DNA from: Agarophyton chilense
Taxonomy: Eukaryota; Rhodophyta; Florideophyceae; Gracilariales; Gracilariaceae
Assembly (NCBI GenBank): GCA_030374765.1
Contig: JARGXX010000007.1
Location: 620,001 to 684,000, forward strand
Length of the DNA: 64,000 nucleotides
Direction of reading: 5' to 3'
Made by a program: the position numbers and the translations under genes. Below are positions 1 through 64,000 of the stretch, one piece after another (within the stretch, counting starts at the first letter, position 1; each line of letters opens with the position of its first letter). Under the pieces are notes generated by a model that was not told where the DNA came from, made no database searches, and saw only the letters and a program-made list of their open reading frames with translations.

Positions 1-1781
1 GTGGAAGGTTGCAATTCCAGTGTCTTTTGTTCAGGTGACGCAACATGTTTTACCACTGGGGACTCGGCTGTCTCAAATTCGGGTGCTTCGTCACATGCTG
101 TTGTTGGTGTGGAGTGATCCTTTTGTGCCGCGTCAATAACTGTGGCAGAGTTGTCGAGTACATCCGATTCAGATTCAGCTGGAACTTCAACATTGACATA
201 ATTGGAGTTGTCAAAACTGTTAAACGGGTCATCCGTGCAGTTCAGCTCTTTAAACCTTACATCTAGTGACACTACTACTTTCTTCTTGTTCACATCCCAC
301 AGCTTGTATCCGCGAGACCCTGCAGTGTTTCCAAGAAAGACAGCTTCCTTGGCGAGCTTCTCCAACTTCTTCAGCTTGTGGTCCACCACCTTATACCATC
401 ATTTGCTTCCAAAGACTCGCAGACTGCTCAGATCAGGCTTGCGTCCACTAGACAGCTCAAATGGTGTTACATCACTCGGCAATGTTTTGCAAGTGACTCT
501 GTTTCGAACATACACTGCAAAATTCACTGCTTCCTCCCGAAATGTATTGAGCAGGTTCCTGTGGTGTAGCATAGAGCGAGCCATGTCTATAACTGTTCGG
601 TTTAACCTTTCGGCGAGCCCGTTCTGCTGTGGGTTGTACGGCAAAGTTCTATGATGTTCAACACCGAGACGATCTAAATCTGCAGAAAACTTTCGAGAAA
701 CATATTCACCACCGTTGTTTGTGCGAAATGCAAGTAGCACGTTCTCACGTCGTGCGGTGACGGTTTTCACCTCTGTTCCCGTTTGGTTTTGGATGTATTT
801 GAGCCACTTTATAAACATCCGAAACACCTCATCTTTGGTCTTGAGTATGTAAAGGGAGCAGTACCTACTGTATTAATCGATGAATGTGACAAAATAACGC
901 CAACCTTTCAAGGAATCTAGCTCCATCGGCCCAGAAACGTCCGAGTAAACCACTTCCAAGGGCTTTTTTGCGCGTTCCCCCCATTGCTTGCGATTCGGAG
1001 AGCGCTTGGCTTTGCTTACTAGACACGAGTCACACTCATCCATTTTCTGCTTGAAGTTCACATGAAGATCAGATACAACACCGTTGCGAGCCATTTGCCT
1101 GATACCATCTTCATTGACATGAGCCATTCTAGCGTTCCACAGTGATATGTCGGACAGCAGTGCGGTATCTCGATGTGTGAGCTGATCAGAAGCAGTGCGG
1201 AGGAGGTACAGACCTTTGATGCGACGGCCTTGAGCAATGAGTTTGGAATCCTTGTACACACTTGCATGAAGCCTGTTAAAAACAACATGCGCTACCATGT
1301 CACACATTGCCGAAACTCACAATAGGTGGTACCTCAAACCAGGTACGTGCACAATTTGGTTGTGCCTGCACATGCGCTTCGAACCATAAACTGCCAGATC
1401 TAGCTCAACACAGCCTTGTCCTCAAGATTCAAGTTTGCAATCATTGCCAATACTAACACCGGAAGACATTTTGTTCTCATATGGCTGAAACATTGATTTG
1501 TCATGATTCATGTGGGCAGTTGTGCCAGAGACCACGATCCACTGGCTATTGGTGGCCTTGCGCGAACCGGACGCAATGAGACAAACAAGATCAAAACCAC
1601 CATCACCCTCGCCGCACTCGTCCTAGAGTGCGGAGTGAACACTTGTGTGAGCAGACGCTTCTGGATCCTTATTGGCCTTATCACGTTGCCTCTTGAAGAA
1701 TTTTCTCTGGACATGACCATTTTTCCACAATAATGACACACAATCGACTTCCATCGCAGGTTTCTGCCCACCAAGGCGGCG
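1..1781 (-). pseudogene. Copia-1 nucleocapsid, protease and integrase
   Basis: From right to left: a damaged zinc knuckle (CHYCGKNGH followed by F where the last Cys belongs), a protease region reading WIVVSGTTAHM, a GAG-pre-integrase domain (SLWNARMAHVNEDG...CDSCLVSKAKRSP) and the integrase core (YSDVSGPMEL, TNNGGEY, NGLAERLNRT). The protease catalytic Asp is Val (codon 1530-1532) and the second integrase Asp is Asn (codon 717-719). In-frame stops interrupt the protease tail, the junction at 1310, the core near 873 and the C-terminal region near 396. The tail at 1-395 is still readable and ends at the window edge. Confidence 0.8.
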
Positions 1782-2399
1782 TCATGTACAGGTATATCTT
1801 TTGTGGGATCCCTCATACTCTTCTTGCAGCAAACGTCTCTTGACGAATTCGAGAGTGAGTGGACGGTCACCTATGGTAGTATCGATTTCAACAATCAGGT
1901 GCTCAAAGCGTTCAGGGAGACCACACAGAATAGCCATGGAAATGTGTTCTTCCTCATCGATGACGTCCATGCTTTTCAAGTCCGCCGCAAGATGACGAAC
2001 CCTATAGATAAACTGTAGCATTTTCTCCTCTTCACGCATCCTGGCGGTGTAGAAAGAACTTCTGGCTTTGTTTCGGTTCAGTAAATTCTTGCGCTGAAAC
2101 ACATCGCAAATCGCCCTCCATATATCAGCGGCGCTTTCGGTGTCCCTGACGTGATCCAAATGATCGTCATTAAGGCTCAGTACAATGATAGCTCTAGCCT
2201 TTGCATCGGACTTCCTCCACGTTGAAAGCTTCTCTTCGTCGGTGTGTCTCATTGAGCTCACATGGTCGTCAAGTTCTTCGAGGGTACGTAGCAGCTCTAT
2301 TTTCTGCTTCCAAACATGGAAGTTGTCCCCACCAAGCTTTTCGATTTTGACGCCACCGATCGCGTCTATTGCGGAATTCGGTTTAATAAGGCGTGGATC
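1782..2399 (-). pseudogene. Copia-1 Gag (capsid region)
   Basis: The capsid-like Gag begins with a GGDNFHVWKQKIE-type motif near 2330, typical of the start of copia Gag proteins, and runs through a helical segment ending near KRRLLQEEYE. This is the UBN2/retrotransposon Gag pattern, the structural protein that packages the RNA. The frame is open from just below a TAA at 2400-2402 and no good ATG is seen before residue MSSMRHTD (2261), so the start is uncertain or lost. It continues into a nucleocapsid region through a frameshift near 1790. Confidence 0.75.
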
Positions 2400-2402
2400 T
2401 TA

Positions 2403-3050
2403 CGGAATACCCACGAACAAAAACGACAAAATTAAAAACAAAACCAATAAAATCAAAAACAACAATGAAGAAAGAACTTCAAAGATTGAACTGACAAGAG
2501 TCAGCGGGCGCACTGCCAGGGCTTCCTATAACCGCTGCCCTAGGGAGTCGGACCCCTGGCACCCAGAGCTCTTCTGGGTAGATAACGGTTTCTGCAGTCT
2601 ATCTTCTCCAAGGCTAAAGGAAGAAGGCGCGTTGCTCTCTACGAGGCGTCCAGATAATGGCTGCTGACCAAATATCTGCCTTCACCAAGTTAAACCTCTC
2701 TGACCTCTTTCAAGAACTTGCGCAACCTTGAAAGCGAAGCTACTTCAACACCCAAAGTACGCTCCTGACGCGCAACCAATAAAGATTGCACGCGGCTTGA
2801 TTCTGAAAAGAAGGTCAGCCTGCAAAACGGCGCCTCCCCACTTAGCACAGATCAAAAGCTCTTTATTGATGCTGTTCACAACATTCCATGCGCCCAACCC
2901 AAATTTCAGGCTCACAAACAAAGTCAACAACTATACCAGATGCATTACGCCACGGCACCGCGCCAACAGATTCAACCGCGGTTCTCACCAGATCTTATCG
3001 ACCGTTACTGTTATCCGCTCTAAAAAGAGCCAGTAGGGAGCCCGCTTGAC
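2403..3050. other. Unassigned stretch, probably Copia-1 leader and 5' LTR
   Basis: No convincing protein is seen. The part next to Copia-1 Gag is A-rich (about 2408-2490) and is followed by a more GC-rich segment. By position the 5' LTR and primer-binding site of Copia-1 should be here, but the partner LTR is outside the window, so the boundaries cannot be set. Confidence 0.3.
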
Positions 3051-3164
3051 AGGACACTCGCTTTGGTTCAAGCCGCCAGACTAATGTCCCCGATTTCTCG
3101 GATCAACCGCTGGACGCACTGGATGAAGATGATGGGAACAGAAGTGTTGAGGTTTGGTCAATTT
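3051..3164 (+). pseudogene. Unknown coding remnant, piece 1 (left of Copia-2)
   Basis: After a CAG that could be a splice acceptor (cttgacag, ending at 3054) a plus-strand frame runs without stops to the Copia-2 left LTR, with a protein-like acidic composition (QPLDALDEDDGNRSVEVW). On the far side of Copia-2 a similar coding texture resumes at 9687, so the two look like one gene broken by the insertion. I do not recognise the family, and splicing is inference. Confidence 0.35.
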
Positions 3165-3817
3165 TGCCCCCAAGCCCTTTGGAGTTTTGATAATAGTGGA
3201 AAACAAAAAGTGGATTTGAGCATGGGCACTTTTGGGCACTCTCCACGGAAAAACGAATATGCGCCTCCTCTCAATCTCAACGTGAAATGGCTATCTGATT
3301 GGCTACTCGAAATGCCGTCATGCAACGTGGTATGGACAAGTGGTCTGGTTCTAATGGGGCGTGTTGGGGCTTTGGCCCAAGTGAAGCGATCTGATTGGAC
3401 GAGAACGCTGAATGTTCAGGAGCTATGTACTTGGAGAGAATGTGCGAATGGGGGCTTGATATTTGGTTTGGCCGTAACAGCCGAATCTGGGCTGCGCAGA
3501 GCGGTTGGCACGAACACACCATTTTGGATGCTTTTTTGAGTTTTTATCTGATATGCTTTATGTTTGAAATTATTTTGGCGCGCAGCTCCTCGTCGCACAG
3601 TGGCAAGCTGTGAGACGTGGGTGACCCGCCGACGGTCAGCACCGGCGGCGGAACTTCATGCAAGGTAGTTATAGTTGTCGATGACTGTCGCTGACGACCA
3701 AAGTAAATTGTTAAGGCTGACCACCTTCACTCGTTTTTCTTGTTTTACTTTTCTCTTTTTTTCGTCATTTCCCCCTCCTTTTCCTTTTCCTTTACCTAAC
3801 CTGCGATCACATTGTGA
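3165..3817 (+). repeat. Copia-2 left (5') LTR
   Basis: A direct repeat of 9054-9686. Shared landmarks are AACAAAAAGTGGATTT near the start, CATGCAACGTGGTATGGA, and a pyrimidine-rich block followed by CCTAACCTGCG near the end. The right end is set by where similarity to the other LTR stops, so it is accurate only to a few bases. Confidence 0.85.
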
Positions 3818-3822
3818 GGTGA

Positions 3823-3834
3823 TGGGCCCAGAGC
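3823..3834 (+). other. Copia-2 primer-binding site (probable)
   Basis: TGGGCCCAGAGC lies about five bases inside the left LTR. It shares TGG and CAGAGC with TGGTATCAGAGC, the primer-binding site of many copia elements that use initiator tRNA-Met. Identity of the tRNA is inference. Confidence 0.5.
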
Positions 3835-4731
3835 GTCGACTCTTCGCGAACGTCACGCTCTACTAACATTCACTTGGATTCAAGAAGTTTACCTTTTGCG
3901 ACAGGTGCGCGATCTATAACCAACGCTCACCTGGATTCAAGAACTTCCTTTTCTTTTGTGACAGGCGGGTACCCTGCGGACTTCCTCCTTGGTGGCGAAA
4001 GCATATCACGTTTGTTAGTTCCCTTTTCGCACGAGACCGGGAAGTATGCCAACTCCTGCTCTCCATCCGTAGAGTACGAAGGTCGAGGAATTGGGCTTAG
4101 AAGTGTAAGAGCAACTGTACTACACCGCACGACCGCGCTACTTTCCGGCAAGAGGCTAGCTTTGGTCAACTGAGGGAAGTGTATCTTGACGACACCCCTT
4201 CTTGGGACGCCTTGTAGGGACTAGCAGAGCCGGACTCTGAATTGCATAGAGTTCGGTAGGTGATGAAAACGTACCTCACCTGGAGAGAGTAACCAGGGTC
4301 CAGATGATCATCCTTAAGGGTAGCGGAGGTAGTTTCTCCCGCCAGTGCGCCCGCCTACTTCGAGCAAGTCTCGGTAGGTTCAATCAAGAAGTTTCAACCA
4401 GAAGTCGAGAAGTTTGTCTGTTCCGGGTACGCCTTCTGCCAATGCCCGTAAGTATACTCCAATCGTGGGAGCACCCGAGCTTCGGTTGTGATCGCGTACG
4501 AGACGCGTCTCGGTGAGCGTTGCAGACTACGTCAAAAGTCTCCGCTGTCTTCCTCGTTGTCGAACGTTTAAGTTGGGATACTCCGTTTGGGCAAGCTCGG
4601 CCACGAATTCATCACTGCTCGTGGCCCTTTCCTAACCTTCCCTAAGCATTGAGTCCCTCACTCTGCTTCCCTCTACCATCTCACATTGTTCAATTTTATT
4701 CTCTTTGGTTTCGTGGATAACAGACTTTAAC
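3835..4731 (+). other. Copia-2 leader with a short direct repeat
   Basis: Non-coding leader between primer-binding site and Gag. It holds two imperfect copies of a roughly 35-base unit (near 3872-3907 and 3931-3965), each with GGATTCAAGAA, a CCTTTT block and GACAGG. I see no ORF of note. Confidence 0.55.
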
Positions 4732-5631
4732 ATGTCGGACACGGATATGGAATCTGAAGGTAACACTGGAATGAAATTTTTACGCTTTCACGGAAAGCGC
4801 GGCGACGACTATGCATTATGGCGTCATCGACTTCGGGCTGCATGCCGCATCAAAGGAGTGTGGAGTATGGTTGAAACGCCCCCCTCACATTCGGAATCCA
4901 CTGAAGCCACATCCGATAGTGCTGCCGCTGGTAGCTTCCGTGTCGTTGCCAAAACGTGAAAAAGCTTGTGAAATAATCCTATATGCTCTTGGAGACGCAC
5001 CCCTTCGTGTCGTTATGGATGTTGATGATGACCATGCTGGAATGCTTGCACTGCTAGATGCTCGCTATGCATCCAATCGTACAGTCTCTTGCATATCGGT
5101 TCAAACTCAACTGTTTTGTATGTCTTATACTGGTCATATAACATGTCAAATTATGTTGACCAGTACACAGCCTTGTTCAGTCAGCTTGAGCGCATGGGAA
5201 AGGAAGCTGCGATACCTGAATCACATAAGGCTCCGATGCTGCTTGCCTCCATTGACCCTAACAGAACGCTGGAGTCTACTGCTGCTGCTCTGCGTACAAA
5301 GGAAATTGCGGAACTCACGTGGGAATATGTAGCAACTACTCTCATCGACGAGTACAATGAAAAGCAAGTACCTCCCAAGGCTTCCGGAAGAAGCTCACGT
5401 CGTAAGAAGAAGGGCCGGATCAAATCCATTCGTAATTACGAATCCACTGATCATGTTAGTAGCAGTTTGGGTAATGTTGGCAATGATTCAGATCGTGAAT
5501 CAGACATAGAATCTCCAGCACGTGCCTTTGCTGCCGCTCTCTGATCCTCCACTTCCGGACGTTCTGGAAAAAACAATGGCCATCATTGTGATTTCTGCGA
5601 CCGTGATGGACACACGAAAGATTGATGCTAC
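4732..5631 (+). pseudogene. Copia-2 Gag and nucleocapsid
   Basis: The likely start is the ATG at 4732 (MSDTDMESEG), followed by FHGKRGDDYALWRHRLRAA, the usual N-terminal pattern of copia Gag. The frame stops at a TGA (4957-4959), and the homologous text continues in another frame (KREKACEIILYALGDAPL) and then back in the first (QYTALFSQLERMGKEA), so there are two frameshifts. A CCHC zinc knuckle (CDFCDRDGHTKD, then Cys) binds RNA in intact elements, but a TGA (5623-5625) sits just before its last Cys, and another TGA lies at 5542-5544. Confidence 0.8.
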
Positions 5632-6160
5632 ATGAACCCAGACAATCCTGACAACCACTTGCGGCAAAGTATTCTAGATAAGCTTAAAACACGATCGAAG
5701 AAAACAGGCAATACTGATAACAAAAATTTCTCAAATAGGTCGTATGGAAAGTCTGGAAAGATTGAAATAGCAGGTGTGAATGTGGACAGAACTACCCTTA
5801 CTCCCCAAAAGGACCTTAGCACCTATGCCGATAGTGGTGCCACGGCACATTGCTTCCACTCATCTTCTTCATTCGTCCCTGTATCAGTGCACCCATGCGA
5901 GAAGAGGACTGTGATGCTCGCGGACAATACATCGGTTGAAGCCACACAACGCGGAGAGGTGAAAATCCCGTTCGATTGTGCGAACTTGCGTCTCAGCGGT
6001 GTGTTGCTGCTTCCCAGTGTTAATACAACTTGATGTCTACGGGGTGTCTGGCAGACAAAGGTATCGAATCGCACTTCTCTCGCCACACTATACGACTGAT
6101 ACTTGAATCGAATAGGTTTGAGATTGGTGTTGGACTCCGCCATGAGAAACTCTGGCATGT
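5632..6160 (+). pseudogene. Copia-2 protease and start of GAG-pre-integrase
   Basis: The retroviral-type aspartic protease active site reads YADSGATAHCF, with the catalytic Asp kept. The domain runs to LLLPSVNT near 6027, where the frame shifts; the expected continuation (LMSTGCLADKGIESHF) is readable in another frame to about 6140 before the text returns to the original frame at MYMLPERIL. Confidence 0.75.
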
Positions 6161-9039
6161 ACATGTTACCTGAGCGAATTTTGCAATCAACGCCTGATCT
6201 TTTGTTTGGTACGAAATCTGCGGAGACACCACTCTGGCACCAACGACTTGCTCACATCAACCCACGTGGCCTCAGGGAGGTGCACAAGTATGCTGAAGGA
6301 GTGCGGCCCCTGTCTGAAATGGAGGAGGTGTGCCGGGCATGTCAAATTGGTAAATCTCATAAACTTCCGTTCCCAGGTCACTTTGAGCATGCAGCTGCAG
6401 TTGGCGACATTGTGCACTCGGACATTGTTGGTCCCCTGGATGTGTCCTTTCCCGATGGGTTTCGGTGTGCATGTAATTTTCTTGATTACCATTCTCGATA
6501 TGCTTTTATTGGTTTGATGACGCATTGCAGTGACATTAGCGATGTGTTTGACGGAGCCAATGTAAGGTTGAACTATCTTGGAGGTGTGGGTATCAAGAGT
6601 TTGCATTCCGACGGAGCTGAAGAGTACAAAGCACTGCAACAAAACCTGGCTGAAATGCAGGGCATTACCTTTTTTGCTGCTCCTTACACTCCCCAGCACA
6701 ACGTGATTGCGGAATGCATCAACCGTACCATGGAGGAGGATGCCACATCTTTACTAATTCAGGCAAGTTTAACGGAGTGGTTCTGGCCGTATGCATTGAA
6801 GCATGTTATCCATGTGCATAACCGCGTGCGGCATTCCACTGTAAACAATACACCATACTTTCTGGTCACTAGCCACCAACCATCACTTCAACATGTGCGT
6901 GTGTTTGGATGCACGGCATTTGTGCTTAGGACTCCAAGTAGATCCAAGTTCGAGTCTCGTGCACATGAGGGAGTGTACTTGGAGATGCTTGAGCATGATG
7001 CTTACAAGGTACTTGTCACGGATAACGATGGTACTCCACGCATTGTTGACTCTCGGTATGTCACTTTTAATGAATCTCGGTTTCCCTGCGCGCCGTCTGG
7101 TATTCATTACATGAAAGATGAACTTAGTTCGGACGATGATTACAACGTTGACGTCGGCTCTGATGACACCATGGATGATGCATCCGATGCAGTCTCAATC
7201 GACGGCATTGTAGACGAAGCACTTTTCCACAAAGAAGGTAGTTCCACACAGGCGGTGGCTCAACCCCAGTCTGACTCTGCGGATGATGAAGACGACGTGG
7301 TAGGCTCCAGAAGTAGTGAGAAAGTGTTCCCAAGTCAATCACAAGCTCCTCACAACTCTAATACGGAACCCCGTTACCCTTCTCGCACACCTCGTGCACC
7401 ACGAAGGTGGTTCACGGCTGGATCTGCTCAGTGTACTTCCCATATAATAGTAACGACTAGCGACGAACCCACCCTAACGGAGGCAATGTCTGCCAGCGCG
7501 GAGGAGCGCAATCTATGGCAGGCTGGAATTGATGAGGAGTTCTCATCACTGGAGTCGAAAGGAACGTGGAAGCCTCATAACTCTACCGTTTCTCAACCAC
7601 TACCGAGTCATGTCTTCTTTCGTGTCAAACTCAATTTGGAAGGGACAGTGGAACGTTTCAAAACTCGAGTGGTTGCAGGTGGAAACCACCAAACGTATCG
7701 TGAAAACTACATGGAAACCTATGCCCCAATTGTTTCATTCACAATGGTTCGCATTTTCCTGTACCTGACGCTATTCCTGCTCATGCATGTCGCACAAGTA
7801 AACGTGAAAACGGCGTTTCTCAATGGTGAACTGGTGGAGGGTGTGTGGATTATGTCTCCTCGAGGTATACCCGGTGTCTCTTCTCGATGCTTCAAACTGC
7901 GCAAAGCCATCTACGGGGTGACGCAGGCACACTTAGCATGGCACAAGAAGCTCTGTGACGACTTGAAAAGCATAGTGTTCGTGCAGTTACCAAGTGCACC
8001 ATGTGTGTTTCGCCGGCGCAAGAAGTACTATGAGAATGCATTTGTGTTGGTTTACGTGGATGACTTGCTGATATTCACGACCTCAATCGAAGAACGTTCC
8101 GTGATAATGCAGGAGCTGAAGTCCTTGTATGAGCTTCGTGTAGCAGAAGAAGTAAACTTGTTCCTTGGTGTTGAGTTGAAATGGACTTTGGACTTGAAAG
8201 GTCGAACTCTCTCGTTACACCTTGGCCAGTCTCTTTACACAGAGAGTGTGCTGCGTCGCTTCGGGTTTGAACGATCAACACCTGCTTTTACACCCATGGT
8301 CGAGTCATTCTTCACAGAGTGGGCAGCCGAAGCAGACAAGTCGATACAAGATCTGCTTCTGTACCAGCAGATGATTGGATCCCTGCCCTACTTGGCGCTT
8401 CGTACCCGATTGCATATATTGGCACCTGTCCTGATCTTGGCTCGCTTCCAGAAATCACCTACAGCCTACTCTCATAGGGCAGTGAAGCGCGTTCTACGTT
8501 ATCTTCGAGGCACGTCTGGGAATCGTGTACAGTTCCAGTCTGGTAGTTTGGAATTGCAGGCGTACGTTGACTCTGACTACGCAGGTGACCGGAATGATCG
8601 CAAGTCCATGTACGGATTTGTGGTAAAGCTATGAAATGCAACATGTGCATCGGGCGCAAGGAAGCAGACTTCAGTAGCTTTGTCTACTGGAGAGGCAGAG
8701 TATTATGCGTTGAAACTTGCCTCCAAAGAGATTGTTTGGTTGAAGCGAGTACTTGCTGAGCTTGGATGGAAAGTGCATCGCTCCACTCCTATATATTCGG
8801 ACAACCAGTGTGCCATTGATTGGGCAACTGGGGAGCGCTATCCGTTGGGTCGTGCTAAGCACTTAGACGTGAAACTGCACTTCATACGCGGGTTGGTAAA
8901 GGGAGGCGAAATAAAAGTAACCTACGTTCGCAGCGAGGGCAACGACGCTGGGTTCCTCACCAAGCCACTTGGACCGGGTCTTCACAAGAATAGCACAGAC
9001 CGCGTTGGTCTTGAAGGAGCCGTCGAGAAGGAGTGTTGA
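6161..9039 (+). pseudogene. Copia-2 integrase, reverse transcriptase and RNase H
   Basis: Numbering from codon 6103: GAG-pre-integrase (WHQRLAHINP; CRACQIGKSHKLPF, with C77 and C80), integrase D107 (HSDIVGPL), D170 (HSDGAEEYKA) and E204 (IAECINRT), then an acidic linker and reverse transcriptase with YVDDLLIF. RT motif A reads VNVKTAFLNGEL; copia RTs have VDVKTAFLNG, so the first catalytic Asp is Asn (codon 7801-7803) and the enzyme should be dead. One in-frame TGA (8632-8634, probably a Gly codon before) separates RT from the rest of RNase H (STGEAEYYAL, YSDNQCAIDW), which ends at 9039. Confidence 0.9.
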
Positions 9040-9053
9040 GCTTTGATAGACTG

Positions 9054-9686
9054 TGACCCCAAGCCCTTTGGAGTGTTGAAAATAGTAGAAAACAAAAAGT
9101 GGATTTAAGCATGGGCACTTGTTGGCCCCCTCCGCGGAAAAACGCATATGCGCCTCATCTGAATCTCAACGTGAAACGGCCATCTGTTTTGCGACTGCAA
9201 ATGCCCTCATGCAACGTGGTGTGGACAAGTGGTCTGGTTCGTGTGGGCTGTGCTGGGGCTTCGGCCCAAGTGGAGCGATTTGATTGGACGAGAGCGTTGA
9301 ATGAGCACGGGCTATGCAGTTGGAGAGAATGTGCGAATGTGGGATGGATACGGGGTTTGGCGGTGACAGCCGGATCTGGGATATGCGGGGCGGTTGGCAC
9401 TGCCACACTATTTTGGATGATTTTTTTAGTTTTTATTTGATATGCTTCATGTTCGGAATCGTTTTGGCGCGCAACTCCTCGACACAAAGTGGAAGGCTGT
9501 GAGACGTGAATGACCCGCCGACGGTGAGCTCTGGCGGAAAAACTGCCTGCAAGGTAGATATAGTTGTCAATGACGGTCGCCGACGACGGAAATAAATTTT
9601 CAAGGCTGACTACCTACTCTTGTTTTTCTTCTCGTCTTTTCCCCTTTTTTCCCTTTTCCTTTACCTAACCTGCGCTCACGTTGTGA
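9054..9686 (+). repeat. Copia-2 right (3') LTR
   Basis: The partner of 3165-3817. It begins with TGACCCCAAGCCC, 15 bases after the stop codon of the RNase H frame at 9037-9039, and ends near TTGTGA at 9686. Immediately downstream the unknown coding remnant resumes. Confidence 0.85.
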
Positions 9687-9873
9687 CTGGAGGCGCTGAT
9701 GGAGCAGTTGAAGGACTTTTCGAATAATTCAATTTCTTGAGGTCATCTCGGACTACTCAGATCGGCAAAGCAAATGCAAGAAATGTACTTCTTGCCAACC
9801 AGAATATACCAACAGTTTATTGGATGCAAAACAAAGATATGTCTTTGATGCGTGCGTTTGCGCTGAGGACACT
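9687..9873 (+). pseudogene. Unknown Cys-rich coding remnant, piece 2
   Basis: Between Copia-2 and Gypsy-1 the plus strand reads LEALMEQLKDFSNNS, then, after a frame change near 9730, FLEVISDYSDRQSKCKKC and CTSCQPEYTNSLLDAKQRY, ending VCAEDT at the Gypsy-1 insertion point. Past the tandem the same frame reads IDKFILFER and a stop. The text is protein-like with a CxxC-x2-C cluster, but I do not recognise the family. It may be an old transposon gene rather than a host gene. Confidence 0.4.
9869..9873. other. Gypsy-1 target-site duplication, left copy
   Basis: ACACT immediately before the first LTR, matched by ACACT at 30543-30547 immediately after the third. No such duplication flanks the middle LTR. 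Confidence 0.9.
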
Positions 9874-11052
9874 TGTAACGCAATGCGCTACTCGGGAGAC
9901 CAGCCGCGGCCGGCGAGAGCTACACACAGGCAGAGCCTGGAAAGCCGGGGTCGGCTATCTGACCCTAGAGTCCTCAACGACTCAAGAGAGGCGTCGTCTC
10001 ACAGGCGGGGAGTGTCGACTAGACACAGACTCCTATCGTTCCACAGGAGCTCTTGGCGTCCGGAAGACGTGCTCCGAGTGGTGTCGATCCGACACGAACC
10101 GAAGTGATCGGCCTGGATATACGCCGCGTATGACGAGTAGCCGGGGCGAGCCCCGGGATTGTACCAGAGCCCGGACGAGCGCCACGACCCTAACGTTGGC
10201 AACGACGCACCAACCACTTCACCCAACGGGTGGCGATAACAAAGCAGGGCAAGCCCTGAGATTGTACCAGCGCTCAGACGAGAGCGTCTGCTTGGCTATG
10301 CCGACTGGCGCCACAAAGTGGTAATCACTCACACCCAACGGGTGACGATAACAAAGCAGGGCAAGCCCTGGGATTGAACCAGCGCCCAGACGAATGCGCC
10401 TGCCTGGCTTTACCAGCTGCACCTGGAAGTGATACTCACTTATCCGAGGCTCCCGATCCACACCTCGGTATCCAACGGATACGGGTCTACAATCTGCTCG
10501 GGCAATAGAACTGCCAGCGGTCCAATAGACCGAGCGAAAGTGCAATGCGCCACGCGGCGACCGATGGCCGTGAGGGCAAGAACTGGACGGGGAGTTCTCG
10601 ATAGGCTAAAACGCGAGAGATACCTCTGCAGCAGTTGATCAGACTGCTGCCTGTCTTGTCGGCGTCGACTGGGAACGAAGGTCTGATAACCCTATAGTCT
10701 CAAGACACGAACTAGTAGTTCGGAGGCGTCTCTCCCGTCCTCGACTTTACTTCGGTCTAGCTCCCGGCGACCCGGCGCTCAAGTAACGCCGGCCGCTTAG
10801 CAGTTAGCCATTACGATAGATTACAACTATTAAATACAATTAAAAATTACAAGGCAGCAGTGCAGAGCACTGTATGGTGCCAACCACACGAACTAGCTGC
10901 CGGCCATTGCCACACGTATGACACCTTGCGCCATGCACGGTATTCCATCCTGGCAGTGTGCCAGCTATTACGGCGTCGTCACTGCTTAGTGTAAGGAGGT
11001 CGGAGGAAGGTGGCTACTTGTCCTCAATAAGGGCCCGGCGTGTTGCGTCACA
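9874..11052 (-). repeat. Gypsy-1 LTR 1 (3' LTR of the array)
   Basis: 1179 bp, TGTAACG...GTCACA on the plus strand. It differs from LTR 3 at 21 positions (about 1.8%). It contains a tandem repeat of about 112 bp (see 10141-10440). The antisense gene begins 105 bp past its inner edge, so this LTR is the nearest possible promoter for that gene. Confidence 0.95.
10141..10440. repeat. Tandem ~112-bp repeat inside the Gypsy-1 LTR
   Basis: Two full units start at 10221 and 10333 with ACCCAACGGGTG(G/A)CGATAA and share AACAAAGCAGGGCAAGCCCT. A third, partial unit at 10141-10183 carries GGGCGAGCCCCGGGATTGTA. Read on the minus strand, the second unit contains GGTTCAATCCC, which fits the Pol III B-box pattern GGTTCRANNCC. 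The same repeats recur in LTR 2 (from 19886) and LTR 3 (from 29631). A promoter role is only a suggestion. Confidence 0.75.
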
Positions 11053-11064
11053 TCACCCCCTTCT
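11053..11064 (-). other. Gypsy-1 polypurine tract, left unit
   Basis: On the minus strand AGAAGGGGGTGA directly precedes the 3' LTR, the position and composition of a plus-strand primer. Confidence 0.8.
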
Positions 11065-11156
11065 CAGCTTGTAGCGTCCCCGCTACAGCCAAGAGTGATC
11101 CCGATCACAAGACAGCACAGCATCGCTGATATTGCTTCAACTGTGCCACGCACAGT
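11065..11156 (+). promoter_or_regulatory. Leader of the antisense gene with two inverted repeats
   Basis: Between the polypurine tract and the ATG at 11157 are two short perfect inverted repeats: GTAGCG-TCCC-CGCTAC (11071-11086) and GTGATC-CC-GATCAC (11095-11108). They could be protein-binding sites or RNA hairpins in the leader. The same sequence lies at 20810-20901. Function is inferred only from position. Confidence 0.35.
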
Positions 11157-12737
11157 ATGATAAGAACGGATCCCTGCAAGCGCCGCCGCGATGGCCACCG
11201 TGAATTGCTCTTCGATCGATCGCTTCAACGGGTTCGCTGGGTCTCAGAGACAACCTTGGCTCGACCTGAAGTCCCAATAGGACTCGCCAAAGTAGCCACA
11301 TGGCTACGAGATGTCGCAGACATCGAAGAGTGCTTCCGCTCATACACATTCAGAGAGATGGCTAGCCATCCTTCATCGGACCTGACCGTGTGGGGTCGCC
11401 GTCACTTCTTGCGGCTGCTAATCGAACGACGAGCGCGTCTTGCCGCGTTCCGCCGCTTAATTTCCGAGGACTTCATCGGCCGGGTAGACATCGAGTTCTA
11501 CCGACGTCCGGCGGATGAGCCGTACGTAGCGAGGACGCTACGCGAAAGCTTCCTGAACAGAATTGAAAGTTGGGCGGACGACCGCCCTCTGGTTCACAAG
11601 CTTTGCTTGCCTTTCCCGTACCTCTGCGAGGATGCTGAGGGGATTCCCTGGCTGACCACCTTCGAGGAAGTCCACAACGGCATGGGTGCCGAGGAGATTG
11701 AGCGCATCCTACGGAATCCGAAAATACTCCGGGTGCTGCCTCCGACGGTCATCCGTGACAACGGAGCCAATTGGGTCCTCGACCCCTGTAGGCGCGATGC
11801 GTCAGGCGACTTTGTCGCAAGGGTACTACCTCCGATGGACGTTTGGCTCGACCAAATCATGACGTACACGCCACATTCTTGGCGACAATTCGAGCGCATG
11901 CGCCGCCATAAGTACCAGGTTCTGGTAGCCTACCACCAAGTCGAGGTCGACTGCTTCCAGAAAGATGTCATCCGCGACATATCATGGCCTTTGCCATCGT
12001 GGTGGGAGGAAGTTGAAGTCCCCTACGGGTTCTTCAACGAAATTCCGCCGGTAGTCGTCTACCGTGGCTCATACTTCACCACGTATCCTGTATACCAAAC
12101 AGTGCTCCGCACTGAATGGGCCTGCTCGGTGGCACGCCATCTCATCTATGAGGCCCGCGCGGGTCGCTTATGGTGGATCCCTCCAACGGTACGCAAGGAC
12201 ATAAGAGATCTTAATCTCACTGGCGTCGAGCCCGATCTGGCTGATGACGAGCGACGCAACGCCGAAGCGAAGAGTCTGGAGACTCTACTAGAATTTATCG
12301 ACAAGACCTGGTGGTCTTCTCTTCCAAAAGACGGGGTGGTTCCTGACTTCTCTGCGACGCCACGCGTCCGAATGTGTGGCGCAATGCGCCCTGCCCACAA
12401 CGATGGAGCAACTCCAGTGCATCGCGGCTGTGATTGGGTTGTCTTCAACCCAGTCCTTTGCACTTTGGACATTCCAGAACAATACCTATTCATCCATGAC
12501 CAAGGAGGCAACCTCGTTGTGGAGAATCCGCGGGCGGACTTCATCGCTCCTCTCTCTGTAGGCCGGGTATCTACCTCGTCGAACTCGACGAAATCGGTAC
12601 GCCTTGCAGAATGGCGTCGCCAACAACTAGCGAAGCTAGCCTCCGAACCGAAGGATGTCGACATGGTCGACCAACCGTTGGTTAAACGGCCAAAACTTGG
12701 ATTGGTGCCCGCACCGCCAAATGAGCTTGCAAAATAG
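11157..12737 (+). CDS. Antisense protein of Gypsy-1, left copy
   Basis: A 526-codon frame from ATG, on the strand opposite gag-pol, in the gap between pol and the 3' LTR. The protein is basic and Trp/Arg-rich, with no signal peptide or membrane segment, so it does not look like an envelope. Ordered motifs shared with Gypsy-2 and Gypsy-3 are PPVVVYRGSY (297-306), a VL-x2-EWA run (316-322), GRLWWIPPTVRKDIRDL (336-352), a Leu-rich acidic helix (about 370-386) and DWVVFNP (426-432). A basic KRPKL near 510 could be a nuclear signal. It stops at TAG (12735-12737), but the same frame stays open for 69 more codons with a Leu/Ala helix (LLDALKAYGVTSLAQLQARM) that resembles the C-terminal motif of the relatives, so the TAG may be premature or read through. 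Function unknown. Confidence 0.8.
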   Translation: MIRTDPCKRRRDGHRELLFDRSLQRVRWVSETTLARPEVPIGLAKVATWLRDVADIEECFRSYTFREMASHPSSDLTVWGRRHFLRLLIERRARLAAFRRLISEDFIGRVDIEFYRRPADEPYVARTLRESFLNRIESWADDRPLVHKLCLPFPYLCEDAEGIPWLTTFEEVHNGMGAEEIERILRNPKILRVLPPTVIRDNGANWVLDPCRRDASGDFVARVLPPMDVWLDQIMTYTPHSWRQFERMRRHKYQVLVAYHQVEVDCFQKDVIRDISWPLPSWWEEVEVPYGFFNEIPPVVVYRGSYFTTYPVYQTVLRTEWACSVARHLIYEARAGRLWWIPPTVRKDIRDLNLTGVEPDLADDERRNAEAKSLETLLEFIDKTWWSSLPKDGVVPDFSATPRVRMCGAMRPAHNDGATPVHRGCDWVVFNPVLCTLDIPEQYLFIHDQGGNLVVENPRADFIAPLSVGRVSTSSNSTKSVRLAEWRRQQLAKLASEPKDVDMVDQPLVKRPKLGLVPAPPNELAK

Positions 12738-13151
12738 AACTCCGCTGCAGCTCTACTGGATGCCCTCAAGGCCTACGGGGTGACGAGCCTTGCTCAACTC
12801 CAGGCCAGGATGGCCAACAACCCTTCGTCAACGCCGGGACCTGCTGCAGTAGCCGCACCAACCACTTCGACTACGGGGCTATCCCTGATATCAGCAGCAC
12901 TGCCCTGCCTGCAGGGCCGTCGACGGCCCCTGGGGACGAACTCCTAGATAGTGAGGAGGAATTATCTCAAGTGTAGCTGTCCAAACCTTCTTTTCATAAA
13001 ACAAATGCGTTCCCTTGAACACGTGCTTGCCTCCTTTGCTCTATCATTCCAGTAGGTTAGCCATCTAGCGAATGTGTTGGGATTGGTACGGGCTCTGCTC
13101 CAGCCGCAATAGCGGGGAGCCCGCACAGGTCCAACCGTTTCAGTGTTGTTT
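12738..13151 (+). other. Tail region between antisense gene and pol
   Basis: The first 207 bases continue the antisense frame past its TAG to a stop at 12945-12947. A second frame from about 12880 ends with an acidic tail (DELLDSEEELSQV), so one frameshift plus the TAG may separate the 526-residue protein from its original C-terminus. The rest is a non-coding convergent gap before the pol stop. The same holds at 22483-22896. Confidence 0.5.
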
Positions 13152-16100
13152 TTACACTTGCGAGTTTGCCTCAGCGGGTTCCACTAGGTCATGAGTGGAG
13201 CCATGGTTAGCTCGCAGAAGTATCTCATCCCGGTCGGGGACGCTGATCTTCCGTCGTTGGCAGTAGCGAGCCACAAGGTTCCACGGCAGGCTATCAGCGG
13301 TGTGGAAGGTGTCTTCCTCTGCTGTATATCCGAGCCACCGAACTTTGTACTCGCGGTTCTCCGCCGCTCCCTGGGTATGACCCACTATCTTGTCTATGAC
13401 GCTTTCGTCATCTCCCGTCACCGCGGGGGGCTTAGACGCCCCAATGACCACGTGGTCCAAGTTATGACGCTCCTCGAGTCCTTCGTTCTCAATAAGAACC
13501 GTGTGGTTTTCCTCGTCACCGCTGATGACCTTGTAAGGTCCAACGAGCTTTCGTCTCAATTTACTGGAGATCTTCTCACCTGGAACCTCTGGCTCCCTAG
13601 GGTCTAAGTGCCTCCGCAGGTACACATACGTACCGGGTTCCGGCATTCGCTTCTCAACGACGCGAGCATCGTACCGCTGCTTGTAGCGTTGCTGCGCTTT
13701 AGTTAAGGCACCGGTCGCGCGCGACAGCAGTTGACGCAGCTGTGTCAAAAACTGCATCTTAATCTCGCGAGGAGCCTTCCCCTTTAGGGTTCCGTGTCTC
13801 TGTAGAGCCAGCGGCTCCGGGGCGGTAACGAGTACCAACTCGAACGGGGAATGGCCGGTGCTAGAATGGACTTGTGTATTGTACCCAAAGGTCAGCGCAT
13901 CGCTGTAAAGGTCCCAGTTGTGCTGATGCTCAGCAACATAATGCCTCAAGGCAGACAACATGGTTCGGTTGAACCTCTCGACTTGACCGTTGGTCTGCGG
14001 ATGGTACGTAGACGTGAAGAGGTTCTTGATGCCAAGGATTTGGCAAGCGCTCTGAAAGAACTTCGAGGCGAAGTTAGATCCATTGTCCGACAGGAAAGTG
14101 ACGGGTGGTCCGTACACAAACACCCAATGGGTGCAGAACGCCCTTGCAATTGCGAACGCATCGGTGTTCGAAAAAGGGATGGTCTTCGTCAACTTTGTGA
14201 AGCGGTCACAGATCACCAGCAAGTAACGATTACCTCTACTCGTAGTCTGAAGTGGCCCCAGGATGTCGATCGCGACACTTTCCAGCGGTGCGGTCGCCGG
14301 GAACAGCTTCAATCGGGAGCTTTTTCTCACAAGAGAAATCCTCTCCTTTACACACGAGTCACACTCGTTGACCAAACGGTACACATCGGCGGCCATGCTT
14401 GGCCAGTTATAGCGTCGACGCATCGTGGCGTACATCCTTCGTCCTCCCGGGTGTCCTGCGACACGAGGGTAATGATGCATATGCATCACGCGCTCCCTTA
14501 GCGATTTTGGTGTGAGCACCTGCTCCCTTTGATCTATTCTAGCTTTGCAGACTAATAGTCCATCGTGGTCCGTGTACACACGGCATTTGGGGTCATGGAG
14601 AGATCGTTCTCTCATGTCCTCACAGAATGAGTCCGTGGCTTGCTCGGCGAGCAATTCTTCTAGCGAAACCGCCGTCAGCTCATGTTCTTCAACGTCGAGG
14701 GCGGCATCCCAAGGATGCGAGGCATTGCAGAACGTGATGCTCGGGCCTGTAACCTCCGGCTCACACACAAAACAGGGTATGTCCTCTGAAGGTCTCATAG
14801 CGGTCTCACCATCTGTGGGTATGCGCGACAACGCATCGGCCGCTTGGTTTTCCGAGCCCTTCTTGTAAATGACTTCGTAATCATACTCTGCGAGGCGTAA
14901 CCTCCATCTAGTTAGGCGGCTATTCGCGTCGGAGTCCGACAATCCGAGAAGCCATCTCAAGGACTGGTGGTCGCTGATCACTGTGAAGTGCGTGCGCTCT
15001 AAGTAAGGCCGTAATATGGTCAGCGCCCACACAACTGCGAGACATTCTCGCTCCGTAGTGGAGTATCTCCTCTCAGTGGCGGACAAGGTCCGGCTCCAAT
15101 ACCCAACTGGATGACGGATTTCGTTATGAACTTGCGTCAAGACGCAACGAATCTGGCCAGCACTGGCATCGGTCTCCACCGTAAACGGGCGGTCTGCCCT
15201 TGGTAGCTTTAACACTGGCGCGTGCGTCAGTGCTTGCTTAAGCATTTCGAACGCTTCTAAGTGCTCAGCTGTGAGCTGCGGCAATCGAGGTGAAACCTCT
15301 TTCTTCGTAAGCTCCGTCAGCGGTGCAGCAACTTTCGCGAAATTTCGCACAAAACGTCGGTAGACGTTGCACATTCCGAGAAAGGATCGAACTTCAGTCT
15401 GCGTCGCAGGTGGTCGCACCTTCTGGAGAGCCTCAAGGTTCTTCGTGGCAACTTCCAACAGGCCCGGTTTGATTACGTGGCCAAGGTAATCTACTGACCT
15501 CCGAAAGAAGTGACACTTCTTCAACTTCAGGGTTAACCCTGCGTTTCTGAGAACAGTGAGTATCTCGTCCACATGTCGTATGTGCTCGTCCGCATTTTTG
15601 GAGAAGATGATGACATCATCAATATACACCAGGCAACATTGCCATTTGAATCCTGCTAGCAGGATATCCACGATTCTCTGGAACGTTGTTGGGGCGTTGC
15701 AAAGCCCAAAGGGCATACTAGTGAACCTATAGGTCCCTGCGTGACACGTGAACGTGGTTTTGTCCTGATCTCCAGGTGCGACGGACAGTTGCCAATACCC
15801 GCTATTGCAATCTAGCGTGGTAAAGAACTGGGCCTCGCCCAAGCTGTCAAGACATTCGTCTATGCGGGGTAGGGGATAGGTATCCTTCACGGTAAAGGCG
15901 TTGAGACGCCTATAATCTACGCAGAAGCGTAGGCTTCCGTCGGGTTTCGGAACAAAGACAACTGGGCTTGCCCATTCTGATCTGGCCGGTTCGATGACAC
16001 CTGCATCAAGCATACGCTTAACTTCGGCGAACTCGTGTTCTCTAATCTTCGGTCCAGCTCGATAAGGCTGCGAGTGAACAGGGGTTGCCCCTGACATCAA

Positions 16101-17039
16101 CTTGATCCAATGAGGAGGTCCTCGAATCTCTCCAAGCTTACCGCTCCACATGTCTTCATGCTTACCAAGCATCTCTTTAACGGCACGCTGCATCTTTGGC
16201 GAGATCTCCGAGAGATCTATCGAGTCCAAGAGGCTTGTTGGAGGCTCGGTCGTCCGCGACTCTCTAGTGTCACATGCCGTGTGTGGCCTGAGGTTTCCGG
16301 GTTCCGGTTCCTCGGGTTGTTGGTCGTGCAGGATTGCGTAGATGTCTGACGGGCGCTGCGGAACAGCACGACCAAGGACTTGTCCTTTACAAAGCGTCAC
16401 TTCGTGACGAGCGAAGTTGGGGACAATAACTCTGAACGGTCTGTTGCTGCGAACGTTCGCGACGCCATTCGCCAGATGAACGCGATATTTGTCGAAGAGC
16501 TTCTCTTCTGCCTGGAGGAAGAAACTTCCTCCATCGGCGCACCTCGCCAAGACGATGGTTTCAGAGCTAGGAGAAAGGGCTATCTTCCGTGCGACGTGAA
16601 TACGTCTGCGATGGTAGAAGGGGTCCTTCTTTAGCTTCTTTCCCTCACCCTTCGGTGGAGTGCGACGCCAATCAGATGCGGGTCGTCGGTATATCGGAAC
16701 AGATGAGTAGTTACTCATATATAGGGTCCCCCTCTTAGGGTGGATAGCGTCAACATGCTTATCGATGAAATCACATCCTAGGATCACGTCTGTACTCAGA
16801 CGTTCGGCGACCAGGAATGGCACGCGTGCCAGATAATCCCCGATGCGGATGGTTAGCACGGTGGTGCCGCGTATTTTGAGGGCATGCCCTCCTGCGTCGT
16901 TAAGTCCGAGGGACTTCTGAGCGGGTGCCAATGGGGTTATCCTCAACCCCAGAACTGCATCCTGGTGGATGAGGTTGGGAGCGGCCCCTGTATCCAATAC
17001 GTATAAAACCTCCATGGCATTGTCTTTGGTAAAGCCCAC
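13152..17039 (-). CDS. pol: Gypsy-1 Pol, left copy: protease-RT-RNase H-integrase-chromodomain
   Basis: A 1295-codon intact frame. Protease: DTG at 16-18 and VILGCDF at 85-91. Reverse transcriptase about 345-520 with D410 (TTLDCNSGYW) and YIDD at 472-475. RNase H: D624 (ETDAS), E665, D690 and D735 (ADALSR). Integrase: zinc finger H856/H863/C893/C896 and core D925, D985, E1021 (35 residues between the last two). A GPY/F-like module is near 1165 and a chromodomain at about 1213-1262 (EYKVRWLGYTAEEDTF), which in chromoviruses steers integration to modified chromatin. All catalytic residues are kept. The first listed codon is GTG; the frame is open from 17216, so Pol is probably made as a Gag-Pol fusion. 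Confidence 0.95.
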   Translation of the reverse strand: MGFTKDNAMEVLYVLDTGAAPNLIHQDAVLGLRITPLAPAQKSLGLNDAGGHALKIRGTTVLTIRIGDYLARVPFLVAERLSTDVILGCDFIDKHVDAIHPKRGTLYMSNYSSVPIYRRPASDWRRTPPKGEGKKLKKDPFYHRRRIHVARKIALSPSSETIVLARCADGGSFFLQAEEKLFDKYRVHLANGVANVRSNRPFRVIVPNFARHEVTLCKGQVLGRAVPQRPSDIYAILHDQQPEEPEPGNLRPHTACDTRESRTTEPPTSLLDSIDLSEISPKMQRAVKEMLGKHEDMWSGKLGEIRGPPHWIKLMSGATPVHSQPYRAGPKIREHEFAEVKRMLDAGVIEPARSEWASPVVFVPKPDGSLRFCVDYRRLNAFTVKDTYPLPRIDECLDSLGEAQFFTTLDCNSGYWQLSVAPGDQDKTTFTCHAGTYRFTSMPFGLCNAPTTFQRIVDILLAGFKWQCCLVYIDDVIIFSKNADEHIRHVDEILTVLRNAGLTLKLKKCHFFRRSVDYLGHVIKPGLLEVATKNLEALQKVRPPATQTEVRSFLGMCNVYRRFVRNFAKVAAPLTELTKKEVSPRLPQLTAEHLEAFEMLKQALTHAPVLKLPRADRPFTVETDASAGQIRCVLTQVHNEIRHPVGYWSRTLSATERRYSTTERECLAVVWALTILRPYLERTHFTVISDHQSLRWLLGLSDSDANSRLTRWRLRLAEYDYEVIYKKGSENQAADALSRIPTDGETAMRPSEDIPCFVCEPEVTGPSITFCNASHPWDAALDVEEHELTAVSLEELLAEQATDSFCEDMRERSLHDPKCRVYTDHDGLLVCKARIDQREQVLTPKSLRERVMHMHHYPRVAGHPGGRRMYATMRRRYNWPSMAADVYRLVNECDSCVKERISLVRKSSRLKLFPATAPLESVAIDILGPLQTTSRGNRYLLVICDRFTKLTKTIPFSNTDAFAIARAFCTHWVFVYGPPVTFLSDNGSNFASKFFQSACQILGIKNLFTSTYHPQTNGQVERFNRTMLSALRHYVAEHQHNWDLYSDALTFGYNTQVHSSTGHSPFELVLVTAPEPLALQRHGTLKGKAPREIKMQFLTQLRQLLSRATGALTKAQQRYKQRYDARVVEKRMPEPGTYVYLRRHLDPREPEVPGEKISSKLRRKLVGPYKVISGDEENHTVLIENEGLEERHNLDHVVIGASKPPAVTGDDESVIDKIVGHTQGAAENREYKVRWLGYTAEEDTFHTADSLPWNLVARYCQRRKISVPDRDEILLRANHGSTHDLVEPAEANSQV

Positions 17040-17194
17040 ACGGGCTACAATTTTGTAGTTGAAGCGTCCTATTTTAAGGACGGGGTCCTGTTGCGGCGTA
17101 ACAACTTCCGCACACTTGTCTAATAGACACTTGGCAACGATTTCGTCACCTTCGTCTATGATATCCGGAGTCTTAGAAGAGGAGACTTGGGCCT

Positions 17195-17254
17195 CTAAGT
17201 CGGGGGGACGTTTCCCTCAGCTTGGGGCTCCGCGTTGTCCTTGCGAAGGACCTA
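17195..17254 (-). promoter_or_regulatory. Gag-Pol junction of Gypsy-1: amber codon, then a slippery C-run
   Basis: Gag ends at TAG (17252-17254). The same frame then reads on for 18 sense codons (VLRKDNAEPQAEGNVPPT) to another TAG. Inside it a run of six C (17202-17207) gives C-CCC-CCG in the Gag frame, a possible -1 slippery site that leads directly into the open Pol frame. Gag-Pol could thus be made by amber readthrough plus -1 slippage, or the first TAG is a mutation. The right copy (26940-26999) is identical. Confidence 0.4.
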
Positions 17255-19514
17255 GGGTTGCACGGACACCGCGCTAGGTCGTAGGGCCTGGTATCCTCTT
17301 CGTGGAGGCGTGAGTCCTGCCACGAAGTAGACCATCGCCGGCATCCTTGCCGCTATCTCTGGAGAGGCCTCCATTATACGCTGTCGAGCCTGCGCTCGCA
17401 TGGCCGGAGTGATCCACTCGCAATCAGCGACCACGTGGTCGGGATTGGCGCATAAGTAACAAGCTCCGTAAGCTTCGCGTCGCGGCGCATGCTGGCTCCG
17501 CTGGAGCCTTCGATCAACCCATCCAACGCGCTTGGGCTGCGCCCACTCCTCCATACGGGTGTTATAGTTTGACACTACCAGAAGCGCGGGGTCACTCTGT
17601 CCCAACGGGTCAGATTGCAGAAGGGTTTCCGCCTCTGTTGTGCTACAGCTGTAGCTTGGGTCCGTAGGCGGACCCTCTACATCGGTGCCGATATGCATTA
17701 TGGCGTCGTCGCCAAGATTACGGCCTGTCAGAGCCGTAACGGTGGAAAGGGTCGTACCCTCCAGTGACATCACCGGTGCCTTAGCCTGATACGGCTTAAC
17801 ATTCAACGGATGCCTGAGCGGTCGCGTCAGCCGTGACGTATGTCCATGAGACATAGCCAGTTCAACCACAGCGTCCAAGGTCGTAAATCGATCGCGGTGG
17901 AGCTGGCGGTCTCGTGTCACACACGAAGCGACGCTGGGCAAGAGCCCTTCGGATAAAGGAAGCAATTTGCTCTTCCTGTGAATAAACCCCACCAAGTTTC
18001 GAGAGCTTCAGGCGGACACGCTGTCCGAAAGACTGCTCAGTCTCACCAGCCCTCTGGCGTAGTAATCGGAGATCACGTACTAGATCCTGGATATACTCAT
18101 CCTTCGCGTAGCTGCGTAGCAGCCATTGGATAGCCTCTGGCCATGACTTGATTCCCGTGGAGAAATCGTCAATCGCGTCCACGTGCAAAGCACTGTCGTA
18201 CGCTATACGGGCATTACCCGTCAGGAAGTACGGGAGTACTAACTTTGCCATACCTTCGGAGATTCCGTTGTTATTGGCCTCGCGTTTGAACGCCGCTAAA
18301 AAGGTCAGGACTGACATAGGATCTGCTCCGTCGAACCGACGGTTCGCCATGGTGGTATTGAACCGCTTGACCATAGAAGCGACACGTCGCTTAACTTTCG
18401 AGCTCTCGCTTGTTGCTCGATTATCTAACCGATATGTCTTGTACGACAAGACTTTCTTGAAGCGGCTATTAGCAGGGTTAATCTCTGCGAGATTATGCTT
18501 CCGCAAGTCCGCACCGGACTCTGAGCTCGAGGATGATATATCATCCGTGGACGAAGATTCCGAACCGGATTTGCGCGTCACCTTAGAGCGTTTGCGCTCC
18601 TGCTTGGCTCTGGAAGCCCTGGGCTTGTGTGAGGGAACCTCACCTTCTGATGGAGAAGTACCATGCTTCATAAGGAAGGCCACCTGGCCTTGCAGGGCAG
18701 CTCGTTGGAACTCTAGGTCCTCGACCTTCTTGTCCAGGTTGACAATTCGAGTCTCCAGGCCCTGGAGCTCCTGTCCATTAGAAGTGACAACTCCTCGTTG
18801 TGTGGCTTGCAACACCTGGCGGGGTATCTCGACCGCAAGAAAAGATTGAAGGCGTTGTTGCAGCGCAGCTTGCTCTTTACCTACAACCTTTACAGTTAGT
18901 TCGGCGAGTCGAGCTTCGAGGGATTCTCTCCAACTCCGCTCAGCCTCGTTAACCTGCTGGGTCACGAGCCTGGGCACGAGGTCTACGACCTCGGCAACGA
19001 CGAGCTGTCGGACTTGCACCGGTACTACGTCCATTGGAAGTCTTGGGGATGGAGTTTCATCCACGTTGATGGGAATTCCTCCCGAGGGTGGGGCATGAAG
19101 ACCTTTTTCAGAGGGAAACACCTTACTGGGACGAACGGTATCAGTCGTCGTAGACTGTTTCACTGGGGGGTCCAGCCTCGGTAAGGGAAGGGGAGTGAAC
19201 TCCACCCTAGGCAAGGTAGCAAGAGCTACCGATGGTGTGTTCACTGGCACACTAGGACCTGCAGGTCCGGAGGAAGAAGGTTCTTCCACGACTGGGGAGG
19301 GTGAGGAGGCTGCATCTCTCACAGTCGCTGACTGCACCTCCCCGGGCGTCGGGACATGGGCTAACTGGGCAACTCGGAAAAGTTTCGGGGGTTTGCTTCC
19401 GCTGAGTGCTGAGGCGTTGTTCTGTGTAGAACTAGCCTCTCGACCACTGACCGAAACGGACTGATTGTCGTTCGAAGTCGAACGCCTGAAGGAAGCACCT
19501 GATCGAGTGCTCAT
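17252..19514 (-). pseudogene. gag: Gypsy-1 Gag, left copy, with a frameshift before the zinc knuckle
   Basis: Frame one (19514-17862, 550 codons) starts at ATG MSTRSGASFR and has a Pro/Ser-rich N-terminus, a coiled coil (about 195-285), a Ser/Asp-rich stretch (318-335) and the capsid domain (about 350-525; RFDGADPMSVLTFLAAFK, LPYFLTGNARIAYD). Frame two (17995-17252) carries the CCHC nucleocapsid knuckle CYLCANPDHVVADC. Comparison with Gypsy-3 Gag shows the text switching from frame one to frame two near IRRAL (about 17940), a +1 shift at GCT-CTT-G-CCC. It could be a simple indel or a Ty1-like CTT slip; an indel is likelier, as Gypsy-3 shifts elsewhere and in the other direction. Confidence 0.85.
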
Positions 19515-19596
19515 GACTGGGTCCGGGTGACGACCTGGGCAAAAAGACGAGTATCTCCTTGAATTTGAAGAAGTGAGACTGCGTAGTCTCTTGTGT

Positions 19597-19614
19597 TTCT
19601 AAGTCGGGAGACCA
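19597..19614 (-). other. Gypsy-1 primer-binding site, left unit
   Basis: On the minus strand TGGTCTCCCGACTTAGAA begins four bases inside the LTR. It would pair with a tRNA ending TTCTAAGTCGGGAGACCA. I cannot name that tRNA. The same site is present in Gypsy-2 and Gypsy-3. Confidence 0.8.
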
Positions 19615-19618
19615 GAAA

Positions 19619-20797
19619 TGTAACACAATGCGCTACTCGGGAGACCAGCCGCGGGCGGCGAGAGCTACACACAGGCAGAGCCTGGAAAGCCGGGGTCGGC
19701 TTTCTGGCCCTAGAGTCCTCAACGACTCAAGAGAGGCGTCGTCTCACAGGCGGGGAGTGTCGACTAGGCACAGACTCCTATCGTTCCACAGGAGCTCTTG
19801 GCGTCCTGAAGACGTGCTCGGAGTGGTGTCGATCCGACACGAACCGAAGTGATCGGCCTGGATATACGCCGCGTATGACGAGTAGCCGGGGCGAGCCCCG
19901 GGATTATACCAGAGCCCGGACGAGCGCCACGACCCCAACGTTGGCAACGACGCACTAACCACTTCACCCAACGGGTGGCGATAACAAAGCAGGGCAAGCC
20001 CTGAGATTGTACCAGCGCTCAGACGAGAGCGTCTGCTTGGCTATGCCGACTGGCGCCACAAAGTGGTAATCACTCACACCCAACGGGTGACGATAACAAA
20101 GCAGGGCAAGCCCTGGGATTGAACCAGCGCCCAGACGAATGCGCCTGCCTGGCTTTACCAGCTGCACCTGGAAGTGATACTCACTTATCCGAGGCTCCCG
20201 ATCCACACCTCGGTATCCAACGGATACGGGTCTACAATCTGCTCGGGCAATAGAACTGCCAGCGGTCCAATAGACCGAGCGAAAGTGCAATGCGCCACGC
20301 GGCGACCGATGGCCGTGAGGGCAAGAACTGGACGGGGAGTTCTCGATAGGCTAAAACGCGAGAGATACCTCTGCAGCAGTTGATCAGACTGCTGCCTGTC
20401 TTGTCGGCGTCGACTGGGAACGAAGGTCTGATAACCCTATAGTCTCAAGACACGAACTAGTAGTTCGGAGGCGTCTCTCCCGTCCTCGACTTTACTTCGG
20501 TCTAGCTCCCGGCGACCCGGCGCTCAAGTAACGCCGGCCGCTTAGCAGTTAGACATTACGATAGATTACAACTATTAAATACAATTAAAAATTACAAGGC
20601 AGCAGTGCAGAGCACTGTATGGTGCCAACCACACGAACTAGCTGCCGGCCATTGCCACACGTATGACACCTTGCGCCATGCACGGTATTCCATCCTGGCA
20701 GTGTGCCAGCTATTACGGCGTCGTCACTGCTTAGTGTAAGGAGGTCGGAGGAAGGTGGCTACTTGTCCTCAATAAGGGCCCGGCGTGTTGCGTCACA
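19619..20797 (-). repeat. Gypsy-1 LTR 2 (middle, chimeric LTR)
   Basis: 1179 bp. At 10 diagnostic sites from 19625 to 19956 it matches LTR 3 and not LTR 1; at 11 sites from 20250 to 20770 it matches LTR 1 and not LTR 3. One base is private (20553). The switch lies between 19957 and 20249. This is the expected product of unequal recombination between a 3' LTR and a 5' LTR. Confidence 0.95.
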
Positions 20798-20809
20798 TCA
20801 CCCCCTTCT
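20798..20809 (-). other. Gypsy-1 polypurine tract, right unit
   Basis: Identical to 11053-11064: AGAAGGGGGTGA on the minus strand beside the middle LTR. Confidence 0.8.
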
Positions 20810-20901
20810 CAGCTTGTAGCGTCCCCGCTACAGCCAAGAGTGATCCCGATCACAAGACAGCACAGCATCGCTGATATTGCTTCAACTGTGCCACGCACAG
20901 T

Positions 20902-22482
20902 ATGATAAGAACGGATCCCTGCAAGCGCCGCCGCGATGGCCACCGTGAATTGCTCTTCGATCGATCGCTTCAACGGGTTCGCTGGGTCTCAGAGACAACC
21001 TTGGCTCGACCTGAAGTCCCAATAGGACTCGCCAAAGTAGCCACATGGCTACGAGATGTCGCAGACATCGAAGAGTGCTTCCGCTCATACACATTCAGAG
21101 AGATGGCTAGCCATCCTTCATCGGACCTGACCGTGTGGGGTCGCCGTCACTTCTTGCGGCTGCTAATCGAACGACGAGCGCGTCTTGCCGCGTTCCGCCG
21201 CTTAATTTCCGAGGACTTCATCGGCCGGGTAGACATCGAGTTCTACCGACGTCCGGCGGATGAGCCGTACGTAGCGAGGACGCTACGCGAAAGCTTCCTG
21301 AACAGAATTGAAAGTTGGGCGGACGACCGCCCTCTGGTTCACAAGCTTTGCTTGCCTTTCCCGTACCTCTGCGAGGATGCTGAGGGGATTCCCTGGCTGA
21401 CCACCTTCGAGGAAGTCCACAACGGCATGGGTGCCGAGGAGATTGAGCGCATCCTACGGAATCCGAAAATACTCCGGGTGCTGCCTCCGACGGTCATCCG
21501 TGACAACGGAGCCAATTGGGTCCTCGACCCCTGTAGGCGCGATGCGTCAGGCGACTTTGTCGCAAGGGTACTACCTCCGATGGACGTTTGGCTCGACCAA
21601 ATCATGACGTACACGCCACATTTTTGGCGACAATTCGAGCGCATGCGCCGCCATAAGTACCAGGTTCTGGTAGCCTACCACCAAGTCGAGGTCGACTGCT
21701 TCCAGAAAGATGTCATCCGCGACATATCATGGCCTTTGCCATCGTGGTGGGAGGAAGTTGAAGTCCCCTACGGGTTCTTCAACGAAATTCCGCCGGTAGT
21801 CGTCTACCGTGGCTCATACTTCACCACGTATCCTGTATACCAAACAGTGCTCCGCACTGAATGGGCCTGCTCGATGGCACGCCATCTCATCTATGAGGCC
21901 CGCGCGGGTCGCTTATGGTGGATCCCTCCAACGGTACGCAAGGACATAAGAGATCTTAATCTCACTGGCGTCGAGCCCGATCTGGCTGATGACGAGCGAC
22001 GCAACGCCGAAGCGAAGAGTCTGGAGACTCTACTAGAATTTATCGACAAGACCTGGTGGTCTTCTCTTCCAAAAGACGGGGTGGTTCCTGACTTCTCTGC
22101 GACGCCACGCGTCCGAATGTGTGGCGCAATGCGCCCTGCCCACAACGATGGAGCAACTCCAGTGCATCGCGGCTGTGATTGGGTTGTCTTCAACCCAGTC
22201 CTTTGCACTTTGGACATTCCAGAACAATACCTATTCATCCATGACCAAGGAGGCAACCTCGTTGTGGAGAATCCGCGGGCGGACTTCATCGCTCCTCTCT
22301 CTGTAGGCCGGGTATCTACCTCGTCGAACTCGACGAAATCGGTACGCCTTGCAGAATGGCGTCGCCAACAACTAGCGAAGCTAGCCTCCGAACCGAAGGA
22401 TGTCGACATGGTCGACCAACCGTTGGTTAAACGGCCAAAACTTGGATTGGTGCCCGCACCGCCAAATGAGCTTGCAAAATAG
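20902..22482 (+). CDS. Antisense protein of Gypsy-1, right copy
   Basis: 526 codons, identical to the left copy except Phe for Ser at residue 241 and Met for Val at 325. The same TAG ends it, with the same open extension to 22690-22692, so stop and extension predate the duplication. The nearest upstream sequence is the chimeric LTR, whose inner half is of the LTR 1 type, so both copies sit beside nearly identical potential promoters. Confidence 0.8.
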   Translation: MIRTDPCKRRRDGHRELLFDRSLQRVRWVSETTLARPEVPIGLAKVATWLRDVADIEECFRSYTFREMASHPSSDLTVWGRRHFLRLLIERRARLAAFRRLISEDFIGRVDIEFYRRPADEPYVARTLRESFLNRIESWADDRPLVHKLCLPFPYLCEDAEGIPWLTTFEEVHNGMGAEEIERILRNPKILRVLPPTVIRDNGANWVLDPCRRDASGDFVARVLPPMDVWLDQIMTYTPHFWRQFERMRRHKYQVLVAYHQVEVDCFQKDVIRDISWPLPSWWEEVEVPYGFFNEIPPVVVYRGSYFTTYPVYQTVLRTEWACSMARHLIYEARAGRLWWIPPTVRKDIRDLNLTGVEPDLADDERRNAEAKSLETLLEFIDKTWWSSLPKDGVVPDFSATPRVRMCGAMRPAHNDGATPVHRGCDWVVFNPVLCTLDIPEQYLFIHDQGGNLVVENPRADFIAPLSVGRVSTSSNSTKSVRLAEWRRQQLAKLASEPKDVDMVDQPLVKRPKLGLVPAPPNELAK

Positions 22483-22896
22483 AACTCCGCTGCAGCTCTA
22501 CTGGATGCCCTCAAGGCCTACGGGGTGACGAGCCTTGCTCAACTCCAGGCCAGGATGGCCAACAACCCTTCGTCAACGCCGGGACCTGCTGCAGTAGCCG
22601 CACCAACCACTTCGACTACGGGGCTATCCCTGATATCAGCAGCACTGCCCTGCCTGCAGGGCCGTCGACGGCCCCTGGGGACGAACTCCTAGATAGTGAG
22701 GAGGAATTATCTCAAGTGTAGCTGTCCAAACCTTCTTTTCATAAAACAAATGCGTTCCCTTGAACACGTGCTTGCCTCCTTTGCTCTATCATTCCAGTAG
22801 GTTAGCCATCTAGCGAATGTGTTGGGATTGGTACGGGCTCTGCTCCAGCCGCAATAGCGGGGAGCCCGCACAGGTCCAACCGTTTCAGTGTTGTGT

Positions 22897-25800
22897 TTAC
22901 ACTTGCGAGTTTGCCTCAGCGGGTTCCACTAGGTCATGAGTGGAGCCATGGTTAGCTCGCAGAAGTATCTCATCCCGGTCGGGGACGCTGATCTTCCGTC
23001 GTTGGCAGTAGCGAGCCACAAGGTTCCACGGCAGGCTATCAGCGGTGTGGAAGGTGTCTTCCTCTGCTGTATATCCGAGCCACCGAACTTTGTACTCGCG
23101 GTTCTCCGCCGCTCCCTGGGTATGACCCACTATCTTGTCTATGACGCTTTCGTCATCTCCCGTCACCGCGGGGGGCTTAGACGCCCCAATGACCACGTGG
23201 TCCAAGTTATGACGCTCCTCGAGTCCTTCGTTCTCAATAAGAACCGTGTGGTTTTCCTCGTCACCGCTGATGACCTTGTAAGGTCCAACGAGCTTTCGTC
23301 TCAATTTACTGGAGATCTTCTCACCTGGAACCTCTGGCTCCCTAGGGTCTAAGTGCCTCCGCAGGTACACATACGTACCGGGTTCCGGCATTCGCTTCTC
23401 AACGACGCGAGCATCGTACCGCTGCTTGTAGCGTTGCTGCGCTTTAGTTAAGGCACCGGTCGCGCGCGACAGCAGTTGACGCAGCTGTGTCAAAAACTGC
23501 ATCTTAATCTCGCGAGGAGCCTTCCCCTTTAGGGTTCCGTGTCTCTGTAGAGCCAGCGGCTCCGGGGCGGTAACGAGTACCAACTCGAACGGGGAATGGC
23601 CGGTGCTAGAATGGACTTGTGTATTGTACCCAAAGGTCAGCGCATCGCTGTAAAGGTCCCAGTTGTGCTGATGCTCAGCAACATAATGCCTCAAGGCAGA
23701 CAACATGGTTCGGTTGAACCTCTCGACTTGACCGTTGGTCTGCGGATGGTACGTAGACGTGAAGAGGTTCTTGATGCCAAGGATTTGGCAAGCGCTCTGA
23801 AAGAACTTCGAGGCGAAGTTAGATCCATTGTCCGACAGGAAAGTGACGGGTGGTCCGTACACAAACACCCAATGGGTGCAGAACGCCCTTGCAATTGCGA
23901 ACGCATCGGTGTTCGAAAAAGGGATGGTCTTCGTCAACTTTGTGAAGCGGTCACAGATCACCAGCAAGTAACGATTACCTCTACTCGTAGTCTGAAGTGG
24001 CCCCAGGATGTCGATCGCGACACTTTCCAGCGGTGCGGTCGCCGGGAACAGCTTCAATCGGGAGCTTTTTCTCACAAGAGAAATCCTCTCCTTTACACAC
24101 GAGTCACACTCGTTGACCAAACGGTACACATCGGCGGCCATGCTTGGCCAGTTATAGCGTCGACGCATCGTGGCGTACATCCTTCGTCCTCCCGGGTGTC
24201 CTGCGACACGGGGGTAATGATGCATATGCATCACGCGCTCCCTTAGCGATTTTGGTGTGAGCACCTGCTCCCTTTGATCTATTCTAGCTTTGCAGACTAA
24301 TAGTCCATCGTGGTCCGTGTACACACGGCATTTGGGGTCATGGAGAGATCGTTCTCTCATGTCCTCACAGAATGAGTCCGTGGCTTGCTCGGCGAGCAAT
24401 TCCTCTAGCGAAACCGCCGTCAGCTCATGTTCTTCAACGTCGAGGGCGGCATCCCAAGGATGCGAGGCATTGCAGAACGTGATGCTCGGGCCTGTAACCT
24501 CCGGCTCACACACAAAACAGGGTATGTCCTCTGAAGGTCTCATAGCGGTCTCACCATCTGTGGGTATGCGCGACAACGCATCGGCCGCTTGGTTTTCCGA
24601 GCCCTTCTTGTAAATGACTTCGTAATCATACTCTGCGAGGCGTAACCTCCATCTAGTTAGGCGGCTATTCGCGTCGGAGTCCGACAATCCGAGAAGCCAT
24701 CTCAAGGACTGGTGGTCGCTGATCACTGTGAAGTGCGTGCGCTCTAAGTAAGGCCGTAATATGGTCAGCGCCCACACAACTGCGAGACATTCTCGCTCCG
24801 TAGTGGAGTATCTCCTCTCAGTGGCGGACAAGGTCCGGCTCCAATACCCAACTGGATGACGGATTTCGTTATGAACTTGCGTCAAGACGCAACGAATCTG
24901 GCCAGCACTGGCATCGGTCTCCACCGTAAACGGGCGGTCTGCCCTTGGTAGCTTTAACACTGGCGCGTGCGTCAGTGCTTGCTTAAGCATTTCGAACGCT
25001 TCTAAGTGCTCAGCTGTGAGCTGCGGCAATCGAGGTGAAACCTCTTTCTTCGTAAGCTCCGTCAGCGGTGCAGCAACTTTCGCGAAATTTCGCACAAAAC
25101 GTCGGTAGACGTTGCACATTCCGAGAAAGGATCGAACTTCAGTCTGCGTCGCAGGTGGTCGCACCTTCTGGAGAGCCTCAAGGTTCTTCGTGGCAACTTC
25201 CAACAGGCCCGGTTTGATTACGTGGCCAAGGTAATCTACTGACCTCCGAAACAAGTGACACTTCTTCAACTTCAGGGTTAACCCTGCGTTTCTGAGAACA
25301 GTGAGTATCTCGTCCACATGTCGTATGTGCTCGTCCGCATTTTTGGAGAAGATGATGACATCATCAATATACACCAGGCAACATTGCCATTTGAATCCTG
25401 CTAGCAGGATATCCACGATTCTCTGGAACGTTGTTGGGGCGTTGCAAAGCCCAAAGGGCATACTAGTGAACCTATAGGTCCCTGCGTGACACGTGAACGT
25501 GGTTTTGTCCTGATCTCCAGGTGCGACGGACAGTTGCCAATACCCGCTATTGCAATCTAGCGTGGTAAAGAACTGGGCCTCGCCCAAGCTGTCAAGACAT
25601 TCGTCTATGCGGGGTAGGGGATAGGTATCCTTCACGGTAAAGGCGTTGAGACGCCTATAATCTACGCAGAAGCGTAGGCTTCCGTCGGGTTTCGGAACAA
25701 AGACAACTGGGCTTGCCCATTCTGATCTGGCCGGTTCGATGACACCTGCATCAAGCATACGCTTAACTTCGGCGAACTCGTGTTCTCTAATCTTCGGTCC

Positions 25801-26784
25801 AGCTCGATAAGGCTGCGAGTGAACAGGGGTTGCCCCTGACATCAACTTGATCCGATGAGGAGGTCCTCGAATCTCTCCAAGCTTACCGCTCCACATGTCT
25901 TCATGCTTACCAAGCATCTCTTTAACGGCACGCTGCATCTTTGGCGAGATCTCCGAGAGATCTATCGAGTCCAAGAGGCTTGTTGGAGGCTCGGTCGTCC
26001 GCGACTCTCTAGTGTCACATGCCGTGTGTGGCCTGAGGTTTCCGGGTTCCGGTTCCTCGGGTTGTTGGTCGTGCAGGATTGCGTAGATGTCTGACGGGCG
26101 CTGCGGAACAGCACGACCAAGGACTTGTCCTTTACAAAGCGTCACTTCGTGACGAGCGAAGTTGGGGACAATAACTCTGAACGGTCTGTTGCTGCGAACG
26201 TTCGCGACGCCATTCGCCAGATGAACGCGATATTTGTCGAAGAGCTTCTCTTCTGCCTGGAGGAAGAAACTTCCTCCATCGGCGCACCTCGCCAAGACGA
26301 TGGTTTCAGAGCTAGGAGAAAGGGCTATCTTCCGTGCGACGTGAATACGTCTGCGATGGTAGAAGGGGTCCTTCTTTAGCTTCTTTCCCTCACCCTTCGG
26401 TGGAGTGCGACGCCAATCAGATGCGGGTCGTCGGTATATCGGAACAGATGAGTAGTTACTCATATATAGGGTCCCCCTCTTAGGGTGGATAGCGTCAACA
26501 TGCTTATCGATGAAATCACATCCTAGGATCACGTCTGTACTCAGACGTTCGGCGACCAGGAATGGCACGCGTGCCAGATAATCCCCGATGCGGATGGTTA
26601 GCACGGTGGTGCCGCGTATTTTGAGGGCATGCCCTCCTGCGTCGTTAAGTCCGAGGGACTTCTGAGCGGGTGCCAATGGGGTTATCCTCAACCCCAGAAC
26701 TGCATCCTGGTGGATGAGGTTGGGAGCGGCCCCTGTATCCAATACGTATAAAACCTCCATGGCATTGTCTTTGGTAAAGCCCAC
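22897..26784 (-). CDS. pol: Gypsy-1 Pol, right copy
   Basis: 1295 codons, intact, with the same domains and all the same catalytic residues as the left copy. Two amino-acid differences were noted: Arg for Trp at 311 and Leu for Phe at 511, both outside active sites. Having two intact pol genes behind three LTRs means a transcript could in principle start at the right or the middle LTR. Confidence 0.95.
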   Translation of the reverse strand: MGFTKDNAMEVLYVLDTGAAPNLIHQDAVLGLRITPLAPAQKSLGLNDAGGHALKIRGTTVLTIRIGDYLARVPFLVAERLSTDVILGCDFIDKHVDAIHPKRGTLYMSNYSSVPIYRRPASDWRRTPPKGEGKKLKKDPFYHRRRIHVARKIALSPSSETIVLARCADGGSFFLQAEEKLFDKYRVHLANGVANVRSNRPFRVIVPNFARHEVTLCKGQVLGRAVPQRPSDIYAILHDQQPEEPEPGNLRPHTACDTRESRTTEPPTSLLDSIDLSEISPKMQRAVKEMLGKHEDMWSGKLGEIRGPPHRIKLMSGATPVHSQPYRAGPKIREHEFAEVKRMLDAGVIEPARSEWASPVVFVPKPDGSLRFCVDYRRLNAFTVKDTYPLPRIDECLDSLGEAQFFTTLDCNSGYWQLSVAPGDQDKTTFTCHAGTYRFTSMPFGLCNAPTTFQRIVDILLAGFKWQCCLVYIDDVIIFSKNADEHIRHVDEILTVLRNAGLTLKLKKCHLFRRSVDYLGHVIKPGLLEVATKNLEALQKVRPPATQTEVRSFLGMCNVYRRFVRNFAKVAAPLTELTKKEVSPRLPQLTAEHLEAFEMLKQALTHAPVLKLPRADRPFTVETDASAGQIRCVLTQVHNEIRHPVGYWSRTLSATERRYSTTERECLAVVWALTILRPYLERTHFTVISDHQSLRWLLGLSDSDANSRLTRWRLRLAEYDYEVIYKKGSENQAADALSRIPTDGETAMRPSEDIPCFVCEPEVTGPSITFCNASHPWDAALDVEEHELTAVSLEELLAEQATDSFCEDMRERSLHDPKCRVYTDHDGLLVCKARIDQREQVLTPKSLRERVMHMHHYPRVAGHPGGRRMYATMRRRYNWPSMAADVYRLVNECDSCVKERISLVRKSSRLKLFPATAPLESVAIDILGPLQTTSRGNRYLLVICDRFTKLTKTIPFSNTDAFAIARAFCTHWVFVYGPPVTFLSDNGSNFASKFFQSACQILGIKNLFTSTYHPQTNGQVERFNRTMLSALRHYVAEHQHNWDLYSDALTFGYNTQVHSSTGHSPFELVLVTAPEPLALQRHGTLKGKAPREIKMQFLTQLRQLLSRATGALTKAQQRYKQRYDARVVEKRMPEPGTYVYLRRHLDPREPEVPGEKISSKLRRKLVGPYKVISGDEENHTVLIENEGLEERHNLDHVVIGASKPPAVTGDDESVIDKIVGHTQGAAENREYKVRWLGYTAEEDTFHTADSLPWNLVARYCQRRKISVPDRDEILLRANHGSTHDLVEPAEANSQV

Positions 26785-26996
26785 ACGGGCTACAATTTTG
26801 TAGTTGAAGCGTCCTATTTTAAGGACGGGGTCCTGTTGCGGCGTAACAACTTCCGCACACTTGTCTAATAGACACTTGGCAACGATTTCGTCACCTTCGT
26901 CTATGATATCCGGAGTCTTAGAAGAGGAGACTTGGGCCTCTAAGTCGGGGGGACGTTTCCCTCAGCTTGGGGCTCCGCGTTGTCCTTGCGAAGGAC

Positions 26997-29259
26997 CTAG
27001 GGTTGCACGGACACCGCGCTAGGTCGTAGGGCCTGGTATCCTCTTCGTGGAGGCGTGAGTCCTGCCACGAAGTAGACCATCGCCGGCATCCTTGCCGCTA
27101 TCTCTGGAGAGGCCTCCATTATACGCTGTCGAGCCTGCGCTCGCATGGCCGGAGTGATCCACTCGCAATCAGCGACCACGTGGTCGGGATTGGCGCATAA
27201 GTAACAAGCTCCGTAAGCTTCGCGTCGCGGCGCATGCTGGCTCCGCTGGAGCCTTCGATCAACCCATCCAACGCGCTTGGGCTGCGCCCACTCCTCCATA
27301 CGGGTGTTATAGTTTGACACTACCAGAAGCGCGGGGTCACTCTGTCCCAACGGGTCAGATTGCAGAAGGGTTTCCGCCTCTGTTGTGCTACAGCTGTAGC
27401 TTGGGTCCGTAGGCGGACCCTCTACATCGGTGCCGATATGCATTATGGCGTCGTCGCCAAGATTACGGCCTGTCAGAGCCGTAACGGTGGAAAGGGTCGT
27501 ACCCTCCAGTGACATCACCGGTGCCTTAGCCTGATACGGCTTAACATTCAACGGATGCCTGAGCGGTCGCGTCAGCCGTGACGTATGTCCATGAGACATA
27601 GCCAGTTCAACCACAGCGTCCAAGGTCGTAAATCGATCGCGGTGGAGCTGGCGGTCTCGTGTCACACACGAAGCGACGCTGGGCAAGAGCCCTTCGGATA
27701 AAGGAAGCAATTTGCTCTTCCTGTGAATAAACCCCACCAAGTTTCGAGAGCTTCAGGCGGACACGCTGTCCGAAAGACTGCTCAGTCTCACCAGCCCTCT
27801 GGCGTAGTAATCGGAGATCACGTACTAGATCCTGGATATACTCATCCTTCGCGTAGCTGCGTAGCAGCCATTGGATAGCCTCTGTCCATGACTTGATTCC
27901 CGTGGAGGAATCGTCAATCGCGTCCACGTGCAAAGCACTGTCGTACGCTATACGGGCATTACCCGTCAGGAAGTACGGGAGTACTAACTTTGCCATACCT
28001 TCGGAGATTCCGTTGTTATTGGCCTCGCGTTTGAACGCCGCTAAAAAGGTCAGGACTGACATAGGATCTGCTCCGTCGAACCGACGGTTCGCCATGGTGG
28101 TATTGAACCGCTTGACCATAGAAGCGACACGTCGCTTAACTTTCGAGCTCTCGCTTGTTGCTCGATTATCTAACCGATATGTCTTGTACGACAAGACTTT
28201 CTTGAAGCGGCTATTAGCAGGGTTAATCTCTGCGAGATTATGCTTCCGCAAGTCCGCACCGGACTCTGAGCTCGAGGATGATATATCATCCGTGGACGAA
28301 GATTCCGAACCGGATTTGCGCGTCACCTTAGAGCGTTTGCGCTCCTGCTTGGCTCTGGAAGCCCTGGGCTTGTGTGAGGGAACCTCACCTTCTGATGGAG
28401 AAGTACCATGCTTCATAAGGAAGGCCACCTGGCCTTGCAGGGCAGCTCGTTGGAACTCTAGGTCCTCGACCTTCTTGTCCAGGTTGACAATTCGAGTCTC
28501 CAGGCCCTGGAGCTCCTGTCCATTAGAAGTGACACCTCCTCGTTGTGTGGCTTGCAACACCTGGCGGGGTATCTCGACCGCAAGAAAAGATTGAAGGCGT
28601 TGTTGCAGCGCAGCTTGCACTTTACCTACAACCTTTACAGTTAGTTCGGCGAGTCGAGCTTCGAGGGATTCTCTCCAACTCCGCTCAGCCTCGTTAACCT
28701 GCTGGGTCACGAGCCTGGGCACGAGGTCTACGACCTCGGCAACGACGAGCTGTCGGACTTGCACCGGTACTACGTCCATTGGAAGTCTTGGGGATGGAGT
28801 TTCATCCACGTTGATGGGAATTCCTCCCGAGGGTGGGGCATGAAGACCTTTTTCAGAGGGAAACACCTTACTGGGACGAACGGTATCAGTCGTCGTAGAC
28901 TGTTTCACTGGGGGGTCCAGCCTCGGTAAGGGAAGGGGAGTGAGCTCCACCCTAGGCAAGGTAGCAAGAGCTAACGATGGTGTGTTCACTGGCACACTAG
29001 GACCTGCAGGTCCGGAGGAAGAAGGTTCTTCCACGACTGGGGAGGGTGAGGAGGCTGCATCTCTCACAGTCGCTGACTGCACCTCCCCGGGCGTCGGGAC
29101 ATGGGCTAACTGGGCAACTCGGAAAAGTTTCGGGGGTTTGCTTCCGCTGAGTGCTGAGGCGTTGTTCTGTGTAGAACTAGCCTCTCGACCACTGACCGAA
29201 ACGGACTGATTGTCGTTCGAAGTCGAACGCCTGAAGGAAGCACCTGATCGAGTGCTCAT
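26997..29259 (-). pseudogene. gag: Gypsy-1 Gag, right copy, with the same frameshift
   Basis: Same two overlapping frames as the left copy (29259-27607 and 27740-26997), the same frameshift near the end of the capsid and the same TAG before pol. About six of the 13 noticed differences between the internal regions fall here, for example Leu for Val at residue 96, Leu for Phe at 106, Val for Glu at 214 and Thr for Pro at 459. The damage therefore predates the duplication. Confidence 0.85.
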
Positions 29260-29341
29260 GACTGGGTCCGGGTGACGACCTGGGCAAAAAGACGAGTATC
29301 TCCTTGAATTTGAAGAAGTGAGACTGCGTAGTCTCTTGTGT

Positions 29342-29359
29342 TTCTAAGTCGGGAGACCA
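29342..29359 (-). other. Gypsy-1 primer-binding site, right unit
   Basis: Same 18 bases as 19597-19614, four bases from LTR 3. This is the site a transcript starting in the outer 5' LTR would use. Confidence 0.8.
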
Positions 29360-29363
29360 GAAA

Positions 29364-30542
29364 TGTAACACAATGCGCTACTCGGGAGACCAGCCGCGGG
29401 CGGCGAGAGCTACACACAGGCAGAGCCTGGAAAGCCGGGGTCGGCTTTCTGGCCCTAGAGTCCTCAACGACTCAAGAGAGGCGTCGTCTCACAGGCGGGG
29501 AGTGTCGACTAGGCACAGACTCCTATCGTTCCACAGGAGCTCTTGGCGTCCTGAAGACGTGCTCGGAGTGGTGTCGATCCGACACGAACCGAAGTGATCG
29601 GCCTGGATATACGCCGCGTATGACGAGTAGCCGGGGCGAGCCCCGGGATTATACCAGAGCCCGGACGAGCGCCACGACCCCAACGTTGGCAACGACGCAC
29701 TAACCACTTCACCCAACGGGTGGCGATAACAAAGCAGGGCAAGCCCTGAGATTGTACCAGCGCTCAGACGAGAGCGTCTGCTTGGCTATGCCGACTGGCG
29801 CCACAAAGTGGTAATCACTCACACCCAACGGGTGACGATAACAAAGCAGGGCAAGCCCTGGGATTGAACCAGCGCCCAGACGAATGCGCCTGCCTGGCTT
29901 TACCAGCTGCACCTGGAAGTGATACTCACTTATCCGAGGCTCCCGATCCACACCTCGGTATCCAACGGATACGGGTCTACAATCTGCTCGGGCAGTAGAA
30001 CTGCCAGCGGTCCAATAGACCGAGCGAAAGTGCAATGCGCCACGCGGCGACCGATGGCCGTGAGGGCAAGGACTGGACGGGGAGTTCTCGATAGGCTAAA
30101 ACGCGAGAGATACCTCTGCAGCAGTTGATCAGACTGCTGCCTGTCTTGTCGGCGTCGACTGGGAACGAAGGTCTGATAACCCTATAGTCTCAAGACACGA
30201 ACTAGTAGTTCGGAGGCGTCTCTCCCGTCCTCGACTTTTCTTCGGTCTAGCTCCCGGCGACCCGGCGCTCAAGTACCGCCGGCCGCTTAGCAGTTAGCCA
30301 TTACGATAGATTACAACTAATAAATACAATTAAAAATTACAAGGCAGCAGTGCAGAGCACTGTATGGTGCCAACCACACGAACTAGCTGCCGGCCATTGC
30401 CACATGTATGACACCTGGCGCCATGCACGGTATTCCATCCTGGCAGTGTGCCAGCTATTACGGCGTCGTCACTGCTTAGCGTAAGGAGGTCGGAGCAGGG
30501 TGGCTACTTGTCCTTAATAAGGGCCCGGCGTGTTGCGTCACA
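29364..30542 (-). repeat. Gypsy-1 LTR 3 (5' LTR of the array)
   Basis: 1179 bp, TGTAACA...GTCACA on the plus strand, followed directly by the ACACT target duplication (30543-30547). As the outermost 5' LTR in the element sense it should hold the promoter for gag-pol. Confidence 0.95.
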
Positions 30543-30782
30543 ACACTATCGATAAGTTCATCCTCTTCGAGCGTTGAAACAAGTTTTAGCATGCCAGGAA
30601 GAATCAAAACACCGATCCGCAATCGTATCCATCCAGAAAAGGTTTGTGAGATAGTGGGTAAGTTTTTGACGAGGAAGACAGTGAAGGTGAGGACGGAAAG
30701 AACAGAGAGAACGTGGGCGACGAAGACTTGCAACTAACTGAAATTTCTGAAATGATTTCTGTCTTGGATCGGCAGAGGTCAA
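30543..30782 (+). pseudogene. Unknown coding remnant, piece 3 (right of Gypsy-1)
   Basis: The first five bases are the target duplication. The plus frame that ended VCAEDT at 9873 continues here as IDKFILFER and meets a TGA. The same frame later reads a strongly acidic stretch (FDEEDSEGEDGKNRENVGDE...) up to a TGA near 30790, after several stops. This looks like the decayed 3' part of a gene. Family unknown. Confidence 0.35.
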
Positions 30783-33437
30783 TACATTGATTTATGTGTG
30801 CTCAAGCTTTTCGAAAAATGCGTTCTGTAGAAAACTAAACGCGACTTCTTGGGTTTTCTGTGTTAGGCTTATACACACATAGACTGTCACACTCCGGCAT
30901 TATCCAAGTAGATGAGTATACTATTATGGTCTGTTTGCCAATTGAAATACTTGAGGTGTTGAGGTAGACCCCTTCATGTACCATCCCCAAAGAGTACCTT
31001 GTCTCATGATCACGTGCACCACTGATGCAAACTGCAAGGTGCTCTAAGGAATCCAACAGTGCCTAGAAGGGTTCCTACGCAAGATATCTAATCATGCACT
31101 TTCCAAAAATGCACTACCCCAATTCTCCTCCGTCCAGCCCCACCACTTCTCCCACAGACGACGACCATATATTGACACCCCCAGAAAGCCAGGCGTATAT
31201 CCTCGGACTTTATTACCCGCGAGCCACAAACACCAATCTTCAGTGCAGAACGGATGCATTCAATAGCCAACAATACTGATACACTTCACTCTCACCTGGA
31301 ACGATGCGGCTTCTTGACTCCACCGATGGCGGGGGCGGACCTGCGTGAGGGAGGTAGATGAGAAGGTTGAGGGTTGAAAGGAAAGGTCGCCAGCTCTGGT
31401 TAGAATATACTTGGAGGTAGTCGATCTTTGAATTATATACTACTTAACTCTGACATCCATTTAACCTTCAGCTCACGTAAACCCTAGACTCGAAACCGGG
31501 GACTTTCAATACTACCAGTCATATTCAAACATGACATTTAACCCTAACCCAAATTCACGTCAACATACTACATCAAGGTACAACTGTGCAAAATACACCA
31601 TTACACTGAAGTGTGCACAAATTCAACGTGCCAGCACATATTAAGTGTAATCCGCCTCCATGCACGATCCTGTTCCAGCAAAGCACTGCATGGCTTCTGT
31701 AATACACAGGACAGCGTGTCTGTTCTTCCAGAACATTCCGTACAGCCTGCACTATGTGTAGAACATAAAATCTCGATAGCGTGGACACTTTGCACAGTAG
31801 TACAAATAATGCATGTGGACACGTGTATACGGCAGAATCTCACTATCTTTCCACCAATTACAGTGATAGCAATAATCACTCATCTGATATCCAACACTGC
31901 GCACGGCCTTGGTGGCAACCTGTTTACGCGGGCCATTCCTCCTGTGGACTTACGAGCGGTTTGCGTGGTACGAGGCATTGCGATGTGTGGGCAGAACAAG
32001 AGAAAGCTGAATGAGTTTAGAGACTCGTGTAGATGAAGAGAAGTGAGAGACTGGAGAGCTGAGTGGGTAATGGCGGGGTATACTGTTGACAGCGAAGTGG
32101 AGACACCTAAGTAGCAGTCTGTGGTAGACTTAAGCTTGTTAAGATTTCCTAAAGCGGTGCAGAACGTAGGACCCTTTAAAGTTTACGGGCGCCTGGGTTA
32201 CTTGAATTTTCGAATGAGCTATGATCTCTTTCTTACGTACTCTGGTGCTTATTTGCGCTCTACGGGAAGACTACGACCATAAATAGAGAAACATGCGATC
32301 AAAGTAATGAAATGGAGATCTGAATTGGTTCGTGCGGCTCTTTTGAGATCTTCCAGTCTCTGCGTTCTATTGTGATGCAAAGAGCCCGTAGTTTCGGAAG
32401 ATGAAACGGACATTCGGAAAATGGAGTAATCGCAGCCATAACAGAATACAGGTACTTTGTGGAGTAAAATATTATTATCAACGCTATAGAGTTGAGGTTA
32501 GTGTCTGTTTTGGGTGTAACAACTCTCCATTTCTTGTCCATAAATCGTCTTGTTGCCATTGGAATAACACCATAGCCATACATCATAAAAGCAAGTTCGG
32601 CAAACTTCCTGTTCGCTATGTGCATCGGTAACTTGACATGTTCGAAACTACATTCTGTACCGACTTAAACTCGAGAGCTTTATTAAACTCTTCACCATCA
32701 CTGTCATCATAGTGATAATCATGGTGACTGGTATGGTCATCGTGTAAATGCTCTGATTGGTGGCGATGGTCGGTAGGTGATTGGGGCTGAACTTTATAAG
32801 GTTCGGAGACTTTTCGGTCAAGATTGCCGAGCCTGGGATTTATCTGAGACTGCACTCTGATAGGTTGAAGCGAATGAATCTCCTTTAGAGTCGCACCAGC
32901 AACCATTTCAATAGTGTCCGGAACATCTGAAGAAGGAGAGTGTTGACGTTTTTCAAAGGCCGTTTCCTGTTCCTGTCGGTGCGCATGCTGAACATGGCTG
33001 AGAAGATGCCAAAGTTGTTCTTTCGGACCGAGATCATCGCGACGCATGTGACCGTGCTGTTATGAAGCCTAAGAACCTTCTTGTTCTGGCTCTAGTTCAG
33101 ACACAATTTCAGTGTCACAATTCTCTACAACGACCTTTCCACCATTAAAGGCGGAAAGATCGACAGTATCAGCATCCTGATGTAAAATATCAGTATTTGA
33201 AACAGCTTGGCAATGGCTGGAGTGAATAGAAGCTCTCTCGCAAAGGGTAAGGGCGTTAGGTTTCTCCAGCTTGATATGTGAGTTAAAAACACGAGCGTTG
33301 AAATGGAAAAAGAAATCTTGCACGAGCTATTGATCGAGCACTCGTATCTTCCTTGAGTCCGGCCGCGTGTGAGACGGACGAACCGGTGGATTAAAGCGCC
33401 TCAAGCTGAGACGCGGCGAATATGGCGTCGAAGCAAT
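30783..33437. other. Stretch without a recognised gene
   Basis: AT-richer than the elements around it. Only short frames are present; none has a domain I recognise. Two consecutive minus-strand frames (33323-33069 and 33047-32616) could be remains of one protein: the first has an acidic end (DTEIVSELEPEQEG), the second a His/Asp-rich end (HRHQSEHLHDDHTSHHDYHY). No function is proposed. Confidence 0.4.
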
Positions 33438-34177
33438 TTAGACGCAATTCACCTCAAACAAGGAACGAACGTATCGAAGCGACGATCGCTTCTTATTGCA
33501 GCTGGCACGGACCAGAAGAGAGGATACGCGCAACAAGGTAGAGTAGATGTAGTAGACGTGATCGGTAAAGAATTCAGCGTTGCGTGACGACCATGAGAAG
33601 TCGAGGAACGGATATAAAGCTGAAGCGACGGCGCACAAAGGAAGTTGCGGCGGACAGCGACGTCGCAGGAATGAAGTGGCAGAGGAGGGCTGCGGCACTC
33701 AGAGAAAAGTGCTGCAGAGAGTGGCGACACAGAAAAAGAGGGGCGGCGAATAGCAACGGGCTGAACCAAGAGGCGGGGTGAACACCGCAGACAGACATGG
33801 GCGGCCGGGAGCCACAGTGAGGAAAGGGAGGCGTGACGGAGCTTAACGGCGTGGACAAAAAGTCGAAGCGGAGAGCGACGGCACAGGCAAGGATGCACGG
33901 CCGGGAGCTGAGGGACGGACAAGGAGGCGTGGTGCAGAGCCATGAAGCAAACAAGGGGGCGCGAGAAGAGAAATGGCGCAAACTGGGGTGTACGGTGGAG
34001 AGCGACCTGTGGAGAAGAAGACATGGTGGAGAGCACGGAAAAAGAGACGCGGCAAAGAGCGACTTCGCAGGCAAGGAAGGCCTGCTGAGATGGGAAACCG
34101 TTGTCCCGAGAATCACTGTTACTCGGGAATCGGAATAGGTGGGAGCGCAAGGGCAGAACAGGTTTCAACTCATCCAA
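33438..34177. repeat. Degenerate ~93-96-bp tandem repeat tract, purine-rich on plus
   Basis: The plus strand is purine-rich and repeats units such as GGCCGGGAGC(C/T) at 33801 and 33897 about 96 bases apart, with GGAGGCGTG following each. The minus strand is open for 242 codons (34177-33449) and its conceptual translation repeats about every 31 residues (…RHASLSSLWLPAAHVCL…, …RRPSFSVSPLSAALF…). I read this as a decayed minisatellite whose long frame follows from its base composition, not as a proven gene. Confidence 0.5.
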
Positions 34178-34423
34178 TTGTAGTATGAAAGCACCTTGTG
34201 CTCTGTATGGTCACATTAGTAAGATGTTTTCAATAAAAGAAATTGTGGTCAATATTCATGGGCTCAGTTTTTGCAGAAGGTAACTAGAGTGAAGTGTACT
34301 TCTCTCCAGTGCTTCTGGGGAAAATGTCACCATTGTTATGGGGGTGATAGTAGTCACACGTTGGTCGCAATAAATTAATTGTACGGCCAACAATTTTTCG
34401 AAGTCGTGTTACACTGCCTCACA

Positions 34424-34696
34424 TGTACGTGCGCAGCACTACGAGTTTTGAAAAGGACCGTTTTGGAGATGAAACGGCGCAGCGCGAATGGAGGCTCCGG
34501 GTTCGAAGTCTCTGTCAGAGGGGCTTGCAATATTTTCATAAACTCTGAAGCAGCACCGCTGTGGTTGCTAGTCAAATACAGGTCAAATTCGCTCTCATGC
34601 CGACCTCAGCGTTAATTCAACAGTATCTCGCTAGAACTCGAGGTGCGATATCGCGTCGTGATGCTGTCCACATCAACTCCAGACCTTAGAACAACA
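34424..34696 (-). repeat. Copia-3 left (3') LTR
   Basis: 273 bp, TGTACGTGCGCAGCACTACG...CAACA on the plus strand. It is a direct repeat of 50530-50801 with many point differences, so it is old. Confidence 0.8.
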
Positions 34697-36165
34697 CTCC
34701 CAGCACTTAAAAACTTAGAGGTGTTGTTGTCTCTAATAATTCACTCTGTTTCACAACTGTATTTTCAAGAGTACTCTCTATAGTTTCACGGATTCGATGA
34801 TTACCATTAACTTTCGTTAATCCATCCGCTAGATTATTCTCGAAAGACACCAAGTCAACATCGGAGATTGCATATTTGTTGTACGCTTCTCTTGCGGCGG
34901 CAATATCAATCATAAGTCTCCGCTCGGCCGTAGATGAGGCCTTTGTAACGGCATCAAACATTTGTCGAGAGTCAGTTAACATATGCAATGGTATATCCTT
35001 CTGAAATATTTGTTGCAGGTCTCTTCTCAGCATAAATGCTCTGTCAAATCCGTCTCCAAATGCGTAGACTTCTCCTCCAAGTATCGAGCGCACCACTCTC
35101 TTCAACTTCTTGCTCGGGCAATCCAATATTTGACACATATATTGTTTATCGAATAGCAGTATAATAAATCCCAGATGTGATGAAAGGTCAGCATTAAAGG
35201 CAAACGAGTCATCTGTGTATACACGAAGATGCAGTGATCTGATATCTAGAAGGTTGTACACGAGCCCGAGGATAGCTGTATTACGAACGTACTTGATGAC
35301 ACAGTTCAAGTCCTTGACCTTTGTTGCCTTCTCTTCATGAAAAAGTCTTTCAGTTACTTGAGCAGATTGGTTCATTCCACAAAGAGCATCGAGTCTCGTA
35401 TTTGCCATCCAGGCTACCGCTGCACGAACCGATCGAAATCGTTTGAAGTTTGCTTTGACCGGCAACAGCTTAATTCTTCGAAGGTGGTCCGTCTGTGTCA
35501 TGAAGAACTGATGCTGGGCAATAGTTTTTACTTGAACTCTAAAGGAACCGAAGGAATCGTATTGACGAGATTAAAAATAGAAACGAAACATTGTGTTTTC
35601 CGTGAACTTTTGAAATTTCTCGTCCCCCGCCAAAGCACAAGCATCTACGTACATCCCATTTATTCCTTTCAACCTTCCCTTGGTGTGCTTTACGTACAAC
35701 GAGGGATCACCGGATGTAGGCTTCATTCCTCAATCCTCCTTTGCATGTCGGTCGATTGTAACACTCCAATACTCTCCGGCATCGCATGTTCCATAGAGTG
35801 GGGACAAGAGTTATAGAATTGGCCATCCGTAAGCCCAATATCCTGGAGTCCTTCTTCTTTCATAGCAGGAATACTTCTCGCGAAAGCTTATCTTCACTCT
35901 GCAGATATGCTTGTGTGACATCATGACTGAACACTCGAAGGGATTTGATAGACACCACAGAGATCATAATTCGACGTGAACATTGCCGGAGTGGGGTTAT
36001 TTTATGCACCATCCCGGCCTCATCCTTGTGTTTTTGTCCCTGCGCTATTTATCTTTCCATATGCTTCTCTTCGTTGGTCCCAACATTCTTCAAAGTCAGA
36101 ACAGAACGACCGCCAACTAAATTAGCGTCTTTTGGGATGTTTTTCCTTGGAATTACCTTTCATAC
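34697..36165 (-). pseudogene. Copia-3 reverse transcriptase and RNase H
   Basis: RT runs from about 36165 to 35500 with several stops and frame changes; recognisable pieces are LVGGRSVLTLKNVGTNEEKH, SHDVTQAYLQSEDKLSREVF and GMYVDA. The catalytic YxDD box reads YVDA: the second Asp is Ala (codon 35640-35642), so the enzyme is dead. RNase H follows in one good frame (35501-34707): YTDDSFAFNADLSSHLG, a GGEVYAFG box, MLTDSRQMFD and NNLADGLTKV near the end. Confidence 0.8.
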
Positions 36166-36828
36166 CTTTCGTTTGTTAAGCCCTTCAATCTCTAGTTGTT
36201 TGGCCGCATCAAACTCCTTCGTTTTCGAGAAAAAATCACCATCACGAATGATCTTTGTAATACACACTTCGAAAACACTGATCTCACCAAACTCCAATCC
36301 GCTGCATAAAATGTCAAACGACTCAATTAATTCAGGTGCAGCTTGTCCAGCACTCTCTTCGAGTTTGTTTTCTCTCATTCGTTTAATGAAAAGTTTTAGT
36401 TCATCAACGATGTCTCCTTGGGAATTTTCTACAGAAGATTGGGAACCGGGTATTTGTGCTGGAGTGCTTCCACTTTGGTCAGTTGTCTTCTTTTTGTAAG
36501 ACTTGATCCGATCTGGGGAGAACTGTTTCTCTTCTCCGTTGACTTCGATAAGAACGACCTTTCCATCAACGCTGGTTACTCTGAAGGGTCCTTTCCGAAC
36601 ACCCGGATCCTCGCTGTACACAAGTACTTGTCCACCGATTTGAAAGTTGCTATGTAATGCTCTTAAAATGATGGACCGCAGCGCCAGGTTAAGTTTAGAG
36701 TTGACCATTGTAGATGCCATTAAATCACGAGCGTTGTTCATTGCCTTCATGCGCTCGACTTGGTCAGAGAGATGGATCGGCACGATCTGTATCCTGGGCA
36801 TTATACCGAATACGAGTAACGTAAACAC
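36160..36828 (-). pseudogene. Copia-3 integrase C-terminal part and linker
   Basis: A 222-codon frame with VFGIMPRIQIVPIHLSDQVE at the start and a small beta-rich module (IGGQVLVYSEDPGVRKGPFR, VNGEEKQFSPDRIKSYKK) like the DNA-binding tail downstream of the integrase core, then an acidic linker leading to RT. It follows the core in another frame after stops. Confidence 0.65.
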
Positions 36829-37923
36829 TAGACCATCTGGCCCGGTCGCAGAAAGCTATGGTACCGTTCACCAACGTTGATATGCATCAAAGACTTCTAT
36901 TCCTTTGACAGGAATCGTAGACCTTGATCGGCAGAAATTATGTCAGGAAACCCAGCATAGACATTCACCCAAATAATCATAAAGGTTTCCCAAAATACCT
37001 TGGCCGACTGTTGAGGTAAAAAAGAACTAGCACTCAGTCTCGTGTCCCTGTCTACGATAAGCAATGTCGGCTTACCATCCAAGAACATCATATCGATGCA
37101 GAGTTCCCGATTAACCACTATTTCACCATGTGGAAGGTAAACCCGGAACCTATGTGGAGCTGTTCCTTCCCTTTGACATACATCACAGGAAGATGTCACT
37201 TTCTCCGAGTCTCTTATCAGGTCAGGGGAGGCTTTTCCTGATGCTGCCCGTTGGAAGATTGAGCATAGTCGGTTGGGACATGGATGAAATAAATGACTGT
37301 GTACTTTGAGCTGTTTAGCTTTGGTAAACAAGATATTTCCTGGCCATTCGTTGTAAAGATGGCCCAGCTTAACGTCCAGAATCCATCCTCGCAATTTAGA
37401 GAAAAGTGTTGGCTTATGGACGTCTAGAACCATTCGAAAGCCTTTCATTGTATCGAGGCTGATCAGTAGTGAAATATTAACGCTTACGACATCTACCTCA
37501 AGCCCTATGAAGTGGTCCGTATCAACGGCAACACAAATTCTCATCAGCCTAAGAGACTTATCTCGGTGCGTGCTGAAGCTGGAATTGGAGAGGTGTCGTG
37601 TTGGTTGGGCGAATTCGTACTTAGTACCAACGAAATCGGTGTAGATTTCTGCCTACTTTATCCCTACCACGGTTTTCTGGGCAGCAGAATCGATGCAAGG
37701 CTCCCAAAAACGGATTATCTGCCTCCGAGAACACGAACTCTTCGTCCACAGCATACACGTGAACGACGTCTTCATCAAGAGAAACCGCGTTCTCGACGAT
37801 TATTCTTGCCACGTTTGGTTCTCGGGTGTGGTGGTCCTCATTTTCGGTGTGTTCTTGACCTCCATCGAAAAGAAATGCTTCAAATACTTCCTTGTTTTCG
37901 AATGAGTCAGATTAAGATTCTTT
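36829..37923 (-). pseudogene. Copia-3 protease and integrase core
   Basis: A protease-like site reads CIDSAAQKTVVGIK (near 37680), with Ser-Ala where most proteases have Thr/Ser-Gly. The integrase follows: zinc finger with HLFHPC and CDVCQREG, then core residues in CIDMMFLDGK and ISADQGLRF. The third catalytic residue is probably the Glu of VGERYH, after a stop near 36890. The right edge is the Gypsy-2 insertion site; the frame resumes at 48018, which shows it was one gene. Confidence 0.7.
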
Positions 37924-37928
37924 GTAGT
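37924..37928. other. Gypsy-2 target-site duplication, left copy
   Basis: GTAGT before the left LTR, against GTATT at 48018-48022 after the right LTR: one mismatch. Using it, the Copia-3 frame reads straight through (VEKY then KES). Confidence 0.65.
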
Positions 37929-38318
37929 AGTAACGCAATGAAAGGTGGCTCAGCGTACGGGTCTCGACCGGTGGTAGCGTGGTAGAGCGGGTCCTGAGGT
38001 TCAAATCCTTGACGGCGGCACTCCCAGATTACTTATTGTAATGGGCTGGCGTTTACTGCGTTGTTTTACAGGTCGGAGCTACGGAAACGATTTCTTGAAG
38101 ACCAATTGGTGAAACTAATATACCACTCGAACCAAGTAAATAGTACTGGCAAGGCTCTGGGATCTCCCTGGCACTGTAATGCAAATCTATTACACTAAAT
38201 AAAATAAATAATTAATCTACATGAGTCCACTTGAAGTCAACCAGTCCACGTGGCGTCTGTAAGAGCCTCCAGGGCCCGGCGGCTTACAAGGCTCAACCGT
38301 TATCTTCGCTCCTTCACA
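37929..38318 (-). repeat. Gypsy-2 left (3') LTR
   Basis: 390 bp, (AG)TAACGCAATG...CCTTCACA on the plus strand. The outer start has lost the canonical TG. It is shorter than the right LTR because it lacks about 50 bases found there near 47765-47820. It contains GGTTCAAATCC (37998-38008), a B-box-like motif. Confidence 0.85.
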
Positions 38319-38333
38319 TACCTCTCTCCTTAG
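38319..38333 (-). other. Gypsy-2 polypurine tract
   Basis: On the minus strand a purine run ending GGAGAGAGG sits just before the 3' LTR. Confidence 0.55.
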
Positions 38334-38754
38334 GATTCGACCGTCACGGCGAAGTCCAGATTTCTTCATGATTGACCCAGAGGACGTGAGCGCCTAGTCG
38401 CTCTCAGGACCATTGGGTGCGACAGGACGTCGCGTCGTCATCGCCTGCGGGGATGCAGGGAAGCGTGAGCTCACCATTGGCACCAAAGGGCAATTATTTT
38501 GCTTAAGGACTGAAACTCAAAAGCGCCATGAGCGCTGGCCGTAGGTGCATCGCCGGCTCATTCCTCACGTCGCGTTGCCGAGACAGTCAATTGGCTTCTT
38601 CTTCTCTGACGGTCATTGGGGCCTTCCTTAGTCTTTCTCCTTTTCTTGGCGACCCTCCACGCTTCGTTCACCGTGGTTCATGCCTGTCAGTTCGTTCGGG
38701 TCAATTCCCTCACCTCGTCTTCTCGTAGTGGTACTTTTCCATTGGTAGCGCGCG
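38334..38754. other. Gap before the Gypsy-2 antisense gene
   Basis: No coding text recognised; this is the presumed leader of the antisense gene. It is longer than the 105 bases of Gypsy-1. Confidence 0.4.
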
Positions 38755-40874
38755 ATGCCGAACTCGCCTTATAAGCCCGTCGGATACGCCGTTCTCCCCT
38801 CGGACTATGACGCCTCCGTCGGCTTCCCCATTCATTTACCGGCGGACCAGCCCGTGGGCAGCGGCACCATGGCTTCAAACAACCAAATGGGGAGCTCTTC
38901 GAGATATCAAGTGTCTTACGAACGTCGCGGGGACCGCTATGACCATACCATCGAACCGATTCCGCGGGTAGTGTCTCATGACATTCTTCGGTCCTTTCTG
39001 GAAGAGTACCAAATCTTCTGTCATATGTATCTCGACGGCCGAAGGATTGCCAAGATAACCGATTTCGGAAGGGGCAGCAAGAACGCCCGCAGCGTTTCGT
39101 GGTATAACCGATGGTTGAATTGTCCTATGGATCCGCATTAGGCGACGCGATGGCGCACCTTCATCCAAGCGGACATGCCATACGTCCACTGCGACGAAGA
39201 AGCCGAATACCAGTTCAGGGTGAACAAAATTCTTCGGACCTATAAACGGAATTCATCTCGCCTCATGTGCGATTTCCTACCGCGGGTCACAACCCCTTGG
39301 CGTTTATATCCTTCCGGCCTCCTATCACAGCCTGTTTTGGATGTCCTATAGGGTCCATTGGAACGAGATGCAGGAGCCCGATGGGAGTTTGCGTCAATCC
39401 CTGGGGTTCTTCTTTCGTTGGCACCCGGTGGAGTTTCACGCCATGAGCGCAGAGAAACTTCTTCCTTTATATCTTTTGCTTCCCCACAAAGATGAGAACC
39501 GATGGGCCACGTATTGCCATGTCTCGCCGCTCCTTTCGGCTCCCACGCCGTCTGTGGTGGCGTATTACTCGTCCTAACTCATGGGCGATGACAGTGACCG
39601 AAGGTCGTGGCTGTCCTGGCAGGTACTCTTCGTTCAGTTCGGAGTGATGCCCCTTATGGCCTTCCTGGATATCGCGAAATATGGAATCCGTGGTATTGTC
39701 CGTTAAGAGGATTGGAGGGTGTGGTACGACGAGGTCTTCGAAGTCGTCTAATCCCGCTCCCGAACATCATAATCCGTTTTCTTAGGAACCTGGGCATCCG
39801 GAATATCGTCCGTGGGACCCAGTTCGACGCCAAGGAGACCGAGGCTCTTTTGGATCATGTCCTGCAGGTGAAGTTGGGCAAGAGTTTTGGGTTCCTTCGG
39901 TATGACCACGATAACGACTCATTCACGCCGATTCGGATACATCCGCAGGTTCGGGACGACGCTCGTGCCTATCCGGCCAAGCCTTTGAGGAATCAACAAT
40001 CGGGTATCCCGAGGCGGCAATTTCACGACTATCATCCCGAGTCCATTGGCTTCGATCCCCTGTGCTTCGAGCCTGACGTGGAAACCACGCCGTTGGTTCC
40101 TGCTAGGATTCCCGATGGAGAACCCTTCAGTGTGTATCCCTTCGTCCTACCCGTAGAGGGCGTTAGTCCCCCGGTCGAATCCGCTGTGGTATTGCCGACC
40201 GCTTCCTCTCCTCCAGGTCCTCCGGGCGCTGCTCCTCAGGATGAGCTCTCGTATGAGCCACCCGTTGCCTAGGCGAACATCTCTCCTGGCGAGATTACTG
40301 TCGAGGCCGAAAGTCCTGTAGGTGATGCGCTGGCTCAAACGTCCAATGGGGGCGTCGAAATCGCTCCGTCCTCTCCGTTGCAACACTTTCCTGCTTCGGT
40401 CTCGGCTGCAGCCGCGGATCTTCGTCATGTCTGTCGTACCATTGGTATCACTGCCTCGATGGACATTGCGAAAGTCCAAGGGAAGCTTGCTCCTGGGCGC
40501 ATCGCCTGGCGTGCTACGCCGCGGTTGTCCAACAAGGTCAGGATCTGAAGACCGACATGGTCGGTATCCTGCATCAGAATGCCCAAGTGATGTCCCAGAG
40601 AGTTACCTCCGACGTGGATGCCCAGTTTGGTCTTTTTGAGCGAGACCGGGAGGCTTGCAATGGTGACAATAGTTCTTCAGGTGAATATCTGCCGAAGAAG
40701 CGTGCTTGGCTCGCTAGGGTCGGTCATAGTGGTCCCGTTGGCTCCTGGGGTGACCCTAGTCCCACTTTCGCTCCTGCAAGTTTCAATAAGGACGACGAAG
40801 TTACTTCTGTGACGCTCCAGGGAGTCCCGTTGGTGTTAGGTGCGCTTCTGCGAATCCTGAGGTCATGGTGTTAG
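38755..40874 (+). pseudogene. Antisense protein of Gypsy-2, decayed
   Basis: Begins at ATG 38755 (MPNSPYKPVGYAVL). Homologous text is spread over several frames: stop at 39139, then ATRWRTFIQADMPYVHCDEE, a frame change near 39340 (MSYRVHWNEMQEPDG), PTPSVVAYYSS at about 39555, then RSRLIPLPNIIIRFLRNL and EALLDHVLQV in the frame from 39607, and DPLCFEP near 40060. These match, in order, the motifs of the Gypsy-1 antisense protein. After a TAG (40270-40272) the frame stays open 91 codons and includes LRHVCRTIGITASMDIAK, like the C-terminal helix of the relatives; a last frame runs to 40874. Its end meets the pol end (40871) tail to tail. Function unknown. Confidence 0.7.
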
Positions 40875-41590
40875 TTAGTCAAATAAATTAATGCTTGTGC
40901 TTTCTCAAGGTCGTTCTTGTATCTCAAACGTGCGTGCCCCGGGACGGCGTCGAACCTTGAGAGCGTCTCGGGGTTTTCTGAGGTGTCGCCTTGGGACAGA
41001 CTTTGTTCTCTGATGCGGGAGCTACGGCGAACCGTCGTGTCGGGAGGCGTTTCGAGAGGCGTTTTGGGATGCTTCGGGCCAATGGTTACCTCCATCTGAA
41101 GTCTGCCCTCCGTGCTCCCAATTTTGCGCCAATAGCTGGCGATAAAATTAGCCGGAATGGTTTGAGACTCTTCCCAATTGTCTTCCTCAGGTTTGTAGAC
41201 GAACCAACGGACGCGATAGCGCATAGTTCCATCTTCTCCCCGACCGGAGGAGATAATGCGTTCAGTCACATATTCCGGTTGGTATTCATGCTCCGGCAGG
41301 AGAGTGTGGTCCAGAGGGGCGAGTCCATCGGAGTCGGTTGGAAGAGATGGGTTATCGTCATTGGCATTAACCATTGGGGGCATGGGGCTAGTCGAGTCCG
41401 CGGGAACTCCCTTAGGGTGTGTGGAGACTTGAGCTTCGACCTGAGGCCGTAGCGATTCCGTTGGGACAGGGGACTCGGACTTTGGTGACTCGGGGAAGCT
41501 GGGAGCTCGGGTCCCCCGGCTAGTGGATACGGTGCCCTGTAGGCCGTCAATTAGTAACGTAATGATGTGTTGATTGGCCTCATAGACTTT
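40871..41590 (-). pseudogene. Gypsy-2 chromodomain and Pol C-terminus
   Basis: The frame 41383-40871 contains a chromodomain (YVTERIISSGRGEDG, MRYRVRWFVYKPEEDNWEES, ANFIASYW). In chromoviruses this C-terminal module binds histone marks and directs integration. The segment joining it to integrase (41550-41266) is in another frame and reads as a Pro/Ser-rich linker. Confidence 0.8.
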
Positions 41591-43082
41591 TTATGGTTCC
41601 GTTGAGCGGGGTAAGAGCTTCCGCGTAGTGTCTTCAAGTTCCTCACTGTCATTCGGGAGCCGGGCTATGAAAACAAGTTCTCCTTTCCCTAGGGTCGGTG
41701 TGTTACAGACGGGCTTGTCGAAATTGACCTTGTGGCGCCCTTGGGAGTTTGTCAGTACAGTTCTAGCCGATTGGATAATGCGGTCCATGCGTCGATGCGA
41801 GTGGCGCTTTGCCTGTGTAGAAGTCATCTCTTCGGTTATGTCCTGGGGCATGATAGACTCCTGAAGATCAAAAGCTATCGGCGGCGGCGATCTCGTTAGC
41901 GTTAAATCGAAAGACGTTGTCCCCGTGGAAGCGTGCACTTGTGTGTTGTAGGCATAAACCAGTGGCTCAACGTAGTCGTCCCAGTCCAATTGGTATACCG
42001 ATACGTAGTGTGCCAATCGATACAGAGGGGTGCGATTGAAGCGTTTGGCTTGCCCATTGGTTTGCGGGTGGTACGCCATGGTGGTCACATGTTTGATATC
42101 TAAGGTAGCACAAATGTGTGAGAAGAATTTTGATACCAACTGGCTGCCGTTATGAGTAAGGAGGTAGAACGGAATTCCAATATAGATATACCAAGTGGGA
42201 CAACAAGGCCGTGGCGACATCGGTGGATGTTGTCTTCCCTAAGGGTAAGGCTCGGGTAAGTTTGGTAAACCTAACGTTTATGACCAAAACAAACTGTTTC
42301 CCATGGGATGACTTAGGCCAAGGCCCAATTATGTCCATTGCGACAAATTCCATCGGACCTGCGGCGGGGAAGAGCTTCAATTTGGCCTGGTGGTTCGCGC
42401 GAGACCTTCGGATTTGTGCGCACGATGCATAGTTCTGTGCGGTTTGCCATAGGTCCTGCGCCAGTAGTGGCCAGTAGACGAACTTCCTTAGCGTCTGGTG
42501 CAATCGTCGGCCTCCAGAGTGACCAGCCAAGCGAGGGAAATGGGCGAGGTATAGGAATCGCGCCCTTAGTGGACTTTCTATCACCTGTTGCAGTGCGCCA
42601 TTCAGAGGTAAGTGGCGACAGAGTAGTCCAAATCGGTCAAAGTCAAATAGGCATCCAGAGGTTCCTACCAATTGGGCTATTTCTTTGCAGTACTCGTATT
42701 CGACCTGTGCCTGTAGGAGATCCTTAATAGATATAGGGAGCAGCTCTTTTTCCTCCGGGGCTATCGCCTTAACCTGAGGTGGTGTCGAATTGGACGGTAC
42801 TGTCTCCCAGTCCAATAGGTATACTTCGTTCTTCTTTACCTCAAGACTATCCGATTGGACCTTACCCATAAGGTCATCGGTTTCCGTATAACCACGAAGT
42901 CCATCATCTGTAAAGGGGGTAGGAATTAGGTCGTCCAATGTAGTGACATCAGTTCCATCGGTAAGGATTCGCGACAGGGCATCTGCTGCCTGGTGCTTTC
43001 CGTCCGGCTTATAGATTATGTCGTAGTCCCATTCTGACAGCCTGAGGCGCCACCGAGCGAGGCGACTTGATGCATTCGTCAT
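41591..43082 (-). pseudogene. Gypsy-2 RNase H end and integrase
   Basis: The frame 43082-42150 starts in the end of RNase H (AADALSRILTDG) and continues to the integrase zinc finger (HFPRLAGHSGGRRLHQ... YASCAQI) and first core Asp (AMDIIGPW). It shifts near 42190 into 42220-41591. There the second core residue reads LTHNGSQ, where LTDNGSQ is expected (His codon 42152-42154), and the third reads NGQAKRFNRT instead of NGQ-x-ERFNRT (Lys codon 42044-42046). Two of three catalytic residues are gone. Confidence 0.85.
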
Positions 43083-44400
43083 ATTGAGTAACCAGAGGAG
43101 TGAATCATTATCTGTCCTATTGGTAAACCTGGTTCACTCGAGGTACGGACGGAGTGCCAATACGGACCATACGATGGATAGAAATTTTTTTTGGTAGTAT
43201 TTTAGTTTCAGTGTGCGCTGGTGAGCGTTCTGCTCCAGTATCCAATAGGTCAATAGTCCTTTGCGGACTGCTGTTCCTGTAGCAGTGCACATCCCACTTG
43301 GACATCAGAGGCGTCTAAATCCAGGACAAAGGGCCGATTGGGTTTTGGTAAAGCCAATATAGGTGGGTTCCCCAATTTTTCCTTTAGGGTCTGAAATGCC
43401 TCGTACTGGTCGTCGGTAACGGCTTCGAATTCCAAAGGTTTTCCCTTCTTAAGCATCGCGTTGAGAGGGGCCGAGATCTTGGCAAACTCTTGGAAGAACC
43501 GTCGTTAAAAATTGCTTAAGCCCACGAAAGATCGTAGTTCCGTGTGGGTCCTAGGAGGGTTAGCCTGGCGAATCGCATTTGTGGTCCGTATGGCTACCTT
43601 TAGCTTTCCTGGGAGGACGAGGTGCCCGAGATAGTCCACTGAGGCCTGGAAGAAAGCACATTTGCGGATTTTCAGTGTCACTCCAGCGTTCTGTAGGATT
43701 GTTAGCACCTTCATCAGGTGGTGAAGGTGTCCCTTTACGGTCCGTTCGAAGAATATAACGTCATCCAAATAGACCAGGGCGAATTTTCATTTGACTCTGG
43801 ATAGTATGATGTCCATTACCGGTTGGAAGGTTCCTGGTGCATTCTTTAAACCAAAGAGCATACGAGTAAATCTGAACAGACCTTCATGGGTGGTAAAGGC
43901 TGTCAGCACTCTCGCATCTTCGGCAAAAGAGATTTGCCAATATCCGGAGTTAGCGTCCAGTGTGGTAAAGAAGACCGCTTCGCCTAAATGATCCAGACAG
44001 TCGTCCATGCGGAATATCGGGTATGATTCCCTCTTGGTTACTGCATTCAGCTTCCTGTAGTCGACACAGAACCTGACGGAGCCATTTTTCTTCGCCACAA
44101 GGACAAGGAGACTTGCCCATTCTGATTGGTTCGGAGACGCTGCCTCTATGAATTTAGCTCTGCGCATCTTGCTAATCTGGTCGGCGACAATTTCTCTACC
44201 CTTAAGGCCGGTACGGTATGGGTGCTGGAATTGTGGGCTAGCATCATCCTGGAGGTCAATGCGGTGTGCAGTGGCTCTAATTTTGCCCAATCTATCTGAC
44301 CATATGGCCTGGTATTCCTTGAGGAGATCAAGTATCTGGGGCCTGTAGGATTCCAATTCTGCAACGATAGCGACTGTTCCCTACCGAGAGTCGACGTCCT
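43083..44400 (-). pseudogene. Gypsy-2 reverse transcriptase and RNase H start
   Basis: RT motifs: EWASLLVLVAKKNGSVRFCV, TTLDANSGYWQIS (Asp kept), MLFGLKNAPGTFQP and ALVYLDDVIFFE. An in-frame TGA (about 43790) stands where relatives have Trp (FKW), splitting RT just before the YLDD box. A stop near 43505 ends the thumb region and RNase H begins in 43456-43250 (VLDLDASDVQVGCALLQEQ), broken again near 43250. Confidence 0.85.
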
Positions 44401-45393
44401 TGTCGGGAGTTCGCGTTGGAAAGTTTTCCATTTGGGCCTCTATGATGGCCAAGGGCGCGGGTAGAGTGATGCCAATCACTATACCTTCAGGTCCCCGTAC
44501 GGGGTTATCTCTGAAGTTGCTGATTGTGACCAAGAAGGGGCTGTTAGGGTGGATGTCCGTAACTCCGTTGGCCATCAAGAAAAGGTGCTTCAGAACCGTT
44601 TTCGGGTGGTTTTGAATCGTTTCGAGACCTGAGGCCTGGTAACGAACCGATACAGCGATCTTAATCATTGGGGGTATCGTAATGGCTTTTCACAGGCGAA
44701 CCTTATTGGACTTCGTGTTTTCGGAGACAATCGCTCATTTGCGGTTAGCTTTTGGCCCTGGGGCGGAACCAGTTATGGAGATGGAAGGTGTGCGGTAAAA
44801 CGCGACTTTCCTAAGGCCTGGATAAATGGCCTAGATAAATTGGCCGATAAAGGACGTCCCTAGGATTTCCTCAGCGCCCAAGTTAGGCCCTACAAGGAAC
44901 CACCTTCGGACTTTGAATTGTCCTAACTGTACTTAAAGTGGTCCTATCCAGTTAATGTCCATCGGTCTTCTTGATGCATCGGTGCATCGGTAATCCTTGC
45001 GGTTTTTATTGCCTGAAAGAAATATTTCCAACCAAGTGGGAGTAGCTTAGGATGGACCAAGTTTGTACCAGCACCTGTGTCCAATACCGTTGTAGTCACT
45101 CGAGAGTTGTTGGAAAGAAGTCCCACGGGTACTCGAAGTTTGTAAATCTCTTTCCTGAGGATGCAGATGGGGTTGTTACTGTGTTCCAATTGCGGTTCAA
45201 GCTGAGCGGTTCATTCTGGGTGGATTTTATTGAGAGATGAAGAGCTATTTGGCTCATGACCATCCAACTGGTTGAGGCAGGGGCTTAAAGAGGGAGGATT
45301 TGCCTCGAGTCTTCCCTCTAATAGTTTCCCGACGGGGTTCCGTTTCTTCCTAAGGATACGATTTTTCTTCAGGGTCGTCGGTAGGGTGTACAA
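44401..45393 (-). pseudogene. Gypsy-2 protease region
   Basis: The frame 45189-44944 holds VLDTGAGTNLVHP, an aspartic protease active site with the DTG intact. Downstream text to RT (44668-44381; LMANGVTDIHPNSPFLVTIS) is in other frames. No complete protease is left. Confidence 0.7.
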
Positions 45394-46199
45394 TGGCGTG
45401 GACCTGTGAACCTTTGATCAGAGTGTCCAGAGGCATGTCATAGCGTGAGCTTACAGGGGTCGCTGTGCTTCGTTGCTGTGCTCTTTTAAACATTCCTTCG
45501 GATCTTTGCACCCAGTATTTCTAATTTTTAAAGGCTAGGACGTTTTTTCGTTCGTTCTGTGGTAGATACCTCGTGCAGTCACAAGGTTGTGCCATTGAAA
45601 GTCAGAGGAAGCAGGCCCTTGGGGCGCGACCAAAACGTTCTTTCAGGGCGGAAAGGGAAAATACTTGGGCGTGGGTGGTCCAGTGGTCGCTGTAGTATCC
45701 TGGGAAGTATATGATGGGGGCCCTCAGGGAGGAGCACTGAAGTTGACGGCGAGGACATCTCTCGAGTTGGCATAATAGAATGATGATTCCATGTCCGATT
45801 CCGGGGAGCTAACCAAACGGGCTTGGTTGGGTTTACGCAATGGGGTTGCGTGTCCTCTGGATATGTCAGAATTCCGCCTGGAAGTTCTGTAGGTTTTTCC
45901 ATAACCCTCGGCATAGGGAACGAGCCTTCGGAAGGATTATTGTTGGTCTTCCGTGTGGTAATTGCAGACATGTGTCCGAATGGCAGGGAGTAATTTCGTG
46001 CTCAAGTGACGTCAAAGCAGTCCTTCAGGGAACACGTTTCCACATTGGTAAGCCTTCTTCCATAGGTCGTCGGCGACAGCCGATTCGGTCATGTTGGAGC
46101 TCTGTCTGAAGGATATTACTTCCTGGGGGGCATCCATTATAACATCATCCGTGGGGTAAGTTTCGAAGAGGTATTGAACAACCTGTGAGATGACTTGAG
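45394..46199 (-). other. Gypsy-2 nucleocapsid region, hardly readable
   Basis: By position this should hold the end of Gag with its zinc knuckle. I see only short frames and no clear CCHC box, so this part is strongly decayed. Confidence 0.35.
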
Positions 46200-47194
46200 G
46201 AGCTTACGGTCTTAAGCATGCACTAGGTCAGTTGTGCCTGATATCTTCAAAACCACTCGGTCACGCGCCTGTCCTGTAAGGAAGAATTCGAAAAGGCACA
46301 GAGTGGCGCCCTCGTGGACACCGTTCTGAGCGCAGGCCGTACGGAATGAACTGAGAAACCTAAGGACAGCAATCGGATTGGAACCAGAGAACTTTTCCGT
46401 AATGGTTAGTTGCATCTGTTTGGCCCACTTGGTGACTCTTCGAGCCACCGAACCATAATATTTCGGAAACCTGTCGGCCAGCCCATAATTCTGGTAGTCT
46501 AGAAACTTAAGGAAAATTTCGTTGGTGCCTGTCAGTGGTTTAAAGCCTTGAACGGCAGCCTCATCCACTTCGGAGTCGGTGGTTTCGGTCGAGGCCGATT
46601 CGGAATCACTCGTGTCCGAATGGTATCTTCTTTTGCTTCTTCTGTTTTTCTTTCTCCTGCGTTTACTTCTTTTCTCTCCAGCGGCATAGGGACCTCAAGG
46701 ATCGATCTCTCTATCAGATCCGATGGAGCTCTGAGGTCGCTGTACCTCATATTGTCCTTTTGGAAGGGCAATCTGTCTCTGTTCTAGACTCGGAGCCTCT
46801 CTTCTGCTCCTAGATTGTCTTTCCACTGGATTTTCCTATTGGTGATCCCGGCAAATGGCGGGTAATACCGCCACTTCAGGGGTTCCGGTAGGGGGTTGCC
46901 CTATGGAAGCCGGATGGTTGACTTGTGGAGTGGTTCTAGAGACCGTGTTGCCTGTGTGGCTCGGGACTGCTCTTTGAACGGCCTGAATGAGTGAGTCTAA
47001 GAACAGGTCACACTCCATGACCTTCGGGAAGATTCGCGTAACGAGGTAATCCGTATGGTCAGCGATCGCCTTTTCGAGTCGCATTTCCACAATGGAATCC
47101 ACATGGGCTGAGCAGAGCTCACGGAGACGGGGCTAGAGAAGGTAGGTAAGCCCTGTGGGAAAAATGTCTCTAATTCCTTCGGTCTCACGTGGTT
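46200..47194 (-). pseudogene. Gypsy-2 Gag (coiled coil and capsid)
   Basis: Pieces in order: 47102-46836 (MDSIVEMRLEKAIADHTDYL, helical), 46771-46532 (basic and acidic linker) and 46568-46212, the capsid (RVTKWAKQMQLTITEKFSGS, LRFLSSFRTACAQNGVHEGA, LFEFFLTGQARDRV). The capsid aligns with that of Gypsy-1 (RRFDGADPMSVLTFLAAFKR, PYFLTGNARIAYD). The pieces are in different frames. Confidence 0.75.
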
Positions 47195-47554
47195 CTTCGT
47201 GTGGTGTTCCTGGCCTAGAGGGGGCCCTGGTGAGCCGTTCTCGTCAACGCGCTGCTACCGTGGGTTCTCGGCGAATCCTTTCAGGGTCGTTTACGGGAGT
47301 CAGTACTCCTTGCGGTTGGCTTCTCGTGCTCGTGCAGTAACTAACATTATGAACCTGAGGTTCAGACGACATCGTTGGCGTTGCAGTGGCAGCTGCTTCT
47401 GCCGTAGAAGTCCTATGGTCTGGTCGATTGGGTGTATTTCCTGCGTCCATAATGGCGGTTGCTTCTGTACTTCTCGTCGGTTGGGGGATTAAACCAAAGG
47501 TTAGAGTCCGGATAATTCTTCGTTCCAGTGGTCCGTTAAATTATTACAAAAGGA

Positions 47555-47572
47555 TTCTAAGTCGGGAGACAA
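47555..47572 (-). other. Gypsy-2 primer-binding site
   Basis: The plus strand reads TTCTAAGTCGGGAGACAA beside the right LTR: 17 of 18 bases match the Gypsy-1 site; only the last C of ACCA is changed. Confidence 0.75.
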
Positions 47573-47574
47573 AA

Positions 47575-48017
47575 TATAACGCAATGACGGGTGGGTCAGC
47601 CTAGTTTCGACCGGCGGTAGCGGTGTAGAGCGGGTCCTAAGGTTCGAATCCTTGACGGCGGCACTCCCAGAGTACTTGGTGCAATGGGCTGGCGTGTATT
47701 GCGTAGTCCTACATGTCGGAGCTACGGGAAGGATGGCTTGAAGACTAATTGGTGGAATTAGTATACCAAAGGGGGTTATATAGTATCCTAACGGTGCCTA
47801 CCTTACTCTAAGGGAGAAGCGCTACTCGAGCCAAGTAAATAGTACTGGCGAGGCGCTGCAATCTCCCTGGCACTCTAATGCTAATCTATTACACTAATTA
47901 AAATAAATTAATAATCTACATGAGTCCACCTGAGGTCGACCCGTCCATGTGTGGCATGTCAGATCCTTCCGGGCCCGGCGGCTTGCAAGGCTCAACCGTT
48001 ATCCTCGCTCCTTCACA
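47575..48017 (-). repeat. Gypsy-2 right (5') LTR
   Basis: 443 bp, a direct repeat of 37929-38318 with an extra segment near 47765-47820. It contains GGTTCGAATCC (47641-47651), a perfect match to the Pol III B box, within a small hairpin AAGG-TTCGAAT-CCTT. It ends CCTTCACA. Confidence 0.85.
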
Positions 48018-49443
48018 GTATTTTTCAACGAGAGAATTATCGAGTTGACTGCAAAGATCGGTTAGTACTTCATGTAAAGTATAGAGGCCTTTCTTTTTCT
48101 TTACATAGTATTCGATTCTCCTGGACGCTGCGCGGGCAGCATCCATAGACTCAGCACAATCCTTGAGTAAATGATTACCCCCGCAACTGAAACAAACTTG
48201 GGTTGACAGGGGCCTAGGCTGCATGCAGTCATCCTTTTGAGGCCTTTTGAAGGTTTGTCGAGTTCTGCTGGAGAACTTGTTCGACCGAGCATATCGACCT
48301 TGTCCTGTGTAAAAAATATTAGACGTTGAGGGTCATATATGAAGAGTGACCGATGATTCGACGTTATCCCGAAGTCTTGCCAATTCAGCCTTACTGTCGA
48401 GTTGCAACGCAGCTTCCAACTCACCATAGAGTTGTTGTTGGAATGTCAATGAATGTGTTTCAACTCTGCTTAATGGCTTCTTGGCCCATGTTTCACCGAC
48501 TACCGTATTTCGTACAATTTCTACCTTGTGTGCGTCTCCTCTGTGCGAGGCTGGAGCTTGACGGGAAAGTTTCAGAATCATCTGGTGCACCTTCGATAAT
48601 GCAGCAGACGGTTCCAAGCCTGAGTTTACGAAAGTCGACATTCGTAAGGATTTTAGTTAGTTCTTTGCGCGGGCTTGCAGGACGTGGGAACTGTATTTTT
48701 TCTACCATTGCCATAGCCTTTTGAAAAACAGTCGCATAAACTTCTACTCTTTCGAGGGGGAATTGCTTCGCATCACCTTTCAGAAGATTGTGGAGATACT
48801 GAAGCTTCTGCTGGGGACTGAGATTATAATCTCTGCAGATCTGCATTTATTCATGAACGTACTCCATCCATGACTCGCCTAAGTCTCCTGAGAACTTATG
48901 ATCAATGTCTTTGAGACGCATGGCAATGTTATGGGCAACTTCATTCGGTGGAGTTGTTCGTAAGTTGGTATTAGCTGAATCAGAATGGTTAACAACTGTG
49001 ACGTGAATCTCCTGACGATTAAGGTCAGCTCTTGCTCTCCTGCCAACAGCTATCATGGCGGATGTTATACGGATAGCAGCTTCTTTATCTTCTGGCTCTT
49101 CGTATATATTGTGAGCTAAAGTCATTTCGATACACCTCGAGCTATGCCATTGCATTCCAAGTCTCATTGGGTTAAAGAAATCGCAGAGTGAGCGGTCCAT
49201 GGTGGGCATGTTTTGTAGGTCTTTGCTGAAGAGTGCAGCAGCGTGAAAGATATCAGAAAACACCCCCTTCACACTTTCACCAACAATCTCAGACTCTTCT
49301 TCAAGGGTTCTAATCGACGTGATGAACCTCTTTTGATTGGTTGATAGTTCTTGCAACGCCTCATTTTTGATAGAATTCATGAATACCCTTCGAGGGCTTT
49401 GGACTTCTCCCGCAGACGGGGCGGCCTCAGCAGAATGTGACAT
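48018..49443 (-). pseudogene. Copia-3 Gag and nucleocapsid
   Basis: The probable start is ATG at 49443 (MSHSAEAAPSAGE). A 198-codon frame rich in helices runs to a stop at 48847. Homologous text continues in 48846-48493 (QICRDYNLSPQQKLQYLHNL) and 48641-48333, then a zinc knuckle CFSCGGNHLLKDC in 48224-47916. The frame enters Gypsy-2 at 48017 after NSLVEKY. At least two frame changes are present. The Gag sequence is not one I can match further than the GalEA-type context suggests. Confidence 0.7.
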
Positions 49444-50529
49444 CACTCAGACAGTTGGGTAGTATACTTTGCACGTCCCCTACGCGTGGAGTGATTCTTC
49501 TTCACTTCTTCCTTCTTCTTCGTCCGTTCTCTACGTGCAAGAGATGTCGGTTTCTATCTTTCAGACACTGTTACAGACCCAGGTACATTGCAGGGCTTTC
49601 TTCTGTTCGGGTACCCCCACTAGGCGACAAGGCCGCCCTTACTTCAGTGTCCTCCCCTAATAAGAAAAAACGCAAAGAGTCTGGAGCAAATCTGGTTCCT
49701 TGAAGTTTCACGTTAAATGAGTTTGAACGACGAAGCACCGGGTCCCGTTGAGCTTGACAGCGCACGTGGGGTTTCAAAAATCCTTAGAGGGCACCGGCCA
49801 GTGGTGTGATACGTCAGTGCCACCAGTTGGTTCAAACCTCCTGTGGATTCCCTTCCGGTTCTCAGTGTCTCAGTTGACTTGTAAAGAAAGTCTCGGTGTG
49901 ACTCTGGCGTGTACTACTTCTTCTGTCAAAGGAGAAAGTTGCACGGAGAAGTGTATGTGGGAGAACCTGGATAGTCCAGAATACCTGTTGAGCACACCAA
50001 GCGAAGTGGCCCGAAAACCCTGAGGCGCAACTTCCCGCCTCAAGGGTACAATTCGCCAACGAAACTTCCCGTTGGCAAAGGCGGGACTTTCCTCTCAACT
50101 GCGTAAACAGAGAAGCAAGTCGACCTACAGTTGTACCGAATAAATAAACGCGCGGTAGAGCGGTAACACGATCTTTATCAGCAGCGAGGCAGTAGTGCCG
50201 TAAAGCGGCAAAAATGCGGCGCGAGGGAGCGGCGAAGCGCGCGGGGGCGGCAGTGTCGCGCGGAGGTAGCAGTGGGGCAAAGATCGAAAGTAGGGCGCAA
50301 AAACAGCAGTGGCGCGGGGAGCAGTAAAGGATAGGGAGGAGAGGGCTAGCAGCAAGTGTTCGGCCACGAAGGCCACCAAACTGAGAGTCTGATCGTTGGA
50401 TAGTAGCGTCGAAAAAAGGCCAGCGCGTCGGCGAGTTGTGTAGAAAAGTTGGCAGCACGATAGGGCGTTTCTGTGGCCATAAATGTAAAGATTATTGGTT
50501 CAAGGGTGGTTTCGTGCGCGATTAGAGAA
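49444..50529 (-). other. Copia-3 leader, with a purine-rich segment
   Basis: About 1.1 kb between Gag and the 5' LTR. Plus positions 50200-50345 are purine-rich and GCA/GCG-repetitive, reminiscent of the tract at 33438-34177. A minus frame (50458-49862) is open for 198 codons but looks like composition, not a gene. No clear primer-binding site is seen beside the LTR. Confidence 0.45.
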
Positions 50530-50801
50530 TGTAAGTGCACAGCACTACGAGTTTTGACAACGACTGTTCCGGGATGGAACGGCGCAGCGCAATAGGACGT
50601 TCCGGGCTCGAAGTCTCAACCAGAAAAGTTTGCAAGTATTGTCATAAACAGTGAAGCAGCACCGCTGTGGTTGCTAATCAATCACAGCTCACATGCGCTT
50701 TCATGCCGACTTTGGCGTTTATTTAACAAAATCTCGCTAGACTAGAGGTGCGATATCGCGCCTCGATCCTATCAACATTAGTCCCAGACCTTACAAAAAC
50801 A
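50530..50801 (-). repeat. Copia-3 right (5') LTR
   Basis: 272 bp, TGTAAGTGCACAGCACTACG...AAAACA on the plus strand, a diverged direct repeat of 34424-34696. Followed by TTACA. Confidence 0.8.
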
Positions 50802-51344
50802 TTACATTTTGGTTTTTTTTGACATCATGTCTGTTCTAATGTTTTGTGGGTCTGTGGTTCTCTCACTGTAGTGTATCTTGTCCTAGTCGATATCCTACAA
50901 TTTCTTCAGTAAAACCTGAGTTGTCAATACTGTACAGTTACTCAACTGCTTACTGTAAGACCATCAGTCCCACAGAAAGCTTCCCTCTGTCTGTGTGCTC
51001 GTCAGCACCGTAAAGGCTGCTTTTTTATGTCGCCTACATATACAAACAGTGGCCGCAAATAACATAGGCGTGAAAATAATATGGGTACAGCAAAAACTGT
51101 GGCCCACGTCAATTCCAGTTGACTTAAAATCTCTTTATGAAACAAATAGTGTGGGTGCTATGAGCTGTTTCATAGCCGTTATCAATATGACTGTAACGTT
51201 TCTCAATTTTCGCCAAATTCATGATGAATGCAAACGTTTTAACTCTCCTAATTTCCTTTATTCCCACCAAAAAACAGCAAATTCTCATATAAGTCTCCCA
51301 ACTGCTCTCAGATTCATTTCATTGCCTTAAAATGCCAAAAGAGC
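50802..51344. other. Stretch between Copia-3 and the pogo-like gene
   Basis: AT-rich, with one 111-codon plus frame (50995-51330) that has no recognisable domain. Probably the 5' flank of the transposase gene. Confidence 0.35.
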
Positions 51345-52090
51345 AATGTTTGCTCCAATTATTAGTGGTTCTCCCATTATAGCGGCGTCTCGCCGCAGTC
51401 GGGCACTCTCTGTTGTCCCGCAACAAGCCACCGTGGAAACCAACACCGGAAGTGATTCCAACCTCACCGACCTACGAAGGAGTACTAAACGTTCCGAGTC
51501 CTTGAACAAAAATACCCATAAGACACACAACGTTCTTCGTATTTCAGATAGAGTCAAAATTTCCGCGTGGAGGCAAATAAAACAAACGAAAAAGGACATA
51601 AACGCGTCATTTCAAAAGCAGTTAAGCACTTCCATGCAATTTTCAGAAGCATTTCGAAAGCAAATCTCCAGAAAGCAAGCCGCATATGGAAAGCTCGACA
51701 CCAATATCTGAACGAAGATGGCTTTCCACAATACAGAGGAATTCTTACGTCGATTACACGCTACACTTCCTATGGAATGAAACCCACATATCTCAAAGCA
51801 CGCAGTGGAAGGGGCAGAAAAATTAGGCCGTGGGTTGAAGCTTTGCAATCCGATTGGGTGCACGAATTTGACCGATTGCGCAAGCTTGAGAGTTAAGTTT
51901 AACTGGAAGATTCTCCAAAGTCTCGCCCTTTCCATAGTTGAAAAGTCCACAGCAATTTCTTATTACCGCAAAATGATGGACGATAACAAGCAGATTGTTC
52001 TGTTGCAATGCATAACGAGAAAATGGATTAAAATTTTCACAGATCGTCACCGAATTATAAGCCGTTCTAGAACAGGAAAACACCATGTCT
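51345..52090 (+). pseudogene. Pogo-like transposase, N-terminal half (interrupted by Gypsy-3)
   Basis: Text in order: ISAWRQIKQTKKDINASFQK, then a frame change near 51690 to RHQYLNEDGFPQYRG and GRKIRPWVEALQSDWVHEFD, then a second change near 51888 to VKFNWKILQSLALSIVEKS and ITRKWIKIFTDRHRIISRS, ending RTGKHHV at the Gypsy-3 insertion point. The W-I-x-x-F-x-x-R-x-x-I-x-SR-x-x-TGK pattern is the CENP-B/pogo type DNA-binding helix-turn-helix region of DDE_1 transposases. The protein would bind transposon ends and cut them; here it is broken. Confidence 0.7.
52086..52090. other. Gypsy-3 target-site duplication, left copy
   Basis: TGTCT before the left LTR, repeated exactly at 63077-63081 after CCTTCA. 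The transposase frame continues through the duplication. Confidence 0.85.
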
Positions 52091-52874
52091 TGTAGGACAA
52101 AGCTTGGGGCGGAGACACCACGAAGATGTTCGGGATCTTCCTCTCTTGAGAGACACGCCTCAGGCGGAGGAGACGCGTCTCAGCGGAGCACAGAAACAGA
52201 GCCACTCTGGAAAAGCACGACGGAGTCGGGTGTAAGACCGAGGCCAATCCGGCGGGATATACCTAGAGTGTTTAGGTGAGCACGGCACAGTCCGGGGTAT
52301 GACCAACCCTAGGCGGAGCGGTATCACGGCGATTGTTGGAAAAGAAGCGAGGAAACACTCGTATGATGGGGACGAGCGGGGTGAGTGAGGCGGCCACTCA
52401 CGAGAGCCAATAAGGAGAACAAGAGGAAAACGGAGGCGAAACCCTATAGAGGGGCGAGACTACGACAAGTGTCAGCGATTAAATATGAACCCACGGTGGT
52501 GGTAGCACTTTAGTTGACAGAGAGGTGGATGAACTAACGTGCAACGGGCGCTCACGCAGTATGCGGTGAAGACGCGCCGAAGGCGAAATGTTCAGAGCCA
52601 AGACTCGCCCCTTGGGATCTCCCTAGAGGGTGTATACTGGGGAACAGTGCTCAACCTCCTAAGTAGTGTGGCGCGCGGCCCCTGAAAGTGGGCGCGCGCC
52701 CGAAAAATAGACACTAAATAGCGATAGCATAGCTAAATAAATACTGAAAACTACTAAATAATACTAACCAAAAGGTGCAATCCGGGCCACGTGTAGCCCC
52801 CCTCGCACTTGCGCGTCGGCATCCGTGCAGTCCACGTGTTTCACCAGTGTGGACCTCCGGTCCTAACCGGCCGT
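52091..52874 (-). repeat. Gypsy-3 left (3') LTR, inner end missing
   Basis: 784 bp matching 62190-62973, starting TGTAGGACAA. Similarity stops after CCGGCCGT, about 100 bases before the LTR should end. No TTGTCCTTCA end and no polypurine tract follow, so a deletion has removed the LTR edge, the tract and probably the start of the antisense gene. Confidence 0.85.
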
Positions 52875-52894
52875 AGTCCAGCGACCACTCGACT

Positions 52895-54598
52895 GTCGAA
52901 GGCAGAGCTGCACAACCGAACGACAAACGCACCAACGCAGTAACCACTCCTCGAACTCCGAGCGCGCTGCTGCATCGGACACCAACCTCTAGCGATTACA
53001 TCCCGATACCTCGGCGACCAGTACTTCCGATAAACGGTGGTAACAATCCCCGCCGGGGTTACTTCTTCGGTTTCCCTTCGGCTCCCCTTCCGCGGGGGAG
53101 TGCCTCGTCAACCGCGCCGAGCCGATCCCGGGGTCCCGTTGAAGCTTCAAGCCACATCACTCCTGCGGAGGACACCTGGCCCAGTTACGACAAACTCGTC
53201 CGGTTAAACCCGCGTCAACATGCGGCGATTCTCCAGAGAGCTCCGTGGTTCCATCCGACAGCGGTCTTCGACGAAGAACTCGTGGCGTCGTATGTTGATG
53301 GAAATGCGCGTCTCCCGGGCGAGCTGCCGGCTTTGATCACCACTTCGTGGGACTGGCGACGCCGCGTGGCGGTTCCCAATCACTCGATTCTGCGGCGAAG
53401 GCACGAGTCGGCGGAAGAGGCGCATTGTACTTTCGTCCGCATCGGCTACTCACGGATCAACCGGGTAAGTTTTCAATACCCCATCCCCGACGAGTTCGGC
53501 TTCGACCTACGGATGTACCGGACGCAGGGTGAGATCGGCTATTGTGAGCGCCTTGCGGCGTTGGAAACTTACGCATGGCGCGGTCAACCGCGAGCGCGTG
53601 AAGAAGCGATCTGCTGGGTCCGTCCGATCATTCGTGCCGAGTTCCGTCATCTTCGTCGTGAGTCCCGATATCGGTGGTTACTGAACTTCATCCGCGAGGA
53701 ACGCCGGGGCAGATCCCGCTTTGGGTTCTTTGTCCCTTATCAGAACACAGAGATAAACCGGATTAGTCCCTTCTATCAGTTCGGGCGATACGTTCCCCGG
53801 CCTGGGTGGCGGTCCTCCGTCGAGGTGTGCGGGGGATGTTACGCGGAGTGGCCTCCAGTCGTCTCCTATCTGGGCTCGTACCTCATCGAGGATCCGCACT
53901 CCGGCTTATGGTCCGTGGTCCTAGCAGAATGGGCAGTGCGCGCCGCGGCGTACGTCTTGTGGGAAGGCTACGACCAGCATCGACTGTGGTATCTTCCTCC
54001 GCGTTTGCGTGGTTACATCCAGAAGCTGGACCTTCAACTCCTTCTTGGAGGTGTCGATAACACTGATGAAGCTCAGGAGCTCATAGACATTATTGGGCGT
54101 CTCGAATGGGCTGTCGTGCCTGTCCGGCAGAGCGGCCGTGGTCAAGAAGCCGGTGGGGCTGATCAGTCTCCGGGGCGTCGCACGCCGTTGGTGGGAGATT
54201 TCATCTTTTTTAACCCATGGGAGCAGCAAGAGATCTCCGAGGCGGAGGCGTCGGCACTCCAGATGGCTCCACGAGGCATACCATACGGGCACCCCGTGGG
54301 GTTTGTCCACTGGGATGACTTCTACTACGCCTATGGCGGTGATGAGCTCTCGGAGGAGGAGGGCGATTACCGTGGCGACGAGGTCACGGAAGACGTGGGA
54401 GATCCCGATGGTGCCGATACTACGGCGCAGCCGGCGCAGGGAGCGAATCGCGCAGGTGCGGTCGTCGATCCAGTGGCGGAGGCGTTGCCGGACGAACCGG
54501 AAGTTTTCGAGGTTCCCATACGCCCAGAGGCGGCCGTGATCTTCCAGTTCCTTCGGGGTGTCGGACTGAACGCGCGAGCGGCGACATCGGTACGATGA
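52895..54598 (+). pseudogene. Antisense protein of Gypsy-3
   Basis: Open for 567 codons after a TAG at 52892-52894, on the strand opposite gag-pol. No in-frame ATG precedes 53510, so the start has been lost or moved; an ATC at 53156 may be a mutated ATG. Numbering from 53282: PPVVSYLGSY (191-200), VVLAEWA (212-218), HRLWYLPPRLRGYIQKLDL (233-251), an acidic Leu helix (260-275) and GDFIFFNP (305-312), the same order as in Gypsy-1. The end (FQFLRGVGLNARAATSVR) resembles the C-terminal helix seen past the TAG in Gypsy-1. A long acidic tail (355-415) is specific to this copy. Function unknown. Confidence 0.72.
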
Positions 54599-54899
54599 GA
54601 GACGCCCTCGTGGCACGCCTGGCCTGTGGGAGTAACTCCGCTAGCGATTCGGCTGGCGCGCACGGAAATCCGGGTTCTTCCGACTGATCCCTTAGGAACT
54701 TGGTTAGTATATCCCGCTGTGCGATAGTGTATGCTGCAACTCCGATAATAGTAAACTGCTTCCTTCTATGACGTATTTGTTTTCTTCCTTCTCTTTCACC
54801 TCTTCTGAGTGTCCTTCTCCAGGTCTTCTGTGCATTTTCTCCTTCTTCCAAGGGTCCTTATCCAGATCTTCTGTTCCTTTATCCCCATCGGGTGTCTTC
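54599..54899. other. Convergent gap between antisense gene and pol of Gypsy-3
   Basis: About 300 bases with the two stop codons facing each other. A pyrimidine-rich plus stretch (54775-54850) is the only notable feature. Confidence 0.45.
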
Positions 54900-55560
54900 T
54901 TATCCCACTTGGGCTTGGTCTATGGTAGCCGGCAAAGCCGTGACAGTACGACGATGATACTGTACCACCTTTGACTGAGGTAGGTGCTCTATCGGTTCGT
55001 CTGAATCCCATTCGGGGCCGTACCGGTACCAACGGACCAAGTATTGGAAATACCCCTTTGGGTGGTAGGAGTGCTCCAAAATGCGCCCGACCACGAACTC
55101 TTGTCGGTACACTTCCCGGCCATCCCATACGACGGTGTCGCTATTTCCGGGTGGTACCCGTCCTGAGCCAGGGGGTACCGAAGTGATCACGCGTCGGGCG
55201 GCTTCGCTCCGGTCGAACCGTGTAGTGCGCAAGGCAGTTCTTGGCTGAGTAGAATGTCGACCCGACTTCGGCGGTTCATTTTACCCAATTGTCGGGCTTG
55301 TTTCGGCGCTTCCCACTCCGGTTGAAGGGCCCACACCAGCGGGTAACCCGGGTGGTCGTTCCGCTAATCGGCGTGGTGAAGCACGCTTCGGCGGTGAGAT
55401 TCGCTGGGGCGGTGGCGCATCGTCGCACCTCTCTGTCCCACAGCGAGGTTCTACGTAGTCACATGAGGGTTCCAATGGCTGGCTGTCCGGCGTCGGCGCC
55501 GTGGATGTATCTGCCTCCTTGTGCAGGGTACTTGCCGGTGCGTCGTCCACTCGTACTGTA
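54900..55560 (-). pseudogene. Gypsy-3 chromodomain and Pol C-terminus
   Basis: The frame 55232-54900 contains QEFVVGRILEHSYHPKGYFQ, YLVRWYRYGPEWDSDEPIEH and VVQYHRR, a chromodomain. The part 55586-55281 is a Pro/Ser-rich linker in another frame, so there are at least two frame changes after integrase. Confidence 0.8.
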
Positions 55561-57165
55561 TCAGGCTGCGGGTGCGTCGAGCGCATTCACATTCCGTGTT
55601 GCACGTGTGGTGACACCTCGGCGAGTGTTGGTGGCGTTATCCGCAGCTGCATTCTGAGGCTTGGATAGCGACTGGTTCGAGTCGTGCAGGACGTCAGTAT
55701 CAGGCACCCCTGATAAGCAAAGAATGACCCGCGACGGTGCGGCGTTTCCAGCGACGGTATCGACGGGATTACGACGGCTGTCGGGCGCCTCCCCCTCCTT
55801 AGACGATGCACCGGAGTTGGTGTCCGTCGCGTGGACTGGGGAGGAGCGACGAATGCGCGACACGATTTTTTTCGGGTTGGGCGCCGCGGGTAGCGGAAGG
55901 TCAGGTAAACCCCGAGATGGTTGTGGTAACGCGTAGGGACGCGGGTGGACCTGGGGTAAGGGGGTCGATGAATCCGTTTCAATGGGAGCAGTCACACCAG
56001 TAGGTTGGGATATTAACGGCGGAGGAGCCGATACCACGCGATCGCGGGAGATGCGTTCGTGATTACCAGCGAGGTCAACAACGACAGTGTCGGGAGACAC
56101 CGAAATAACCCGAAAGCGGCCGTTGGCAACGGGTGACAGCTTTTGGCGTTTCTCCTTCTCTGGGTTCCAATACTCTTTGCGGATGAATACATAACCGTCA
56201 GGGGCGAGACGTGGCGGTGAGCGAGGGGCTTTGGTATCAAAGTCACGCTTGTAAGCGGCCTGGGCTCGGCCCATTGAACACCGTGCGGCGGGAACGAACT
56301 TCGTGAGCCAACTTTTCCACGCTTCGCGGTAAGCAGTTGGTGACGGAAAGGTATCCAGCGTGGGCTGTGGTTCCAGCGCCACGGGCGGTGGGGTACGAGA
56401 CAGTACCAGCTCGACGGGTGTTAATCCAGTTGTCCTGTGCACCTGCGTATTGTACGCAAAGGTGAGCGCATCAGTGAACAAGTCCCAATCTTTGGGGTGG
56501 TCTGCAACGTGTGCACGGAGTGTCGCAAGTAATGTCCGGTTGAACCATTCGGGCTGCCCATTAGTTTGGGGGTGGTAAGTGGTCGTGAACAGGTTCTTAA
56601 TGTCCAAGATGCGACACACATCCTCGAAGAAACGAGAGGCGAACTGTATCCCGTTATCTGAGAGGAGGTTGACCGGTGGACTGTCGACGAAGACCCAGTG
56701 TAGGACGAAGGCTTGAGCCACGCTCATATCGGAGATCTTCCGTAACGGTATGGTCCGGACCAGCTTGGAGAAGCGATCCGTAATTACGAGTAGGAACTTG
56801 TAATTCCGCTTAGTGGTAAGGAAGGGAGCGAGTATATCGATAGCCACAAACTCCAATAAAGCGCGAGCTGGAAACAGCTTCAACTTCGTCGCATGAAGGC
56901 GGAGTTTGACACGGTTCCGAGCGCAATCGGTACAAAACCGCACCGTTGCGTAGCAGTCCACTGCCATGGCAGGCCAGTAGAAGTTACGGCGTAGGGTGAG
57001 GTAAAGTTTCCGTCCCCCGACGTGGCCAGTCAGTTCGGAGTAGTGCGACAACCGCAGGACTCTCGACTGGAGGATATGTGGTACCACGATTTGTGGGTGC
57101 GATCCGACGGTCCGTACACGGTATCCCGCGTCACCCACCTGAAAGGGGAAGAGTACCTCCTCCAT
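55561..57165 (-). pseudogene. Gypsy-3 integrase
   Basis: 534 codons: zinc finger H41, H48, C78, C81 (HYSELTGHVGG, CTDCARN), core D110 (AIDILAP), D170 (SDNGIQF) and E206 (NGQPEWFNRT), with 35 residues between the last two. A GPY/F-like module (GRFRVISVSPDTVVVDL) follows and then a long low-complexity tail. All three catalytic residues are kept; the usual Arg after the Glu is Trp. The frame overlaps the end of RT-RNase H by 35 bases, so one frameshift separates them. Confidence 0.88.
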
Positions 57166-59152
57166 TGAGTTGAGCGCGGACCTTCGCGCAGAACGGGTCA
57201 GCGAATTGCTCCCGTATCATCTCCTCTGGGGTAATAGGCACGAAGTTCCCTGGTAAGGGTTTCTCGGAATCTTCCGAGAGAAAAAAGTCGTCCGATCTGG
57301 AACCGCAATCTGAAGAGTCCATGTCTTGTTCCTCGTCCTCGATGGTAGCGTCGTCGCCATTCACTGCAAAGCAGGGTATTTCACTGTCTTTGACGGGTAG
57401 TGCTTCGCCAATAGTGACCAGGCGGGTGAGAGCATCGGCTCGGGTGTGGCACGATACTTTTCGGTACTGCACGTCAAAGTCAAAGTCCGCTAGACAGAGA
57501 CGCCCACGCATCAAGCGGCCTGAAGGCTCCGAGATGGGGAGTAGCCATCGAAGCGATGCGTGGTCCGTAAAAACGGTGAAATGATTACCCATGAGATAGG
57601 GGCGCAACGTTTGTAATTCGCACACTACTGCAAGGCATTCCTTCTCCGAGACGGAGTAATTTTTCTCGTGGACGTTTAGCGACCGGGACCAGTACCCTAC
57701 GGGGCGTCTTTCCTCATTGGGTGCAGTTTGAAACAGTGCACAACGTACTTGGTTGTCGCTGGCGTCCGTATCTACGGTGAAGGGCCTTCCAGGCTTGGGC
57801 AACGAGAGGATCGGGGGGGAGACGACAGAATCCTTAAGAGAGTTGAAAGATTCCGTTTGAACGGGGGTTAAGGGGTCCAGTTTTGGTGGTTGGCCTTTCC
57901 GCAAAAGCGCGTTTAACGGTGCAGCCTTGTCCGCAAAATGCGGGATGAATCGTCGGTAGACGTTTGCGAGTCCCAGAAAGGGACGAAGCTCGGTTTGCGT
58001 CCGCAGTTCTTCAGCCTCTTTGAGTGACTTAGCACGAGTCTCCTCGATTGTAATACGTCCTGGACGGATGACATGGCCGAGATACTTCACGGTGTCCGTG
58101 AAGAAGTCACATTTCTTCAACTTAAGAGTGACACCCGCATCACGTAGCGTGGTCATGATATCCCTCAAATGAGTGAGATGTTTGTCTAGATTATCTGAGA
58201 AGACGATTATGTCATCCAGGTAGACCAGGCAGGTACGCCATTTGAAGCGGGCCAATAGAAAGTCGATGGCTCGCTGGAAAGTAGCGGGGGCGTTGGTAAG
58301 ACCAAAAGGCATCCGTTTGAAACGGTAGAGACCGGAGTGACACGCGAAAGCGGTTTTATCCTGGTCTTGCTTCCTTACCGGAACTTGCGAGTATCCCCAA
58401 TTGGCGTCTAGGGTTGTAAAGAAGGTGGCGGTGCCCAGCGAGTCAATGTACTCGTCCATTTTTGGGATTGGATACACGTCCTTGACGGTAACGGCATTCA
58501 ACTGACGGTAGTCAACGCAAAACCTCCAGGAACCTTCCTGCTTTGGAGCCAGTACTACTGGAGAAGCCCACGGCGACTGAGCCGGTTCAATGAATCCTGC
58601 TCGAAGCATTTTATCCACTTGTGCTTTTCCCTCCGCGAGTGCGGCGGGTCTGGCACGGTATGGGTGCTGATAGATGGGTCGGGTGTCTGGTAGCAAAGCA
58701 ATCCGGTGTTCCGTAGTGGCAATCTCACCAAGGGAGCCGTCCCACATAGTGGTGAAGTCCCTCAACAGTTCCCGCAATCGATGGCGGTATGGCTCCGGGA
58801 CGTGGCTTAGATCCCTTAAAAGTTCCCGCAATCGATGGCGGTATGACTCCGTGACGTGGCTGAGATCCAGGTCCTCGAGTTCTTGGACTGGATCGGGGCG
58901 GTCACCACTCGTTGAAACGGGCTGCGTTTCTGATGTTACAGGTTGAACCCCGGGTACTGGCGATGAAACGGGTTCTGGTCTGTCCCCCTCCTTAGAGTGA
59001 ACGAGTCCGAGAAGGTCAGCTGCGGTCAGCTTTGTCGGCACCATAGCGATGGGGTGCGGCATGACGGACCCTTTCACTTGGTTCTTCACCAGATACTGGG
59101 GTACTGTCTCTAGATTGGCGATAAGCACGTGAAACGGTTTGTTTGGCTCCAC
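57131..59152 (-). pseudogene. Gypsy-3 reverse transcriptase and RNase H
   Basis: 673 codons. An N-terminal linker contains an exact-length 18-residue tandem duplication (96-113 and 114-131). RT: SPWASPVVLAPKQEGSWRF, D249 (TTLDANWGYSQ, with Trp for the usual Ser), MPFGLTNAPATFQRA and YLDD at 311-314. RNase H: TDASDNQVRCALFQ, SEKECLAVVCEL, FTDHASLRWLL, ADALTRL. RT and RNase H active-site residues are kept. The frame starts without a joined protease. Confidence 0.88.
58760..58867 (-). repeat. 54-bp tandem duplication in the Gypsy-3 pol linker
   Basis: Two adjacent 54-bp units encode DLSHV(T/P)E(S/P)YRHRLRELLR twice. In-frame and only slightly diverged. Gypsy-1 and Gypsy-2 have a single copy of this helix before RT. 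Confidence 0.9.
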
Positions 59153-59200
59153 ATGGACGATTCCATTCGCAATTGCGACGCTGTGACTGTCATACAGTGA

Positions 59201-59962
59201 CTACAATGGTTGCAAGACCCGGAGTCCGTGTTGACGGGAGGTTACTTTCACCATCATTTGGGACTCAGGCGGGAAGCACAACGACGCTACGACGCGGAGC
59301 TTATTAGATTCACGGTTATCCGGTCCAGGTTCCTGTGCTGCCGGTAGCGGGACATGCTTCTTCGTGGCACGCCTAAGCGGACGACGAACGATCGGAGTGG
59401 ACGATCCATCCTCCATCTTGACACGCCGTTGGCGGGGGAAGATCGCTTCGACGAAGCGGTCGCCAAAATCGCAACCCAAGATGACTGGGGCGGCTAATTT
59501 CCGACATACGACGAAGTCGAGTTTCACCTCGCGAGCGCCAACGCAGACTACCAGTTCTATGAACTCCACCGTATCCAACGGTTTGTTGTTCACGTCAGTG
59601 ACCTCCGGGACGTGGTCGCGGCGGATTCTAGACTGCAAAGCAGGCGGTAACACTTCCTCCACGACAAAGTTCGGACCGGCACCGGTGTGTAAGACGGTAA
59701 GGTGCCGCACCATAAACTGGGGTGAAAGGCCAAGGTCAGCATAGACCTTGTCATTTCTTTTGGCCATCACCAGAACTCTATCCGGGAATCGGTTATGGGA
59801 AACACGTTTCTGCGGACGACGCAGAACGCTAAAGTGTTCCGAGTTCACCTCATTGACGGCCTCTCTCCTTGAAAGGATTTTGACCGGGGAGCGAGGATTG
59901 GACGCCTTGGGCGCCGTCGACCTCGACTCTGAGGGAGCCCCTCTTTGAGAGGAGACTCCCAC
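59201..59962 (-). pseudogene. Gypsy-3 protease
   Basis: 253 codons ending in a stop before RT. The active site reads TVLHTGAGPNFV, where relatives have LDTGA: the catalytic Asp is His (codon 59687-59689). The flap and VILGCDFGDRFVEAIFP box match Gypsy-1. The lost Asp should abolish cleavage. Confidence 0.85.
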
Positions 59963-59964
59963 AT

Positions 59965-62024
59965 TTAGTTTTTCTGGGCCTGCTCCGCCGGAGGTGGCTG
60001 CTCAGGACGTTGAGCAGGCAACGCCGGGGCATCAGGTCCAGAAGGTACCGCAGAAGCGGTGGGGTGACCGACCACGTCGGTGACACGGGATTCCGGTGCA
60101 GGTACGACCAGAGCTCGGGGAAGCGACACGTGACGTGAAACATCCGTTCGAGCACGGATATAAGATGCAATCGGAACGGCTGCTTTGTCCTCCGGGAATA
60201 GGGCCTCGTAATTGACTACGACTTGTGCCCATTCTCGGAGAGACAACACACATTGTGGAGAACTATGGCCTGGTTTGTAGCAAAGATGACAAATCAGACC
60301 AGAAGCCGGTGTTGGGTGGCGAGGCTCGGCGAACTTCACCGCGGGGCGGGTATCTCTCCCACCAGGACGCGAAAAGCGGACATTACCACTGTTGTGTGCG
60401 ACGCGTGGCGCACGAACGCCACCATTATCCACATATAGTAGCGTGTCATCCTCAATCACGTATTGTGACTCGTCCAAGGTTGAGGGTAACTGCGTTGTCG
60501 GGATGGAATGAACGTCGCTATGGGCTAGCTGCACGTTATTATAATCCCTTCGAGAGGCCTGTTCGTCGATCATCGAAGCTGACGGGGTACCCGGTTGTAA
60601 CATCAACGCTTTTGCGGACCTGAGCCTGGATCCAGGAGTGCGTGCGCGCAGGGCTTCACCTTCAGCGCGAGCGAACTGCACTAGTTCCAAATACGTGGCT
60701 TTAGGTCTATCTTCTCGACGTCGAGCAACAAGAGTCCGGATCGCCGTGTCCAAACCATCAACAAACATGGTACAACGCTCTTCAGCGGGGTAAACTTGCC
60801 ACAGCGGTGGAAGGCCTTGTTAAGGCGCGACGAATAATCGGTTTCCGACTCGCCTGGCCGTTGGCGAGTGTCCCGCAGGGCGCGTATAGCCTGCTGAATG
60901 GCGGAGTTAGTAGCATGCGACCTCAGGAGGTATTGAACGGCTTGAGGCCAGCATGTGACCCCTCCTTTGGAGGCGCGTGATGAACCTCTGACAGAGTGAT
61001 ACTGGTCTTCTGCAAGCCTACGTAAGAAGTATGGTAAGGCAATGTAGGCCTGTCCCTCGTTCATTCCAAGGATGTTAGCTTCCGCGACAAAGCGTGTCAA
61101 GGGATCCAACACCAATATTGGGTCTTCTCCAGTAAACAAATGGTTTCGAAGAGAGAACTGCATTCGCTTAATGGAGTCCTTCACTCTTCCCGTACCACGG
61201 GGTGTACGATCCAAAGAGGAGTCCTCCAAACTGTAGTATCGGTATGATAAGAGCTTCCTAAAGAGCGAATCGGTCGGTTTCAGCTCCTTCAAACGTGTGT
61301 GCTTCCTTCCCTTCGTGCGGGCGCTGATCAAACCATGGGTGGCTTTTGACCACTTAAAGCGTGAGGAACGCTCGGGGCGAGCTACTTCCACCGATGAATC
61401 GGAAGAGTCGGACTCCGAGGATGAGAAATCCGACGGTTCGGGATCGGTGTTCCTTCGCTTTTTTCGAGCATGGAGCTTCTCTTCCGTTCTTCCCTTGTGG
61501 GATACTGCAACCGGCTCGGCCGGATCATCCCCCGACATTGGGGTTTGTTCCAACGTCTCGAGACGGCTTCGGACGCGTGAGAACTTGTCCGCGACGTCCT
61601 TGACAAAGGCCGAGGGTCCACCAAGGGACTCTAGAATCGAGTTCACATCCGCACGGAGGACACGGAGGTCCTCAGAATAATCTTGCGTAGCAGTGTCATT
61701 TACCTTCTTGCGAAAGGAATCGCACTCCTCTATAAGGATGACTTGAGCTTCCCGCATAGAGCGGAGTTGCTCTTCTACAGCTGCAAAGCTGGGATGGAGA
61801 GTGACATCCCTAGCAGGGGAGAGCATCTGGGCGGCGGCAGACGCCGGTCCTGCTCCACTTGCTGGGGGTGTCGAATCAGAGGCAGGAGGTCTCGAGGTCC
61901 TTCCACCTGGCACGCCAGTCGATCCACCGGTATGAGACCGTTAATGGACCGGGATACGGGATGGTTGCGATGGTTCCGGTGCCCCGGTTTGACTCCGCGT
62001 CCTCGGACGGTCTTTGGACGACAT
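59965..62024 (-). pseudogene. Gypsy-3 Gag and nucleocapsid
   Basis: The likely ATG is at 62024 (MSSKDRPRTRSQTG). An in-frame TAA (61941-61943) follows, then the frame is open to 60681: helical coiled-coil region, Ser/Asp-rich stretch and capsid (RYYSLEDSS, FTGEDPILVLDPLTRFVAEA, LPYFLRRLAEDQYHS). Near FTP (about 60800) homology jumps by -1 to the frame 60768-59965, which carries the CCHC knuckle CHLCYKPGHSSPQC. One stop and one frameshift disable it. Confidence 0.85.
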
Positions 62025-62168
62025 GAGATCAGAATCCGTTACACGTGAGTATCCAAACCCGATCGGCTAGTGGGGCCAAGAAACTTCCTCAAAGAGGGCA
62101 ACTGAGATCAAACTCAATTTGTGAGTCCTCTTTCCGATTAATCGTGACCGAGTGTGCCCGACTCAAAC

Positions 62169-62186
62169 TTCTAAGTCGGGAGACCA
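62169..62186 (-). other. Gypsy-3 primer-binding site
   Basis: Plus strand TTCTAAGTCGGGAGACCA, three bases from the LTR: identical over 18 bases to the Gypsy-1 site. Confidence 0.8.
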
Positions 62187-62189
62187 GTT

Positions 62190-63076
62190 TGTAGGACAAC
62201 GCTGGGAGCGGAGACACCACGAAGATGTTCGGGATCTTCCTCTCTTGAGAGACACGCCTCAGGCGGAGGAGACGCGTTCCAGCGGAGGACAGAAACAGAG
62301 CCACTCTGGAAAGGCCCGACGGAGTCGGGTGTAAGACCGAGGCCAATCCGGCGGGATATACCTAGAGTGTTTAGGTGAGCACAGCACAGTCCGGGGTGTG
62401 ACCAATCCTAGGCGGAGCGGTACCACGGCGATTGTCGGAAAAGGAGCGAGGAAGCACTCGTATGAGGTGGACGAGCGGGGTGAGTGAGGCGGCCACTCAC
62501 GAGAGCCAAAAAGGACAACAAGAGGAAAACGGGGGCGAACCCCCATACAGGGGCGAGACTACGACAAGTGTCGGCGATTAAATATGAACCCACGGTGGTG
62601 GTAGCACTCTAGTTGACAGAGGGGTGGATGAACTAACGTGCAACGGGCGCTCACGCAGTATGCGGTGAAGACGCGCCGAAGGCGAAAAGTTCAGAGCCAA
62701 GACTCCCTCCTTGGGATCTCCCAAGAGGGTGTGTACTAGGGAACAGTGCTCAACCTCCTAAGTAGTGTGGCGCGCGGCCCCTGACAGTGGGCGCGCGCCC
62801 GAAAAATAGACACTAAATAGCGATAGCGTAGCTAAATAAATACTGAAAATTACTAAATAATACTAACCAAAAGGTACAATCTGGGCTACGTGTGGCACGC
62901 CTTGCACTCGAGCGTCGGCATCCGTGCAGTCCACGTGTTCCACCAGTGTTCACCTCCGGTCCTAACCGGCCGTCGGCACGCAATAGTGGTATAGCTTTTC
63001 ATAGCCCAAGCTAGTCCTCCAGCGAGCGAAATCTTGAAGTCCTGGGAAGAAACCCCTTGAAGGGCATTGTCCTTCA
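62190..63076 (-). repeat. Gypsy-3 right (5') LTR
   Basis: 887 bp from TGTAGGACAA to TTGTCCTTCA, so the LTR has a 10-bp imperfect terminal inverted repeat. It is followed by the TGTCT duplication. About 103 bases at its right end have no partner in the truncated left LTR. As the 5' LTR it should hold the promoter. Confidence 0.85.
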
Positions 63077-63433
63077 TGTCTCCCCGGAAAAGAAGGAGTT
63101 CATTCACAAAGGAGTGGCCTATAACCTCAGTGTTCTGGAGAGAGAATTAAGATAAAGAGAGCGAAATGAAAATGGTATTGAGAACGCTGATGAACTCATT
63201 TTGTTATCAACGTTGATAACGGTAAAACGCTTGGCTTTAGTGGTGATATGGTTATCGAATGGGCAGATGTCGTGTCAAGCTGAGAAGAAATGAAAATGGT
63301 TCTGCGCATTAGCGGAGGACGTCCCGCGAAGATCGAGCCGGTTTTCATGGGTTTTCAGGACAAGAATGTCGTACAATCACCTCTGGGGTATGCTACTGTC
63401 TTGTCTCGGGAGCGTAGTGACGCTCAACTGTAG
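63077..63433 (+). pseudogene. Pogo-like transposase, second half
   Basis: Directly after Gypsy-3 the plus strand reads SPEKKEFIHKGVAYNLSVLE, continuing RTGKHHV from 52090. After a frame change come THFVINVDNGKTLGFSGDMV, WADVVSS and MKMVLRISGGRPAKIEPVFM. NVDNGKTLGFSGD and RISGGRPAKIEP match the DDE_1 catalytic region of pogo-like transposases as I know it; the first catalytic Asp normally lies in the NADE box, here ENADEL. Several stops show it is dead. Confidence 0.7.
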
Positions 63434-63597
63434 GGAGCGTGTTGACGCTCAGCCTTAGAAGGTAGACGTAGTAAACCTCGATGGTAACAGGGCAGCGTTA
63501 AAACCCGGAGGGGCAAACGGCGGGGCAACTAGCCTATACCGTCTAGGTGAACGATGGTAGGCGTCGACGCGCGGGAAAGCCTGTGTGGTAGTAGAGA
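63434..63597. other. Short gap with two tandem hairpins at its left edge
   Basis: GAGCGTAGTGACGCTC and GAGCGTGTTGACGCTC (63410-63452) are tandem palindromic units about 25 bases apart. The rest shows no gene. Confidence 0.4.
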
Positions 63598-64000
63598 TGT
63601 AGGACAATGCCCCCAAGGGGGAAAACCTACGAAGACGTCCGTATCTTCCTCGCACGAGGTAACCGGCGCTGTAGAGCCCTCCCAGAGATCGGCGCGCAAT
63701 GCCGGGTGTAAGCCGGAGCCGAACCGTCGCGACGGGCGCAGGGAGGCTTAAAGAAGCCGAGAATATCCGCCGAAGCGGTGCTTGCGTATCCTCTGAAGAG
63801 GCAAACCCCACGAGAGTGCCGAGCACGACAGGTGTCAGTGCGAGCCGCAAGAGTGGGAATTGCCCAATAAAGGGGAGGAAAAGGGAAGGAAAATGGGAAC
63901 GGAGGCAAGAGGGCGAGGTTGACTACGAGTCGCAAGAGGGGACTCGGGAATAGCCGGCACTGCCGGGTGTAGCAACCCGTATACACGGGCGGAACCACGA
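63598..64000. repeat. Start of another LTR, related to the Gypsy-3 LTR, cut by window end
   Basis: Begins TGTAGGACAATGC and shares with the Gypsy-3 LTR the motifs ACGAAGA-GT-CG, ATCTTCCTC and CGGGTGTAAG in the same order. It continues past the window, so the element and its strand are unknown. Confidence 0.6.

What the first reader, a model, noticed from the sequence alone, without database searches (positions are those of the whole stretch)
11157..54598. A family of antisense proteins shared by three different chromoviruses
Gypsy-1 (11157-12737, 20902-22482), Gypsy-2 (38755-40874, decayed) and Gypsy-3 (52895-54598) each carry a long plus-strand frame between the end of pol and the 3' LTR, opposite to gag-pol. 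The proteins are too diverged to be recent copies, but share in the same order: P(P/S)VV-x-Y-x-(G/S)S, (G/H/S)RL-x3-P followed by a basic helix ending L-x-L, a Leu/acidic helix, D-x3-F(N/E)P, and a C-terminal Leu/Ala helix. Antisense ORFs at this position are known from some plant gypsy elements such as Retand/Ogre relatives, with unclear function. I do not recognise this family. Conservation across three lineages argues for a selected role, perhaps control of the sense RNA, a Gag/integrase partner or a silencing suppressor. The roles are speculation.
Basis: partly seen in the sequence, partly recalled or inferred. Interest (0 to 1): 0.88.

Follow-up and report, generated by a model that had tools for sequence, protein, structure and literature searches.

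The report
Antisense accessory gene in seaweed retrotransposons
Several distantly related retrotransposon families in a red seaweed genome carry the same unrecognised protein-coding gene, written backwards next to one end of the element, and its sequence shows signs that the protein has been kept by selection, so these mobile elements probably benefit from a protein of unknown function.

Summary
Gypsy-1 and Gypsy-3 in the window, a decayed Gypsy-2, and a fourth family elsewhere in the genome carry a long frame opposite to gag-pol between pol and the 3' LTR. Gypsy-1 and Gypsy-3 proteins match directly (E 1e-14). Gypsy-2 links through better copies and a profile score that no shuffle reached. 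In 20 of 20 fourth-family loci examined, pol faces the antisense frame. No Pfam, NCBIfam or convincing PDB relative was found; database relatives are five Agarophyton chilense proteins and one unnamed protein. Copies of the younger families show no clear selection. Gypsy-2 copies do: the core gives pN/pS 0.29-0.41 in three pairs, integrase 0.50-0.60 in two. In three families the start codon lies about 80-140 bp internal to the 3' LTR edge. Best reading: an old, vertically inherited accessory gene, expressed from an antisense transcript starting in or near the 3' LTR, probably a nuclear regulatory protein. Expression and function are inferred. Antisense ORFs at this place are known in plants and a fungus; this protein family and host group appear new.

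The parts
9874..11055 (-). 3' LTR of Gypsy-1 copy a (element reads on the minus strand)
   Evidence: 98.1% match over 1183 bp to 29364-30546; edge read from sequence next to a purine tract
11056..11065 (-). polypurine-tract-like run next to the 3' LTR
   Evidence: minus-strand run read by eye
11157..12737 (+). antisense ORF, Gypsy-1 copy a, 526 aa, starts about 100 bp internal to the 3' LTR edge
13152..17039 (-). Gypsy-1 pol (protease, RT, RNase H, integrase; chromodomain below the Pfam cut-off)
   Evidence: Pfam
17862..19514 (-). Gypsy-1 gag-like ORF (weak Retrotrans_gag, below cut-off)
20902..22482 (+). antisense ORF, Gypsy-1 copy b (99.6% to copy a at protein level)
22897..26784 (-). Gypsy-1 copy b pol frame
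   Evidence: 9745 bp from the copy a frame
29364..30546 (-). 5' LTR of Gypsy-1 copy b
37931..38318 (-). approximate 3' LTR of Gypsy-2
   Evidence: two blocks at 84-87% to 47577-48017
38755..40808 (+). decayed antisense gene of Gypsy-2, broken over several frames
   Evidence: tblastn with L041/L042 frames, 62-68% identity in the main blocks; ATG at 38755
40874..41590 (-). Gypsy-2 pol end with chromodomain
   Evidence: PF00385 E 1.2e-5
52082..52874 (-). 3' LTR of Gypsy-3
   Evidence: 93.8% to 62183-62973
52877..54598 (+). antisense frame of Gypsy-3, 573 codons; start-codon end missing in this copy
54903..55280 (-). Gypsy-3 chromodomain
   Evidence: PF00385 E 2.3e-6
55561..59152 (-). Gypsy-3 integrase and RT frames
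   Evidence: Pfam
62183..62973 (-). 5' LTR of Gypsy-3

Best explanation
It is an accessory protein gene that belongs to a set of red-algal chromoviruses and has probably been inherited with them since before the four families split. SHOWN: a long coding frame opposite to gag-pol between pol and the 3' LTR; homology of the frame across families; protein-level purifying selection in one family; relatives among predicted proteins of another red alga. INFERRED: it is translated from an antisense mRNA that starts in or just inside the 3' LTR (LTR acting as a two-way promoter, or a promoter beside it), so expression does not depend on the sense promoter of the 5' LTR; the protein goes to the nucleus and works in trans as a regulator or helper of the element's own cycle (transcript control, RNA or DNA binding, or pre-integration complex), as HBZ does for HTLV-1 and as has been proposed for Grande gene23 and Retand TRP28 proteins.
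For: Coding and homologous. Convergent to pol in 20 of 20 fourth-family loci fetched, 4 of 4 Gypsy-2 loci fetched and Gypsy-3 in the window; all 22 Gypsy-1 sequences aligned (231 of 231 pairs) carry pol at the same place. Selection: three Gypsy-2 pairs give pN/pS 0.49, 0.57 and 0.34 in the antisense frame (Fisher p 2e-9, 1e-4, 3e-14); four of the other five frames lie at 0.80-2.01 and the fifth, which shares third positions, at 0.59-0.63. Core 0.30, 0.29, 0.41 against 0.60 and 0.50 for integrase of the same family. Between Gypsy-3 and the fourth family pN 0.46-0.48 against pS 0.72-0.74. Vertical inheritance: integrase and antisense core rank the families broadly alike. Expression site: ATG about 100 bp (Gypsy-1), 140 bp (4 Gypsy-3 copies measured) and about 80 bp (1 fourth-family copy) internal to the LTR edge. 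Nuclear hint: basic cluster near the C-terminus in both long Gypsy-2 frames and near the N-terminus of Gypsy-1. Of six antisense proteins only L042 has a window of membrane-like hydrophobicity, one, borderline.
Against: No transcript or protein evidence. AlphaFold models failed (mean pLDDT 31 and 49), so no fold supports nucleic-acid binding. The fourth-family protein tested has no basic cluster by my criterion. No exact TATAA/TATAT was found on the plus strand at 10557-11157 or 52277-52900. In Gypsy-2 the start is about 440 bp from the LTR, so tight LTR spacing is not universal. Within-family variation in three families shows no clear selection, and a Gypsy-1 pair with 88% aa identity shows none (pN/pS 0.87, p 0.30). 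The Gypsy-3 pair (0.67, p 0.02) is no lower than its echo frame (0.64). Two further Gypsy-2 pairs with L044 over codons 280-698 and 330-748 give 0.68 (p 0.01) and 0.41.
Confidence: 0.5

Rival explanations
1. The antisense protein is a structural or assembly partner (Gag, integrase or particle component) rather than a regulator of expression; it is made from the antisense RNA but acts in the particle or pre-integration complex.
For: Long protein with a constrained core and looser ends in Gypsy-2, inherited together with pol; a separate expression route would set its dose apart from Gag-Pol.
Against: No interaction data; basic clusters fit a nuclear regulator equally well.
Confidence: 0.25
2. 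The protein counters host silencing (suppressor of RNA silencing or anti-silencing factor), which would pay for the double-stranded RNA that a convergent transcript risks making.
For: Convergent sense and antisense genes in all four families as far as examined; the families are abundant.
Against: No domain or sequence match to any suppressor; no fold search was possible; nothing tested.
Confidence: 0.12
3. The selected thing is the antisense RNA (regulatory non-coding RNA); the long frame is a by-product.
For: LTR antisense RNAs with non-coding activity exist in retroviruses and mobile elements (PMC10186651 abstract and passages; PMC7264820 parts 1 and 2).
Against: Protein-level similarity between families whose synonymous sites are near saturation, and frame-specific constraint with most other frames near neutral.
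Confidence: 0.04
4. A captured host gene or a separate mobile element carried along, without a role for the carrier.
For: Such captures are known in LTR elements (PMC7264820 part 1).
Against: Same place and orientation in four families, with a broadly similar ranking of identities to integrase; no named host protein or domain family matched (the context of the Agarophyton proteins was not seen); constraint in Gypsy-2.
Confidence: 0.06
5. The true gene is on the other strand (sense frames such as 12146-12769 or 53921-54616) and the antisense frame is its shadow.
For: The minus frame sharing third positions (which holds 12146-12769) also shows lowered pN/pS in Gypsy-2 pairs (0.59-0.63) and in the Gypsy-3 pair is as low as the plus frame (0.64 against 0.67).
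Against: That minus frame has 8 stops in Gypsy-1 and 27 in Gypsy-3 over the stretch, the plus frame only its terminal stop. The frame of 53921-54616 shows no constraint in the Gypsy-3 pair (1.38). Plus-frame constraint is stronger in two of three Gypsy-2 pairs and about equal in the third. Database relatives are proteins of the plus frame.
Confidence: 0.02

Closest known systems
Antisense additional ORFs between pol and 3' LTR (aORF-3R) of plant LTR retrotransposons: Grande gene23, RIRE2, PvRetro13 (PMC7264820, parts 1 and 2 of 3 read)
   Same: Position, orientation, presence in many copies, unknown function; gene23 has its own promoter and a nuclear product (as that review reports).
   Different: No shared Pfam domain; host is a red alga; carried by chromodomain elements and shared over four families. 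Sequences of those plant proteins were not compared directly.
Retand elements with TRP28 (PF04195) antisense proteins (PMC11963269, abstract and passages read)
   Same: Conserved antisense protein family downstream of pol across many elements; proposed DNA-binding regulator.
   Different: No PF04195 match here at E up to 1; Retand is a non-chromovirus lineage of flowering plants.
Boty/BcGypsy1 with antisense gene brtn in Botrytis (named in PMC7264820 and in PMC8365987 passages; original paper not read)
   Same: Antisense gene in a gypsy element of a non-plant.
HBZ of HTLV-1 and related deltaretroviral antisense proteins (PMC10186651, abstract and passages read)
   Same: Works-like analogy only: protein coded antisense and made from a 3' LTR promoter that lacks a TATA box.
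   Different: No bZIP or other Pfam domain here; no homology by any test made; expression untested.

Membership tests
Antisense accessory ORFs between pol and 3' LTR (aORF-3R), a positional class | ORF between pol and 3' LTR, opposite to gag-pol | tested here: met
Antisense accessory ORFs between pol and 3' LTR (aORF-3R), a positional class | Present in most copies of a family | tested here: inconclusive
   Many copies found by searching with the ORF itself; elements lacking it were not counted
Antisense accessory ORFs between pol and 3' LTR (aORF-3R), a positional class | Antisense transcription | not testable with these tools
   No RNA data
Retand TRP28 proteins | PF04195 domain | tested here: not met
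   No match up to E 1 in 14 of 14 alignment members scanned, though the filters drop most matches above E 0.1
Chromoviruses (Ty3/gypsy with chromodomain), for the carrier elements | Chromodomain after integrase | tested here: met
   Gypsy-2 and Gypsy-3 above the Pfam cut-off; Gypsy-1 below it (20.0 against 25.1 bits); fourth family: the Gypsy-1 chromodomain part matches by tblastn in 14 of 20 loci, not tested by Pfam. No RT tree was made.
HBZ-like antisense regulators | bZIP domain | tested here: not met
   No bZIP in Pfam scans
HBZ-like antisense regulators | Antisense promoter in the 3' LTR | not testable with these tools
   Only the nearness of the start codon to the LTR was seen
Env-like ORFs | Sense orientation and membrane-spanning segments | tested here: not met
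   Antisense; one borderline hydrophobic window in one of six antisense proteins

The most novel reading that the evidence does not exclude
Red-algal chromoviruses carry an undescribed, ancient family of nuclear regulatory proteins made from a two-way 3' LTR promoter: another independent invention of an HBZ-like antisense control gene by LTR elements, beside retroviruses, flowering plants and fungi.
Probability: 0.35. Interest if true: 0.75.

Novelty: new variant of a known kind. Interest (0 to 1): 0.6.

Why it matters
Antisense genes of LTR elements are reported repeatedly without a known role, and it is often unclear whether the protein matters at all. Here the protein-coding claim can be tested and passes: the frame is homologous across families that differ at half or more of their antisense core residues, and in the few Gypsy-2 copies compared its core is at least as constrained as integrase. 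The family extends this class to red algae and to chromodomain elements, gives many copies for comparison, and defines a core of about 200 residues for biochemistry. If the 3' LTR drives it, the question whether LTR elements repeatedly evolve antisense self-control becomes directly testable.

Tried and rejected
Within-family dN/dS: mostly uninformative, because most variants are private to one copy and look neutral. Among variants shared by four or more copies, Gypsy-1 pol leans to synonymous (7 N to 11 S), the Gypsy-1 antisense frame only weakly (15 N to 9 S, the same as its echo frame), Gypsy-3 antisense gives 3 N to 6 S, and the fourth family has too few (5 N to 3 S; pol 1 to 1). A Gypsy-1 pair (88% aa) gives no signal.

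Structure: two AlphaFold jobs, mean pLDDT 31.2 and 48.7; no fold search was run on them because the models are too poor. PDB profile search: four chains, all ABC-transporter periplasmic proteins, at E 0.012-0.021 on an N-terminal stretch; taken as chance. Gypsy-2 profile: no PDB match. Best weak Pfam match: DUF6494, E 0.017, in one of eight Gypsy-2 members.

Direct Gypsy-2 comparisons failed with the short decayed piece and with the two-sequence Gypsy-1/P0001 profile (E 0.45; E 0.26). They became better than shuffles only with wider profiles; hhalign's own probability is still only 28-54%.

Relatives elsewhere: none confirmed in viral contigs or prokaryote genomes. Elicitin and Zn_clus searches were meant to place the host but had no positive control, so they show nothing; phycobilisome genes did. 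The sigma-70 promoter scan does not apply to this host.
Full report
What is there. The three gypsy families of the finding read on the minus strand of the window, so their 3' LTRs lie on the left. Gypsy-1 is a tandem array LTR-element-LTR-element-LTR with a 9745-bp unit. Its plus-strand frames at 11157-12737 and 20902-22482 encode 526 aa. First-order random sequence of the same composition and length gave a longest frame of 145 aa at the median and 338 aa at most in 2000 trials; for Gypsy-3 (573 codons open) the figures were 169 and 444. The pol frame ends about 415 bp beyond the antisense stop, so the two genes converge and do not overlap.

Whose genome. The window lies in an 80-Mb assembly of 135 contigs. 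Of 15 phycobilisome-domain matches, 14 lie on contig C39, beside frames that I read by eye as ATP synthase subunits, so C39 looks like a plastid genome. Five predicted proteins of the red alga Agarophyton chilense match the Gypsy-2 antisense profile, four at 72-79% and one at 58% identity over 34-70% of the query. I infer a gracilarioid red alga; the species was not established.

Copies. With the Gypsy-1 protein, 82 matches were scored: 27 full-length (9 without a stop inside), 15 fragments, and 40 to a further family at 34-38% identity. With the Gypsy-3 protein, 76 matches were scored, 7 without a stop. With the Gypsy-2 piece, 152 matches were counted. These are lower bounds by the tool's own statement. 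I fetched 20 of the 40 loci of the further family ('G4', about 640 codons); in 20 of 20 pol lies on the opposite strand and faces the antisense frame.

Homology. Gypsy-1 against Gypsy-3: 27% over 193 columns, E 1e-14. G4 against Gypsy-3: about 41% over 424 residues in most of the 20 loci. Profile against profile, the Gypsy-3/G4 set and the Gypsy-1/P0001 set give E 3.7e-18. P0001, the single hit of the first two database searches (which score only about 8000 candidates each), is a 723-aa ENA protein without name, 32% identical over 82% of Gypsy-1. Gypsy-2 is the distant member. Two of four fetched copies have open frames of 698 and 748 codons. A profile of three copies with the Agarophyton proteins scores 39.8 against the six-protein profile A1 and 44.1 against the Gypsy-3/G4 profile A3. 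For A1, 0 of 100 column shuffles (60 of them repeated) and 0 of 60 block shuffles reach it; for A3, 0 of 60 and 0 of 60; reversed profiles score 16.1 and 24.6. Against the two-sequence Gypsy-1/P0001 profile it is not significant.

Same history as the element. Over 146 shared integrase columns the identities are G3-G4 0.72, G1-G4 0.68, G1-G3 0.62, G2 to the others 0.49-0.54. Over 170 antisense-core columns they are 0.45, 0.34, 0.29 and 0.17-0.24. The ranking agrees except among the three G2 values, which are close together. This fits one acquisition before the split and no later swapping; four families are few for a formal test and no tree was built.

Selection. Within Gypsy-1 (22 sequences: both window copies and 20 of the 25 other full-length matches), G4 (20) and Gypsy-3 (the window copy and 8 others), most variants occur in one copy and look neutral; the same holds for the pol stretches tested in Gypsy-1 and G4. 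This is what post-insertion decay gives. Gypsy-2 copies are more diverged. For the pairs L041/L042, L041/L043 and L042/L043 the antisense frame gives pN/pS 0.49, 0.57 and 0.34 (Fisher p 2e-9, 1e-4, 3e-14). Four of the five other frames lie between 0.80 and 2.01; the fifth shares third codon positions and echoes the signal at 0.63, 0.59 and 0.61. By parts, the core gives 0.30, 0.41 and 0.29, the N-terminal part 0.67-0.95, the C-terminal part 0.50-1.05. Two pairs with L044 over core end and C-terminal part give 0.68 and 0.41. Integrase of the same family gives 0.60 (L043/L041) and 0.50 (L043/L044). The Gypsy-3 pair is weaker (0.67, p 0.02, echo frame 0.64) and a Gypsy-1 pair shows nothing (0.87, p 0.30). 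Between Gypsy-3 and G4 pN is 0.46-0.48 with pS 0.72-0.74; pol between the same families is more conserved (pN 0.22-0.31). So the protein is constrained but changes faster than pol overall.

Layout. The Gypsy-1 3' LTR ends at about 11055 beside a purine tract; the antisense ATG is about 100 bp further in. In four Gypsy-3 copies (L046, L047, L048, L050) the ATG is 140-141 bp from the LTR edge; of the other four fetched, L045 showed no LTR match and L049, L051 and L052 had no frame of 500 codons to measure (L045, L049, L050, L052 were read forward, the others reversed). The window's own Gypsy-3 copy lacks that end. In the one G4 copy measured (L037) the frame opens about 15 bp and its first ATG about 80 bp from the LTR edge. 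In Gypsy-2 the distance is about 440 bp. A gene this close to the LTR most simply starts its RNA in or beside the LTR; no exact TATA-like site was seen in the two stretches checked, and no RNA data were available.

What the protein might do. No Pfam match at E 0.1 for the three window frames scanned; only isolated weak matches up to E 1 among 14 members; none in NCBIfam for six members. One borderline hydrophobic window in one of six proteins. Basic clusters lie near the C-terminus of both long Gypsy-2 frames, near the N-terminus of Gypsy-1 and in the Gypsy-3 core; the G4 protein tested has none. Structure prediction failed. A nuclear regulator or helper is therefore the favoured reading by anatomy and analogy only.

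Literature. [quoted passage not shown] In Retand, 97% of clusters carry antisense TRP28 proteins (PMC11963269, abstract and passages). Deltaretroviral HBZ is the functional model (PMC10186651, abstract and passages). Bdelloid LTR elements carry other extra ORFs (PMC5408684, passages). A paper on oomycete chromodomain-bearing gypsy elements does not use the word antisense (PMC5348765), and a Gracilaria genome paper uses neither 'LTR' nor 'antisense' in its main text (PMC12502185). The rows listed by ten searches (titles and abstract starts) name no such gene in red algae; the library holds open-licence papers only and the listings were cut, so this does not prove absence.

Noticed in passing
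9874-30546; also G000 C5:10546-51059 and C78:14311-25622: Gypsy-1 occurs as head-to-tail arrays: two units sharing LTRs here, and by the spacing of antisense frames (9734 bp) five units on C5 and two on C78.
   Followed up: no
6103-8634, with repeats at 3140-3439 and 9029-9328: A copia-type pol (RVT_2, 843 aa) on the plus strand, flanked by an 85% direct repeat that may belong to its LTRs.
   Followed up: no
435-734: A minus-strand stretch 34% identical to Gypsy-2 integrase, perhaps a further gypsy element at the left edge of the window.
   Followed up: no
L044:2-1591: In one Gypsy-2 copy a frame that I read by eye as RT/RNase H runs into the antisense core in the same plus-strand frame, which suggests a rearrangement.
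   Followed up: no
52874-52877: The window's Gypsy-3 copy lacks the stretch between LTR edge and antisense start that other copies have.
   Followed up: partly
L053-L056: Four tubulin-domain matches were found in the genome, each in a long open frame without visible introns.
   Followed up: no
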